Shown here piece after piece: positions 1 through 64,000 of a stretch of 64,000 nt of DNA; the first letter of the stretch is position 1; the number at the start of each line of letters is the position of its first letter. The position numbers and the translations under genes are program-made. This stretch comes from Yamagishiella unicocca (lineage: Eukaryota; Chlorophyta; Chlorophyceae; Chlamydomonadales; Volvocaceae), in NCBI GenBank assembly GCA_003116995.1, contig BDSL01000017.1, positions 744,001 to 808,000 on the forward strand. The letters run 5' to 3'. The notes under the pieces are model-generated. The model was not told where the DNA came from, did not search any database, and saw only the letters and a program-made list of their open reading frames with translations.

Positions 1-5
1 TAGGT

Positions 6-64
6 GTCCGCCGACCATGCGCCAACTGTCCTCTGTCCTTTCCGCGTGAACGGTTCTTATGCCA
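6..64 (+). repeat. Intronic repeat module R2, copy 1
   Basis: About 55 bp around CCGCCGACCATGCGCC followed by a diverged CCTTTCCGCGTGAACGG. It sits in the intron just before the first visible IF-2 exon and recurs in several other introns of this window. Confidence 0.6.
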
Positions 65-88
65 CCCCTCCCCCCCGGTGTGCTGCAG

Positions 89-3000
89 GTGACTGCCGAG
101 ATGAAGCGTGAGGCGCGGCGGCAGCGTGAGGCCACCCGCCAGGAGAAGGCCCTGTCTAGGCGCCGCGATGCGGAGGAGATCTTTGAGGTGGGGCGATTGG
201 GCAGGAGAGCAGGGGGAGGGCGGGGATTGTGTTTTTTGGGGGGGAAGGGGCAGACGGCAGGCGGGCGGGCAGGGGGGCGTTGTGGCAGAGGGGCCCTATG
301 ATCCAGATGGCCGCTGCATGCTGCCGTACGTTGTCCCTGCATGCTGCCGTACGTTGTCCCTGCATGCTGCCGTACGTTGTCCCTCCTGGAGCGAAGCGGA
401 TAGGGGGGACGGCACTGGCTGCCGCCCACTGGCTTGTTGGGGGGGTTGCCGACGCGTGCGCTGCAGTGCCGTGGAGACACGGAACTTCCACGGAAAAGAA
501 ACGGCCGCGGACAGCCCACGGACTGCGTGCGTCTGTCTGTGTTTTGGCAGCCCCCGTTCCCGGCGCTGCAGCTTTCTGTACACGACGTGAGGATCCCAGC
601 GGGCGACGTGTACGACAGCAGAGCGGCCGCGACGTGTGTCAGTGACTGACGTAGTTGCGCAGCTAGACGTAGTTGTTCAGCTAGAGGTAGTTGCACAGCT
701 AGACGTAGTTGGGTGGCTGGTTGGGTGGGTAGGTGGGTTCGAGGGAAACCCGTGGATGTAGGTGGGTAGGTGGGTGGGTGGGTCGGTCGGTCCACGTGCG
801 TCGCGTCGCACGCTCGAAACCAGCACACCGAGTACGACAAATCAGCAGCAGCAAAAAACGGTATCCGCTAGGCGCGCCGGATCCAGCTCCGCCCCCGGAT
901 CCAGCTCCGCCCCCGGATCCAGCTCTGCCCCCGGATCCAGCTCCGGATGGATGGATCGGGAAGGCACGGACGCGGGACTCGAGTCCGGTCTGGTCATGGA
1001 AGCCTCGGCCACGTGTTGCGACGTCAGGCGCCTGGGCCACGTGCGAACATGCCCCCCCTCCCCTGCCGGCCGTGGATTCGCGGATTCTCTTTAAACCCCC
1101 TCCCCGTCAGCACTTGCGTCTACTCGCCAACCATCTCTTCTGGGACCCCTATCGTCATCGCCCTTGGTTCGTCGGCCGTGGAGTCGCGGATTTGTTTCAT
1201 CCCCCGTCCCCCTCCTCTGTCGGTTCACCTTTATGTCTCCTTCCTCAGTTCACCGGCGCACGTTTCCCCGCTGTCCGCCGACCATGCGCCGACTATCCTG
1301 TCTTTTTCGTGTCAACGGTTTTCACGCCACCCCCCCGCCCCCGCCTTCCCCCCGCGCTTCCTCTACCTCCCAGGTTGGTGACGAGGGTATGACGCTGGAC
1401 GAGCTTGCAGAGGTCCTCCAGGTCGGTCAGGAAGGGGCTGCGCGAACGGGTTTGGGGGGAGGGGGGCAATGCGGCCGGAAGGGGAGGTTGCTGCAGTGCA
1501 AGCAGGAGTGACCCGGTTGGGAACGCGGTGGTGATGCCCCCACCGCCCGCGTGTATCGATTCACCGCTTCTCGTCCACCCCCCCCCGTCGTACCGTGTCG
1601 TACTGGTGCGCAGGTTACCGGGTCCGACATCGTGCGCTCCCTCTTCATGCGCGGCATCACGATGTCCATGAGCCAAATGCTGGACAAGAACACAGTCAAG
1701 GTGCGTGCGGCTGAGCGCCGGTGCTGTGGCTGGGCAGATCGGCCGTGGCTTGCAGACGAGCCGGTTGGTGCTGCTGGGGGTGGGAGGGAGGACGACACTG
1801 ACGACGCCCCCACCGCCTCCCCCTTCCTCCCCCCTTGCACCCCCCTCCATTCCCCCCAGTCGAGTTACCGGTTCTTTTATTGTAACCCCCCTTGCACCCC
1901 CCTCCTCCCTCCCACAAACTAGGTGTCCGCCGACCATGCGCCAACTATCCTGTCTTTTTCGCGTCAACGGGTTTCACCCCCCCCCCCCCGCAAACCCCCC
2001 TTGCAGTTGGTCGCTGCCGACTACGACGTGGTGGTCATGGACAGCGCCCCCACGGACGTCACGGACGGAGCCAAGAAGCGGACCGAGTTCATCAGCGATG
2101 TAGGGGCCGCGTGGGGGGTGGGGGGTCTGAGCGGAAGGGGGGGGCCGTGAAGGGGGGGGGTGGGGGCCGTGAGGGGAAGGGTGGGGGCCGTGAGGGGAAG
2201 GGTGGGGGGCGTGAGGGGGGGGTGGGGGGCGTGAGGGGTGGGGGTTACAAGCAAGAAACGGTTACTCGACGTGGGAGGTGTGGGTGTGGGGGGCGTGAGG
2301 GGACGACATGGGAGGAAAGAAGAAAGGAGGGAGGGGCCAGGGGTGAGGGTGTTGCCGTACGGTCCACGTCATCGCCTAGCCGCTTCGGGCCACCCTTGCT
2401 GGCGTCCCGTACAGTCGACATTGGCCTGCCGCTCCCAGCCCACCGAGCCCACCAGCAGGACAGCGAGCTAGTGCATGTAACCCTAAACCCCCCTACTAAC
2501 CCCCCCTTTCCTCTCCCCCCTATTCTCCCCCGTGCGTCGCGCGGGGTCCGCGCTTCATGTCGTCTCGCCTTAGCCGCTTTAGCTTAGCCGCCGAAGGTCA
2601 TATTACGACCTTCGGCTTTAGTATCCCCAACCCAGTTCTCCAGCATGCGTCTCAAAACGTCTGTTCTAAACGGGTTTTTCGGGCATCCACGGGTCTTCCT
2701 CGAACCTACTAACTCCCCCTTCCATGTCATGTAACCGGGTCTTCTCGCTCCCTCCCCCCGTTCTCCTAGTGACCGGTTGTTTTCTGCAACCCCCAGTCTT
2801 CTAGTAACCGGTTCTTCTCGCCCCCCCTCCTTGTCTCCCCTCCCCTCTCCCCCCCCTGCAGGAGGACGTGGACGACCTCGCGCCTCGCCCCCCTGTGGTC
2901 ACCGTGATGGGGCATGTGGACCACGGCAAGACCAGCCTGCTGGACCACATCCGGAAGGCGCGCGTGGCAGCGGGAGAGGCGGGGGGAATCACGCAGGTGG

Positions 3001-4007
3001 GTGCGCGCGCGCGTGTGTTTTGTCAGCCCGGTGGGGTCAGGTGTGTATGGGAGGAAGGTGACCCCGGCTCGACCCGGATGACACCGGGCGCGTGCCGTGG
3101 CGCCCCGCCCTCCAGCTACGGCCAGTGCCCGTACTTGGTTTCGCGGATGCTCGTCCCTTCGTACGATCCTACGTGCCAGTTCGCGTTGGGTGGCCGGCGT
3201 TTTGAGCCGCCCGCGACGATGATGTGGAGTGAGGCCCCCAGGCGGCCGCCAGGTCCCGAAACGCCGCCGCGCCCGCCATCTCGTAACCTCCAGTCGTACA
3301 CTCCTGTCGTACGTTCGTACAGGCCATCGGCGCCTACAACACCGAGGTGGAGGTGGACGGGGCTCTCAAGACAATTTGCTTCCTGGACACGCCGGGGCAC
3401 GAGGCGTTCAGCGCCATGCGAGCTCGGGGGGCTCAGGTGCGTGTGTGTGGGGGTTTGGCGTGAAAACCGTTGACGCGAAAACGACAGGATAGGCGGCGCA
3501 TGATCGGCGGACAGCTAGGTTGTGGGCGCATGCTGGAGCACTGGGACGGACGACCGGCAAACCTGTGGAGACGGTTTCCTTGCGGCTGCGGAAAGTTAAA
3601 TAGAAGACGCATTGAAGGAATGGCGGTCACGCGGAACGCGGAAGACGAAGTAACCTGCTACGGACATGTCCAAACTAGGTGGCGTCTAAAGACACTGGTT
3701 TGCGAGCAAGCCCCAAACCTTATGGAACATCCGCTGTACGGATGACATCATCGCGGGAATAAGCGTAACAGGCCATTGCCTGCCGTGAACCCCATAAACA
3801 TCCATAGACATGTACGTAACGGGTCCTTGCACGTTACATAACCGGCGGGCGGCATGGGGCGCGGTGAGGCGGGTGCATCCCGTCGCCAGGTCCGGGAACT
3901 ATTACCAGATAGGTGTGGGATGCCAGCGGAGCGGGGCTTGGACTGTCCCGTGTCTTGAGCCGCGCCGCCGGGCCGTTTGGGAAACCGCGGTAACAGGAAG
4001 GGTCGCG

Positions 4008-4059
<52 letters not shown>

Positions 4060-7000
4060 TTTTTGCATATGAGAGGGGTGTGGACGTGTGGTGAGCGGGT
4101 GGGCGGAAGGGAGGTCGTCACCTGATGGACGGGTGGATGGAAGGGAGGTCGTCAAGGTCTTGTGTGAGGCACCCACCATCGCTGCTGGGGACGCAATCAC
4201 GCCAGATGTCCCTAGCTGCTGCCTAACCAACAACCACCACAACCACTTTCCAACCGTCTTGCAACCGTCGCCGCCACCCAGGTTACCGACATCGCCGTCA
4301 TCATCGTCGCCGCGGACGATGGTGTCCGACCGCAGACCAAGGAGGCGGTGGCACATGCGCAGGTGGGTGGGTGGGGGGCCGGGGGGGGGTATGAGGGGAA
4401 AACCCGCGGGGGTGGGACGGTGGGTGGGAGAGATGGGGCTGTGTGGGGGAGGGACAAAACCCATGAGCCGGTTCGGGTGGGTGGGGTAGGCGGCGTGTGG
4501 TGGAGGATGCGGAGGGACGGGTATGTAGACAGGTGAAGCGGGATGTCGTACAAACGGTCTAGTGCATCACGTGCACGGAGGGGACCGGACCTGCCGCCGC
4601 CCGTCCCACTCCTCCCTTGGCAGGTGCCTCGTGCCCCTACCCAAACCACCCCTGTCCTTAACCCCCCCTAACCCCTCTAAATCCCCCCCTGTCCCTCTGG
4701 ACCACCATCTTCAACGCCCTTTGTTTGTCTGCCGTGGATTCGCGGATTATCTTATTAGCCCCCCCCCCCCCCCGCCCTCCTCCCGCCCCCAGGCTGCCGG
4801 CGTACCCATCGTGGTCGCGATCAACAAGGTGGACAAGCCGGGTGCTGACGTGGAGCGCGTCAAACAGGTGGGTCTGACAGTGTACGACACGGGGGTACGG
4901 CGGTACGGCGGCGGGCCCTGTCGGTGGCGCGGCGCATGTAGTAGCGTCTGCGATGTGGACGTGAGGGTGGGGGGAGGTTGGAGGATGGGAAGATGTAGTG
5001 CAGGGCCCAGTAGTGCAGGGCCCAGCCTACTCCGAAACAAATTGCCTGCGGTTCACAAACCCGAACGCGCATTGACAGCCAGCGACTCAGATCTAGCCAC
5101 CCTCCCACTCCCCCACCCCAACCCCACACCTCGTGCCCCCACCCCGGCCTCTAAGTGCTTCAGCATGCATAAGATAGGTGTCCGAAGGCAATGCGCCAGC
5201 TATCCTATCCATGTCGATTAAACGGTTTTTATGCCCGTCTCGCTATTCGCTATTCGCGGATTCTCTTTCAACCCCAAAACCCTGACAACCCCCCCTCGTG
5301 CCCCTCCCCCCCGGCCCCCCTGCAGGAGCTGCTGGAGCTCAATCTGGTGCCCGAGGAGTGGGGCGGCAGCACCGTCATGGTTCCGGTGTCCGCAAAGAAG
5401 GGCACGGGAGTGGCGGACCTGCTGACTCAGCTGCTGTGGGTGGCGGAGGAGAAGCAGCTCATGTCGAACCCCACCCGCCCCGCCCGCGGCACCGTCATAG
5501 AGGCCTACCTGGACCGCAAGAAGGGACCCGTGGCGACCCTGCTGGTGCAGGTGAGGGCGAGGGGCGGCCAGCCCGCTAACCCCACCCCACTACTCGCGGC
5601 TCTCGGCCGAGGGGCACGGCACCAAAACACACATAGTGACACAGAGCCGTACAGCACATCGGTGCACACACACAAAAACACACACACGCTCCTTCGCGGC
5701 TCAGCTCAGCATTTATAAAACACACGCACACACACAGACACAAAAAAACCCACACCAGACGATTTGCGCCTATTTTCAATACGGCACGCCGGCGTACGCG
5801 TATCACACCTGCCGTGCCCAACTACACACTGTTGCTGACCGTGTGTTTTCATGTCCCCCCCCCTCGCCCCCTTCTCCCTCCCTCCCCCCCGCGATGCGAA
5901 GTTGGGTACGCTGCGCCCTGGCGATATCGTGCGGGCCGGCGCGTCGTACGGCAAGGTACGGACGTTGTCCAACGACCTGGGCAAGGTGATGCCCTGCGCC
6001 GGGCCGTCCATCGCGGTGCAGCTGAACGGCCTCAACTCGGTGCCGGCGGCGGGCGAGGAGTTCGAGGTGTGCGCCACGGAGCAGGCGGCGAGGGACTCGG
6101 CGGCGGAGTTTGAGGACAAGCTCAAGGTGGGGGGGAGGAAGAGGGGGAACAGGGAGGGGAGGAGGAGGGGGGGTAACAGGGAGGGGAGGAGGAGGGGGGG
6201 GACAGGGAGGGGAGGGGGAGGGGGGGAACAGGGAGGGGAGGAGGGGGGCGGAGGAGGAGGGAGGGAAAGGGGAGGAGGAGGGAGGAGGAGGAGGAGGAGG
6301 GGGGAAGAAGGAAGGGGAGGTGTTGGTGAGGAGAGCCGGAGGGGAGGGGAGGGGGGCCGGCGGCAAGGAGATACAAGAGTGATTGCCGGGGTGGGTTGCA
6401 TAAAAACCGTTTTACCGGGGTGGGGTGGGGTGGGGTGGGGTGGGGTGGGGTAGCCGTGCTTATTATGTGGAGGGACCGGAAGGGACCGAAAGCGACCGGA
6501 CGGGGCCGGAAGGGACCGGAAGGGACCCTGCAGTCTGCATTCACTGGCACCATCAGGTTGCTCCCCTGCCGCTGCAACGCCGCACGCCCGCCTCCACCCG
6601 GCCCCCCCCAGCCGTTACTTTGCCCCTATGTTGACCACTGCGTGTTTTTACGCTCCACCCCCCCGGTTTTATGCCACACGCACCCACCAAAAACAAAACC
6701 CACCCGCCCGCCCCCCTATCGTCCCCCCGCCCTCCGCTCCGGTGCCTCTGCAGCTCCGTCGCATGTTGGAGATGAGCGGCGGCGGCAGCATGGTGACCCT
6801 CTCCTCGCTGGCCACAGTGGACGAGGACCAGGAGGCCATGCAGCGCCTCAACCTCATCATCAAGGTGTGCGTGTGGGGGGGAGGAGGGGGGTGTGTTTTG
6901 TGCGTGTGGGGTTTGGGTGGGGGCGAGAGGACTCGGTTACAGGGCATGGGAAAGCGGGGGTGGCATAAAGGCCCGGTTACACGACAGAAACCGTGAGTGG

Positions 7001-10000
7001 GGGTGTGTGGGGAGGAAGCCCGTTGGTCGGCCATTTCAACAGATAAATATGAAATAAGCAACGGATAATATGGGGGCGGGGCAAGGGCAAGGGGCAGGGC
7101 CAGGGGGCAAGGGGGGGCAGGGCAAGGGGGGCCAGGGCAAGGGGGCAGGGTTCGGAGCCCAGCCGGCAGAGAGGCTAGATCGATGGCTCCGGGTGCGGGC
7201 CGTTGGTCGGCGGTTTAAAAATAAGGAAAAGGGGCGGCGCCAGGGGGGGCTGGGGGTGTTGGATGGGATCGCCGCGTGGCGGGCTGCCTCCCGGGGGCTC
7301 CTCTCACCTTCCGTTCGCCCATCATCGTCATCGTCGCCGTCCCCTGCCTCCACCGCCGTCCAAACACCTTCCATTTGACCGCCTCCCTCCGTCACCACCC
7401 TACACACGAACCCCTCGGCCCCCCCCCCCCCGATTCTCTTATAACCCCCCCCCTCGTCTCCCCCCCCCGCAGGCGGACACCTCGGGTATGGTTGAGGCCA
7501 TCAAGTCCGCCCTCTCCATGTTGCCGCAGCAGTCGGTGGTGCTCCGCTTCCTGCTGTCGGGCGCGGGGGAGATCACGGCGTCGGATGTGGACCTGGCGGC
7601 CGCTAGCGGGGGGCTGGTGCTGGCGTTCAACTTGGAGGTGAGAAATGAGGGGGGGTTGGGAGGGGGGGAGGGGAGGGGACGGGGAAAGTGGGGGTGGGAG
7701 TGGGGGGAAATGGGGGGAAGAGGGGGAGGCGTTAGGGGGAGGGAGGGGGCGGAGGGAGGGGGAAGCCGTGGGGGGGGGGGTAGGGGGCGAGGAAGACGAG
7801 GTTGCAAGACAAACCCGTGTACCGGGGAGACGGGGTGGGGGAGAGCGTTCAACCTGGCGGTGCGTGAGGAGGGCTGGTTTGGGAGGGGGAGGAGGGTAGC
7901 GAAGAGACCCGTGGGAACGACAGGGGAGGAAGCGAGGGGCGGTGGGAGGAAACCCGTGAAGCGACGTGGGTGGGTGCGTGGGGGGAAGCGGTGAGGGAGG
8001 GAGGGAGGGAGGGAGTGAGGGCGGATGTACGGGGGAGGCAGTAGAACCGGGGGGTTCGAGGGAAACCCGTGGATGTCCGAAAAAACCGGAGAACCGGGGG
8101 GGGGGGGACAGCCGAGGGGCATGTGTATTGATCAGGGGTGGCTAGCTGAGTGGGTGTCAAGAAACGGACCGGCTTCGACGGGTTAGTAGTCGCTGCTGGT
8201 GTTGGGAGTTGGGAGGCGGTCGCTAGATCGATGGCTCCGGGTGCGGGCCGTTGGTCGGTTGGAGGTGGTCACCATCGCGAGGGGCAGGCTCCGAACGGTA
8301 ATGTTCGGGACCTAGCCGACGGCGTCGAACACAGTCCGGCCGCCACCCCGGTGCTTCCTTAGCACCAGAGTGGACGGCAGGGGATTACAAAGGGCGGTGG
8401 CGGAGGCGGGGGTGGGGGTGGTGGTGGCGGCGGCGGCGGCGGCGGCATCACCGTCGCCGCCGCCGCCGTCTCGATATGGTGGATGGGACGTTGTCTGCCG
8501 GAAGGGTAAGGGAGGGCAGCCAAGACCACCGGGGGGAGGGGGAGTTGTCGCAGGTAGTTGCAACACCTAACGCGCCGTACCAGACTGCTCGCCCCACCCC
8601 TCCCTCCCCAACCCAGTTCTCCAGCATGCATCTCAAAACGTCTGTTCTAAACGGTTTTTTCGGGCATCCACGGGTCTTCCTCGAAACCCTCCCCCCCCCC
8701 GGCCCCCTCCTCCCCCCCCCAGCCCGATGAGGCGGTGGCTTCCCACTCCAAGCGGCTGGGTGTGTCCGTCAAGAGCTACCGCATCATCTACGAGCTCATC
8801 GAGGACGTCAAGGCGGCCATGGAGGGCAAGCTGAAGCTGGTGGAGGAGAAGGTGCCGCAGGTGAGGCGGAGGGGTGGAGGGAGTGAGGGGGGGTGGAGGG
8901 GGGGGGATGGAGAGGGCAGGCGGGGGGTGGGGGATGGAGGGAGCAGGCCGGGGGGTGGAAGGGGGTGACTAACGACCGGTTAGCCGAGCGCGTCGTGGCA
9001 ACCAGCAACGGCAAGCAACCGTAAAGCCCCGAGTACTAAACCCTAAAATAAAACGCCTGTTAGTCGGCTTGTTGACTCGCCCACCCACCCTTGCTTCCTG
9101 ACCCAACCACCCACGCGTCCTCACCCATCCACCCTGCCTTCCTGACCCACGCTTCCTGACACACCCTTCCTTCCTACCCTTCCTGACACATACACACACC
9201 CTTCCTTCCTCACCCACCCTCCCTGAGTTTACGTGCGTCGCGCGGGGTCCTCGCTTCCTTTCGTCTCGCCGTAGCCGATATAGCTTAGCCGCCAAAGGTC
9301 ATATTACGACCTTCGGCTTTCGTATCCCCAACCCAGTTCTCCAGCATGCATCTCAAAACTTCTGTTTTAAACGGTTTTTTCGGACATCCACGGGTTTCCC
9401 TCGAACCCTCCCTGACCCACGCTTTCTGACCCACCCACCCACCCACCCTTGACGCGCAGGGCACCGCCACCGTGAAGGCGGTGTTCGGAAGCGGCAAGAA
9501 GCGGGTGGCGGGTGTGACCGTGGTGGAAGGCAAGCTGGCAAAGGCCGGATACGTCATCGTCAAGCGCGGCAAGGTGGGGGGGGATGGGTGCTGCTGGGGT
9601 AGGGGTTGCGAGGAAACCCCGTGGACGAAGGGAGGGGTGGCAGAGGGCGGATCGTCAGCCGCCGCGCCATGCGGACGACGTGTGTCGCTTACAACCCTAA
9701 AACCCTAAGTGTTGTGGCGGTTTCCAGGCCAGTCGCGTAGCGAGCACACGCGCATGGGCACGGCTGCTGCCTGAGGTGGCTTGGCTGTCGGAGGTGCTTG
9801 CGCTGCATGCTCTGGAAACACGTCTCCCCTGGTCGGACGTCATATGACGTGATAACCATCACATACACTCGGTGTGCGTGTTGGCTGCTTCACCCACTCA
9901 ACATCTTCGAACCGGTGGCTTCGCGTCCTCCCCACCGCTCTCCCACAACCCCTGGTCTTCTCCCTGACCCCCCGCGGTTGGTCCTAACTACCCCAACCAC

Positions 10001-10530
10001 CAGCACCTCCTTGCCATCATCCTCGCTCCTTCCGCCCCACTACCTCGGCTCCCTCTCCCCCGGCCGCCCCCCGCCCCCCTCCCCCGGGGTTTCTCGCATC
10101 CACGGGTCTTCCTCTCACCCCCCCCCTCATATTACGACCTTCGGCTTTCGTATCCCCAACCCAGTTCTCCAGCATGCATCTCAAAACTTCTGTTTAAACG
10201 GTTTTTTCCGGACATCCACGGGTCTTCCTCTCACACCCCCCCTTATGTTTTCTGCAATTTCCCCCCTTCCCCTCCCCTGTAACCCCCCTCCCCTCCCGGC
10301 ACCTCCCCCCCCGCCAGACCGTTGTGTACGACGGCAAGCTGTCCAGCTTGCGCCGCGTGAAGGACATCGTGGATGAGGTGGCTTCGGGCCTGGAGTGCGG
10401 TGTGGGCTGCGACGACTTTTCGGAGTGGTCTGAGGGCGACCAGCTGGAGTGCTACCTGCTGGTCACCAAGAGCAGGAGGCTGGAGGATGCCAGGGCCACG
10501 ACTGCGGTGGACGTGGCCACGTTGCAGTAG
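89..10530 (+). CDS. infB: Organellar (probably chloroplast) translation initiation factor IF-2, 3' part of a 15+ exon gene
   Basis: GTPase that brings initiator fMet-tRNA to the small subunit of bacterial-type organellar ribosomes. Exons read from GT/AG joins: 89-187, 1374-1421, 1614-1700, 2007-2099, 2862-2996, 3323-3436, 4282-4362, 4793-4867, 5326-5550, 5902-6126, 6754-6864, 7473-7637, 8723-8860, 9460-9573, 10318-10530 (stop TAG). They give 640 residues; the start codon lies left of the window. Domains in order: an IF2-N type helix segment ([12 protein letters not shown], exon 2), the G domain with G1 GHVDHGKT, G3 DTPGHEAF, G4 NKVDKP and G5 VSAKKG, then domain II (GTLRPGD, AGPS), domain III (SDVDLAAAS) and the C-terminal fMet-tRNA binding domain ([20 protein letters not shown]). 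Order and spacing match plant chloroplast IF-2 (Arabidopsis FUG1). Mitochondrial targeting cannot be excluded without the N-terminus. Every exon is a multiple of three, so all introns are phase 0. Confidence 0.93.
188..1373. repeat. IF-2 intron with short tandem repeats
   Basis: 1.2 kb intron. It holds three exact copies of a 23-bp unit containing GCTGCCGTACGTTGTCCC (315-383), a run of TAGTTG-type 17-21 bp units (about 645-715), and four copies of an 18-bp unit GGATCCAGCTCCGCCCCC (879-946). A short reverse fragment of module R1 lies near 738-755. No coding exon is seen. Confidence 0.6.
1274..1330 (+). repeat. Intronic repeat module R2, copy 2
   Basis: Lies 44 bp upstream of the second visible IF-2 exon and is nearly identical to the copy at 1921-1976, in another intron of the same gene. 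Confidence 0.65.
1921..1976 (+). repeat. Intronic repeat module R2, copy 3
   Basis: Starts TGTCCGCCGACCATGCGCC and ends GTCAACGGGTTTCACCC, immediately followed by the polypyrimidine tract of the intron that ends at 2006. Confidence 0.65.
2531..2705 (+). repeat. Repeat module R1, long form, copy 1
   Basis: About 175 bp inside the intron 2100-2861. It begins CGTGCGTCGCGCGGGGTCC, has a central hairpin (GCCGAAGGTC, seven-base loop, GACCTTCGGC), and ends CATCCACGGGTCTTCCTCGAAC. More diverged than the two other long copies at 9231 and 25182. Confidence 0.7.
3452..3520 (-). repeat. Intronic repeat module R2, inverted copy 4
   Basis: Reverse complement of the module (TGAAAACCGTTGACGCG ... GGCGCATGATCGGCGGACA), 15 bp after the IF-2 splice donor at 3437. 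The module is therefore tolerated in both orientations within introns. Confidence 0.6.
4012..4054. repeat. (GT)n microsatellite
   Basis: About 21 uninterrupted GT units in the IF-2 intron 3437-4281. The rest of that 845-bp intron shows no other recognisable element apart from the R2 copy at its start. Confidence 0.9.
5178..5236 (+). repeat. Intronic repeat module R2, copy 5
   Basis: Diverged copy (GTCCGAAGGCAATGCGCCAG ... TTAAACGGTTTTTATGCC) in the IF-2 intron 4868-5325. Confidence 0.5.
6127..6455. repeat. G-rich purine tract and GGGGT array in IF-2 intron
   Basis: Imperfect GGGGAGGAGGAGG tracts (6127-6345) are followed by about seven GGGGT pentamers (6418-6452). Strong G-skew on the coding strand would favour G-quadruplex or R-loop structure in the transcript. 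The pentamer is not the usual algal telomere unit. Confidence 0.7.
7171..8258. repeat. 37-bp exact duplicate shared by adjacent introns
   Basis: A 37-bp block beginning GCTAGATCGATGGCTCC and ending CCGTTGGTCGG occurs at 7171-7207 (intron 6865-7472) and again at 8222-8258 (intron 7638-8722). The exon at 7473-7637 lies between the two copies. The second intron also has a hairpin-prone GGC/GCC trinucleotide tract at about 8425-8470. Confidence 0.7.
8607..8686 (+). repeat. Repeat module R1, short form, copy 2
   Basis: Only the 3' half of R1 (CCCAACCCAGTTCTCCAGC to CCACGGGTCTTCCTCG), 36 bp before the acceptor at 8722. Confidence 0.7.
9231..9405 (+). repeat. Repeat module R1, long form, copy 3
   Basis: Near-identical over its length to the intergenic copy at 25182-25360, in the IF-2 intron 8861-9459. 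It carries the central GGTCATATTACGACC stem. Confidence 0.8.
10128..10230 (+). repeat. Repeat module R1, partial copy 4
   Basis: Begins within the hairpin (CATATTACGACCTTCGGC) and runs to the common CATCCACGGGTCTTCC end, in the last IF-2 intron 9574-10317. A still shorter piece of the same end lies at 10092-10114. Confidence 0.7.
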
Positions 10531-10849
10531 CGGAACAATGGGCAGGACTGCGGACTGCGGACCAAGGACCACGGATCATGGCCGCGGATCAAGGACCGCG
10601 GATGAAGGGCCGTGCATCAAGGGGAGTGGCTGGTAATACATGCAGTGGCGAATATCGAACGTCGCCGAGTGCGGTAGCCGGCGCCGTACAGCAGCAGCAG
10701 CAGCAGCAGTAGCGTGGGCTGGCTCCGCCGCTGTTCTACCATATAGAAGCGAACAGAGTGTGGTGGGGTTTCGAGGAAGACCCGTGCGGGGGGAGGGGGG
10801 CCGCGCGCTGCTGCCCCCCGAGCTGTGGGCTGTAGAGGCGTCTCTCGGG

Positions 10850-11125
10850 GGCAGGGCGGTGCGGTGTGTATGTGGGGGGTAGGTCGGTGGGGGGAAGGGG
10901 GCAGGGCGGTGTGGTGTGTATGTGGGGGGTAGGTCGGTGGGGGGAAGGGGGCAGGGCGGTGTGGTGTGTGTGGGGGGTAGGTCGGTGGGGGGAAGGGGGC
11001 AGGGCGGTGTGGTGTGTATGTGGGGGTAGGTCGGTGGGGGGAAGGGGGCAGGGCGGTGTGGTGTGTATGTGGGGGGTAGGTCGGTGGGGGGAAGGGGGCA
11101 GGGCGGTGTGGTGTGTGGGGGGGGT
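10850..11125. repeat. About 50-bp minisatellite, 5-6 copies
   Basis: Units contain GCAGGGCGGTGTGGTGTG then GTAGGTCGGTGGGGGGAAGG, repeating every 49-50 bp. It lies downstream of IF-2. Confidence 0.85.
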
Positions 11126-12734
11126 ACGTGGTCATTGGAGTCGGTGGCGGCGGTAGGTGTTGACGCACCCCTGAGCTGCGAAACTCCAATCGGTGGGGCC
11201 GGGACGATGTGTTTTTGTGTGTGTGTGTGTGTGCGTTTGTGAGGGGCCAGGGTGCGCACAGCGCCGCCGCCCAGCGGCAAAAGGCGGTGACCGCCGCCCA
11301 TGCTATGTGGAACGCACGCACGAAGGGAACGCAGCGGGCCGGGCAGAGGTCGTTTGTTCGCTGTGCGTTACGTGTGTAGAGGTGGACAGCAGCAGAAGGG
11401 TGCAAGGTGCGGGGGGGGGGTTCTGGCCGGACAGGCCTTCGCTGGTTGGGGGGGAGGGACTCTCTCGAGTAGCATTGCAAGGAACCGGTAGGTGCCGCCC
11501 AGCCAGTACATCCCAAGGGAAAGACATTTATTTTACGTTACGTCTGGTGTTTAGCGTCTTAGGGTGAAGGTTTCTTTCCCGGTTTTGATGGGGTCGGCGG
11601 CGGAGTAGGAGGTACTGACGGACGGCTGTTGAGGTTGAGGTCGGTGCGGTGGTGGAGGTGCGGTGTTGCGATATGTGCTCCTGCGACTGGAGGGAGACGG
11701 GACATGGACGCATGGAGGCGTGTGGAGGGATGGAGGGGTAGAGGGCGGCGGCGAATGGAGCAGGTGGTAGTCACGGCCGCGTCGGCTACCTTTGAGCCGG
11801 TCGTCCAGGCAGGCGACAGGCGGCGAGATGGGAGATCTGCGGCTCGCGGTTGCTTGCCTTCCCTTACCTCCCAGAGCTGGAGTTGTAACGCACGGAAGGC
11901 TGCTGCTGCTGCTTCTGCGGCCCCACCCAGTCAGGGGCGGGGCAGCTGGGTCGTCACGTGTGGCGCCAGCGAGCAAGCAGTCCCCGCCCTGCATGGCACC
12001 TACCGTCGGCTGCATGAGCGGGCCTGCTGCCGGCGTGCATTGCATGTGTGTGCTGTGCGTGCTGTGCTGCGCGGAGCTCGTGGCGGTCGGGCGGGCTGGG
12101 TGCTAGCTGCGCAGCCTGGGTATGGGCTTTTTACGAGCTGGCTCGCCACATTACGTCCAGCCAGCTATTACGTACCTGATGACGATGGCGATCACGCCAC
12201 CTATCGATGTTTCGTTCGTTCCTTACTCGGTGGCTGCAATCCCAAAGCGCGCCCCGCGGCCCACACCACGCATCAACCTCAAGCGACTTACCCACCGACC
12301 TATCTACCTACCTGCTGCTGCGGCATTTCGGACGTGAGGTATGTGTCCTTAACACGCCTGTACATGTCCCGGCCAGCAGCTCGATAGATGTGTTGATAAT
12401 GTACAGGTAGGATGCAGTTCCGCCGATCGAACGGTGGCGTGACAGGCCCGGCCGCAAGCAGTTCGGCGAGCTGGGATTACCTTGGTCGCCGGCCTACCTA
12501 TCAGAGAGGACGGTAATAAGTCTGAGTCCGGATGGGCGCAAGGGAGAGATGCGTGTGGGTCAGACCTGAGCGTGTCTACACCCTCCCGCGCGCCCGCCCG
12601 CGGAGACATGCATACATGCTGCGCAGTGAGGGCTCAGCAATCGCTAAAACACACAACATGCCTCAGGAAGGAAACGTCCAGCGATGAACCTTACTCGGCT
12701 GGAAGCGCGCCGACGCATCTTAAGATCACCATTA

Positions 12735-12795
12735 GGTCAGTCAGGCGATGCGCCCGATGGCTCTACCTTTTAAGGTCTGGAGCCCACTGCGACAA
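12735..12795 (+). mobile_element. 3'-end stub of LINE family 2
   Basis: About 60 bp (GTCAGGCGATGCGCCCGATGG ... GGTCTGGAGCCCACTG) closely matching the 3' end of the family 2 fragment at about 46417-46465. Only the extreme 3' end was inserted or survives. Confidence 0.5.
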
Positions 12796-13554
12796 TAACT
12801 ACTGTTCGGAAGGACGTTGCCGCCAGCTGCCGTGTATGTGGCACCAGCTTGCGGTGGGCGCATCAGATCCAAGTCCCATCTGATCGCGATTGAGGGCTCG
12901 CTCGCGGCTAACAGCGGCATAGTAGTGTACGAAATACAAACTGCTCGTGCGTTGGATACCTCGTATGTCCCACACACCAGATGCGTCACAATATCGACGG
13001 AAGCCTTATTTTGAATGCCCACGCCTGGGAAAATGGGAGTGATGATTGGCGGGAACGCTGTTGTGTACCATGGCTCTTGCGGCCAGTGTTTGCACCCTTC
13101 ACAGCGTTAATGTGTATGTATGGGTTACGGTGACCTAGGCGCGACCAGTAAATCTGTGAGAACACGGGGTTGTTGGGAACACGCACGGCTGCTGTGTTCC
13201 CATGCGCCTGACGCTTGAGGACTCGACCCGGTGGCCGTATCCGACCCGGCCCTACCCGACGAGCAGTAGAAATCTGTATCCTGTGCAGGCGCAAGACGGG
13301 AACACGGCCATGGCCGGGTAGTCAGTCGAGTTGCGTACTGACATTGCCGACTTAATAGGGGTGTTTCTATGACTTTTGGTTTCGGGCAATCCTACTTCGT
13401 ACAAATTGTGGCGTAGGAACCGTACAAGGCACTGTTTCTATGGGAGCGCGGAACCAACCTGAAACCAAAGGATTCTTTGCGTTGTTGTTAAACCCGTTAC
13501 AACTATTATAAAAAGAAGATGTGACTGAATCTTCCGACTGCGCCGCGGCCAGTA

Positions 13555-15029
13555 TTGGTACTCTTGGCAAGCATGCCGCCGACTAACCAGGAGGCAATGG
13601 CCATGCTTTTGGCATTGCATCAATATACACTTCAGATGCTCTCGGTATTACTTTTCTGTATGGCCGGCTTCTCCTTAGTGATGCAGGCCGCCGTGTTGGT
13701 GCTCACAGTGTTATCGGACGACGAGGATGAGGAGGAATGGCAGGTCAAGGGGCTTATCCCACTTCCCCGCCGCCGATACTATCCTAAGAACCGAGCCAAG
13801 CGTATTCGGACAGAGCCCACAGCCACATGCCTGGACACATGGGATGACGCTCAATTCAGGCTAGAGCTTCACGTTAGCAAGCAAATCTTTGATACGGTCG
13901 TGGAGGAGTGCTATTCAGATCTCGTTCCGAAAGGAAATCGGGGTCTCAGCGTTCAGGAGCAGGTGTACATCGCCTTGTGCTGGCTCTCTGGAGGGGGCAC
14001 CTATGCAGCTCTCTCTCGCGAGGCACAGCGCGGGAAAACGACAGTTCATCGGTGCGTTGCTGAGGTGGTCCAGGCTATCACCAAGAACATGAGAGACCGT
14101 GTTCCGGGGCCCCCACGGGAGAAAGAGCGCATGGCGAAGGTGGTTGCAGCGTTTGAGCAAATGGGTCGTTCAGAAAACACGCCCGGTATCCCTAATGTCT
14201 TTGCCTGCATGGACGGTTCCCACATTCCCATCAAGAGGTTCCATGGTGCAGGCGAGAAGTACTACAATTACAAGGGATTCAACTCAGGTACGAAGCGGGT
14301 GTCGAGTGCCACTGGGTGTTGGGTTACCCCTCCTGCAAAAGACACCACTTCACCACGGTTGTGAATCCCTCCCATGTACGTGCAGTGCTCATGCACGCAT
14401 TTGTGGACGACATGGGGAAGATTATTGACGTTCTGGTGGGATTCAGCGGACGTAACAACGACAGCACCCAACTGCGTGCCACTCAGCTGTATAACGAGCT
14501 GCTGGAGGGACAGGAGCTGCGTCAAATGCTAGTGGACTTGGGCCCTCCTGTGGGTGGTGTTAGGACACCGTTGCTGATCCTGGGGGACAGTGCCTACGAG
14601 CCCCACCCTTTCATCCTCCCGCCATTCAAGGATGTCGAGATCAAGGGCAACAGTGAGCGGTCCAAGTTTAACGTCAAGCACGCGAAGACACGGGTCATTG
14701 TCGAGCACACGTTTGGGGTTTTGAAAAATCGGTTCCGCGTGTTGCTAAAGGACATGGAAATTGCCGAGGAGAACACGCACAACGTCATCTTGGCGTGCGT
14801 TATCCTGCACAACATGTGTGTTGATGGCAGGGTGGCGGAACCTGTGCGTGACGCGAAATTTGCTAGCTTGATGGAGCAGTATGCAAACTGGGAGAAAGAG
14901 AGGGCTGATGAGCTGGTGACGTCGGGCCCGATAGGGGACAGGAACCATGGCACCGTGGCGCACAATGACGTTGGGAATGCGATGGAGATTCGGAACGCCA
15001 TAGTGCGCTGGGTTAACACACCATTTTGA
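13555..15029 (+). CDS. PIF/Harbinger transposase (HARBI1-like DDE nuclease), two exons
   Basis: Cut-and-paste transposase. Exon 1 is 13555-14287 and exon 2 is 14386-15029 (stop TGA). The 98-bp GT-AG intron removes a frame change and joins ...KGFNS to VLMHAFVDDMG..., as expected for the family. The three catalytic acids are visible: Asp in FACMDGSHIPI, Asp in LILGDSAYEPHP and Glu in VIVEHTFGVLKNRF. An N-terminal acidic and basic stretch (DDEDEEEW, then PRRRYYPKNRAKRIR) precedes the helix-turn-helix region (LSVQEQVYIALCWLSGGGTY). The total is about 458 residues, a normal length, with no internal stop, so it could be active. The ATG at 13573 is an alternative start. Terminal inverted repeats were not pinned down. 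Confidence 0.88.
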
Positions 15030-16497
15030 AGCATATGGTGGCAATGGACCCCATTGGACTTACAGATGATTGCAATTGCGGATTAACATACGATAAGGTG
15101 GTCAAAGGTTTGCCACGTGTTTCATATCCGCTCTAACCGAATAACCTGCCCAGCAAACCTTATACCCGCCAATCGATAAGGTGGCCGTCGGTTAGTCTCG
15201 TGTTTCATGTATACTGTAACAGCACAACCTGCCCCCCAAACCTTCGCGCTCGCCACGCATTCTTCCAGAATCCTAAAGCACTTACGCAAGATTGCTGATA
15301 CACAGCTGTCTCTCCAGCGCGGCTTATAAATCGCCACAACCTGCCCCCCAAACCTTAATCGTCACCCTCCTCGCTCTCGATGCAGTCATCGTCACCATCA
15401 TCACCCTCATCTCCCTCACCGCTGAAAGCGCTCTGGCTGTTGCTGTCAGCACTCCTGCTGCGCTTCTTCCTGCTACCACCGCCCGAGGTGTTATCTGACC
15501 TTGTGTGCACGGAAGCGCTCCTTCCCCGCCCTGCGCCTCTGGCAGACAGTGCTGCGTCTGAACGCCCCCGCCCACGCCCGCGCCCACGCCCACTTGAAGG
15601 CAACGGAGGCAGACCAGTGCTTGCTGCCTGAACCTCCCGAGTGATTGGCACAGAGTGTGCGACCTGGGACCCCAGCGGTTGTGCAGTCCGAAAGACGTCG
15701 GGTATGGAAGACGACTGGCTCCCGAAGTACATTTGCACCGGGAGGGTGGTGCCGTCCTGTGTTCCTATTACTTTCCTTTTAAGTCCTATGGAGCTCAGGT
15801 TTTCTGCTTCGCTCCTGGCTGAAGCGTGAGAAGTTGCGCGGTTCTCGGGCGGTCACCGGGCAGCTCGCCGACTAGTTCGCGAGCTTCTGCATATTAATAT
15901 ACATTGTTTACAGCAGTTCACAGCAGCTTTGGCGCTCCCAGGCCCCGCCGTAGCCCAAAGCTGGATCCGGTTTCCGCCGGATGCGTTTCCGGGGGTGGGG
16001 GAGGGCGAAATCCGCACGGCAAAGTTTTTACTCTTGTGTCCATTAGGCCTGTTTCTGTAGGGCTTAGGATTGGTTTCGGCAATCCTACGCGTTTCCACAA
16101 GGGCCGTCGTACAGGCGTAGGAACCGCCAAAATTGCTACGCGCGCTACGCTGCCAAAGGGCTCGTAGCAAACTTAGGAGTCCGTAGGAAGCAAAATTTGG
16201 AGCTAGAGGAGCAACCACAAACAAGCATTGCAAAAATCAAGAAAAGTGCAGATTAGTAGACGGCGAAAACCAGCGTACCTCTACCAATGTGGGCAATGTC
16301 GTATGCGACACTTTATCGCGTACGACATTGTTAGATACCATCACCTGGGGAACAGTCATGATCCAGGGATCAGGAAAGATCAAGAAGCTGCTCATCATCA
16401 CGACTATAAAAAAGCAACGGCAAGGATGCTCTCACATGCAGTGAATACTTTCCTTTGAGGGATGGCCTCCACGGTTCCACTATACATGTAGGAAGCA
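15030..16497. other. Harbinger flank and possible second Harbinger-type end
   Basis: Near 16043 the sequence ATTAGGCCTGTTTCTGTAGG, followed by GGTTTCGGCAATCCTACGCG, resembles the sequence left of the transposase near 13354-13400 (GGGGTGTTTCTATG ... GGTTTCGGGCAATCCTAC). The two are in the same orientation, so they look like left ends of related elements rather than a terminal inverted pair. The remainder is unassigned. Confidence 0.4.
15355..15858 (-). CDS. Possible Harbinger accessory protein, RGR-rich with acidic tail
   Basis: An open minus-strand frame of about 165 codons convergent with the transposase. It has no ATG until 15738, so the 5' part may be an exon with its acceptor further right. 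Visible features: a (RG)5-type arginine/glycine run, a basic patch GGGSRKKRSRS, and a strongly acidic C-terminus (EGDEGDDGDDDCIESEEGDD). Harbinger elements normally encode a second DNA-binding protein, and the position fits. No Myb/SANT motif is visible in this piece, so the role is inference only. Confidence 0.35.
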
Positions 16498-17076
16498 ATG
16501 GATGTCTTCAGTGATTGCCCTGTGGAATCCGGCAACGTATGGCCAAGAGCGTTGTTGGACGGAACGTTTGTTCAACATGCAGATGGAACCTACACGTGTA
16601 CAAATTGTCGTGGAGGCCCATACGTATACCTCCGGGCATATCTGCACAGGGATGGGCCCTGTGAATGTACGGAAGGGGCAGAGATCCGGAAGAGCAGGGA
16701 CGCACTGTCCACACTTGCTGACGAACAAGCGAACCAGGCGATTCAGTCAGAGCCCTTAGTGGCCATGAAGCGTACAATATTTAACACCCAGGTCGAGAAA
16801 TCCAGGCTTCCGTCCGGTCGAAGGCTTCCAAAGCATGGTCGAATACCAGCCAAGCGGTCAAATGCCCTGCTGCTGAGCATGTTTGCTGAGGGTGTTGACC
16901 CTCCCTGCCCTACTCAGCACACGGAAGCACCCCACGAGCCGGTACCCGAGGGAGGTCCCTCAGGGAAGCGCCCACGTGGGGATGATCCACAGCTGGCGTC
17001 CGGGTCTACAAGGGGGCACGTTGGACCGGGTAGGTCCACTCTCACCGCCCCCAATCACAAGCATGGCCACACTTGA
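16498..17076 (+). CDS. Hypothetical protein, 192 aa
   Basis: A single open frame with normal amino-acid composition, unlike the low-complexity frames nearby. The N-terminal half has a cysteine cluster (CTNCRGGPYVYLRAYLHRDGPCEC) that could bind zinc. The C-terminal half is basic and proline-rich. I do not recognise the family. It lies between transposon remnants, has no assignable promoter and no visible partner exon, so it may be a piece of a larger element-encoded protein or a chance frame. Confidence 0.3.
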   Translation: MDVFSDCPVESGNVWPRALLDGTFVQHADGTYTCTNCRGGPYVYLRAYLHRDGPCECTEGAEIRKSRDALSTLADEQANQAIQSEPLVAMKRTIFNTQVEKSRLPSGRRLPKHGRIPAKRSNALLLSMFAEGVDPPCPTQHTEAPHEPVPEGGPSGKRPRGDDPQLASGSTRGHVGPGRSTLTAPNHKHGHT

Positions 17077-19597
17077 TAGTATGTGCTAGCATATGATAAC
17101 ACTGCCACACTTGATAGTATGTGCAACCATGCAAACGTCCCAATGGTGTCCCTCTCTCCGTGCAATTTTCACAGGCGGGGTCATGCCAGGACCAAGTGCA
17201 GAAGTTTCTTCTACTCAGCTCTTACATTGCTGGTAATCATTACATATATTAATTCCATATAGCCTGTTTGCACCTGCTTGCTCGTAGAGACGAAGCATGG
17301 TGGCGTGGATGGCCGCCGCCATGGGCGAGGTGAGGGTGGCCAGACCACCCTGCAGGAGCGCCTGGAGCTGTACCGGGTCGAGGAGGGTAACGAGGAGGCG
17401 AACAGCATGGAGAGCAGTGACAGCAGTGGCGAGGCCACTTCCGACAGTGGAGCATCGGATGGCGCCAAGGAGGGTGACGAGGAGGAGGAGGGTGAAGATA
17501 GGGCGTTAGGCAGGGCGTTAGGCAGGGGGTTGGCGCATACGGCGTCCCAAGTCCTCCAGTGAAGAAATGCAAGAAGGGCGGGGTGGATAAGGGGGCCCAG
17601 AAGGTACCCCGTGTAAAGCGGGGGGTGGGTGTGCGTAGATGGCAAGCCAACCCTTGAGAAACGCAAGGTGCAGGACAGGGTGGGTAAGGGGGCCCAGAAG
17701 GTGATGAAGCAGGGACGACGTGCCGGAAGGTAGTCAGATGCGCTGCAGGGTGGCACGTTGCCAGGGATGGATACGTATGGCCAAGCAAATGGAGCGTGGC
17801 ACATGGGCAGGTTGACTCTCGTGCAGGTACTCAGGCAGGCTACTTTTGTGGCATGTCCTGATGTATATAGGTGGTGTGCTTGACCATGTATGACACGGTG
17901 ACCACTTAAACTTCTTAGCGTGTGCTTGGTTGCGGGCTTGAGATGGGTCTTTAGCATATGCTTGGTTGCGGGCTTGAGATGGGTCTTTAGTACTGCTTGG
18001 TTGCGGGCTTACTTGAGATGTATGGGTCTTTAGTGTGCGGTTGGTTGCGGGCTTGAGATGGGTCTTCAGCTGCAGGCTTGAGCCCCGTCTTAAGGCGTCG
18101 GCTTGTGTGGAGGCCTTGAGCCGGAATCTTGAGCCCAGCCTTGAGCTGGGCTCTTCGGTGTAACATCTTGAGCAGTTTACTTCACCCGAATCTTCAGCGG
18201 GGTCTTCAGCTTGGTTCTTGAGGGTTTCTCCTAACAAGCCCTCTCAAGATGTGGCTTGGAAAATTTGATTAAGATAATCTCAAGAGTGTCTCAAGACCGG
18301 CCTTTCCCGGAGTGGATCCTCTTAGGACTATTACGAGGCCATTACAAGGTAGGCTTGAGCTTATTATGATGAGCCAGGTCAGGACCATCTATAACACAGG
18401 AACGACGCCATACCTTCCCAGACATAGGGGGACGGAAAGGTCACCACGCACAAAACAAATATGCATGTGTGTACGTATGTGTGCAGCAGGCACCCCAACT
18501 AGTAGTAGGCAGGCCTTTGCGAGGCTATCTATATATGCTACGAGGTCAGGACTATCATACTAAGTGCCTGACACAACAAACAAACTGAAGACCCCAGGCA
18601 GGTAGGGGAGCATACATAGAACCGGCAGCAGGTGGATATATAGATCCATCGATCCCAGCAGATAGGTGCGCCGCCGAACGGCTAACTAATAACACTGGTG
18701 TCGCCAGTTTTGCGACAAGTTTTTAGTTTTACTGTAATAACCAACTACGTAGCAGGACGCCATACCTTCCCCAACATACGTGGGGGGAGGGTCACCACAA
18801 AACAAGTACGTGCATATATGCACGGCATGTGTCCAGCCAGACACCCCAACTAAAGCCCACCGTAAGATAGGCAGCGGGACCAGACAGCAGCAGCTACGTA
18901 CGTAGCTAGCTAGGGACAGTTAAAAAAACCAGCAAAACTAGATTGATCTATCTGCCATCTTCAGGCTGCGCGCTCAACTCCAAGCCCTGCCGTGCGTGCG
19001 TGCGCGTTCACTTAGCCCTCTTTGCAGGCAGCTGTTTATTAGCAATTGACTGCTTAGTTTGCAGCAGACAGCTGCTCCAGGTGCCTCCCACGCTTCCCCG
19101 TCGCCCGCCAGATTTTCTACCGAGCAATCAAGCTTGTCCATAGACCACCATGCATAGGCCCTCGCTCCCACCGTGGGCCACACCGCCAACCTGGACGTGC
19201 TGCAGCACCAGCTGGTCGTTCCCGACAGCTTCATCCAGCTCGTACGTACATGCGTCCTCCACCCAGAGCGCCTCCTCCGGCTGTGGAGGGCGGCGGGGAA
19301 AAGGCTGCTCCTATCCTGCAGGCCGCATTAGGCGCGGCCCCACTTGGACATTCAATCAAGCTATGGCCTCTACATACAGCGGAGGACACACGAACACGGT
19401 GGTTAGTTAGCAGTAGTACATACATGTTACAGTGGGTGCGCACAGCCCAGGTTGCTGGGAGGGATAGATCGATATATATTACACGTAGTGGGTACGCACA
19501 AATAATCAGGTTGGGGGAATGTTACAATGGGCGCGCGCGTCCGCACATACAGACCATGTTGGAGGGATGCTACTGTGGGTGCGCACAGGCCAGGTTA
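17077..19597. other. Unassigned DNA with direct repeats
   Basis: About 2.5 kb, less GC-rich than the rest. Four imperfect copies of a unit containing GGTTGCGGGCTTGAGATGGG lie at about 17925-18080. A roughly 100-bp diverged direct repeat beginning GACGCCATACCTTCCC occurs at about 18408-18505 and 18759-18860. A coding-like stretch at about 19160-19330 (one frame reads NLDVLQHQLVVPDSFIQLVR) may be a captured exon fragment, but no gene can be built around it. Confidence 0.5.
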
Positions 19598-20741
19598 GAG
19601 CCTATTTCCACTTAAGGTTTAGAACGCGATTTTGGCCTAAATCCTGCTCAAGTGGAAACGTAGAAGGCTTAGAGGCAGTTTAGCCGACTTAGCGCCAAAT
19701 AGTTAAGGCTGGCCCGTACTCCACGTAGCACGGTTCCGCGTTGCAGAAGTAATATTGACATAAGGATATTTCATACAAAATGGTAGTATCAGCGCCTCGA
19801 AACGGGAGGGAAAATTATAGTACTTGGTCCCGGCCAAGTACTTTTTTTGCGAGCGGGGTTTTAGAGCTGACATAGCCCACATAGTCGCTTTGCACCAGAG
19901 AACTTTAAAATCCTTCCTTTCAACATATTTATCACTCTGTAGGCAAATTAGAGAGGGAGGGATTGTGCACCTCCAATTCCCGCCGGCGATCATGCTGCGG
20001 AACCGTGGCGTAGCCCTACGCCAAGGCGCGACTGGTTTAGCCAACCTTGTGCGCATGCGAAAGCCAAGCCAGTAAGCCAAAGAGCTGGAACTATTAAGGG
20101 AGTTGTCGGATGTCACCGTGGGCCAGACTGATGCTGATGTGGCGTGTCATGACCGTGTTCCCAGCCTTTAAGGCCGTGTTCCCGCCCTTGCGAGTTGTCC
20201 GGACACATCGAAATGCTCTTATCCGTGCTATTCTGGGTACCGGACATCCTGCGAATGATCTTAGGCCGGAAATCATTGGGAACACGGGGTTAATGGTGGG
20301 AACACGGTGCGTGTCATGACCGTGTTCCCAGCCTTTTAGGCCGTGTTCCCGCCTTTTAGGCCGAGTTCTTATCCTTCATACTAAGGCATTCTGTGGGGAC
20401 GTAAGGCGGGAACACGGCCATGACCGGCTAGCCGGTCATTCTTGGGAACACGGGAACACGGCCATGACCGGGTGGCCGGTCGAGTTGCTTACTGGCAGCC
20501 ACCGCCGCCAGGACGCGGCGGCGATTAGTATTATTTGGCATCTGTGATGATTGCTGTACCCAAATCTATAAAGCTTGCAAAGAAACAAGTCAGTTTATAC
20601 GTCCCGAAGATGCTCGTGCGCGTCGGCGCCTTAAATAACATCTACAATCCCACACCTGGAAATGCACTACGGTTCTGTGATTATTTAGCCCGATTTAAAA
20701 TTTCTTAAACTTCTTAAATAAAATCAAGTGGAAATAGGCTC
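19598..20741. mobile_element. Non-autonomous Harbinger-type element (MITE) with TTA target duplication
   Basis: Both ends carry the 16-bp perfect terminal inverted repeat GAGCCTATTTCCACTT. TTA stands directly outside each end (19595-19597 and 20742-20744), the 3-bp target duplication typical of PIF/Harbinger. The element is 1144 bp and has no transposase frame. It contains the GGGAACACGG foldback listed separately. Its terminal repeat differs from sequence seen near the transposase gene at 13.5 kb, so mobilisation by that copy is not shown. Confidence 0.75.
20144..20480. repeat. Foldback of GGGAACACGG units
   Basis: Direct copies of a unit starting CATGACCGTGTTCCC at 20148 and 20313 face inverted copies (GGGAACACGGCCATGACC) at about 20408 and 20452. 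Similar inverted units with the same TGGCCGGTCGAGTTGC-like end occur at 13158-13345, so this is a dispersed family nested in the MITE. Confidence 0.6.
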
Positions 20742-20795
20742 TTAGCTGGAGGAATAATGTTACAGTAGTGCGTGGGTGCGCACAAATCAGGTCGA

Positions 20796-20985
20796 TCGGT
20801 AGACCGGGCCGGTGAAGTGCAGCGAGAGGTAGACCGGGCCGGTCGAGGGCCGCGAGACCGGGCCGGTTATGGGCAGAGTTAGACCGGGCTGGTGAAGTGC
20901 AGCGAGAGGTAGACCGGGCCGGTCGGGCCGGTCGAGGTAGACCGGTGGGCCCGCCAAGGGTAGAGGTAGACCGGTCCAGTCTTCC
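20796..20985. repeat. Tandem AGACCGGGCCGGT repeats
   Basis: Five or more imperfect units of GGTAGACCGGGCCGGT with spacers such as GAAGTGCAGCGAGA. No function is apparent. The stretch from here to the Gypsy fragment holds nothing else recognisable. Confidence 0.7.
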
Positions 20986-21254
20986 GCAGTGTTAGATGAC
21001 GACAGGCCACCGTGTAACGAATGAAATCTCTGATAATGGCATCCGCCTACAATGCGTCATAACACCATTCATAACAGTGCTCGTAAGGGTCTTACGAGTC
21101 GTACCTCGTAACTGTTTACGAGGCTTTTAGTTCTTTATAAGACGTTAGGTACGTTCACTGCTTAAACAGTCGTTGGAGTCGTAGCACCCTCGTAACGTCC
21201 GTCGTTACGACTCCTAGGAGCCCTTTACGACGATTTGGCTGCCATAGGGCGGCA

Positions 21255-21940
21255 AAGGGTAACGGTTTTTTTACAGTAACCGTGTTAAGACCCCGGTAAT
21301 CGATGCACATACGCAAACCACCATCCTTCTTGCCCACGAACAGGATAGGAGCAGAATACGGAGAGGTACTAGGGCGAATCATACCCTTGTTCAGCAAGTC
21401 AGTTACTTGACGTTTTACCTCATCGAGCTCCGAAGGGCTGAGACGATACATGGGCCGCGACACAGGTTGCGCGCCAGGCATCAACAGAATAGTGTGATCG
21501 ACAGGTCGCACTGGAGGCAAGCAAGCCAGGAATCTCACGGAAAAGATCTGCATTGGCTTCCAGTAGGGGTAGGGCTTCAACGTCGGGATCGGCGTTAGAT
21601 GGAGGAACAGCAGCATTCAGATGGAGCTTAGGCCGAACCAACACCGCATGGGCACCCTTACGTAGCAAGCGAGCAGCAGCCTTGCGACCGACAGCAACAG
21701 GCACACTCTTCTGACAGAGTGCGGCAACACCAGAAAACGCAAAATCAACACACGCTGCCCAAACTGAAGACAAGCCGCATGCCGTACCAGAGTCGCTTTG
21801 TCTAACGCGCTGTCGGGCCGTGCTAAGACCTGGCACGACCTGGACGTCAGTAGTGTACGTCGAACAGGCAGAATTGGCGGGAAACAGATCATTGTCGCCA
21901 TCACGCTAAGTCCAGAACGTGATACAACATTTAACACCCA
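21255..21940 (-). pseudogene. Decayed Gypsy (Ty3-type) LTR retrotransposon pol fragment
   Basis: Minus-strand frames give the start of a Gypsy reverse transcriptase: a DHTILL segment, [51 protein letters not shown]. The upstream part (SVPVAVGRKAAARLLRKGAHAVLVRP) is in a different frame, so at least one frameshift separates them. The palm motifs, RNase H and integrase are absent; the match stops near 21255. It is a dead internal fragment. Confidence 0.8.
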
Positions 21941-21974
21941 TGTACGTGGGTTACCGAGTGCAAGGGTAACCCAA

Positions 21975-22346
21975 TGTTGTACTACGCCTTAACGAAAAGG
22001 ACTTGCAAGTGGATGTCCATTCTCGACACATCCTCGTAGTGCCCAGGATACAACAACTATCCCCCCTCTGCATGGTTGCGTCCTCGCACCATACCCTCAG
22101 CCGACACTCAGTCCGGCTGGCGCAGAGTAAGGGACTCGAACCCTCGATCTTATCTCGTTTCCACAACCTCACTAGTGCCGGAAGGTGCCTCAAATTGGCA
22201 GAGCGGCTCAAGAACTAGCTCGGAAACTTGCAGAAGACGGGATTCGAACCAGTCTCGATACCAAATGTTGTACTACGCCTTAACGAAAAGGACTTGCAAG
22301 TGGATGTCCATTCTCGACACATCCTCGTAGTGCCCAGGATACAACA
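21975..22346 (-). mobile_element. Complete TRIM (terminal-repeat retrotransposon in miniature)
   Basis: Two 81-bp direct repeats, 21975-22055 and 22266-22346, each start TGTTGTA and end TACAACA. The 5-bp target duplication CCCAA flanks the element (21970-21974 and 22347-22351). Reading the minus strand, the primer binding site TGGTATCGAGAC (22252-22263) starts two bases after the 5' LTR and resembles plant initiator-Met sites. A purine tract CAGAGGGGGGATAGT (22056-22070) abuts the 3' LTR. There is no coding capacity. Two perfect Pol III B-box sequences lie inside on the minus strand (GGTTCGAATCC, 22240-22250; GGTTCGAGTCC, 22132-22142). Confidence 0.85.
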
Positions 22347-22353
22347 CCCAACC

Positions 22354-22725
22354 TAGTGGTGGGTAGCTTAGCTGCTAAAGCCCGGCCTTACTCGGCAGGA
22401 GATCCAGAGTTCAAGTCCTGGCCCCCCCACCCAAACCGCCACCCATTTCCGGGGGGGTAAACGGAAGTACTGGCACGGGGACCTGCGACTTCCGTAACAG
22501 GGGCGTGTATGGCCCTGCCAACCGGGTGAGAGCCCCGGACCCCAACCCAACAACTTTTCCTCCCCGGTAGTTACCGGGTGCCCCACTTGTGGGCAAGTAG
22601 GTTTGTGGTTGAACCTGCTGGTCGAGGTTGTCGTTGATGGGGGTGGAGATACAGAGCTTATGACACGGTCAGGTGTCGTACCCCAGCGTCGGGGTCCTGT
22701 AACGCAAGGAATTTTTTTTTTTTTT
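22354..22725 (+). mobile_element. tRNA-derived SINE, copy S1, with T-run tail
   Basis: The head (22356-22431) is tRNA-like: A-box TAGCTTAGCTGC, B-box-like AGTTCAAGTCC, and ends that pair as an acceptor stem. The anticodon arm does not fold properly, so this is not a working tRNA. The body carries the segment shared by all copies (GTGCCCCACTTGTGGGCAAG ... CCTGTAACGCAAGGA) and ends in 14 T. It lacks the second tRNA-like module present in copy S3. The TRIM abuts its 5' end. Confidence 0.75.
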
Positions 22726-22732
22726 GGTTGGG

Positions 22733-23068
22733 TGTGCGCCGTGCCGCCCTAGCTAGCCTGCATTGGCTGCTGTTTGTTCTTTCGTTCTTTCTTTCCTGGT
22801 GCCACCTTTGCTGGTTCGAGATACGAGTGGTGCGGGTGATGGGCAGGTGAGCCAATGGGGGCTTTTGTGGTGGTTTTGACGCGTAAGGGTGGCCTGCATG
22901 GGGCCGTGTCCTGCCGTCGCTTGTGCTGACTTTGCATGATGCTGTTTGCCTGCTGTTGCCCGTACCCGACCTTGGTTCCGTGTCTCTTCCGCAGTGCTTT
23001 CCCGCCGGGATAAGGGCGGGTGCCGCCTGTCGTGCGGCCACTGTAACGCGGTCTCTCTCTCTCTCTCT
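22733..23068 (+). mobile_element. LINE family 1, 3'-end copy (5' truncated)
   Basis: Contains only the last codons, stop and 3' UTR of the LINE, ending CACTGTAACGCGG(TC)n. It follows SINE S1 directly, in the same orientation. Confidence 0.85.
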
Positions 23069-23278
23069 TGGGTAAAACGGATACGTACCCAGGTTAATGA
23101 ACCTGTGGTTGGGTTACGGGATTATCTCTGGCTACATACCGACCTACCCCTGTAACCCTATGGACCGGTTAACCCTGCTGGTGATTACCCGGCCCGACCC
23201 GGCCTGGTTGTCAACAGCAGCACGGACAGATGGGCATCTGTTCTGGTGTATGTACGTATTATAAGACAGGATCCGCTG

Positions 23279-23415
23279 CACAGCTGTCCACACTGTCACC
23301 CACAGCCCGTGCCGCACACAGCTGTCCACACTGTCACCCACAGCCCGTGCCGCACACAGCTGTCCACACTGTCACCCACAGCCCGTGCCGCACACAGCTG
23401 TCCACACTGTCACCC
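23279..23415. repeat. 38-bp tandem repeat, nearly 4 copies
   Basis: Units begin CAGCTGTCCACACTGTCACC and end CCGTGCCGCACA; three are exact and the last is partial. Confidence 0.9.
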
Positions 23416-23879
23416 ACCATCCACAATATATAGGGGTCCACCCCAGAGCACACTCATGCTTGTTAATGGAGGACAGATAGACAGATATCGTAAACTGGTT
23501 GTTACAAATTATGGTGTCTTCTTGAGCTATGGTGGGTAGGCTTTCCAAGGCCATTTTTGTATCAGTTGAATGACCGCTGGGCTTTGGTGAACCGGGTGCC
23601 TTGTCCACACTACCGGGTCGGTCACCCTGCTTGGTAAATGGCCCGCCCAGTAGCGGTAGTAGTGCAACCATGGGTGAAGGGAATGGGAGGGACACCAAGC
23701 AACCTCCTGCCTCCCAATGTACCTCCCAACCTCCCACACAATGATATAACCTCCTCCCAACCTCCTCCCAACTTCCTCCCAAGTTCCCACCTCCTGCCAA
23801 CTCCCACCCCCCTCCCAGCCAACTCCCACCCCCCTCCCTGCCAACTCCCACCCCCCTCCCTGCCCCAGACCCCCCTGCC

Positions 23880-24125
23880 GGCCCCGGCGTCCAGCAGCCA
23901 CAGCAGCCACAGCAGCCGCAGCACCCAGCCCCGGCGTCCAGCAGCCACAGCAGCCGCAGCACCCAGCCCCGGCGTCCAGCAGCCACAGCAGCCGCAGCAC
24001 CCAGCCCCGGCGTCCAGCAGCCACAGCAGCCGCAGCACCCAGCCCCGGCGTCCAGCAGCCACAGCAGCCGCAGCACCCACCCCCGGCGTCCAGCAGCCAC
24101 CGCAGCCGCAGCACCCAGCCCCGGC
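23880..24125. repeat. About 38-bp minisatellite, 6 copies
   Basis: Units contain CCCCGGCGTCCAGCAGCC then ACAGCAGCCGCAGCACCCAG. The long minus-strand frame across it (Ala/Gly/Cys/Trp repeats) is a by-product of the repeat length. Confidence 0.9.
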
Positions 24126-25181
24126 GCCCCGCCGCCGTCCCGGCGGCCCGCGGCCGCCGCCGTCGCCCCAGCGTACCCCGCACTTGTAATACGCCGCCGG
24201 CCTCCCTCCGCGCCCCCTCCCTCCCTCCGCACCTCATCCCGCGCTAGCCCCTCCGCCCCCTCCACGCCCCCAACACCCCCCCAACCGCGACCGAAACACC
24301 CCTAGGAAACTGTTCCCGACGCCACACTCTCCGCCCCCCCCCCGCCCCTTCGCCCACCCGCGCACCCGCCATTCGCACACTGTCTCCTCCCACAGCCCCT
24401 TCTCCCCCTCCCCGCCTGGACCGCCGCTCTCCCCCGCGTCCCTCGCCGCCGGCGTCGCACTGTGGCGGCGCCGTCCTCGCTGTGGCAGTGCTGTGGGGAT
24501 CCGACCAGCCCGGACCGCGCACTGCCTCCCCCCGGTATCCTGTCTCCTCGCCTGCTAGCCTTGCCCCCCTGTCCCGCATCTTCACGCCCCATATTTTCTC
24601 ACTTCCTCCCTCCGTCATACAGGCCTCCGCCGTACAACGCCGTACGCCGCCGTACCAGCCCGCGTCCCCGTCTCCCCGTATATCCGTCCTCCCCTTTCCT
24701 GCCTCCGCCTCTTTCGCCGCGCCGCTGGGGCCTCTTCGTTGCTTTGACCCCTGTCCACCCGCTCCGCGCCTGGATGTTGTTCCTAACGCCCCCTGCTGCC
24801 CCTTGCCCGCATGATTCGCGTCGACCGCTTCCCCACCCGCTCTGGGCCCTGGCCAGGTGAGTTCCGCCGCTGGGTTGGGCCTCGGTTCTGGTAGTTTTTT
24901 GCTAGTCGTTGCGTTCTTGTCTGCGGGCGTCGGGACCTGCATCTGGGCTTTCGCGTCCCCCATGGCGGCGCGGCGCGGCTTCGGCCTCCTCTCCTGGACG
25001 ACCGCGGACCTTCTCTGGTAATGACCGGCTTCCTCACGCATCTGGTCGGTATTCGGGCGGGTCGGGACTGGGACTCCGACTAGGACTGGGACTGGGACCG
25101 GACCGCGATGTCCGCTCTCCCATAGCGCACCAACTCCCACAGTTCTCCTGCTAGCGCCCAAAACCGGTTCTGCGAAAAGTT

Positions 25182-25360
25182 TACGTGCGTCGCGCGGGGT
25201 CCTCGCTTCCTTTCGTCTCGCCGTAGCCGATATAGCTTAGCCGCCAAAGGTCATATTACGACCTTCGGCTTTCGTATCCCCAACCCAGTTATCCCGCATG
25301 CATCTCAAAACTTCTGTTTTTAAACGTTTTTTTCGGACATCCACGGGTTTCCCTCGAACC
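25182..25360 (+). repeat. Repeat module R1, long form, intergenic copy 5
   Basis: Near-identical to the intronic copy at 9231-9405, including the GGTCATATTACGACC stem, with a few substitutions and one indel near 25320. It directly precedes a minisatellite. Confidence 0.8.
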
Positions 25361-25819
25361 CTCCCTGCCAACTCCCACCCCCCTCCCTGCCAACTCCCAC
25401 CCCCCTCCCTGCCAACTCCCACCCCCCCTCCCTGCCAACTCCCACCCCCCTCCCTGCCAACTCCCACCCCCCTCCCTGCCAACTCCCACCCCCCTCCCTG
25501 CCAACTCCCACCCCCCTCCCTGCCAACTCCCACCCCCCCTCCCTGCCAACTCCCACCCCCCTCCCTGCCAACTCCCACCCCCCTCCCTGCCAACTCCCAC
25601 CCCCCTCCCTGCCAACTCCCACCCCTCTCCCTCACAACTCCCACCCCCCTCCCTCACAACTCCCAACCTCTTCCAACCCCCAACCTCTTCCAACCCCCAA
25701 CCTCTTCCAACCCCCAACCTCTTCCAATCCCCAACCTCTTCCAACCCCCAACCTCTTCCAACCCCCAACCTCTTCCAACCCCCAACCTCTTCCAACCCCC
25801 AACCTCTTCCAACCCCCAA
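25361..25819. repeat. Two adjoining minisatellites
   Basis: First about 14 units of CCCTCCCTGCCAACTCCCAC (25361-25650), then about 10 units of the 17-bp AACCTCTTCCAACCCCC (25660-25819). The second array continues at 28763-28800 on the other side of a LINE, so the LINE landed inside it. Confidence 0.85.
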
Positions 25820-28762
25820 AAAGAGAGAGACCGCGTTACAGTGGCCGCACGACAGGCGGCACCCGCCCTTATCCCGGCGGGAAAGCACTGCGGAAGAGAC
25901 ACGGAACCAAGGTCGGGTACGGGCAACAGCAGGCAAACAGCATCATGCAAAGTCAGCACAAGCGACGGCAGGACACGGCCCCATGCAGGCCACCCTTACG
26001 CGTCAAAACCACCACAAAAGCCCCCATTGGCTCACCTGCCCATCACCCGCACCACTCGTATCTCGAACCAGCAAAGGTGGCACCAGGAAAGAAAGAACGA
26101 AAGAACAAACAGCAGCCAAGGCAGGCTAGCTAGGGCGGCACGGCGCACATGAGCCGACCCCCGGTTACGAACAAAAAAGGGTGGTCCACCCCCACGTCAC
26201 CCCAGTCCTTGCGGGGCAAACCCAAGCCCGCAAAGTCCCGCAGCAAGGCCCAGAACTTAGCAAGGAGGCCAGAACGCATAGCAGCAGGGAAGGTGGTGCC
26301 GGAGAGCCGATGAGAGTGTATGTACCGGCGCGCCCACTCCATCGCGTTGAGCGCCGCCAACGCCACCACATCCCACACACACTGCAGCACAGTGGTCGGA
26401 TCCGGCGACACACACAACCACACATGCTCACGCGTGACCCCGCACCCACAGCAGACTTCCAGTTCATCCCAGAGCGGGCGGACGAGGGGGCAAGACCAAA
26501 AGTGATGCAAGCGCGGCGACTCGGCCACACCCGCTGCAGCGGGGTAACAGCCGCAAGCACACGGTTCGGGTGGGACCAGCGGGAGGTGAGAGGAGCCCGG
26601 CATGGGCACCCCGTCAACCGCCAGCCGCCAGAGGACCTCCTTCCACCGCGGCTCCCACTTAAGACGCTTCCACAACCGCCGCCATACCGCGCGTAACGCC
26701 ACAAGGGCCGCCTCGGGCGTGGCAGCCACAGCAGGGGACAGCCCGAGCGCCTCCCGCACATACGCCGCATGACAGGCCTGCCTGGGGCGCTCCAGTTCCG
26801 CCGCCTGGAGTAGGGTGCCCAGCTTGACGGTGAAGGAGGTGAGGGGCAGCACGGCGTCCACACCCAGCCGCCACCCCAGGCGAGCAAGGAGGAGAGCATC
26901 CACCTCGTCAGGCGACGGCGGGGCGGGGCCATCGGGCGCCAGGCGAGCAGCAGCGAGCCATGCGGGCGAGATGTCAGAAAGGAGAGCGGCCACCGCAGCC
27001 CGCGCCGCGATGCGATCTTGGAGCGCACCCATGGCCAGCTCGGAGGGCGCCAGCTCGTGCCGTACGAGCGTCGTCCAGCGCTCAGCCAGCCGGCTGAAGA
27101 TGGCCATGCCCGGCGTCGTCGCCAGGGCATGGGCGCGCTCCACCTCAAACGCGGTCATAGCGTCCTGCACCCGGACGGCGTCGCCGACGGTCAGCAGGCG
27201 GCGGCACATGGTGAGGGGGCCATGGATAGCCTCCAACCCCGGCCGCCGGCCCGGCGCCCCCGCGTTGGGCAGGAGCGGGTTGCCCCACAGCGGCGCGTTG
27301 AAGCACCAGACGCCCGGCTCCAGGGGGGGTCCGCGACGTCAGACAGGGGGGGGAGGTGACCGAGGCTCGTGGCAAGCCGGTGGATGTCCGGGGGCAAGCT
27401 GAAGGGGGCGCCGAGCCACGGGCCATCCGGGCGAGCTGTGGTGACGGCCAGCGGGCGGAAGGCAGGGTGGAGGGTAGAGAGGAAGGAGACCGCAATCCGG
27501 ATCCACGGCGCGCGGGCAGCCGGGGGCTGCAGCGCGGAGCGGGCGACCGTCAGGCTCCACTTGGCATGCCGGCTGAGGACATGCAGCCGAAGGGGCAGTA
27601 CACCGAAGCCGCCGATGGTGGGATGACCGGAGAGCAGGCGGAGGGGGACACCAGTGAAACGGCGCTGGGCGTCATCAGGGCCTAGCTCCCGATCCACCAG
27701 CTTTGCGACAAGGGCCATGATGCCAGCAAGGACCTCCGCCGGCGGCAGCCCCGAGTGCTCCATGTGGTACGTCGCCATATGGAGAGCATAAGCTGCAGCC
27801 GCAGTGGCACGGCCGAACATCGACAGGGCCATGCGGGAGATCTTTTGGAGACGGCGGCGGGCCTCCGACATCCGTGACGCCCAATCGAGGACGGGGGCGG
27901 CAGGCGGATTGGTGAAGGGGATGCCCAGCGCCACCGCAGCGGGCACGATCCGAAGGCCAGCGAGGGCAGGGGGCGGGGGAGAAGGGGAGGGGCGAGGCAC
28001 CCCGGGAGCGGTGGCGGCAAGGGACGGCGATGTGGAGGGACCCGGGGCGGCCAGGGCGCCAGCGGCTGCGGCGAGGGCGCCCACGACCACGACAGCTGCA
28101 GCACCGCGGCCACGACGCCGACGACCGCGGCGAGCCAGCCCTGGTGGGCGCGCCAGGCGAGGCGGGTGACGGGCGACGGGGGAGCTGGCGGCGCCAGCAG
28201 GGGCGGCTGGGACGGCTGGAGCGGCTGGGGCGGCCGGGGCAGTGGGGGCGGCAGTGACAGCCGCGACGGCTGGGGCGTCAGGAGGCGTGGGAGACGCTGC
28301 GGCGGCGCCAGCGGCGGCCGGGGCTGCGGTCGTCAGCACCGTGGTGGCCGCGGCACCCGCGGCCGCCCCAGGAGGACTACCGGCGGCAGCCGAACCGGCG
28401 GTCGCCAGCGCCTCGGCGGCCACTGCGACCAGGACGGCAGCCGCCGGCGCCACGGCAGCCGCGGCGGCCGGGGCGGCAGCCGCCTGCGGGGCAGCAGCAG
28501 CGGCGGCCAGGGCGGCAGCCACCGGCGCAGCGGCAGCAGCGGCGGCGGCCGGGGCGTCAGGAGGTACGGCGGCGGCGCCAGCGCCTGCCGGGGCGGCCTC
28601 CACCGGCGCCTCGGCAGCAGCGGCGCTCGGGGCGGCGGGTGAAGCGGCGGCACCGCCCGCAGCGGTCCACGCGGCGGCAGGGGCGGCGACGGCCGCCACC
28701 GCAGCGGCAAGGACGGCAGCCGGGGCGGCGGGCGCCGGCGCCACCTGGCGACCAGCCCACAG
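25820..28762 (-). mobile_element. LINE family 1, 5'-truncated 2.9 kb copy
   Basis: Minus-strand copy running from the (GA)n/CCGCG 3' end to a breakpoint just after the LNPSKVEL region of the reverse transcriptase. It is flanked by CCCCCAA at 25813-25819 and 28763-28769, a probable 7-bp target duplication (ambiguous because the target is a minisatellite). It encodes the Ala-rich stretch and C-terminal zinc motif, with a frameshift near 27325 relative to the intact copies. Its 5' end stops 75 bp before tRNA-Lys. Confidence 0.88.
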
Positions 28763-28837
28763 CCCCCAACCTCTTCCAATCCTCAACCTCTTCCAAACCA
28801 ATAATAGTGTTGCAATCGTAAGTGCTGCCATCATATG

Positions 28838-28910
28838 GCCCGGTTAGCTCAGTCGGTAGAGCGCAAGGCTCTTAACCTTGTGGTCGTGGGTTCGAGCCCC
28901 ACATTGGGCG
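28838..28910 (+). tRNA. tRNA-Lys (CTT)
   Basis: 73-nt cloverleaf. The acceptor GCCCGGT pairs with ATTGGGC with two G-T pairs. The D arm is GCTC/GAGC, the anticodon stem CAAGG/CCTTG holds loop CTCTTAA (anticodon CTT), and the T arm is GTGGG TTCGAGC CCCAC. The A box TTAGCTCAGTCGG and B box GGTTCGAGCCC are intact. No run of four T follows within 100 bp, unlike the tRNA-Ser genes here. Confidence 0.96.
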
Positions 28911-28924
28911 CATGCATTCCTCTT

Positions 28925-29260
28925 AGGCTGACCAAATGGGGAACCATCCTGACCTGCTGCGTCAGTGGCCCATTAGGTCTGACTGGCCCCCATTTGGTCC
29001 GTCTATGAGCGTAGTAACACATTTCAGAATGCGAATGGAGAATATTGAAATTTGTGAATTACAGAAGTCTCTAGCCGATAGTTGTATATGGTATGGACCA
29101 TTTGGTCTGAAGGGGGGATCATTCAGATCTGAACATTGAGTCCATTCACACCTAATGGTCCATTAGGTCTGAATGGTCCCCCATTTGGTCCATTCAGACG
29201 TAGTGGTCCATACCCTATACAACTATCGGCTAGAGAATACTGGAATGTGTTACAACGTTA
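28925..29260. mobile_element. Foldback MITE with nested inverted repeats
   Basis: Arms CTCTAGCCGATAGTTGTATA (from 29069) and its complement (ending 29235) extend outward to GTAACACATTTCAG (29012) and CTGGAATGTGTTAC (ending 29253). Inside are several inverted copies of GGACCAAATGG / CCATTTGGTCC, also present at 28930-28995. No coding capacity. Family not assigned. Confidence 0.65.
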
Positions 29261-31348
29261 TCGAAGAGATCAAGTTTTAATACGCTGGTATGTCTGGTTG
29301 GATATGTACCCCTCCGCGGGCTGCTGCTTTGCAATATGACAAGCAATTAATAATGATCACTCTCACCATTCTGGGGTTCTCGGTTGCAAAGTAGGCGGTT
29401 GGCGCGACGAAGCCGTGGGAGCATGATGGGGGTATAGTAGTGATCACCACATGCGCCTGCAACAGTGGGCCGATTACGGGCCCACAGAGGGCCCGCGACT
29501 GTCACGGGAGGTCAGGCCTGTTTGGAGGAAGGGCTTGGGATGGCAAGATGGATAAGATGGGATCAGATGGATATGGTGTTTTGGTCGCAAGCAAGTTCAA
29601 TTAAGGCTTAATTGGAATATGCTCATCATTCGTATTTCCGACTCTCCGGCTTACTGGTTTTGGTAGTAGTAACAGACCAGAAGATAGAACCATCGCTTTG
29701 GGCACACCGCCTGTTTTGGTGGTCTGCCGTATCCGGTCGCGTCAAGGCCTTTTTCCGCACTTTCAAAGTAAGGTGACAAGGTGCTAACAGTGCACCAATC
29801 GTTCGTTGCTGAGCCCAAAAGCATGGTGCAGGGGGCCGACTTCATGTTACTGATGAAAGCTGTTTTCGTAGTTAAGTTGCTAACCAGGCTCGCAACGGGT
29901 CAGGGAAGCGAGGTGCATTCCCATGATAATCCCGTAGTCCCCCACGGTATTAAGTTATACACAGTCAGTCCTTTAATCATGACGCCGGCACTTGGCGGTT
30001 CCCTGATCCACACCCGTTCGTTAGCTCATAAAGGCGGTTCCGTAGTCCACAACCGTTCGTTAGTTCATAGCGTCCGCAACATAATGCTCCGCGCCATCGT
30101 GCCGAGGCTACTTTAGGACGACTTATGCAACCAATGGGGCACACAGGCCTGCTCGTTACAACAACAGGCCTGCTGCCGCAGCTCGGCTCTTTCTGCCGTG
30201 CTGCTATGCATTCCCCCCCACCGACCCTCCCCTCCCGTTTACATCCGGCTTCCACCACAATAGGTTGTCAAGCCGCCGGCTGTGACATTGCCGACACTGG
30301 CGCCAGCGACGACGACCAGGCCCACTTTCCGGTATCATCATCACGCACCGGACCCTCTGTCCTCTCTTTGTCTCCTTTAGTGGTCGGCGATCTGCCGATG
30401 GCTTGCCACGCCAGTTTACTGCACATTGCAAAACTCTGCGCCTAACCCAGGCAAGGCAGCGCAAATAAACAGACACTCAAACACCCGCCGGTGTAACCGG
30501 TCACGTCGGGATCATCGGCAGTAGTGCGATAATCTACAACTCCGGACCAGCTTTTCGATGGCTCAATGGCTCCATGACCACAAGACATACACAGAATGGC
30601 AACTACTTGCAGAAGTTACAAATAAATGTGCGGACCCAGGTACAAAGAATGGGCGGCAAAATAACTGTGTGCAGTCATGTGTCGCGACAGGCGTAGGCTC
30701 TTGTTCCAAAGTCTACTATCTATCTATTCATCAGCCCGGTGCACGCAATAATATAAAACGGTACTAACGCGCAGATGCCAAGTACACACTCCGTGACGCC
30801 GGCGGGACCGTCCATTGGTGACGATTGGTGCGGCCATGCTCCATTAGGATACCATTAGGGCCCATGTAAGCCACCATTTTACTATGTTGCTAACTCGAGC
30901 GGTCCCAGCATTGCTTCCTCCTAGCTAGTAGCCAGCCTCCTGGGTCGTGGCAAGTGAGCCGTCCTCCGCTCCGCACTACGTGTTGCGGTATGTAAGGCTC
31001 GCTGGGTAGATATCACCCCCCAGACGTTCCTCGCTCCCCGTTCCGAGCCCCCAGACGTTCCTCGCTCCCCGTTCCGAGGACGTGCCTCCCCTCGCTCCCC
31101 GCTGAGGACCTGCCTCCCTTACCTACCTGATGTCACGCACGCAAGCAGTGGTGGACTCGGCCGGCCGGCAGCAGCCGAGCGGTGCGAGCTGCTGCACCAC
31201 CCCAAAACCCAGCATGCATCTCAAAACTTCTGTCTTAAACGGTTTTTTCGGACATCCACGGGTTTCCCTCGAACACCCCAAAATCCAGGGAGGTGCGAGC
31301 TGCTGCGCCACCCCAGACCCCACACAAAGCCTGAAGGCCGCACGAAGG
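29261..31348. other. Unassigned DNA
   Basis: No gene is supportable. A short tandem pair (CCGTTCGTTAG units, about 30009-30065) and a tandem pair of GACGTTCCTCGCTCCCCGTT (about 31024-31080) are present. Repeat module R1 occurs at 31207-31275, itself flanked by two copies of a roughly 30-bp GGTGCGAGCTGCTGC sequence. Confidence 0.5.
31207..31275 (+). repeat. Repeat module R1, short form, intergenic copy 6
   Basis: AGCATGCATCTCAAAACTTC to CACGGGTTTCCCTCGAAC, almost identical to the 3' half of the copy at 9231-9405. Confidence 0.75.
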
Positions 31349-31366
31349 CGAGAGAGAGAGACCGCG
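31349..31366 (-). mobile_element. LINE family 1, extreme 3'-end stub
   Basis: Only (GA)n plus CCGCG of the LINE 3' end, abutting the tail of SINE S2. Confidence 0.4.
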
Positions 31367-31541
31367 TTTTTTTTTTAAATCCTTGCGTTACAGGACCCCG
31401 ACGCTGGGGTACGACACCTGACCGTGTCATAAGCTCTGTATCTCCACCCCCATCAACGACAACCTCGACCAGCAGGTTCAACCACAAACCTACTTGCCCA
31501 CAAGTGGGGCACCCGGTAACTACCGGGGAGGGGCCGGGGAA
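31367..31541 (-). mobile_element. tRNA-derived SINE, copy S2 (5' truncated), poly(A) tail
   Basis: Minus-strand copy: the last 165 bp of the SINE body, CCTGTAACGCAAGGATTT then ten A. It is truncated inside the 3' end of the second tRNA-like module. Confidence 0.8.
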
Positions 31542-31554
31542 GGTGCCGCGTTAC

Positions 31555-32484
31555 AGAGAGAGAGACCGCGTTACAGTGGCCGCACGACAGGCGGCACCCG
31601 CCCTTATCCCGGCGGGAAAGCACTGCGGAAGAGACACGGAACCAAGGTCGGGTACGGGCAACAGCAGGCAAACAGCATCATGCAAAGTCAGCACAAGCGA
31701 CGGCAGGACACGGCCCCATGCAGGCCACCCTTACGCGTCAAAACCACCACAAAAGCCCCCATTGGCTCACCTGCCCATCACCCGCACCACTCGTATCTCG
31801 AACCAGCAAAGGTGGCACCAGGAAAGAAAGAACGAAAGAACAAACAGCAGCCAAGGCAGGCTAGCTAGGGCGGCACGGCGCACATGAGCCGACCCCCGGT
31901 TACGAACAAAAATGGGTGGTCCACCCCCACGTCACCCCAGTCCTTGCGGGGCAAACCCAAGCCCGCAAAGTCCCGCAGCAAGGCCCAGAACTTAGCAAGG
32001 AGGCCAGAACGCATAGCAGCAGGGAGGGTGGTGCCGGAGAGCCGATGAGAGTGTATGTACCGGCGCGCCCACTCCATCGCGTTGAGCGCCGCCAACGCCA
32101 CCACATCCCACACACACTGCAGCACAGTGGTCGGATCCGGCGACACACACAACCACACATGCTCACGCGTGACCCCGCACCCACAGCAGACTTCCAGTTC
32201 ATCCCAGAGCGGGCGGACGAGGGGGCAAGACCAAAAGTGATGCAAGCGCGGCGACTCGGCCACACCCGCTGCAGCGGGGTAACAGCCGCAAGCACACGGT
32301 TCGGGTGGGACCAGCGGGAGGTGAGAGGAGCCCGGCATGGGCACCCCGTCAACCGCCAGCCGCCAGAGGACCTCCTTCCACCGCGGCTCCCACTTAAGAC
32401 GCTTCCACAACCGCCGCCATACCGCGCGTAACGCCACAAGGGCCGCCTCGGGCGTGGCAGCCACAGCAGGGGACAGCCCGAGCG
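31555..32484 (-). mobile_element. LINE family 1, 5'-truncated 0.93 kb copy
   Basis: 3' UTR plus the C-terminal coding part with the zinc-knuckle region (CACGC ... HHFWSC). It breaks off after codons for the LGLSPAVAAT region. It is followed directly by the 3' end of the next LINE copy. Confidence 0.88.
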
Positions 32485-32495
32485 TTACAGGCGAA

Positions 32496-33284
32496 AGAGA
32501 GAGAGAGAGAGACCGCGTTACAGTGGCCGCACGACAGGCGGCACCCGCCCTTATCCCGGCGGGAAAGCACTGCGGAAGAGACACGGAACCAAGGTCGGGT
32601 ACGGGCAACAGCAGGCAAACAGCATCATGCAAAGTCAGCACAAGCGACGGCAGGACACGGCCCCATGCAGGCCACCCTTACGCGTCAAAACCACCACAAA
32701 AGCCCCCATTGGCTCACCTGCCCATCACCCGCACCACTCGTATCTCGAACCAGCAAAGGTGGCACCAGGAAAGAAAGAACGAAAGAACAAACAGCAGCCA
32801 AGGCAGGCTAGCTAGGGCGGCACGGCGCACATGAGCCGACCCCCGGTTACGAACAAAAATGGGTGGTCCACCCCCACGTCACCCCAGTCCTTGCGGGGCA
32901 AACCCAAGCCCGCAAAGTCCCGCAGCAAGGCCCAGAACTTAGCAAGGAGGCCAGAACGCATAGCAGCAGGGAGGGTGGTGCCGGAGAGCCGATGAGAGTG
33001 TATGTACCGGCGCGCCCACTCCATCGCGTTGAGCGCCGCCAACGCCACCACATCCCACACACACTGCAGCACAGTTGTCGGATCCGGCGACACACACAAC
33101 CACACATGCTCACGCGTGACCCCGCACCCACAGCAGACTTCCAGTTCATCCCAGAGCGGGCGGACGAGGGGGCAAGACCAAAAGTGATGCAAGCGCGGCG
33201 ACTCGGCCACACCCGCTGCAGCGGGGTAACAGCCGCAAGCACACGGTTCGGGTGGGACCAGCGGGAGGTGAGAGGAGCCCGGCA
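32496..33284 (-). mobile_element. LINE family 1, 5'-truncated 0.79 kb copy
   Basis: Same 3' end as its neighbour but truncated earlier, just before the SSHLPLVPPEP codons. Its 5' end stops 75 bp before tRNA-Ser at 33360. Confidence 0.88.
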
Positions 33285-33359
33285 CCGGACCGGAAGGTGC
33301 GGCTAGGTTGGGCGCTAAATCAGAATACCAATGGGCCGCAACGACTTCACACCCAATCC

Positions 33360-33441
33360 GCACCTGTGGCCGAGCGGTTAAGGCGTGGCCCTGCTAAGGC
33401 CGTGGGGTCTCCCCGCGTGCGTTCGAATCGCATCGGGTGCG
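33360..33441 (+). tRNA. tRNA-Ser (GCT), copy 1
   Basis: 82-nt class II tRNA. Acceptor GCACCTG pairs with CGGGTGC, anticodon loop CTGCTAA sits on stem GGCC/GGCC, the long variable arm is CGTGGGGTCTCCCCGCG, and the T arm has TTCGAAT. A TTTT terminator lies at 33455-33458. It differs from the other three copies by two bases in the D-loop and anticodon-arm region (GAGCGG, GCGTGG). Confidence 0.96.
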
Positions 33442-34059
33442 TTATTTGGAAGTATTTTGTCTACGTAACCGCGCTGTGAGGTATTAGGTTGAAGGTACTG
33501 ATAGTTTGGTACTCTGGGGAGGGTGGCGCTAGGGCGATTTTGAAAGGACACTGGTTTCGCCAGCGATAGTAATACGGTACGTGGAGAGTGCACACGTCAA
33601 AATATTACAGTGGGTTGGGGAACGACTAGTAGTAGTCATGACTGATGCACTGGGCCCTAATAGCAATGACCGTTACAGAGGATAGTGGGGACCAACCCCT
33701 TCCCACCCCTTACTCGGGACGCCTAGTGCCGCGAAACCCCGCAGTACGTACTAGTACCTGCCTCCCTTCTCCCTTCGAAGTCCTGTGTGCATGAAGTCCT
33801 GTGTAGTCTCCCCTACCAGTGTTTTTTTTTTCGTTTTAGGGGGGTCTCGATTTATTCCATCTTAAGTAATAAAATTTCAGGGGTGTTTGATATTTGTTCC
33901 ATATTTGTTCCATAGCTGTGTGGCGCTGGGGGGGCTCCGCCCCCCCCAGACCCCCCCCGATAAGTTACAAGTCCTTTCACAGACCAAGAGCCACGTACAG
34001 TTGGTGTGCTTCTTAGTGTCATTTGTTAGGGCAAACCGCAGCACAGTAGCGCTGGGTCT
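33442..34059. mobile_element. tRNA-Ser flank and left end of a hAT element
   Basis: No gene before 33878. CAGGGGTGTTTGATATTTG from 33879 looks like a hAT terminal repeat. GGGGGGCTCCGCCCCCCC at about 33929-33947 is a short hairpin. No matching right terminus (CACCCCTG) was found, so the element is probably truncated on its right. Confidence 0.4.
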
Positions 34060-36255
34060 CTACCCGTTCATCATGTACCGCCCCCTGCTGCTACTGGCCA
34101 GCCACTTCCGCAGTGCGTCACCAAACGGGAAAGTGTGCAGGTCGAACAAGTCCTGCGTGAACATGCGCACGCACAGCGCCAGGTGCTCATCTAGGCGGTT
34201 GCGTGTGGGGTCCTGCACGTATGCCATGGCCGAGAACCGTCGCTCATCCTCCACCGACCCTGGCACCATCACCAACACCAGCTGGGCCAAAGCCGAAAAC
34301 TCTGTCAAGCCGCCGGCTAGGGCCGCGCTGTTGCTGATGCTCTGCCACACCCGTGACGTGGGTGTGTCGTCCAGCAGCGTGCGGTGGTCACGCTTGGAGA
34401 TCGGTGCGTCTGGGTCCGCTGCCGCTGCCTGCCGCTGCCGCTCCGTTTGCTCTCGCATCCGCTTGAGGCGCTGCTGGGCAGCGAGCTGCGTCATGGTGGT
34501 GGCAAACAGCTGTGCCTGCTCGTCCAGCAAGGCGCCGTCCAGGATTGGCGGCACCTTGCTGGAGTTGGCGCCTGTCCGCTCACGGCAGTAGTACTCCTTG
34601 ATCGTCGTCAGCTTCACTTTGAAGTCGGCCGCCGTGGGCTTGGCCTCCCAGTACTCGCTGTAGACAATCGACGCTGCATCCAGCAGTTGATGCGGGGGAA
34701 AACGTGAAGTCAACTCGCCCACCAGCTCCTCGACTGCGGCTGACATGTCTGCCTGCACTGACTCGACGACCTGGACCAGGCGCTGCGGTGTCAAGGGCGG
34801 TGGCGAGCGGTCTCGGCCGATGCGCGGGGGATCAGCGGTGAAGGGGTAGAAGCCATGGCTGCCACACATCAGGCCGATCCGCTCCTCCCCCGGCGCATCT
34901 GGATCGAACTCCCAGATGGTGCCGTTGATGTCCCCATTAACTGGCAGCAGCGCCTTGAAGTCCCCGAACTCCACCGTAGTGTAGCGGGTCTCCGACCTGA
35001 GGTACATCTCGCGCAGGTGGTCCTTGGCGCGCTGCAGCGCCTTGGCCAGCTCGCCGATGTACAGCCCACGGCTCTGGCAAAGCTTGATGAACATGTCGAC
35101 GACGACCAGGGCGGGCATCAACGTGTGCATCGCGACGTACAGGCGGGCGTCCCGCAGCATGTTGTACAGCTTCTCCTCCTGTTCGCAGAATAGCGGCAGC
35201 AGTGCCCGGTACTCCGCCAGCAAGGACTGCGCCGGGTCGCGTGCGCAGATCCACCTGTAGGAATACAATTGCAAGGTCCAGACGAGCAAATTAATAAACA
35301 TGAACTAAACATAAATAGGGTTAACTAAGTTGGCAGTCAAATGGCGAACGATTTAGCTCGCCCACCAGAAGTGCGGACCAATAAACTACCAACGGTCGAC
35401 CTAGCCACAGCTTTCCATCACGAGCGAAGTCAAGAAGAACAGGAGGGATTGATACGGGTTTGAAAATGGCACAGTGTGGTGTGGGTGTTGCTTACCTCGT
35501 TTCCACAATCCGCTTCAGCCGGTTGCCATCCGTTCCCGCCGCCTCGGCCACGTCCTCGAAGTTGCTCACACGCTTTGCGCTGCCCGAGAAGTAGTTGTAG
35601 ACGTCCTTGATGGCACTCACAATCCCCTTGACGACCGGGGCCTTCTCCAACGCAGCTACCGCTAGGTCCGTGCGGTGCGCCATGCAGTGGATGCTGAGCA
35701 GGAACGGCGCGGTCTGGCTAAGCTTTGCCGACACGCCGTTGTGCACCCCCATCATAACGCTTGCACCGTCGGTGCTGACAGCCACGAGCTTGCGCGCCAA
35801 GCCCTCCTCTCCGAGCTCAGCATCCACGTTCAGCGTGTCGAGCACCACCTGTGTGATGTTCTCAGCGTCCGGTGCGCCCCGTAGGTGCGCCAACTGCGGG
35901 TGTGGGAAGGGATATAAGTTAGGGACTGACAAGGACCGACCTGCACCGAAACAAAGGCAAACCACCAGAACACCAAATGGACAGGCCATAGGCATACAGA
36001 GCAGTTGTAGCTGCTAAATCCGAGGTGCCGTTTGGCCGTTACGAACTCACATCGATCAGGAGGGGCACCCGGCTCCACTGCTCGTCCATGACGTACACGT
36101 GCAGGGAAAGGCGGGCCTTCTTGTCGATCCCCACACACTCATCCATGCTCAACGAGATGAAGCGAGCACCCCGCACGAGCTCCCGCATCTTGTTCATCAG
36201 CACCCCGTCCAGCGCCTCCGCGAGTTGCCAGGCCGAGGTGCCGCTCCAGTAGGGG
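34060..36255 (-). CDS. hAT-family transposase (ZNF862-like), 5' partial
   Basis: Cut-and-paste transposase on the minus strand. Exons by GT-AG: 36051 to about 36255, 35496-35893 and 34060-35254 (stop TAG), about 600 residues. The first exon has SLSMDEC (first catalytic Asp). The second has AVSTDGASVMMG and LLSIHCMAHRTDLAV (second Asp and the C/H pair). The third starts RWICARDPAQSLL and ends in the hAT dimerisation region (VPGSVEDERRFSAM). No N-terminal BED zinc finger is seen. The 5' end runs into an in-frame stop near 36252, so the copy is truncated or an upstream exon is missed. There are no stops inside the three exons. Confidence 0.82.
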
Positions 36256-36891
36256 ACCCCTACCCGTCACTCACGCTCGCGGCTGCTAGTACGAATTCAG
36301 CCGGGCCGGCAGCGCGGGGGCGCTCCCTTTCTGCTTGGCACGAAGGCCGCACGGTGTGTGCGTTCACCGACGAAACACAGACTTGGACGATCGGACGGAG
36401 AACAAGTGCTAGCCGTTTGGCACGTACGGCTTTGTCTCTGGCATCTTCAGCGATGGGCGGCATGAAAACCCCGATCCACCTTGAATAGGCTACCTACCCC
36501 CTACTTCCGCACATAGCTGGAAATCAGGAGGTCCTCAGAAGGTAGGACACGGGCGTAGCAGGTCACAACGCGCGAAAACCGTAGGCCCAAAGGCCGTAAG
36601 CGCGAAGTCCCACAATGTACCCGGAGACCATTTGCAGGCGGCTGGATGGGGCGTGGCAGATCAGGCCCATAATGCACCCGAGCATGACGCAGGCTAGATA
36701 AGGCCCACAACGTAACTGGGCAGGGCGCTAGGCGCAGGCAAGGCCCACATCGCAACCTAAGGACCGTCCAGAAGGGGCTTGGGCCGAGATTGGGATGCGA
36801 GCTCGCAGCGCGCGCAGGGCTGAGGACAGCCCTTGCGCAGCAGCGAAACAATGAAGCGTCACGAGGGCTGCTGAGGAGCGCACCTCTCTGC
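36256..36891. other. Unassigned DNA right of the hAT gene
   Basis: Open frames here are short and without recognisable domains. Four loose repeats of AGGCCCACA/ATAATGC-type sequence occur at about 36606-36755. Confidence 0.4.
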
Positions 36892-37074
36892 AGAGAGAGA
36901 GACCGCGTTACAGTGGCCGCACGACAGGCGGCACCCGCCCTTATCCCGGCGGGAAAGCACTGCGGAAGAGACACGGAACCAAGGTCGGGTACGGGCAACA
37001 GCAGGCAAACAGCATCATGCAAAGTCAGCACAAGCGACGGCAGGACACGGCCCCATGCAGGCCACCCTTACGCG
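36892..37074 (-). mobile_element. LINE family 1, 3'-end fragment
   Basis: About 180 bp of 3' UTR only, from the (GA)n end to CACCCTTACGCG. It lies beside the tail of SINE S3 in the same orientation. Confidence 0.85.
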
Positions 37075-37090
37075 GCCCTGTTCTCTCTGC

Positions 37091-37403
37091 AAAAAAAACC
37101 AAATTCCTTGCGTGACAGGACCCCGACGCTGGGGTACGACACCTGACCGTGTCATAAGCTCTGTATCTCCACCCCCATCAACGACAACCTCGACCAGCAG
37201 GTTCAACCACAAACCTACTTGCCCACAAGTGGGGCACCCGGTAACTACCGGGGAGGGGCCGGGGAATCGAACCACCGATCTCTGGACAGAATGCCAGTGT
37301 CTTAACCAATTAGACGAACCCCCCTAAAGTTGTTGGGTTGGGGTCCGGGGCTCTCACCCGGTTGGCAGGGCCATACACGCCCCTGTTACGGAAGTCGCAG
37401 GTC
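37091..37403 (-). mobile_element. SINE copy S3, 3' portion, with internal second tRNA-like module
   Basis: Body and tail of the SINE on the minus strand. A second tRNA-like unit lies at 37254-37326: its acceptor strands GGGGGGT and GCCCCTC pair, it has a perfect D stem GTCT/AGAC and a perfect B box GGTTCGATTCC (37263-37273), but a faulty anticodon arm. The element is interrupted at 37403 by the full-length LINE, and its head resumes at 44769-44897. Confidence 0.8.
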
Positions 37404-37443
37404 TTTCCTATCGTTGCTCTCCTTCTATTCCTAGCTCTGGGCT

Positions 37444-39123
37444 ATGGCGGTGGCTCCGCGTGGGCCGCGAGTGGTCGCTCCGCGGCGCGTCGTTTCGCTG
37501 GCCGAGGCGCGGCCAGTGTTTGATGCGCATTCGGTGCTTCGCGCCCGCGGCTTCAACGCTGCCTATACCTTTCGGTTTGGTGCTGGCACCAGGGCGCCGC
37601 ATGCGCTCGCGGCGGTCCGAGCCGCGGCGCCAATGCTGCGCGACTTCTTCCGGACCAAGCTGCCGGCTGGCCTGCAGTCCGCGGCCCACGTGGGGCTCGG
37701 ACCGGTCATCCCAAGCAAGGTTGCGGAGGCAGGCGCACCGCTTGGCGTCGAGCTCCAGGTCTGGCTGTCCGCTTCGGCGCTGGCGGCGCTCGGGAGTCGT
37801 TTGCCCCCCTCCGCGGTCGCCCTGGCCAGTGTGCCAACCCAGCTGCTGGGGCAGCCGGGTGACCCCCCATTGGTGGCTGGCTTGCGTTCAGTTGACGTCA
37901 CCGCCACGGAGGCGGTGGTTGCGGGGCTTCCCCCCTCGGTAGCTGGCTGTGGAGACTTCGCGGCGGTGCTGGCATTCCTGCGGCTGGTGTACGGCCCGCA
38001 GCTGGGCCCGCAGGTCCTGGAGGTGCTCGGCGTCACTGATGGCAGTGTCAGCCTGCTTGTGCAACGGCGGCACAGCCTGCCGCCGGTGCAGCCAGCCACG
38101 GTACCGCTGATGGATGGTCGTGTCTGGGATGGTCAGCTGTCCCTGGCCCACCGCCCGCGGTCCCTGCCGCCAGAGTATCCTGTCCTTCGCCCGCCGCTGC
38201 CCACCGCGCCGGCGTGGGCGCCCCCTGTGCCGGTGGGCGATCCGCCGCCACGGTCGCCACCGCCGCCGGCCGTGGGGGCGCCGGCGTCCATGCCGGAGAC
38301 CGCTGGTGGGGTGCTTCCGACCCCGACCGCTGAGGCCCGGGGTGCGCCCTCGGTGCCTGCCGTCAGGGTGGGGGTTGCGCCCGTCGTGGCTGCTGCCAGG
38401 GTGCCGCCGCCGCCTGTGTTGGCCGCGGTGGCTGGCGCCCCTGGCGCCCCCAGCGCCGCCGTGGCCCCCGTGGTGTCGCAGGCTGGTGCGCGGGCTGCTC
38501 GGGCGGCGGGCGCGGCAGCTCGTGCCGCCACCCGCGCCGCGCCGGTGGCGGCGGCTGAGCGGGAGGTGGTGGTGCGCGCGCTGGTCGCGCGCATCGTTGC
38601 TCGCGTGGCGGCTCCACCCCCTGGACTGAGCGGCGGTGCGGCTGCCGCGCTCGGGTCTGTGGCGCGCCTCCTGGGGCGGGCTCCGTCGCCTCGCGGGGGT
38701 CCCTGTGGTCCCGCCGCCCGCAGCTCGGGCCGTACCCCGTCTGCCCCGCGGGGCTCCCGCAGCCCCGCGGCGCGTCGTCCCGGTGGTGGCTCGCCGCCCC
38801 AGCGCGGCGTGTCGCCCCCCCGTGGGCGCCCGCCCGCCCCAGCCCTGGAGCGCCGCGCGCGCCGCGACCGGATGGAGGTGGACGTCAGTTCAGTGCTGGG
38901 CCGCCGTGGCCGCTCGGGCTCGCCGCTCTCGGTGCGGCGCAAGCCGGCCCTACCCTCGCCACTTCTGCTGTTGCCGCCGCCGCCCGTGGGCAGTGGCGAC
39001 GGACCCTCTCCGCTGCTGCTGTTGCCGCCGCCGCCCGTGGGTGGTGGCGACGGACCCTCTCCGCTGCTGCTGTTGCCGCCGCCCCCCGTGGGCGGTGGCG
39101 GCGGACCGTCGCCCGCCCAGTAA
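37444..39123 (+). CDS. LINE ORF1 protein, copy A
   Basis: 559 residues, Ala/Pro/Arg-rich, presumably the nucleic-acid-binding ORF1p of the LINE. No CCHC knuckle or RRM is obvious. The C-terminus has three copies of a [21 protein letters not shown] unit. The stop is followed five bases later by the ORF2 start ATG (TAAGGCCCATG), so ORF2 could be translated by re-initiation. Confidence 0.75.
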   Translation: MAVAPRGPRVVAPRRVVSLAEARPVFDAHSVLRARGFNAAYTFRFGAGTRAPHALAAVRAAAPMLRDFFRTKLPAGLQSAAHVGLGPVIPSKVAEAGAPLGVELQVWLSASALAALGSRLPPSAVALASVPTQLLGQPGDPPLVAGLRSVDVTATEAVVAGLPPSVAGCGDFAAVLAFLRLVYGPQLGPQVLEVLGVTDGSVSLLVQRRHSLPPVQPATVPLMDGRVWDGQLSLAHRPRSLPPEYPVLRPPLPTAPAWAPPVPVGDPPPRSPPPPAVGAPASMPETAGGVLPTPTAEARGAPSVPAVRVGVAPVVAAARVPPPPVLAAVAGAPGAPSAAVAPVVSQAGARAARAAGAAARAATRAAPVAAAEREVVVRALVARIVARVAAPPPGLSGGAAAALGSVARLLGRAPSPRGGPCGPAARSSGRTPSAPRGSRSPAARRPGGGSPPQRGVSPPRGRPPAPALERRARRDRMEVDVSSVLGRRGRSGSPLSVRRKPALPSPLLLLPPPPVGSGDGPSPLLLLPPPPVGGGDGPSPLLLLPPPPVGGGGGPSPAQ

Positions 39124-39128
39124 GGCCC

Positions 39129-42100
39129 ATGCCGGCCCGTGGGGGGCGCTCCGCCCCGCGGCCCTGCCGGCCGCTCCGTGTGGGCTCACACAACTTGGGG
39201 GGCGTGCGGTCCGGCGCCGCCGCTCCCAAGCTGCATGCTGCTCTACTGCTGTGGGCGCAGCTCCGACTCGATGTCGTCTGTATCCAGGAGACGCACTTGT
39301 CTACGTTTGGAGATCGGGGGCTATTCGAGCGGCGTCTCCATGCGGCCGCTGGTCACCTCCATGTCGCTCCCTGGCGTGTGGTGTCGTTCCGCAATGCTAC
39401 GCTGGCGGACCCCTGTGCTGGCGTGGCGATTCTCGTTCGCTCGGACCTGATCGCTTCTGGCCGGCTGGTGGCAGCGGCCTCACCACTGCTCCCTGGTCAC
39501 GCGGGTGATCAACCTGCAGTTGCTGCTTCCTCCCCCCCTCTCGTTCCCTGTCACCGCCGCCCCGCTCACCGTCCCCTGGGCCGGCCGCCGACGCGGGTCC
39601 CTCCGCCGCCGCCGTGTCCGTGGCGGCGGCCTCGGGGGTGGCGGCCTCGGTGGCGGTGGCCGCCGCGGCCGCGGCCGTGGCGGCCACGGCGGCGGCGGTA
39701 GCCTCGGCCGCCACGGCGCCCCGTGGTGGGGACGCCGCTGCGCCTCCCCCCGCCGCGGCGGCCCTGGAAGGGGCCGGCCTGGCCGCGGCTGACCAGTCTC
39801 CGGCGGTCCCGGCCGCGTCCTCCTCCGCAGCGGGGCGCCTCGCCACCTACTCCTTCACCTGGCTGGGTCATCGCCTGCACCTCACCAATGTTTATCTGCC
39901 CGCTAGCAGCTCGGCTTCACGCGCTGCTTTCCTCCAGCAGCACCTGGCGCCTGTGCTGGCGACCAGCACCCCGGGCCAGCATGTCCTAGCCGGCGACTTC
40001 AACTTCGTCGATGGCCCGTGGGACAGCAGTGCGGGGTCGGCGCGAGTGGTTCGCGACCGCCCTGTCGCTCGGGTCCTCGCGACAGTGGGCCCGTCGTTGG
40101 CTGATGTGCATCGTGAGCGCTTCCCCACCAGCACGGATTACACCCACCTCTACTCCGCCCCCTCCCCCGGTGGTTCCCGCATCGACCGCATCTATGTGTC
40201 CCGCTGCCTCCTCCCCTTCGTGGCGGGCTCCGCCATTGAGCTGGGCTCGCCTTCCGACCACCGCGTCCCCTGCATCCAGCTGCTGCCCCGGGTTCCTGCC
40301 TCGCGCGGCCCCGGCCTCCGTCGCACCCGCATGGCCTTCTCTGGCCACCGCGACCTCAAGGATCAGCTGCAGGCCTGGCTCGACGCGGCGTTCGCGGCCA
40401 TGCCGGCTGAGGGGGAGCACGCTGCCCTGCTGGCGTGGTGGCCGGGCTTCAAACGGCGGCTGGCGGCGGTGGCGGCGATTCTCAATCGCACCGCTCGCTC
40501 TCGGCGCCTGGCCTCGGGCGCGCAGGTGGAGGCAGCCCGAGCCGCCTTGCGGGCGGCCCACCTTGCGGCCGCGACGCCGTCGGCGGCGCCCGAGGCCGTG
40601 GGTGGTGTGGTGGCCGCCCAGGCTGCCTTGGCGGTGGCCTTGCGTGTGGCGGCGGCGGGCGAGGCCGCCCGGGTACGCGTGGCGTGGGTGCGCGAGGGGG
40701 AGCGCCCGTGCCCCGCACTCACCGCCATGATTCACCCACCGCGGTCGTCCCAGGACATTACCGCGCTGCGCGACGCTGCTGGGCGCCTCGTGACCGACCC
40801 GCGCCAATTGCCCAATGTCGTCGCTTCTTTCTGGGAGCGCATCAGCTGCCTGCCGTCAGGCCTGGACTCGGCGGATCAGCAAGCGGTTCTGGCAGCTGTC
40901 GACGCCCACTCTACTCCGCTCTCGCCCGATCTTCGCCCCGAGTTGGGCTCCATCGCCGTCTCAGCAGCGGAGGTGGCGCGGGCCCTGCAGCAAGCCAAGC
41001 CTGGCACGTCCCCAGGCTGGGACGGAATCCCTGTGGATCTCCTCCGGACCTACAGTGGCTGCTTTGTGCCGGCACTGGCCCGCCTTTTCACTGCTATCGG
41101 CCATCTGCGCGCCGTCCCGACGGGTTTCCTGAAGGGTGTTATATCCGTCCTTTACAAGGGCCATGATGCGGACCGGGCGGCGGCCGGCGCCTACCGCCCC
41201 ATCACCCTGCTCTGTACTGATTACCGCATTCTGGCGAAGGTCCTCGCCAACCGCCTCAGCCCTGGCCTTTCCGCCGCCATCCCCCTCGAGCAGTCCGCCT
41301 TCCTCCCCGGCCGCTCCATTGGCGCCAACACCCGCTTCCTTCGCTGCCTCCCCCCCTCCTACACCAGCAGCAACGGAGTGCTCTCATCGCCTTCTTGGAT
41401 TTCGCCAAAGCTTACGACACCATTGACCGCTCCTTCCTCTTTGCTGTCATGGAGCGCATGGGTGTTGGGGCCGGTTTCCTGGGATGGACGCAGCTCCTGT
41501 TGGGCCGTACAGTGGCCATGGCGTCCGTCAACGGCTACATCTCCCGCTCTGTCCCTATCCGGGCCGGCGTCCGGCAGGGCTGTCCCCTTGCCCCGCTCCT
41601 CTACCTCTTCGTGGCCCACGCCCTCCTCTGCTGGCTGAAGCGGCACGGTGTTGGCGTGCCGCTGGCCCCGGCGGACCCGGCCAGCCTGGTTACCGGCGTG
41701 CAGTTTGCTGATGATGCCCAAGTCACGCTCCCAGATGCAGCTGCAGTACCGCCATTTATCGCCCTCATGGCGGCGTTTGCCCGCGCCTCTGGCCAGCACC
41801 TGAATCCCTCCAAGGTCGAGCTGCTGTGGGCTGGTCGCCAGGTGGCGCCGGCGCCCGCCGCCCCGGCTGCCGTCCTTGCCGCTGCGGTGGCGGCCGTCGC
41901 CGCCCCTGCCGCCGCGTGGACCGCTGCGGGCGGTGCCGCCGCTTCACCCGCCGCCCCGAGCGCCGCTGCTGCCGAGGCGCCGGTGGAGGCCGCCCCGGCA
42001 GGCGCTGGCGCCGCCGCCGTACCTCCTGACGCCCCGGCCGCCGCCGCTGCTGCCGCTGCGCCGGTGGCTGCCGCCCTGGCCGCCGCTGCTGCTGCCCCGC

Positions 42101-44457
42101 AGGCGGCTGCCGCCCCGGCCGCCGCGGCTGCCGTGGCGCCGGCGGCTGCCGTCCTGGTCGCAGTGGCCGCCGAGGCGCTGGCGACCGCCGGTTCGGCTGC
42201 CGCCGGTGGTGCTCCTGGGGCGGCCGCGGGTGCCGCGGCCACCACGGTGCTGACGACCGCAGCCCCGGCCGCCGCTGGCGCCGCCGCAGCGTCTCCCACG
42301 CCTCCTGACGCCCCAGCCGTCGCGGCCGTCACTGCCGCCCCCACTGCCCCGGCCGCCCCAGCCGCTCCAGCCGCCCCAGCCGCCCCTGCTGGCGCCGCCA
42401 GCTCCCCCGTCGCCCGTCACCCGCCTCGCCTGGCGCGCCCACCAGGGCTGGCTCGCCGCGGTCGTCGGCGTCGTGGCCGCGGTGCTGCAGCTGTCGTGGT
42501 CGTGGGCGCCCTCGCCGCAGCCGCTGGCGCCCTGGCCGCCCCGGGTCCCTCCACATCGCCGTCCCTTGCCGCCACCGCTCCCGGGGTGCCTCGCCCCTCC
42601 CCTTCTCCCCCGCCCCCTGCCCTCGCTGGCCTTCGGATCGTGCCCGCTGCGGTGGCGCTGGGCATCCCCTTCACCAATCCGCCTGCCGCCCCCGTCCTCG
42701 ATTGGGCGTCACGGATGTCGGAGGCCCGCCGCCGTCTCCAAAAAATCTCCCGCATGGCCCTGTCGATGTTCGGCCGTGCCACTGCGGCTGCAGCTTATGC
42801 TCTCCATATGGCGACGTACCACATGGAGCACTCGGGGCTGCCGCCGGCGGAGGTCCTTGCTGGCATCATGGCCCTTGTAGCAAAGCTGGTGGATCGGGAG
42901 CTAGGCCCTGATGACGCCCAGCGCCGTTTCACTGGTGTCCCCCTCCGCCTGCTCTCCGGTCATCCCACCATCGGCGGCTTCGGTGTACTGCCCCTTCGGC
43001 TGCATGTCCTCAGCCGGCATGCCAAGTGGAGCCTGACGGTCGCCCGCTCCGCGCTGCAGCCCCCGGCTGCCCGCGCGCCGTGGATCCGGATTGCGGTCTC
43101 CTTCCTCTCTACCCTCCACCCTGCCTTCCGCCCGCTGGCCGTCACCACAGCTCGCCCGGATGGCCCGTGGCTCGGCGCCCCCTTAAGCTTGCCCCCGGAC
43201 ATCCACCGGCTTGCCACGAGCCTCGGTCACCTCCCCCCCCTGTCTGACGTCGCGGACCCCCCCCTGGAGCCGGGCGTCTGGTGCTTCAACGCGCCGCTGT
43301 GGGGCAACCCGCTCCTGCCCAACGCGGGGGCGCCGGGCCGGCGGCCGGGGTTGGAGGCTATCCATGGCCCCCTCACCATGTGCCGCCGCCTGCTGACCGT
43401 CGGCGACGCCGTCCGGGTGCAGGACGCTATGACCGCGTTTGAGGTGGAGCGCGCCCATGCCCTGGCGACGACGCCGGGCATGGCCATCTTCAGCCGGCTG
43501 GCTGAGCGCTGGACGACGCTCGTACGGCACGAGCTGGCGCCCTCCGAGCTGGCCATGGGTGCGCTCCAAGATCGCATCGCGGCGCGGGCTGCGGTGGCCG
43601 CTCTCCTTTCTGACATCTCGCCCGCATGGCTCGCTGCTGCTCGCCTGGCGCCCGATGGCCCCGCCCCGCCGTCGCCTGACGAGGTGGATGCTCTCCTCCT
43701 TGCTCGCCTGGGGTGGCGGCTGGGTGTGGACGCCGTGCTGCCCCTCACCTCCTTCACCGTCAAGCTGGGCACCCTGCTCCAAGCGGCGGAACTGGAGCGC
43801 CCCAGGCAGGCCTGTCATGCGGCGTATGTGCGGGAGGCGCTCGGGCTGTCCCCTGCTGTGGCTGCCACGCCCGAGGCGGCCCTTGTGGCGTTACGCGCGG
43901 TATGGCGGCGGTTGTGGAAGCGTCTTAAGTGGGAGCCGCGGTGGAAGGAGGTCCTCTGGCGGCTGGCGGTTGACGGGGTGCCCATGCCGGGCTCCTCTCA
44001 CCTCCCGCTGGTCCCACCCGAACCGTGTGCTTGCGGCTGTTACCCCGCTGCAGCGGGTGTGGCCGAGTCGCCGCGCTTGCATCACTTTTGGTCTTGCCCC
44101 CTCGTCCGCCCGCTCTGGGATGAACTGGAAGTCTGCTGTGGGTGCGGGGTCACGCGTGAGCATGTGTGGTTGTGTGTGTCGCCGGATCCGACCACTGTGC
44201 TGCAGTGTGTGTGGGATGTGGTGGCGTTGGCGGCGCTCAACGCGATGGAGTGGGCGCGCCGGTACATACACTCTCATCGGCTCTCCGGCACCACCCTCCC
44301 TGCTGCTATGCGTTCTGGCCTCCTTGCTAAGTTCTGGGCCTTGCTGCGGGACTTTGCGGGCTTGGGTTTGCCCCGCAAGGACTGGGGTGACGTGGGGGTG
44401 GACCACCCATTTTTGTTCGTAACCGGGGGTCGGCTCATGTGCGCCATGCCGCCCTAG
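39129..44457 (+). pseudogene. LINE ORF2 (APE endonuclease plus reverse transcriptase), copy A, frameshifted
   Basis: Endonuclease motifs in order: SHNLGG, QETHL, AGDFNFV, RIDRIYVS, SDHRV. Reverse transcriptase motifs: SPGWDGIP, YRPITLLCTDYRILAK, EQSAFLPGRSI, FLDFAKAYDTIDR, GVRQGCPLAPLLY, QFADDAQV, LNPSKVEL. The C-terminal zinc region is CACGC ... HHFWSC. After LNPSKVEL an Ala/Pro-rich block of about 280 residues is inserted before the LGIPF segment. Frame breaks: a C-run at 39532-39538 is one base shorter than in copy B (7 versus 8), and a second C-run near 41351 needs a frame change to join the two halves of the reverse transcriptase. The last frame, 41395-44457, is 1020 codons. Confidence 0.88.
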
Positions 44458-44768
44458 CTAGCCTGCCTTGGCTGCTGTTTGTTCTTTCGTTCTTTCTTTC
44501 CTGGTGCCACCTTTGCTGGTTCGAGATACGAGTGGTGCGGGTGATGGGCAGGTGAGCCAATGGGGGCTTTTGTGGTGGTTTTGACGCGTAAGGGTGGCCT
44601 GCATGGGGCCGTGTCCTGCCGTCGCTTGTGCTGACTTTGCATGATGCTGTTTGCCTGCTGTTGCCCGTACCCGACCTTGGTTCCGTGTCTCTTCCGCAGT
44701 GCTTTCCCGCCGGGATAAGGGCGGGTGCCGCCTGTCGTGCGGCCACTGTAACGCGGTCTCTCTCTCTC

Positions 44769-44897
44769 GCAGGTCCCCGTGCCAGTACTTCCGTTTACCC
44801 CCCCGGAAATGGGTGGCGGTTTGGGTGGGGGGGCCAGGACTTGAACTCTGGATCTCCTGCCGAGTAAGGCCGGGCTTTAGCAGCTAAGCTACCCACC
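44769..44897 (-). mobile_element. SINE copy S3, 5' head portion
   Basis: Continues the SINE interrupted at 37403. It contains the first tRNA-like head (same as at 22356-22431), read on the minus strand. Its 5' end lies 80 bp before tRNA-Ser at 44978. With the 3' part it makes a SINE of about 435 bp. Confidence 0.82.
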
Positions 44898-44977
44898 CCA
44901 GGTGCACCACGGCGATGAGCAGGTCTCTGAGGCTGCTATTGGGAAAGCAGGTTGACATAGGAAGCCACACCCGATCT

Positions 44978-45059
44978 GCACCTGTGGCCGAGTGGTTAAG
45001 GCGCGGCCCTGCTAAGGCCGTGGGGTCTCCCCGCGTGCGTTCGAATCGCATCGGGTGCG
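44978..45059 (+). tRNA. tRNA-Ser (GCT), copy 2
   Basis: Same cloverleaf as copy 1, with GAGTGG in the D loop and GCGCGG before the anticodon stem. TTTT terminator at 45068-45071. The upstream DNA is unrelated to that of the other copies, apart from a short CCCGATCT-like leader. Confidence 0.96.
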
Positions 45060-45780
45060 TCGTAATATTTTGGCCTGCTAGCCACAGCTGTCAGGGTATC
45101 TGCTCGGAAGGGCAGTCGCTGTAGGGCGAATGTGGGAGGGACGGGCCAGGGGGGGGGCTGTGTACGTGTGCAGGTTAAAAACCCTTACTTGAAGGAGGAG
45201 TGCCTGATATCTGGGCAGCGGACCGCCCGATGACAGTCTTGCCTGAAGATGACTCACCAGGTCCTGCGCAGATATTACTTATTAAAGTGGATTCCAGATC
45301 AAAAGACAGAACCATCGGGCACATTAGGCCACATCGCCTGGCACGGAAGGGGACGAAAGTGACAGAAACCCGACCGCGTCGTAACAAAGGCAAACCGCCA
45401 CGATACCAGCTGGGAGTCCAGAAGCAAAAACAGTCCAGTAATAACTGTTACAGTGGGCCCCAGTAGCAGTCAGGTAGTGCTTGTCGCTTCACTATTTCCA
45501 CGCGCAATAAGCCTTACAATACCGCACCTGGAGCTCACTGTAACGAACACTAATGGGATGCATGTGGCCACGTGCAAGGGAGCCATCAGCGCAGCCTCCC
45601 CCATGCTGCATTTTCAGGGCCTATTAACAAGTTACGTCATAAGAGCCATCGGGCGCATCGCCTGACACTGAAAGAGACGCAGGAAGAAGAACAAAATGGC
45701 CGACCGAGATATGGCAAACAACAGAAACCCCGGGCCAGAGAACAAACAGCGGCACCAACCATCTAGGAGAAGTAACCTAA
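45060..45780. other. Short stubs of LINE family 2
   Basis: Minus-strand stub at about 45285-45345 (CAGAACCATCGGGCAC, CACATCGCCTGG), a GTTACAGTGGGCCCC stub near 45446, a plus-strand stub near 45525-45545 (CCTGGAGCTCACTGTAACG) and another inverted stub near 45645-45670. These match the 3' end of family 2 and suggest repeated insertion of very short 3' fragments. No gene is seen. Confidence 0.45.
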
Positions 45781-46465
45781 ATGGCCCTCCTATCAGCAGT
45801 AGTCCTGGCGGCTATTACTGCCATGGAGGCGGGGCGCCGTTTTATGGCCGCGGCCTTGAAGAGGGCGGAGGCTGGTGGTCCCCCTCTTACTCCGGGTAGT
45901 GGTCTTCTGGATCGCGCCGTCCGCCGTGGGGTGGTGGAGTTTTGGGCCCTTTTGAGGGGCTTTGCTGCGCTGGGGCTTCCCCAGAAAGGCTGGGATGCAG
46001 TGGGGCCTCGGCATCCTTTCTTGCGGGTTGTCGCCAATCGCCTTGTGTGCGGGGGACCGGCTGAGGTACTGGTGGATTCCTGATCGGCTCGGGTTGTCTT
46101 GGGGAGCAGGGTTTCCCGTGCTTCATACTTTCTGGCTATATAGGCGTGTTGAGCCCTGCTAGGGGTCCGTGCCTTATGGGATGAGAGGTGGCGGGTTCCG
46201 ATGTTTGCATCGTTGCGGCGCTCCACTGGTTCGTCGGGTGCTGGGCTGTTAGGTTGGTTGGTGGCCAGTTCCTGATAGGGGAGCCTCTAGTGCAAATTCC
46301 CCCTGGGGTGCTGGCTGCTGCTCTGTATGCCTACGGCCTGTCAACTTGGTGTTCTGGTGGTTTGCCTTTGTTTCGGTGCATGTCGGTATTTGTTTCCTCC
46401 GTCTTGTTCAGTGTCAGGCGATGTGCCCGATGGTTCTACCTCTTGGTCTGGAACCCACTGTAACC
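45781..46465 (+). mobile_element. LINE family 2, C-terminal fragment and 3' end (copy a)
   Basis: The frame 45781-46083 reads ITAMEAGRRF ... VVEFWALLRGFAALGLPQKGW, clearly related to the family 1 C-terminus (LNAMEWARRY ... FWALLRDFAGLGLPRKDW) but diverged. The 3' UTR ends GTCTGGAACCCACTGTAACC near 46460. 5' truncated. Confidence 0.7.
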
Positions 46466-47030
46466 GTTACAACAAGTACACCGAGGTCGCGGACGCCCGG
46501 CGGGCCGCGCATGAGATGTTTGTGCGCGAAGCGCTTGGGGGTACCGGGCCTGTCCTGCCAGCGGCCCTGAATGCCCCGTAGCAAGTGTTTCGGCGGCTCT
46601 GGTCTGGCATAAAGTGGGAGCCTTCCTATAAGGAGGGGTGGTGGCGGCTGTCTGTGGATGGGATCCCCCTGCTCGGGAACTCTCATATGCGGACGGTAGC
46701 AGCAGCCCCCTGTGGATGCGGTGTGCCGTCCAGGAGCCGGTACCCCCCGCCTGCACCAGTTTTGGTTCTGCCCGGTGGCTCAAGCAGTGATTGCCCAACT
46801 CGAGACCCAGCTCGATGTAGGGGTGACATGGGCGTAAGTCTGGTTGGTGCAGGCACCCCCCGGGGTGCAGGCACCCCCCGGGGTGCAGCCCTGCGCCTGG
46901 GATGTAGTAATCCTGGCGGCTATTACTGCTATGGAGATGGGGCGCCGGTTTATGGCTGCGGCCTTGAAAAGGGCGGGGGCGGGTTGGCCCCTGTGGTCGG
47001 GTGGCCAGTACCCACCGGCACCGCCCTACT
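46466..47030 (+). pseudogene. LINE family 2 fragment, copy b
   Basis: Encodes FVREALGG, then after a stop RLWSGIKWEPSYKEGWWRLS (compare RLWKRLKWEPRWKEVLWRLA in family 1), then WDVVILAAITAMEMGRRFMAA in another frame. Stops and frameshifts show decay. It lies directly after copy a in the same orientation. Confidence 0.65.
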
Positions 47031-47124
47031 CGCCACCACCGCCATGCATCCGCCACGGGGACGGGAGGTCCACCCACAGGCGGAAGCACTAGGAAGCAAT
47101 GAGATGTGCACTGGGAAGCGCAAC

Positions 47125-47288
47125 TTTTTTTTTTTAAAATCCTTGCGTTACAGGACCCCGACGCTGGGGTACGACACCTGACCGTGTCATAAGCTCTGTA
47201 TCTCCACCCCCATCAACGACAACCTCGACCAGCAGGTTCAACCACAAACCTACTTGCCCACAAGTGGGGCACCCGGTAACTACCGGGG
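47125..47288 (-). mobile_element. tRNA-derived SINE, copy S4 (5' truncated), poly(A) tail
   Basis: Minus strand: body ending CCTGTAACGCAAGGATTTT followed by a run of A, as in S2. Its truncated 5' end lies 79 bp before tRNA-Ser at 47368. Confidence 0.82.
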
Positions 47289-47367
47289 GGGTGCCCCAGC
47301 AGCACCACGTGGGCCGGGTCTTAAAGGACAGAGCAGCAACGCGCAGAATGTATGGCACGCCCGATCC

Positions 47368-47449
47368 GCACCTGTGGCCGAGTGGTTAAGGCGCGGCCCT
47401 GCTAAGGCCGTGGGGTCTCCCCGCGTGCGTTCGAATCGCATCGGGTGCG
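47368..47449 (+). tRNA. tRNA-Ser (GCT), copy 3
   Basis: Identical to copy 2 over the mature tRNA. TTTT terminator at 47453-47456, only four bases after the gene. Confidence 0.96.
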
Positions 47450-48035
47450 TACTTTTGCCATTGCTTCCATTGTCAGACAAGTTACAACGCAATGGTTGTG
47501 GAGATCGGCTGTATGGGCCTCTCAGACAAGGGGAGAGATTACACCTTCGCGCGGGGGATGGGGAGCCGGACATTCCCTGTCGACGAATATAGTTAAGAGT
47601 TACAGTGGGGCCCAGACTCTGAGCCTCCTGGGCTGGCAGTCCCCTGTCCGGAGGAGGCGGACGTGGGGCGAGTAACGAACGGAGCATTCGCCACCCACCT
47701 CAACGGCAAAGTGACCATCAATATCGGCGTGTGCCAGTGTCGGCGTGAGGACGACACCCCCACAAGCAGCGGAGGGCACATCACAGCCAAAAAGTCACAG
47801 AGCAATGCATCCACAAAGCCGCAGAGTCAAAAGCCGAAGAGCCGCAGAGCCCGCCAGAGCCGCACAGCTGCACAGCCATCATGCACACGAGACCGCACAA
47901 CCACAAAGCAACACAGCCGCACAGCCACAAGGCCTACCTTTGAAGGTCTGGAGCTCACTATAACGAATACTGCTACAAGGCCGCAGGAGGGTGGCGAGGA
48001 TACCGCGAGTCACCCGCAGCACCAAACCTCACCAA

Positions 48036-48038
<3 letters not shown>
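47450..48038. other. Unassigned DNA with family 2 stubs
   Basis: Inverted stub GTTACAGTGGGGCCCAGACTC (about 47598-47618) and forward stub GGTCTGGAGCTCACTATAACG (about 47945-47965) match the LINE family 2 3' end. AGAGCCGCAGAG-type short repeats lie between 47815 and 47930. No gene. Confidence 0.45.
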
Positions 48039-48081
<43 letters not shown>

Positions 48082-48377
48082 CGTTACAGTGGCCGCACGA
48101 CAGGCGGCACCCGCCCTTATCCCGGCGGGAAAGCACTGCGGAAGAGACACGGAACCAAGGTCGGGTACGGGCAACAGCAGGCAAACAGCATCATGCAAAG
48201 TCAGCACAAGCGACGGCAGGACACGGCCCCATGCAGGCCACCCTTACGCGTCAAAACCACCACAAAAGCCCCCATTGGCTCACCTGCCCATCACCCGCAC
48301 CACTCGTATCTCGAACCAGCAAAGGTGGCACCAGGAAAGAAAGAACGAAAGAACAAACAGCAGCCAAGGCAGGCTAG

Positions 48378-51300
48378 CTAGGGCGGCACGGCGCACATGA
48401 GCCGACCCCCGGTTACGAACAAAAATGGGTGGTCCACCCCCACGTCACCCCAGTCCTTGCGGGGCAAACCCAAGCCCGCAAAGTCCCGCAGCAAGGCCCA
48501 GAACTTAGCAAGGAGGCCAGAACGCATAGCAGCAGGGAGGGTGGTGCCGGAGAGCCGATGAGAGTGTATGTACCGGCGCGCCCACTCCATCGCGTTGAGC
48601 GCCGCCAACGCCACCACATCCCACACACACTGCAGCACAGTGGTCGGATCCGGCGACACACACAACCACACATGCTCACGCGTGACCCCGCACCCACAGC
48701 AGACTTCCAGTTCATCCCAGAGCGGGCGGACGAGGGGGCAAGACCAAAAGTGATGCAAGCGCGGCGACTCGGCCACACCCGCTGCAGCGGGGTAACAGCC
48801 GCAAGCACACGGTTCGGGTGGGACCAGCGGGAGGTGAGAGGAGCCCGGCATGGGCACCCCGTCAACCGCCAGCCGCCAGAGGACCTCCTTCCACCGCGGC
48901 TCCCACTTAAGACGCTTCCACAACCGCCGCCATACCGCGCGTAACGCCACAAGGGCCGCCTCGGGCGTGACAGCCACAGCAGGGGACAGCCCGAGCGCCT
49001 CCCGCACATACGCCGCATGACAGGCCTGCCTGGGGCGCTCCAGTTCCGCCGCCTGGAGCAGGGTGCCCAGCTTGACGGTGAAGGAGGTGAGGGGCAGCAC
49101 GGCGTCCACACCCAGCCGCCACCCCAGGCGAGCAAGGAGGAGAGCATCCACCTCGTCAGGCGACGGCGGGGCGGGGCCATCGGGCGCCAGGCGAGCAGCA
49201 GCGAGCCAGGCGGGCGAGATGTCAGAAAGGAGAGCGGCCACCGCAGCCCGCGCCGCGATGCGATCTTGGAGCGCACCCATGGCCAGCTCGGAGGGCGCCA
49301 GCTCGTGCCGTACGAGCGTCGTCCAGCGCTCAGCCAGCCGGCTGAAGATGGCCATGCCCGGCGTCGTCGCCAGGGCATGGGCGCGCTCCACCTCAAACGC
49401 GGTCATAGCGTCCTGCACCCGGACGGCGTCGCCGACGGTCAGCAGGCGGCGGCACATGGTGAGGGGGCCATGGATAGCCTCCAACCCCGGCCGCCGGCCC
49501 GGCGCCCCCGCGTTGGGCAGGAGCGGGTTGCCCCACAGCGGCGCGTTGAAGCACCAGACGCCCGGCTCCAGGGGGGGGTCCGCGACGTCAGACAGGGGGG
49601 GGAGGTGACCGAGGCTCGTGGCAAGCCGGTGGATGTCCGGGGGCAAGCTGAAGGGGGCACCGAGCCACGGGCCATCCGGGCGAGCTGTGGTGACGGCCAG
49701 CGGGCGGAAGGCAGGGTGGAGGGTAGAGAGGAAGGAGACCGCAATCCGGATCCACGGCGCGCGGGCCGCCGGGGGCTGCAGCGCGGAGCGGGCGACCGTC
49801 AGGCTCCACTTGGCATGCCGGCTGAGGACATGCAGCCGAAGGGGCAGTACACCGAAGCCGCCGATGGTGGGATGACCGGAGAGCAGGCGGAGGGGGACAC
49901 CAGTGAAACGGCGCTGGGCGTCATCAGGGCCTAGCTCCCGATCCACCAGCTTTGCGACAAGGGCCATGATGCCAGCAAGGACCTCCGCCGGCGGCAGCCC
50001 CGAGTGCTCCATGTGGTACGTCGCCATATGGAGAGCATAAGCTGCAGCCGCAGTGGCACGGCCGAACATCGACAGGGCCATGCGGGAGATCTTTTGGAGA
50101 CGGCGGCGGGCCTCCGACATCCGTGACGCCCAATCGAGGACGGGGGCGGCAGGCGGATTGGTGAAGGGGATGCCCAGCGCCACCGCAGCGGGCACGATCC
50201 GAAGGCCAGCGAGGGCAGGGGGCGGGGGAGAAGGGGAGGGGCGAGGCACCCCGGGAGCGGTGGCGGCAAGGGACGGCGATGTGGAGGGACCCGGGGCGGC
50301 CAGGGCGCCAGCGGCTGCGGCGAGGGCGCCCACGACCACGACAGCTGCAGCACCGCGGCCACGACGCCGACGACCGCGGCGAGCCAGCCCTGGTGGGCGC
50401 GCCAGGCGAGGCGGGTGACGGGCGACGGGGGAGCTGGCGGCGCCAGCAGGGGCGGCTGGGACGGCTGGAGCGGCTGGGGCGGCCGGGGCAGTGGGGGCGG
50501 CAGTGACAGCCGCGACGGCTGGGGCGTCAGGAGGCGTGGGAGACGCTGCGGCGGCGCCAGCGGCGGCCGGGGCTGCGGTCGTCAGCACCGTGGTGGCCGC
50601 GGCACCCGCGGCCGCCCCAGGAGGACTACCGGCGGCAGCCGAACCGGCGGTCGCCAGCGCCTCGGCGGCCACTGCGACCAGGACGGCAGCCGCCGGCGCC
50701 ACGGCAGCCGCGGCGGCCGGGGCGGCAGCCGCCTGCGGGGCAGCAGCAGCGGCGGCCAGGGCGGCAGCCACCGGCGCAGCGGCAGCAGCGGCGGCGGCCG
50801 GGGCGTCAGGAGGTACGGCGGCGGCGCCAGCGCCTGCCGGGGCGGCCTCCACCGGCGCCTCGGCAGCAGCGGCGCTCGGGGCGGCGGGTGAAGCTGCGGC
50901 ACCGCCCGCAGCGGTCCACGCGGCGGCAGGGGCGGCGACGGCCGCCACCGCAGCGGCAAGGACGGCAGCCGGGGCGGCGGGCGCCGGCGCCACCTGGCGA
51001 CCAGCCCACAGCAGCTCGACCTTGGAGGGATTCAGGTGCTGGCCAGAGGCGCGGGCAAACGCCGCCATGAGGGCGATAAATGGCGGTACTGCAGCTGCAT
51101 CTGGGAGCGCGACTTGGGCATCATCAGCAAACTGCACGCCGGTAACCAGGCTGGCCGGGTCCGCCGGGGCCAGCGGCACGCCAACACCGTGCCGCTTCAG
51201 CCAGCAGAGGAGGGCGTGGGCCACGAAGAGGTAGAGGAGCGGGGCAAGGGGACAGCCCTGCCGGACGCCGGCCCGGATAGGGACAGAGCGGGAGATGTAG

Positions 51301-53707
51301 CCGTTGACGGACGCCATGGCCACTGTACGGCCCAACAGGAGCTGCGTCCATCCCAGGAAACCGGCCCCAACACCCATGCGCTCCATGACAGCAAAGAGGA
51401 AGGAGCGGTCAATGGTGTCGTAAGCTTTGGCGAAATCCAAGAAGGCGATGAGAGCACTCCGTTGCTGCTGGTGTAGGAGGGGGGGAGGCAGCGAAGGAAG
51501 CGGGTGTTGGCGCCAATGGAGCGGCCGGGGAGGAAGGCGGACTGCTCGAGGGGGATGGCGGCGGAAAGGCCAGGGCTGAGGCGGTTGGCGAGGACCTTCG
51601 CCAGAATGCGGTAATCAGTACAGAGCAGGGTGATGGGGCGGTAGGCGCCGGCCGCCGCCCGGTCCGCATCATGGCCCTTGTAAAGGACGGATATAACACC
51701 CTTCAGGAAACCCGTCGGGACGGCGCGCAGATGGCCGATAGCAGTGAAAAGGCGGGCCAGTGCCGGCACAAAGCAGCCACTGTAGGTCCGGAGGAGATCC
51801 ACAGGGATTCCGTCCCAGCCTGGGGATGTGCCAGGCTTGGCTTGCTGCAGGGCCCGCGCCACCTCCGCTGCTGAGACTGCGATGGAGCCCAACTCGGGGC
51901 GAAGATCGGGCGAGATCGGAGTAGAGTGGGCGTCGACAGCTGCCAGAACCGCTTGCTGATCCGCCGAGTCCAGGCCTGACGGCAGGCAGCTGATGCGCTC
52001 CCAGAAAGAAGCGACGACATTGGGCAATTGGCGCGGGTCGGTCACGAGGCGCCCAGCAGCGTCGCGCAGCGCGGTAATGTCCTGGGACGACCGCGGTGGG
52101 TGAATCATGGCGGTGAGTGCGGGGCACGGGCGCTCCCCCTCGCGCACCCACGCCACGCGTACCCGGGCGGCCTCGCCCGCCGCCGCCACACGCAAGGCCA
52201 ACGACAAGGCAGCCTGGGCGGCCACCACACCACCCACGGCCTCGGGCGCCGCCGACGGCGTCGCGGCCGCAAGGTGGGCCGCCCGCAAGGCGGCTCGGGC
52301 TGCCTCCACCTGCGCGCCCGAGGCCAGGCGCCGAGAGCGAGCGGTGCGATTGAGAGTCGCCGCCACCGCCGCCAGCCGCCGTTTGAAGCCCGGCCACCAC
52401 GCCAGCAGGGCAGCGTGCTCCCCCTCAGCCGGCATGGCCGCGAACGCCGCGTCGAGCCAGGCCTGCAGCTGATCCTTGAGGTCGCGGTGGCCAGAGAAGG
52501 CCATGCGGGTGCGACGGAGGCCGGGGCCGCGCGAGGCAGGAACCCGGGGCAGCAGCTGGATGCAGGGGACGCGGTGGTCGGAAGGCGAGCCCAGCTCAAT
52601 GGCGGAGCCCGCCACGAAGGGGAGGAGGCAGCGGGACACATAGATGCGGTCGATGCGGGAACCACCGGGGGAGGGGGCGGAGTAGAGGTGGGTGTAATCC
52701 GTGCTGGTGGGGAAGCGCTCACGATGCACATCAGCCAACGACGGGCCCACTGTCGCGAGGACCCGAGCGGCAGGGCGGTCGCGAACCACTCGCGCCGACC
52801 CCGCACTGCTGTCCCACGGGCCAGCGACGAAGTTGAAGTCGCCGGCTAGGACATGCTGGCCCGGGGTGCTGGTCGCCAGCACAGGCGCCAGGTGCTGCTG
52901 GAGGAAAGCAGCGCGTGAAGCCGAGCTACTAGCGGGCAGATAAACATTGGTGAGGTGCAGGCGATGACCCAGCCAGGTGAAGGAGTAGGTGGCGAGGCGC
53001 CCCGCTGCGGAGGAGGACGCGGCCGGGACCGCCGGAGGCTGGTCAGCCGCGGCCAGGCCGGCCCCTTCCAGGGCCGCCGCGGCGGGGGGAGGCGCAGCGG
53101 CGTCCCCACCACGGGGCGCCGTGGCGGCCGAGGCTACCGCCGCCGCCGTGGCCGCCACGGCCGCGGCCGCGGCGGCCGCCGCCACCGAGGCCGCCACCCC
53201 CGAGGCCGCCGCCACGGACACGGCGGCGGCGGAGGGACCCGCGTCGGCGGCCGGCCCAGGGGACGGTGAGCGGGGCGGCGGTGACAGGGAACGAGAGGGG
53301 GGGGAGGAAGCAGCAACTGCAGGTTGATCACCCGCGAGACCAGGGAGCAGTGGTGAGGCCGCTGCCAACAGCCGGCCAGAAGCGATCAGGTCCGAGCGAA
53401 CGAGAATCGCCACGCCAGCACAGGGGTCCGCCAGCGTAGCATTGCGGAACGACACCACACGCCAGGGAGCGACATGGAGGTGACCAGCGGCCGCATGGAG
53501 ACGCCGCTCGAATAGCCCCCGATCTCCAAACGTAGACAAGTGCGTCTCCTGGAGACAGACGACATCGAGCCGGAGCTGCGCCCACAGCAGTAGAGCAGCA
53601 TGCAGCTTGGGAGCAGCGGCGCCTGACCGCACGCCCCCCAAGTTGTGTGAGCCCACACGGAGCGGCCGGCAGGGCCGCGGGGCGGAGCGCCCCCCACGGG
53701 CCGGCAT
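48378..53707 (-). pseudogene. LINE ORF2, copy B, one shared frame break
   Basis: The 5' half (53707 down to 51197, 836 codons) is uninterrupted here, covering the endonuclease and the first reverse transcriptase motifs. The 3' half (51440 down to 48378, 1020 codons) carries FLDFAKAYD, FADD, the Ala-rich block and the zinc region. The two frames overlap around a seven-C run at about 51479-51485, identical to that in copy A. Either both derive from one broken master or the ribosome shifts frame there. Coding substitutions relative to copy A are few (for example VALPDA for VTLPDA). Confidence 0.85.
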
Positions 53708-53712
53708 GGGCC

Positions 53713-55392
53713 TTACTGGGCGGGCGACGGTCCGCCGCCACCGCCCACGGGGGGCGGCGGCAACAGCAGCAGCGGAGAGGGTCCGTCGCCACCACCCACG
53801 GGCGGCGGCGGCAACAGCAGCAGCGGAGAGGGTCCGTCGCCACTGCCCACGGGCGGCGGCGGCAACAGCAGAAGTGGCGAGGGTAGGGCCGGCTTGCGCC
53901 GCACCGAGAGCGGCGAGCCCGAGCGGCCACGGCGGCCCAGCACTGAACTGACGTCCACCTCCATCCGGTCGCGGCGCGCGCGGCGCTCCAGGGCTGGGGC
54001 GGGCGGGCGCCCACGGGGGGGCGACACGCCGCGCTGGGGCGGCGAGCCACCACCGGGACGACGCGCCGCGGGGCTGCGGGAGCCCCGCGGGGCAGACGGG
54101 GTACGGCCCGAGCTGCGGGCGGCGGGGCCACAGGGACCCCCGCGAGGCGACGTAGCCCGCCCCAGGAGGCGCGCCACAGACCCGAGCGCGGCAGCCGCAC
54201 CGCCGCTCAGTCCAGGGGGTGGAGCCGCCACGCGAGCAACGATGCGCGCGACCAGCGCGCGCACCACCACCTCCCGCTCAGCCGCCGCCACCGGCGCGGC
54301 GCGGGTGGCGGCACGAGCTGCCGCGCCCGCCGCCCGAGCAGCCCGCGCACCAGCCTGCGACACCACGGGGGCCACGGCGGCGCTGGGGGCGCCAGGGGCG
54401 CCAGCCACCGCGGCCAACACAGGCGGCGGCGGCACCCTGGCAGCAGCCACGACGGGCGCAACCCCCACCCTGACGGCAGGCACCGAGGGCGCACCCCGGG
54501 CCTCAGCGGTCGGGGTCGGAAGCACCCCACCAGCGGTCTCCGGCATGGACGCCGGCGCCCCCACGGCCGGCGGCGGTGGCGACCGTGGCGGCGGATCGCC
54601 CACCGGCACAGGGGGCGCCCACGCCGGCGCGGTGGGCAGCGGCGGGCGAAGGACGGGATACTCTGGCGGCAGGGACCGCGGGCGGTGGGCCAGGGACAGC
54701 TGACCATCCCAGACACGACCATCCATCAGCGGTACCGTGGCTGGCTGCACCGGCGGCAGGCTGTGCCGCCGTTGCACAAGCAGGCTGACACTGCCATCAG
54801 TGACGCCGAGCACCTCCAGGACCTGCGGGCCCAGCTGCGGGCCGTACACCAGCCGCAGGAATGCCAGCACCGCCTCGAAGTCTCCACAGCCAGCTACCGA
54901 GGGGGGAAGCCCCGCAACCACCGCCTCCGTGGCGGTGACGTCAACTGAACGCAAGCCAGCCACCAATGGGGGGTCACCCGGCTGTCCCAGCAGCTGGGTT
55001 GGCACACTGGCCAGGGCGACCGCGGAGGGGGGCAGACGACTCCCGAGCGCCGCCAGCGCCGACGCGGACAGCCAGACCTGGAGCTCGACGCCAAGCGGTG
55101 CGCCTGCCTCCGCAACCTTGCTTGGGATGACCGGTCCGAGCCCCACGTGGGCCGCGGACTGCAGGCCAGCCGGCAGCTTGGTCCGGAAGAAGTCGCGCAG
55201 CATTGGCGCCGCGGCTCGGACCGCCGCGAGCGCATGCGGCGCCCTGGTGCCAGCACCAAACTGAAAGGTATAGGCAGCGTTGAAGCCGCGGGCGCGAAGC
55301 ACCGAATGCGCATCAAACACTGGCCGCGCCTCGGCCAGCGAAACGACGCGCCGCGGAGCGACCACTCGCGGCCCACGCGGAGCCACCGCCAT
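53713..55392 (-). CDS. LINE ORF1 protein, copy B
   Basis: 559 residues, the same length as in copy A with only a few differences, and open throughout. Same C-terminal [10 protein letters not shown] triplication, and the same five-base gap between its stop and the ORF2 start. Confidence 0.75.
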   Translation of the reverse strand: MAVAPRGPRVVAPRRVVSLAEARPVFDAHSVLRARGFNAAYTFQFGAGTRAPHALAAVRAAAPMLRDFFRTKLPAGLQSAAHVGLGPVIPSKVAEAGAPLGVELQVWLSASALAALGSRLPPSAVALASVPTQLLGQPGDPPLVAGLRSVDVTATEAVVAGLPPSVAGCGDFEAVLAFLRLVYGPQLGPQVLEVLGVTDGSVSLLVQRRHSLPPVQPATVPLMDGRVWDGQLSLAHRPRSLPPEYPVLRPPLPTAPAWAPPVPVGDPPPRSPPPPAVGAPASMPETAGGVLPTPTAEARGAPSVPAVRVGVAPVVAAARVPPPPVLAAVAGAPGAPSAAVAPVVSQAGARAARAAGAAARAATRAAPVAAAEREVVVRALVARIVARVAAPPPGLSGGAAAALGSVARLLGRATSPRGGPCGPAARSSGRTPSAPRGSRSPAARRPGGGSPPQRGVSPPRGRPPAPALERRARRDRMEVDVSSVLGRRGRSGSPLSVRRKPALPSPLLLLPPPPVGSGDGPSPLLLLPPPPVGGGDGPSPLLLLPPPPVGGGGGPSPAQ

Positions 55393-55555
55393 AGCCCAGA
55401 GCTAGGGATAGAAGGAGAGCAACGATAGGAAAGACCGAGATGCAGAGAAGCGCATCGAGTCAGGCGAGCTGGGCCAAAACATGCCGAACCACCAACATCG
55501 AAGAGTTTGGTTGTCAAAACGTAAGGTAAGTTCAACTGTATTTTTCGAGTTTTAC

Positions 55556-55579
55556 AGAGAGAGAGAGAGAGAGACCGCG
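55556..55579 (-). mobile_element. LINE family 1, extreme 3'-end stub
   Basis: (GA)n followed by CCGCG, the last 24 bp of the LINE. It ends 53 bp before tRNA-Ser at 55633. On its own it could be a chance GA tract; the CCGCG junction and its position make a LINE origin likely. Confidence 0.5.
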
Positions 55580-55632
55580 GGGTCAATCCTTTGTCTTGCA
55601 GGTGGGCGCCGACCTAACTCCATACCCGGTCC

Positions 55633-55714
55633 GCACCTGTGGCCGAGTGGTTAAGGCGCGGCCCTGCTAAGGCCGTGGGGTCTCCCCGCGTGCGTTCGAA
55701 TCGCATCGGGTGCG
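55633..55714 (+). tRNA. tRNA-Ser (GCT), copy 4
   Basis: Mature sequence identical to copies 2 and 3. TTTTT terminator at 55723-55727. Confidence 0.96.
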
Positions 55715-56224
55715 TCGAATCGTTTTTAATTGCTCGCATTGAAGCGTGCGCATTCATCAGCAGGTTCTGATAGTCGGTCTGCAAAAGGATTTCGTGCGTG
55801 GCAGGATGCATACGAATGGTATGGTCGATTAACAAGCCTGCGAAACAGCGGCAGAGCTGCAGCACAGCAAGGGCGCAGCGTAATGAGTTCAGAGGGATGA
55901 TGGCGCAGTTGGTGATCCGATCAGTTGTTCCAGTTGTACCCTACATCAGTCAGAGAATTTGTGTCACCTCTTGCACCCTCCTGCACCCTCCTTCATGTTG
56001 GAGGCCATGGAGGCAACGCACTGCAAGCCAACGCGACATGCAAACAATTTGGGATTATGCAATCCCGTTGGGTTCCACGTCAACCGTGAGCTGGTACGGC
56101 AACGGTTCCGCTTCCGCTGGCTGTAATAATTTAAGCATCTACACTGAACTATGTTTTCTAGGAAATTGAAGCTGAAACAGTATACTGCAGCTGCAGTATC
56201 ACAGCCTTGGTGTAAAACCTACGA
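55715..56224. promoter_or_regulatory. Intergenic region upstream of the carboxypeptidase gene
   Basis: No open gene. A perfect 18-bp palindrome ATACTGCAGCTGCAGTAT lies at 56181-56198, about 27 bp before the start codon. It could be a transcription factor site, but this is inference. No clear TATA box was identified. Confidence 0.3.
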
Positions 56225-59200
56225 ATGCGTCTGGCGAGGCCGCTGCTGCACGGGCTGCTGCTAGCAGCAGCAGCCTGCAGTTTTGCTACCGGAGCTTTCG
56301 GACAGAGCAGTCGGCTGGTTGAGAAGGAAATCCACCTTCCTCTTGACCCTGTACTCTCCGACACGCCCCTTGTCGACCCGCCTAAGCGTATCGCGGGGTA
56401 TTTCAAGCTCAACAGGTAAATTATAAATTATATGGCAACGCCAAGAAACAAGGATAACATTCATATCTTCGTGCCATGGCTTCTGGCGCAGGACTCACGA
56501 TGCACGGATGTTCTACTTCTACTTTCAGTCAAGGCATGCGCCTGCTACGGATCCCTTAGTTTTATGGATGACAGGTGAAATTCGTCGACACGTCTAGGGC
56601 TTAACAACCAGCGACGGTCTGGAGCGTCTGTCTCCAGTCGGCCCCAATCTTGCGTGATTTTTCATTTAAACTATGGCTTAGGACAAACTCAAGAAAGTTA
56701 AGATGCAGATCGTGGAGCGCGGTAACGGTGTGTGTGGCGGGTGCCTGAACCACACGGTCTGCAGTTTACGGGGACGACGCGGAAAGCCTTCCGCGATGTG
56801 GGTCGGCTGGCTTGACCTACGGAGCGCGCTGTAGCAGTAGAATCCTGGCCGAAAGCGGTTGGCTTCGTTCACAGGCTGCGAGCGAGGGCCCGGGGCTTGG
56901 CCTTCGTGGCCCTTCTCTCCCTCTTCCTCCCCTCCCCCCCCCCGGGGCCCCGACAATTTGCGCGCTGCAAGCTGGCAGAGCGCCCCGTATGATGAAGTGC
57001 ACGCACGTGAGAAGCCACGCTGATTTGAAATTTGGAATTCCTCCTCTGCAGCCATGATCCTTCCTCCTCCCTCCTTCCTTTCAAAAGCACAATCCTGTTC
57101 CCTGCGCCGCCGACCTACCGCTCCCCCACCCCATGCCGCTCTAGAGACCGTACGCTGCAAGATCCCACCTCCGCAGACCTGTGTTCATCCCTTGCCCCTC
57201 CCGGCCCCGCCCCCTGCCGCCCTTGCCCCGCCGCCCCGCTTTGATCTTTCAGGCGGTCCCGGCTGCAGCAGTGAGATCGCAATCTTCTACGAGAACGGGC
57301 CTTACTTCATCAACAACGACACACGGACGCTCACCGAGACCCAGTTCGGCTGGGACACCTACCACAACATGATCTTTGTGGACCAGCCCATCGGCACGGG
57401 GTTCTCGTACAGCGAGGTACGGATGTCGGTTTTCGGTTGGTCGTTGCCGGTACTCTGGAGGAGTGCGCCCAGGGCGGGGCTGTGGGGCGGGAGCTGCTGC
57501 CCTTGGGTCGCAGCGCAAAGGCTGAGGGGGGGGGGGCGCCATCCCTGGAGCTTTGGATTCCAATCTTCAAGGAGCGGTTCAGGAAACCAGTGCGGCGAAG
57601 AGGTAGGTGCCTAGGCGCCGCTCGCGCACCCGCCAACGCACCCACCCACCCGGCTGGCACCACTCGCGCGCCCACCCACCCGGCTGGCACCACTCGCGCG
57701 CCCACCCACCCGGCTGGCACCACTCGCGCGCCCACCCACCCGGCTGGCACCACTCGCGCGCCCACCCACCCGGCTGGCACCACTCGCGCGCCCACCCACC
57801 CAGTCGGTCACCCGCCTATCCTCCCTTCCCTCGCCTCCCCTCCCCTGCCCTCCCTCACCCCTTACCTTGCGCCCCTTCCGCCTACCTACCTCGCCCCTGC
57901 ACCTCTACGCCCCACCCCGCTTTCCTCACAAACCAGCGGCACCGCTAGTATTGCTTTTCCATTTCCACACGAGTGTCGCAATACGTGCTCCTACACTGTC
58001 CCTGCCCGTGTCGCTGCCCGTGTTTCTTCGTTACGGCAATTCGCTCCGCGTCCCGCCCCGCTTCGACAGGACTGGCGGGACCGCGTGTTTAACGAGAAGG
58101 TGGTTGGCGAAGACATGCTGGACTTCCTGTACGAGTTTTACCAAGGTGGGCGGACGAGCGGACGGGGTCAGGAGGGGGACGGGGTCAGGAGGGGGACGGT
58201 GTCAGGAGGGGGACGGTGTCAGGAGGGGGACGGGGTCAGGAGGGGGACGGGGTCAGGAGGGGGACGGTGTCAGGAGGGGGACGGGGTCAGGAGGGGGACG
58301 GTGTCAGGAGGGGGACGGTGTCAGGAGGGGGACGGTGTCAGGAGGGGGACGGTGTCAGGAGGGGGACGGTGTCAGGAGGGGGACGGTGTCAGGAGGGGGA
58401 CGGTGTCAGGAGGGGGACGGTGTCAGGAGGGGGACGGGGTCAGGAGGGGGACGGGGTCAGGAGGGGACGGGGTCAGGAGGGGGACGGGGTCAGGAGGGGG
58501 ACGGTGTCAGGAGGGGGACGGGGTCAGGAGGGGGACGGTGTCAGGAGGGGGACGGGTCAGGAGGGGGACGGTGTCAGGAGGGGGACGGTGTCAGGAGGGG
58601 GACGGTGTCAGGAGGGGGACGGTGTCAGGAGGGGGACGGTGTCAGGAGGGGGACGGTGTCAGGAGGGGGACGGTGTCAGGAGGGGGACGGTGTCAGGAGG
58701 GGGACGGTGTCAGGAGGGGGACGGTGTCAGGAGGGGGACGGTGTCAGGAGGGGGACGGTGTCAGGAGGGGGACGGTGTCAGGAGGGGGACGGTGTCAGGA
58801 GGGGGACGGTGTCAGGAGGGGGACGGTGTCAGGAGGGGGACGGTGTCAGGAGGGGGACGGTGTCAGGAGGGGGACGGTGTCAGGAGGGGGACGGTGTCAG
58901 GAGGGGGACGGTGTCAGGAGGGGGACGGTGTCAGGAGGGGGACGGTGTCAGGAGGGGGACGGTGTCAGGAGGGGGACGGGGTCAGGAGGGGGACGGTGTC
59001 AGGAGGGGGACGGGGTCAGGAGGGGGACGGTGTCAGGAGGGGGACGGTGTCAGGAGGGGGACGGGGTCAGGAGGGGGACGGTGTCAGGAGGGGGACGGGG
59101 TCAGGAGGGGGACGGTGTCAGGAGGGGACGGTGTCAGGAGGGGACGGTGTCAGGAGGGGGACGGGTCAGGAGGGGGACGGTGTCAGGAGGGGGACGGTGT

Positions 59201-62200
59201 TCTTAGCAGCCCCAGGAATCGGAATGAATGGGGGAGACGGCGGAGGGAAGGATAGATAGCGAGGAGACGGGGCGACAGGGATAGAGGAGACGGGGGAGGG
59301 AGGGATAGAGGAGACGGGGGGTTGGGCGAGAAGACCCGGTTACACGACATGGGAAACGGAGGACAAAAACTAACTGGCGAGTAGGCTGCGGACACGCGGT
59401 GCGCATGCCGGGAAAGTTGGGTTGACTACATACACACCCACATACACACTCCAGGGTCGCCCCACACCGGCCCTCCCCGCCTCCCGCGTGTACCAAACGT
59501 TCTTTAATCGGTTATATTTTTCGGTGCTTTCGGTGCCGACCCACGGGTCGCCTCTCCTTCCGCCCCTCGCTCCCCGCCACGGGCTAGCCCACGGGCTTTC
59601 CATACCCCTCCTTCCCCGCCCCTCCCCGCCCCTCCCCGCCCCTCCCCGTCCCTCTCCAACCCCCCCTCCCCCCCCGTCCCCTCCTCCGCAGCGCACCCGG
59701 AGATGCTGGACAACGACTTCTTCGTCACCGGGGAGTCGTACGCGGTGAGCGTGACATGCCGTGGGGGCTGGGGGGGAATCTCCTCGCGCCTACTGCATGG
59801 GGGGGTGCGGGGGGGGGGGGCGGTGCCGGCCGGGATGGGCGGGGGCTGGCCGGTGCCGGCCGGGATGCGGGGGGGTCGAGGAAGACCCGTGGATGCCAGG
59901 AAAAACCGGGATGCGGGGGGGGTTGCTCGGTGCCGGCCGGGATGCGGGAGGGGGGTGGGCCGGTGCTGGCCGGGATGGGGGGGATGGGGTAATGCCCGGT
60001 GCCGGCCGGGATGCGGTGGTTACCCAAAAACCCTTATGCGCCGGGCGGACCCTTATGCGCCAGGCGGTTTCTACCCTCCACTTCCCATGTCGTGTAACCT
60101 GGTCTCCCCCCCCCGCCAAACCCTAAACCCCAGGGCCACTACGTCCCCGCCGTCTCCTCAGCGATCTACCGTGCCAACGAGCTAGGCCAGGGACCCATCA
60201 CCATCCCCCTGCGCGGTCTCGCCATTGGCAACGGCCTCACCGCGCCGTCCGTGCAGTTCCCCGCCTATGCCGACTACGCCTTCATGAACGGCCTCATCAG
60301 CAAGGGGGTGAGCAGCTGGCTCGGCAGCCGCCACGAAGCACGCACACACACACGCGGCTCAGCTCAGCATACTTAAAACACACACACACGCGCACACACG
60401 CGCTGTCCCGACTGTTGCTCTATCGTGTGTTTTTCGAGGATGAGCGGTGGCTCGTCACCCCCCCCCCTGGACCACCCGGACGCCGACGAGATTCGCCGGC
60501 GGTCGTTGTGGGGGACCCCACGGCCAGGGCCCCCAGTAGTCGGTTTTCATCCTCTCTTACTCCTCGCTGAAGTGCCGGCCAACGGGTTTCCTCTCTCTAC
60601 TACATCCCCCAGGAGTGCCTGTACATGTGGTCTAGGTCCCGCCGGCGGCGGCGCTTGAAGTTGTTAGGGGAAGGAGATCCCGGAAGGCCACATAGCCTGA
60701 CCCATTTGACCTGACCCGACCTGTCACACCTAGCGTGCCGTCCCCAAGAACTAAGAACCCAGAACCCCCAGAACCCAGAACAGGACCCAGGACCCCCAGA
60801 ACCCAGAACCCAGAACAGAACCCAGGACCCCCAGAACCCAGAACCCCAGAACCCAGGACCCCCAGAACCCAGAACCCCCTCCGCCCCTCCGAGCGGGCCG
60901 GGGGGGTATGGGCCCTGGGCTTCCTCTCGTACCGGAAGGGCGGGGGGTATGGTCCTGGGTGCCCACGCGTTTCCTCTCGTACCCTCGCGCGTCTCGCCGC
61001 ACCCCCCCCCCCCCGCCCGGTTCTTTATGAAACCCTCCCCCGCCCGCCGCCCTTCGCCTTTCGGCCCACCCTCTGCTACGACCCGTCATAAAACCGGGTT
61101 TTCTCGCGACCCCCTCCCGCCTACCCCAACCCCTCATCCCGGCCCCCCTCCTCCCGCGGGGGGGTACATTTAATAGTTCGGTTACTCGACGTGGGAAGCG
61201 TAGCTAGTGCATACGGGTGACCGAAGGGGGGGGGGGTCCGGGACTACTCGCCAGCTAGTTCCCCCCCTCCTATCCCTATGTCGCGAAACCGGGTCTCCTT
61301 GCCCCCCTTGTCCCGCCCCGCCCGCCGGCCCTCCCTGGCGCGCAAAGCTCCACGACAGCATCCACTTCTGGATGCCGCTCTGCCGCTGGGGCGCCGAGTT
61401 CTGCGACTCGCACGACTGGCGGCTGCCCTGCGTGCTGGCGCTGGAGGTGTGCCAGCTGGTCAGCTTCCAGCGGATCCTGGCGGCGAACCCCGGGATCAAC
61501 GTGTACGACATCACCAAGCAGTGTGAGGGCGCGCTGTGCTACGACATGTCGGCGGCGGACGAGTTCCTGAACCGGCCGGAGACGCGCGCGGCGCTGGGGG
61601 TGGGCGAGCGGCAGTGGGAGGAGTGCGACATGGGGGTCAATGGCGACTTCATGGGTGAGTGCGGGCAGGGAGGGGAGGGGGGTTTTTGGTAAGAGAGTCC
61701 GCGAATCCACGGCCGAAAAACCGAGGGCGGTGAAGGTGGTGGTCCAGCGGAGCGGCGAGGGGAGGGGGGAGGTGGGGAGGGAGGGGGGGAGGGGGGAGAG
61801 CGTAGGTAATGAGGAGGGGATGGCATAAGAACCGTTTACGCGACATGGATAGGGGAGCTGGCGCATTGTCTTCGTCGCAGGGAGGGAGGGAGGAAGGGAG
61901 GGGGGTTACAGAAAAAAGGGGGGGTCCGGCGAGTTGATGGGTATTGTGGAAAGCCCGTGGGTCAGGAAGCCGAATAGTCGTCGATGGAGGAGGGTCGGTG
62001 GGTGACAGGGCGGGAAGTGAGGAAACCCTTGTACCGACAATGGAGGAAACGCAATCGAGACGTTTTGTTTGAGTTCTTCCGGCAGTCAACCCAAGTCCAA
62101 TAGCATGCGCGCGCGGTCGAGTGTCCGAAGCCTATGCGCCAGCTACACTCCCATGTCGAGTAACCGATTCTTTTCTGTAAACCCCCATCCCCCCCCCACC

Positions 62201-63297
62201 CCCACGGGTCTCCCTCGAACCCCAACCCCACCAGGCGACTGGCTCCGGTCGTACGACAAGCTGCTTCCCGCCATGCTGGAGGACGGCATACGTGTCATGA
62301 TCTACGCGGGTGATCTGGATCTCATTTGCAACTGGGTCGGCAACGAGCGGTGAGGGTGGTGGCGTGAAAACCGTTGACACGAAAAAGACAGGATAGTGGG
62401 CGCATGGTCGGCAACGAGCGATGAGGAGAAAGGCGGGGGCCCATGAGAGGAAAACCCCTGAGGGGCAAGGGTAGGGGGGGCGCGTAAAGGCCCGGTTACA
62501 CGACATGGGTAGTGTAGCTGGCGCATAGGGGCGAGGGGAGGGGGGTGGGTGCCGGGGCGCGGCCGACGACGACGAGGGTGATGGCGATGGGTGGCCTATG
62601 TGGTATGACGCGGTAGGCGGGGATGCGGGAGGGGGATGGCGAGGGTGATGGCGATGGGTGGCCTATGTGCCTATGTGCCACATACACACCCTTCCCGCCT
62701 CCCCCGGGCCCCGACCCGGGTGCCTCATTGCTGCTGCCACCACCGCCGCCACAGTCTGCAGCTCCGGGGTTGTGGCAAGAGTGTCCGAGGAATGACGAAG
62801 GTCCAGTTGTGGTGCTGACGTGGCACTCGTGGGTCTCCGCGAGACCCTCGCGGAGACCATCGCGCCACACCGCACACGCCGCCGCGCACCACCGGCCCCA
62901 TAGTCACCTGGCCGCTGTTTGGAATGGTCGCAATGGAGTGTGTATTGGCCCTCCCCCTCCTCTCCCACCCCAAAAGAGAAACAGTCACTGTTCTCCCGCT
63001 CATACCTTCCTCTTTTTTCTGCTGTCGTTTCCTCGCTCAAACCCTCCCCCCCTTTGTTGTTTGTTTATTTTTATACACCGCCACCCATCAACCCACCCAC
63101 CAACTCACCCTCCAACCCACCCACCAACCCACCCACCACCCCCTCCCTTCGTGTCCTTCAGCTGGGTGGACGCGCTGGAGTGGGAGCAGTCGGAGGGGTG
63201 GCCCACAGTGCTGCCGGTGGAGTGGAAGGCGACGGAGGCGGCGGCGGGCACCGTTCGGGAGCTGGGGCCGCTGTCATTCGTGCGGGTCTACAACGCG
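56225..63297 (+). CDS. Serine carboxypeptidase (peptidase S10), 5' nine exons; 3' end outside window
   Basis: Secretory or vacuolar exopeptidase removing C-terminal residues. Exons: 56225-56415, 56492-56574, 57253-57416, 58070-58145, 59692-59744, 60134-60307, 61348-61654, 62235-62349, 63162-63297, together 433 residues. The N-terminus is a signal peptide (hydrophobic [17 protein letters not shown]). GGPGCSS (oxyanion/substrate loop) spans the exon 2/3 join. [12 protein letters not shown], the nucleophile motif FVTGESYA (Ser about residue 187), GHYVPA, the [10 protein letters not shown] segment and [10 protein letters not shown] (catalytic Asp about residue 378) are all present. The last exon ends SFVRVYNA; the catalytic His (GHMVP-type) exon must lie right of 64000. 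INVYDI and the short linker resemble plant CPY-like SCPL48/49 enzymes. Intron phases are mixed. Confidence 0.93.
57645..57803. repeat. 30-bp tandem repeat in carboxypeptidase intron 3
   Basis: Five to six units of CACCCACCCGGCTGGCACCA followed by CTCGCGCGCC, nearly exact. Confidence 0.9.
58160..59200. repeat. 17-bp minisatellite, about 60 copies, in carboxypeptidase intron 4
   Basis: Unit GGTGTCAGGAGGGGGAC, with GGGGTCAGGAGGGGGAC variants clustered at both ends and a homogeneous core (about 58560-58975). It fills two thirds of the intron 58146-59691. G-rich on the transcribed-sense strand. All three frames are open across it, which is a repeat artefact. Confidence 0.95.
59800..60020. repeat. 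GGTGCCGGCCGGGATGCGG tandem units
   Basis: Six or so imperfect units in intron 59745-60133. One is interrupted by a short inverted piece of module R1 (GAGGAAGACCCGTGGATGCC, 59879-59898). Confidence 0.75.
60765..60885. repeat. GAACCCAGAACCCCCA short tandem array
   Basis: Irregular 7-16 bp units in intron 60308-61347. The same intron has CA-rich tracts near 60345-60405. Confidence 0.8.
61818..62412. repeat. Intronic R2 modules in the carboxypeptidase gene
   Basis: Inverted diverged copy at about 61818-61868, forward copy at about 62117-62180 in the same intron, and inverted copy at about 62358-62412 in the next intron (GCGTGAAAACCGTTGACACG ... GGCGCATGGTCGGC). The last is very close to the inverted copy in IF-2 at 3452-3520; both lie just after a splice donor. 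Confidence 0.6.
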
Positions 63298-64000
63298 GTG
63301 CGCGCCGGGGTGGGACGTGGCTAGCTGCCCGGGGTGGGACGTGGCTATCTGCCCGGCGTGACGTGGCGCGTCGGGGGCCGCGGGTCGGGCCTTATGCACC
63401 CCCGGCCCCAGCTCGGCTAATGCGAAGGAGGGGGGAACGGGTGGTGTGTGTTTGGGGCTGCAGGCCGTGGCACGGGGCATGGGTATGGCGGTTGGGGGTT
63501 TGGGGGTTTGGATTGCTGAGTTACAGCAGTCGCACGCACCGCGCACATTGGCTGTTGGGTAACGAAAACAGCGGAGCCAGGCGTTTTCGCTTCTGAGCTT
63601 GATTGCAGACACATTGCAGCGTGCTGAATTGCCCTAATCGGCCTGCCTTCCAAGGATCATCCCAGCCCTGCGCTAGTCGTGCTGACGTTGCGGCCCTAGG
63701 CCTTTTGGTCCCGGACCTTGCCCCTCCGCCCATTACAGCGCCCCCCCACACCCCAGTTCTCCAGCAACGTCTGTCCTAAACGGTTTTTTCTCGCATCCAC
63801 GGGTCTTCCTCACCCCCCCCCCACCCACACACACACACACCCCATTGGCTCACGGGTTTCCTCGCCACCCCCGCCTCCTTCCTCCACAAGCAACCGCTGC
63901 CTTGCTCCTCCCTTCCTGCCTCCCGCACCTCCTCCCCCCGGTCGATTCACCTGTGTTTTTCTCTCCCCTCCCGCTCCTCCCGCTCCCCCCTCCTCCCCCC
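63298..64000. other. Carboxypeptidase intron 9, continues past the window
   Basis: Starts GTGCGC after codons for VYNA. Contains repeat module R1 short copy at 63751-63811 (CCCCAGTTCTCCAGC ... CACGGGTCTTCC). No exon with the His motif is present, so at least 703 bp of intron remain in view. Confidence 0.6.

Follow-up and report, generated by a model that had tools for sequence, protein, structure and literature searches.

A LINE and a tRNA-derived SINE in the genome of the green alga Yamagishiella unicocca very probably integrate by target-primed reverse transcription at positions that the Pol III pre-initiation complex determines. The evidence in hand for this mechanism is a narrow upstream spacing, an orientation that is always antisense, truncation at the 5' end facing the gene, short flank duplications and the stacking of elements at one site. 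Targeting of Pol III genes by the two elements had been suggested by an initial annotation of the window, the whole 64,000-nucleotide stretch of contig BDSL01000017.1 analysed here, and is supported in a genome-wide sample that covers part of the copies. The target set contains the tRNA genes originally proposed and is wider than that proposal, with 5S rRNA and U6 genes included.

Within the window, an antisense LINE or SINE lies 52–79 bp upstream of all five tRNA genes, as first described (ARAGORN, BLAST and sequence). Element ends were placed by BLAST with the window's own LINE (48079-55475) and one SINE copy as queries. The features are as follows.

22358..23061, + strand: SINE then LINE 3' part; measured from the 5' end of the SINE, minus-strand B-box matches start at 107 and 215 bp
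25820..28763, − strand: 5'-truncated LINE in a minisatellite; 5' end 74 bp upstream of tRNA-Lys (BLAST to LINE 4464-7397; sequence)
28838..28911, + strand: tRNA-Lys(CTT) (ARAGORN; Rfam, 68.3 bits)
31350..31366, − strand: LINE 3' stub, outermost in the tRNA-Ser1 stack (sequence)
31367..31541, − strand: SINE 3' part, in the tRNA-Ser1 stack (BLAST)
31555..32484, − strand: 5'-truncated LINE, in the tRNA-Ser1 stack (BLAST)
32494..33284, − strand: 5'-truncated LINE, innermost in the tRNA-Ser1 stack; 5' end 74 bp upstream of tRNA-Ser1 (BLAST)
33359..33442, + strand: tRNA-Ser1(GCT) (ARAGORN; not among Rfam matches at the gathering score)
36892..37074, − strand: 5'-truncated LINE behind the SINE of tRNA-Ser2 (BLAST)
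37091..37403, − strand: SINE 3' part at tRNA-Ser2 (BLAST; tRNA-like unit 37252-37324 by Rfam)
37400..44766, + strand: LINE copy A, near-full-length, inside the SINE of tRNA-Ser2, with CGCAGGTC on either side (BLAST, Rfam)
44767..44897, − strand: SINE 5' part at tRNA-Ser2 (same SINE as 37091..37403); 5' end 79 bp upstream of tRNA-Ser2 (BLAST)
44977..45061, + strand: tRNA-Ser2(GCT) (ARAGORN, Rfam)
47127..47288, − strand: 5'-truncated SINE; 5' end 78 bp upstream of tRNA-Ser3 (BLAST)
47367..47450, + strand: tRNA-Ser3(GCT) (ARAGORN, Rfam)
48042..55475, − strand: longest LINE copy, ~7.4 kb, with ORF1 and an ORF2 with APE and RT; frame broken; long (GA)n at the 3' end
55556..55579, − strand: LINE 3' stub between the long copy and tRNA-Ser4, 52 bp upstream of tRNA-Ser4 (sequence)
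55632..55716, + strand: tRNA-Ser4(GCT) (ARAGORN, Rfam)

BLAST and the sequence also bear out that the LINE at tRNA-Lys entered a minisatellite and that elements are stacked behind the innermost one at tRNA-Ser1 and tRNA-Ser2. Two loci had been set aside as exceptions. Copy A runs antisense to the second tRNA-like unit of the SINE that contains it (Rfam, 37252-37324, minus strand) and sits 75 bp upstream of that unit. At the 22.3-23.1 kb cluster, the expected strand carries a B-box match at a distance of 107 bp from the 5' end of the SINE, and by this match the SINE and LINE pair fits Pol III siting weakly; Rfam gives the SINE head a weak match there and calls no tRNA on that strand.

The LINE is of the APE and RT type: ORF2 of copy A contains both domains (PF03372 and PF00078), and locus L001 carries a copy with a single stop-to-stop frame of 1966 codons. 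Copies are mostly 99-100% identical by BLAST and are therefore young. The tail is (TC)n, that is, (GA)n on the antisense strand, and the oligo(A) tail of the TRE family is absent. By similarity, the nearest named relative is 'LINE-1 reverse transcriptase [Tetrabaena socialis]'; the named relatives among 26 matches, most of them nameless, come from Tetrabaena, Chlamydomonas and Chlorella, the last including a 'Transposon TX1'. An IF-2-like exon likewise has its nearest named match in a green alga, Chlamydomonas reinhardtii. ORF1 has two unnamed homologues, and its structure model, folded without an alignment, is uninformative (mean pLDDT 40.7). The SINE is tRNA-derived: its head carries Pol III boxes, and the Rfam tRNA model scores 35.0 and 29.3 bits on its two tRNA-like units. 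Near their 3' ends the SINE and LINE have only CTGTAACGC in common and their tails differ, so the SINE could use another LINE.

To measure distance and orientation around insertions beyond the window, we sampled the LINE 3' end pattern, which occurs 608 times in the genome. The sample consisted of the first 100 listed places, not chosen for tRNAs; seven fall in the window and 77 of the other 93 were examined. These yielded 60 stack ends, with the 5' end reached in 36; the other 24 extend past the stretch examined, mostly since ~1.2 kb was covered at each. As the targeting proposal predicts, 26 of the 36 resolved ends face a tRNA gene that lies on the opposite strand, 51-164 bp away (median 73, quartiles 66-85); no end faces a tRNA gene on its own strand. 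The chance expectation is 0.016 of 36, a figure that takes the tRNA gene number of Volvox carteri (PMC2888827, in excerpt) as an assumed density in place of a random-site control. The spacing outliers are L012 at 164 bp and L095 at 137 bp. ARAGORN isotypes faced by LINEs include Tyr, Met, Pro, Arg, Gly, Glu, Thr, Leu, Gln, Ala, Trp, Phe and SeC, and a listed site outside the 77 (C20:239298, contained in L035) has tRNA-Lys at 78 bp. We also looked from the side of the genes, in 40 tRNA-centred loci covering 41 of 66 tRNA matches and 45 ARAGORN tRNAs. A LINE or SINE lies within 250 bp upstream of 9 of these 45 tRNAs, antisense in 9/9, and some of the nine are shared with the LINE sample; the idea that every tRNA gene is so occupied thus holds in the window and fails beyond it.

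The ten remaining resolved LINE ends comprise two at permuted tRNA-Ser genes, one LINE in a SINE, five at a B-box-like motif, one that continues into another LINE and one unexplained. The LINE in a SINE, at L017, lies 68 bp upstream of the tRNA-like unit of its host, and the single visible LINE-in-SINE junction at L084 agrees with this spacing. The five ends with a B-box-like motif alone have it at a tRNA-typical distance, within a 112-155 bp range chosen post hoc, after data inspection; L003, L020 and L086 show a B box with one mismatch, and L010 and L085 the 3' half of a tRNA-like sequence alone. A Pol III landmark was looked for at L004 and none was found. Rfam at a loose threshold detects no Pol III RNA in L003, L004, L010, L020, L080, L086 and L096, a set that includes a permuted tRNA gene, and at L085 its sole match is the SINE's own tRNA-like unit; an Rfam search of L067 likewise gave no Pol III RNA.

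The results for the SINE extend the range of targets. Among 19 sites sampled, 16 were resolved: five at 5S rRNA, one at U6, five at tRNA, four at a B-box repeat and one misfit. The 5S insertions represent three junctions, one shared by L101-L103 (62 bp), one in L105 (49 bp) and one in L104 (~60 bp, by eye from the sequence), and the U6 insertion is a single locus at 58 bp. Misplacements at the B-box repeat occur in L106, which has the wrong orientation, and L107, at ~215 bp instead of 125. The repeat itself is unannotated. The LINE was seen only at tRNA, tRNA-like and B-box sites, and the 5S and U6 sites come from the SINE sample.

In 13 of 18 LINE insertions examined for flank duplication, a stretch of at least 6 bp is common to both junctions; among 306 mismatched pairs the proportion is 10%. 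Leaving out two insertions that lie in repeats gives 11/16 versus 23/240. Stretches of at least 5 bp occur in 32% of mismatched pairs, so those of 5 bp are common by chance. The duplications include CCCTGA, CCTGGG, GCTACACAG and GTACAT; none is present at L014 or L099, and L015 has 4 bp. Isotype, spacer and 5' truncation vary between loci and the short flank stretches exceed the mismatched control, which excludes segmental duplication as the general origin of the pattern, in line with the initial annotation, which held that the arrangement had not been copied as one unit. Block copying does account for a few copies: the C12 tRNA-Pro loci L075 and L076 have similar flanks, and L101-L103 share their SINE-5S junction. 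As an explanation of the whole, copying of element and tRNA together by segmental or tandem duplication has a negligible probability, since isotypes, spacers and truncation points differ at most loci, and one 5S unit and one Asn flank each bear SINEs with different junctions.

Could the pattern reflect something other than the Pol III machinery? In other organisms Pol III genes lie in open chromatin, and insertion into any nucleosome-poor DNA would find their upstream regions merely accessible. We regard this as improbable: openness alone imposes no orientation, whereas all 26 insertions facing tRNA genes are antisense and fall in a narrow distance window, and no element lies just downstream of any of the 45 tRNAs in the tRNA-centred loci, 20 of the 40 loci showing only ~100 bp there. 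Still less probable is random insertion followed by selection that retains copies at harmless places near tRNA genes. Safe-haven reasoning for compact genomes (PMC5006619, in excerpt) speaks for it, but the LINE copies are young and constant in orientation, and insertions in SINEs, where the host should not care, keep a similar distance from the tRNA-like unit, as seen at two complete junctions and a partial one. Finally, the LINE might target GA-rich microsatellites, or other DNA sequence that happens to lie near tRNA genes, given the (GA)n on the antisense strand at LINE 3' ends and the GA-rich DNA around L072 and L096. Since the flank duplications are not GA repeats, (GA)n appears to derive from the element tail; GA-microsatellite targeting was rejected, and targeting of DNA sequence as a whole is scarcely credible.

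The best interpretation of these results is that the Pol III complex positions the insertions. TFIIIB is common to tRNA, 5S and U6 promoters and is for this reason favoured as the contact; the guide is likely to be TFIIIB or the assembled Pol III complex. In such a scheme the LINE particle would touch TFIIIB, or Pol III bound with TFIIIB, just upstream of the start. Its APE would nick the sense strand of the gene ~50-110 bp upstream, and the nicked 3' end would prime cDNA synthesis towards the gene. SINE RNA would borrow the LINE proteins. For the combined picture our confidence is lower, and we consider it reasonably probable: TFIIIB steers the algal LINE and SINE to 5S, tRNA and U6 promoters, those of permuted tRNA genes included; the SINE's tRNA-like promoter serves as a landing site, turning a parasite's promoter into its helper's target and giving nested stacks; and the system originated independently of the amoeba TRE elements.

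Position-specific non-LTR integration upstream of Pol III genes has been described from social amoebae (PMC5911963, PMC5391098, both in excerpt). According to these excerpts, TRE5-A (DRE) of Dictyostelium discoideum is a non-LTR element with APE and RT. Its insertions are always antisense and turn their 5' end towards that of the tRNA; the distance upstream is 44-54 bp for tRNA genes and 37-41 bp for 5S. TRE5-A also uses A/B-box sites without a tRNA and occupies ~24% of tRNA genes, compared with 9/45 in our tRNA-centred loci. The algal LINE probably works in a similar way, the likeness being one of siting and domains: it has APE and RT, a fixed antisense orientation, a narrow upstream window and B-box sites, and the SINE is found at 5S and U6. 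It differs from TRE5-A in its longer and wider spacing (median 73 bp), in ending in TC repeats where TRE5-A has oligo(A), in being accompanied by a SINE sited the same way, in a target range that takes in one U6 gene as well as two permuted tRNA genes, and in its green-algal relatives. The L1-type NLTR-A (Dictyostelium purpureum) and NLTR-B (Polysphondylium pallidum), as excerpted from PMC5911963, also lie upstream of tRNA genes, but at 2-6 bp and 39-64 bp, respectively, with an RNase H domain replacing the zinc finger and in amoeba hosts. The same excerpts describe yeast Ty1 and Ty3 as integrating upstream of Pol III genes via the Pol III machinery; these are LTR elements with an integrase. 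Utopia, Keno, NeSL-1_TV and the planarian LIN families target small-RNA genes (U2, tRNA-Pro, tRNA-Arg, tRNA-Glu) and are described, in the excerpts of PMC4640811, as specific for single genes, whereas the algal elements hit many genes at a distance. Gene-sequence-specific insertion as in Utopia or Keno was rejected, no common target sequence being seen. Closer in host is the pair L1-1_CR and SINEX-3_CR of Chlamydomonas reinhardtii, an L1-clade LINE that, like the LINE of our alga, occurs together with a tRNA-type SINE; in that pair the tails are poly(A) and the two elements have ~80 nt in common at the 3' end, and the excerpted text of PMC3747384 does not mention Pol III siting.

No algal LINE or SINE sited by Pol III is among the matches listed in searches of the open-access literature. 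A green-algal case would suggest that this strategy arose again, and the pair would offer a second system for learning how the Pol III complex is recognized by a LINE particle. The insertions would also serve as natural tags for Pol III genes, among them unusual ones such as permuted tRNA genes and the B-box repeat.

ARAGORN calls five tRNA genes in the window, all on the + strand, and each is preceded by a − strand retroelement whose 5′ end lies 52–79 bp away, as the initial annotation had proposed.

Nearest element 5′ end upstream of each tRNA gene in the window
tRNA-Lys, + strand: 74 bp upstream, element on − strand
tRNA-Ser1, + strand: 74 bp upstream, element on − strand
tRNA-Ser2, + strand: 79 bp upstream, element on − strand
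tRNA-Ser3, + strand: 78 bp upstream, element on − strand
tRNA-Ser4, + strand: 52 bp upstream, element on − strand

The LINE is ∼7.4 kb long and carries ORF1 and an ORF2 with AP endonuclease and reverse transcriptase. The ORF2 frame is broken in both long window copies (37400–44766 and 48079–55475) and is a single open frame of 1966 codons in a copy elsewhere (L001). The near-identity of the copies indicates recent activity: the two long window copies share 5237 bases at 100% identity, and the best 40 genomic matches listed for a 334-base part of the 3′ end are likewise 100% identical. The LINE ends in CTGTAACGCGG followed by TC repeats, and the SINE in CTGTAACGCAAGGA followed by an A/T-rich tail. 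The SINE occurs as a ∼423 bp dimer, whose two tRNA-like units score 29.3 and 35.0 bits in Rfam, and as a monomer beginning at the second unit. Because the siting of the two elements is identical and CTGTAACGC is common to both, we infer that the SINE is mobilised by the enzymes of this LINE, or possibly by those of another. Pieces of an apparent second, related LINE, sense on the + strand and with CCCACTGTAAC in its 3′ end, lie at 45440–47000 of the window; they were recognised from a repeat pair and the sequence, with protein likeness to the first LINE judged by eye.

To plot distance and orientation around insertions genome-wide, as the initial annotation had suggested, we searched the 133 Mb assembly with a 22-base pattern built on the 3′ terminus of the LINE, which gave 310 + 298 matches (reversed control pattern, 0). 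The first 100 places in contig order (C2 to C25) were taken, a selection independent of tRNAs. Seven lie in the window, and 77 of the other 93 were read, 29 at 10 kb (L001–L020) and 48 at ∼1.2 kb (L061–L100). With L006 and L007 left out as overlapping views of L008, there were 60 stack ends, 36 of them resolved (5′ end reached) and 24, including L082 and L083 at one shared site, where the stack exceeds the stretch read. ARAGORN places a tRNA gene past the 5′ end in 26 of the 36, on the opposite strand in all 26, at 51–164 bp (median 73, quartiles 66.5–84.8), compared with a chance expectation of 0.016 of 36 assuming the Volvox carteri tDNA number (1051; PMC2888827); not every locus is strictly independent, L075 and L076 being alike tRNA-Pro loci that are probably duplicated. 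About half of the 26 calls required the intron option, and some isotypes are tentative, one being a stop anticodon. No tRNA occurs within 250 bp on the LINE 3′ side, of which L061–L100 cover some 115–140 bp.

Starting from the tRNA side, we examined 40 loci (L021–L060) that cover 41 of the 66 tRNA matches with the highest scores. The set omits 15 matches in a cluster on C132, the one in the window and nine others, and several of its loci also belong to the LINE sample. A LINE or SINE lies 66–115 bp upstream of 9 of 45 ARAGORN tRNAs, antisense in 9/9, and none of the 45 has an element within 250 bp downstream, where ∼100 bp is covered in 20 of the 40 loci. The claim that an element precedes every tRNA gene is therefore correct for the window (5/5) but not beyond it. 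Occupancy is about a fifth in this set, close to the 24% of tRNA genes reported for TRE5-A (PMC5391098), a Dictyostelium discoideum non-LTR element that inserts antisense upstream of tRNA genes.

Ten LINE stack ends lack an ordinary tRNA gene. Two (L067, C10:242262-243502; L096, C16:1046767-1048007) face permuted tRNA-Ser(AGA) genes, in which the 3′ half precedes the 5′ half and the junction falls within the anticodon loop. When the halves are rejoined by script, ARAGORN calls tRNA-Ser(AGA) for L067 and a like cloverleaf with an identical anticodon loop for L096. As a DNA query, the L067 unit spans both halves at five places including itself (two on C10, and C20, C1 and C16); those on C20 and C1 are known by match alone. 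In a 2014 review (PMC3978253), green-algal nuclear permuted tRNA genes are tabulated for Ostreococcus and Micromonas, and Chlamydomonas reinhardtii is given as having none. L017 is a LINE stub that has entered a SINE at a point 68 bp upstream from one tRNA-like unit. L010 and L085 face a perfect B box, set in a tRNA-like 3′ half, 132 bp off, and L003, L020 and L086 a one-mismatch B box 115–143 bp off. Overall, a B box with ≤1 mismatch lies 112–155 bp from the 5′ end in 8 of the 10, a range picked after the data were seen, within which the B box of most intronless tRNAs in the sample also falls; the motif background is 6 in 54,000 strand-bases, or ∼0.005 per such window. At L080 a ∼130 bp minisatellite is followed by another LINE, and L004 is unexplained by any Pol III landmark. 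At a loose threshold, Rfam calls no Pol III RNA at L003, L004, L010, L020, L080, L086 or L096, and none besides the SINE's own unit at L085.

The SINE widens the target set. A 155-base piece of the SINE gave 41 listed matches. Two (one in the window) were set aside, and of the rest the 19 that head the list were read over 490 bp each; 16 were resolved, the other three being stacks that exceed the stretch read. Five of the 16 (L101–L105) face one and the same 5S rRNA unit, identified by Rfam in L101 and by the start sequence of that unit in L102–L105, through a common junction at 62 bp (L101–L103), a second at 49 bp (L105) and a third, read from the sequence, at about 60 bp (L104). Five face tRNA genes (Asn twice, Leu, Ala and Leu with an intron), the two Asn sites having identical flanks and different junctions. 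In one, L119, the gene faced is U6, 58 bp away (the one read of nine found in the assembly). A further four face a repeat that has both a B box and a T run, the B box lying 124–127 bp from the SINE end in L108, L115 and L116 and about 215 bp away in L107, where a minisatellite intervenes; the remaining site, L106, has this repeat in the wrong orientation. The proposed targeting of tRNA genes is supported, within a wider set that for the SINE includes 5S rRNA and U6.

The B-box repeat, present in these five loci and L085, pairs a T run with a tRNA-like 3′ half (e.g. GAGGTCGCCGGTTCGAAACCCGGCGGCCGCA). Rfam assigns it to no family in the six loci, it is faced like a tRNA gene in all but L106 (5/6), and it may be an unrecognised Pol III gene or SINE. 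5S arrays, with at least 47 matches, lie on several contigs. Those at C17:3075-9550 and C47:209535-217864 have two unit lengths, about 630–643 and 375–386 bp, with a few larger steps in the latter array. Since the difference approximates the size of a monomer SINE, the longer unit may have absorbed one.

Flank duplications of about 6–9 bp are, as a group, real, because they are commoner than in mismatched pairs. Both flanks share ≥5 bp at the junction in 15 of 18 LINE insertions and ≥6 bp in 13, compared with 32% and 10% of 306 mismatched pairs; without two insertions in repeats, 11/16 reach 6 bp versus 23/240. Lone 5-bp duplications mean little, and duplication is nil or negligible at L014, L015 and L099. 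The duplications, the 5′ truncation and the variable tails all fit target-primed reverse transcription, and the element orientation implies that the target gene's sense strand provides the primer, with synthesis directed at the gene. Stack order suggests that younger copies insert closer to the gene. Selection among insertions made at random is an unlikely alternative source of the siting. LINEs inside SINEs lie at about one spot, 75 bp (window copy A) and 68 bp (L017) from the tRNA-like unit, with the visible junction at L084 consistent with both. Position within a SINE copy should be neutral for the host, and we therefore favor aimed insertion over selection.

The promoters of 5S, tRNA and U6 genes differ in their internal boxes and have TFIIIB upstream of the start in common. 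For this reason, the simplest reading of aimed insertion is that the LINE particle would touch TFIIIB or the assembled complex; the case against TFIIIC as the guide is weakened because a single U6 target was seen and the element there is a SINE. TRE5-A is reported to bind TFIIIB subunits through ORF1 and to require the B box (PMC5911963, PMC5391098). No algal case of siting at Pol III genes appears among the matches listed from the open-access literature. By analogy, the LINE works like TRE5-A, with a similar mode of action and a putative TFIIIB contact. The two differ in tail type, and the named relatives come from green algae; the likeness shown is one of function.
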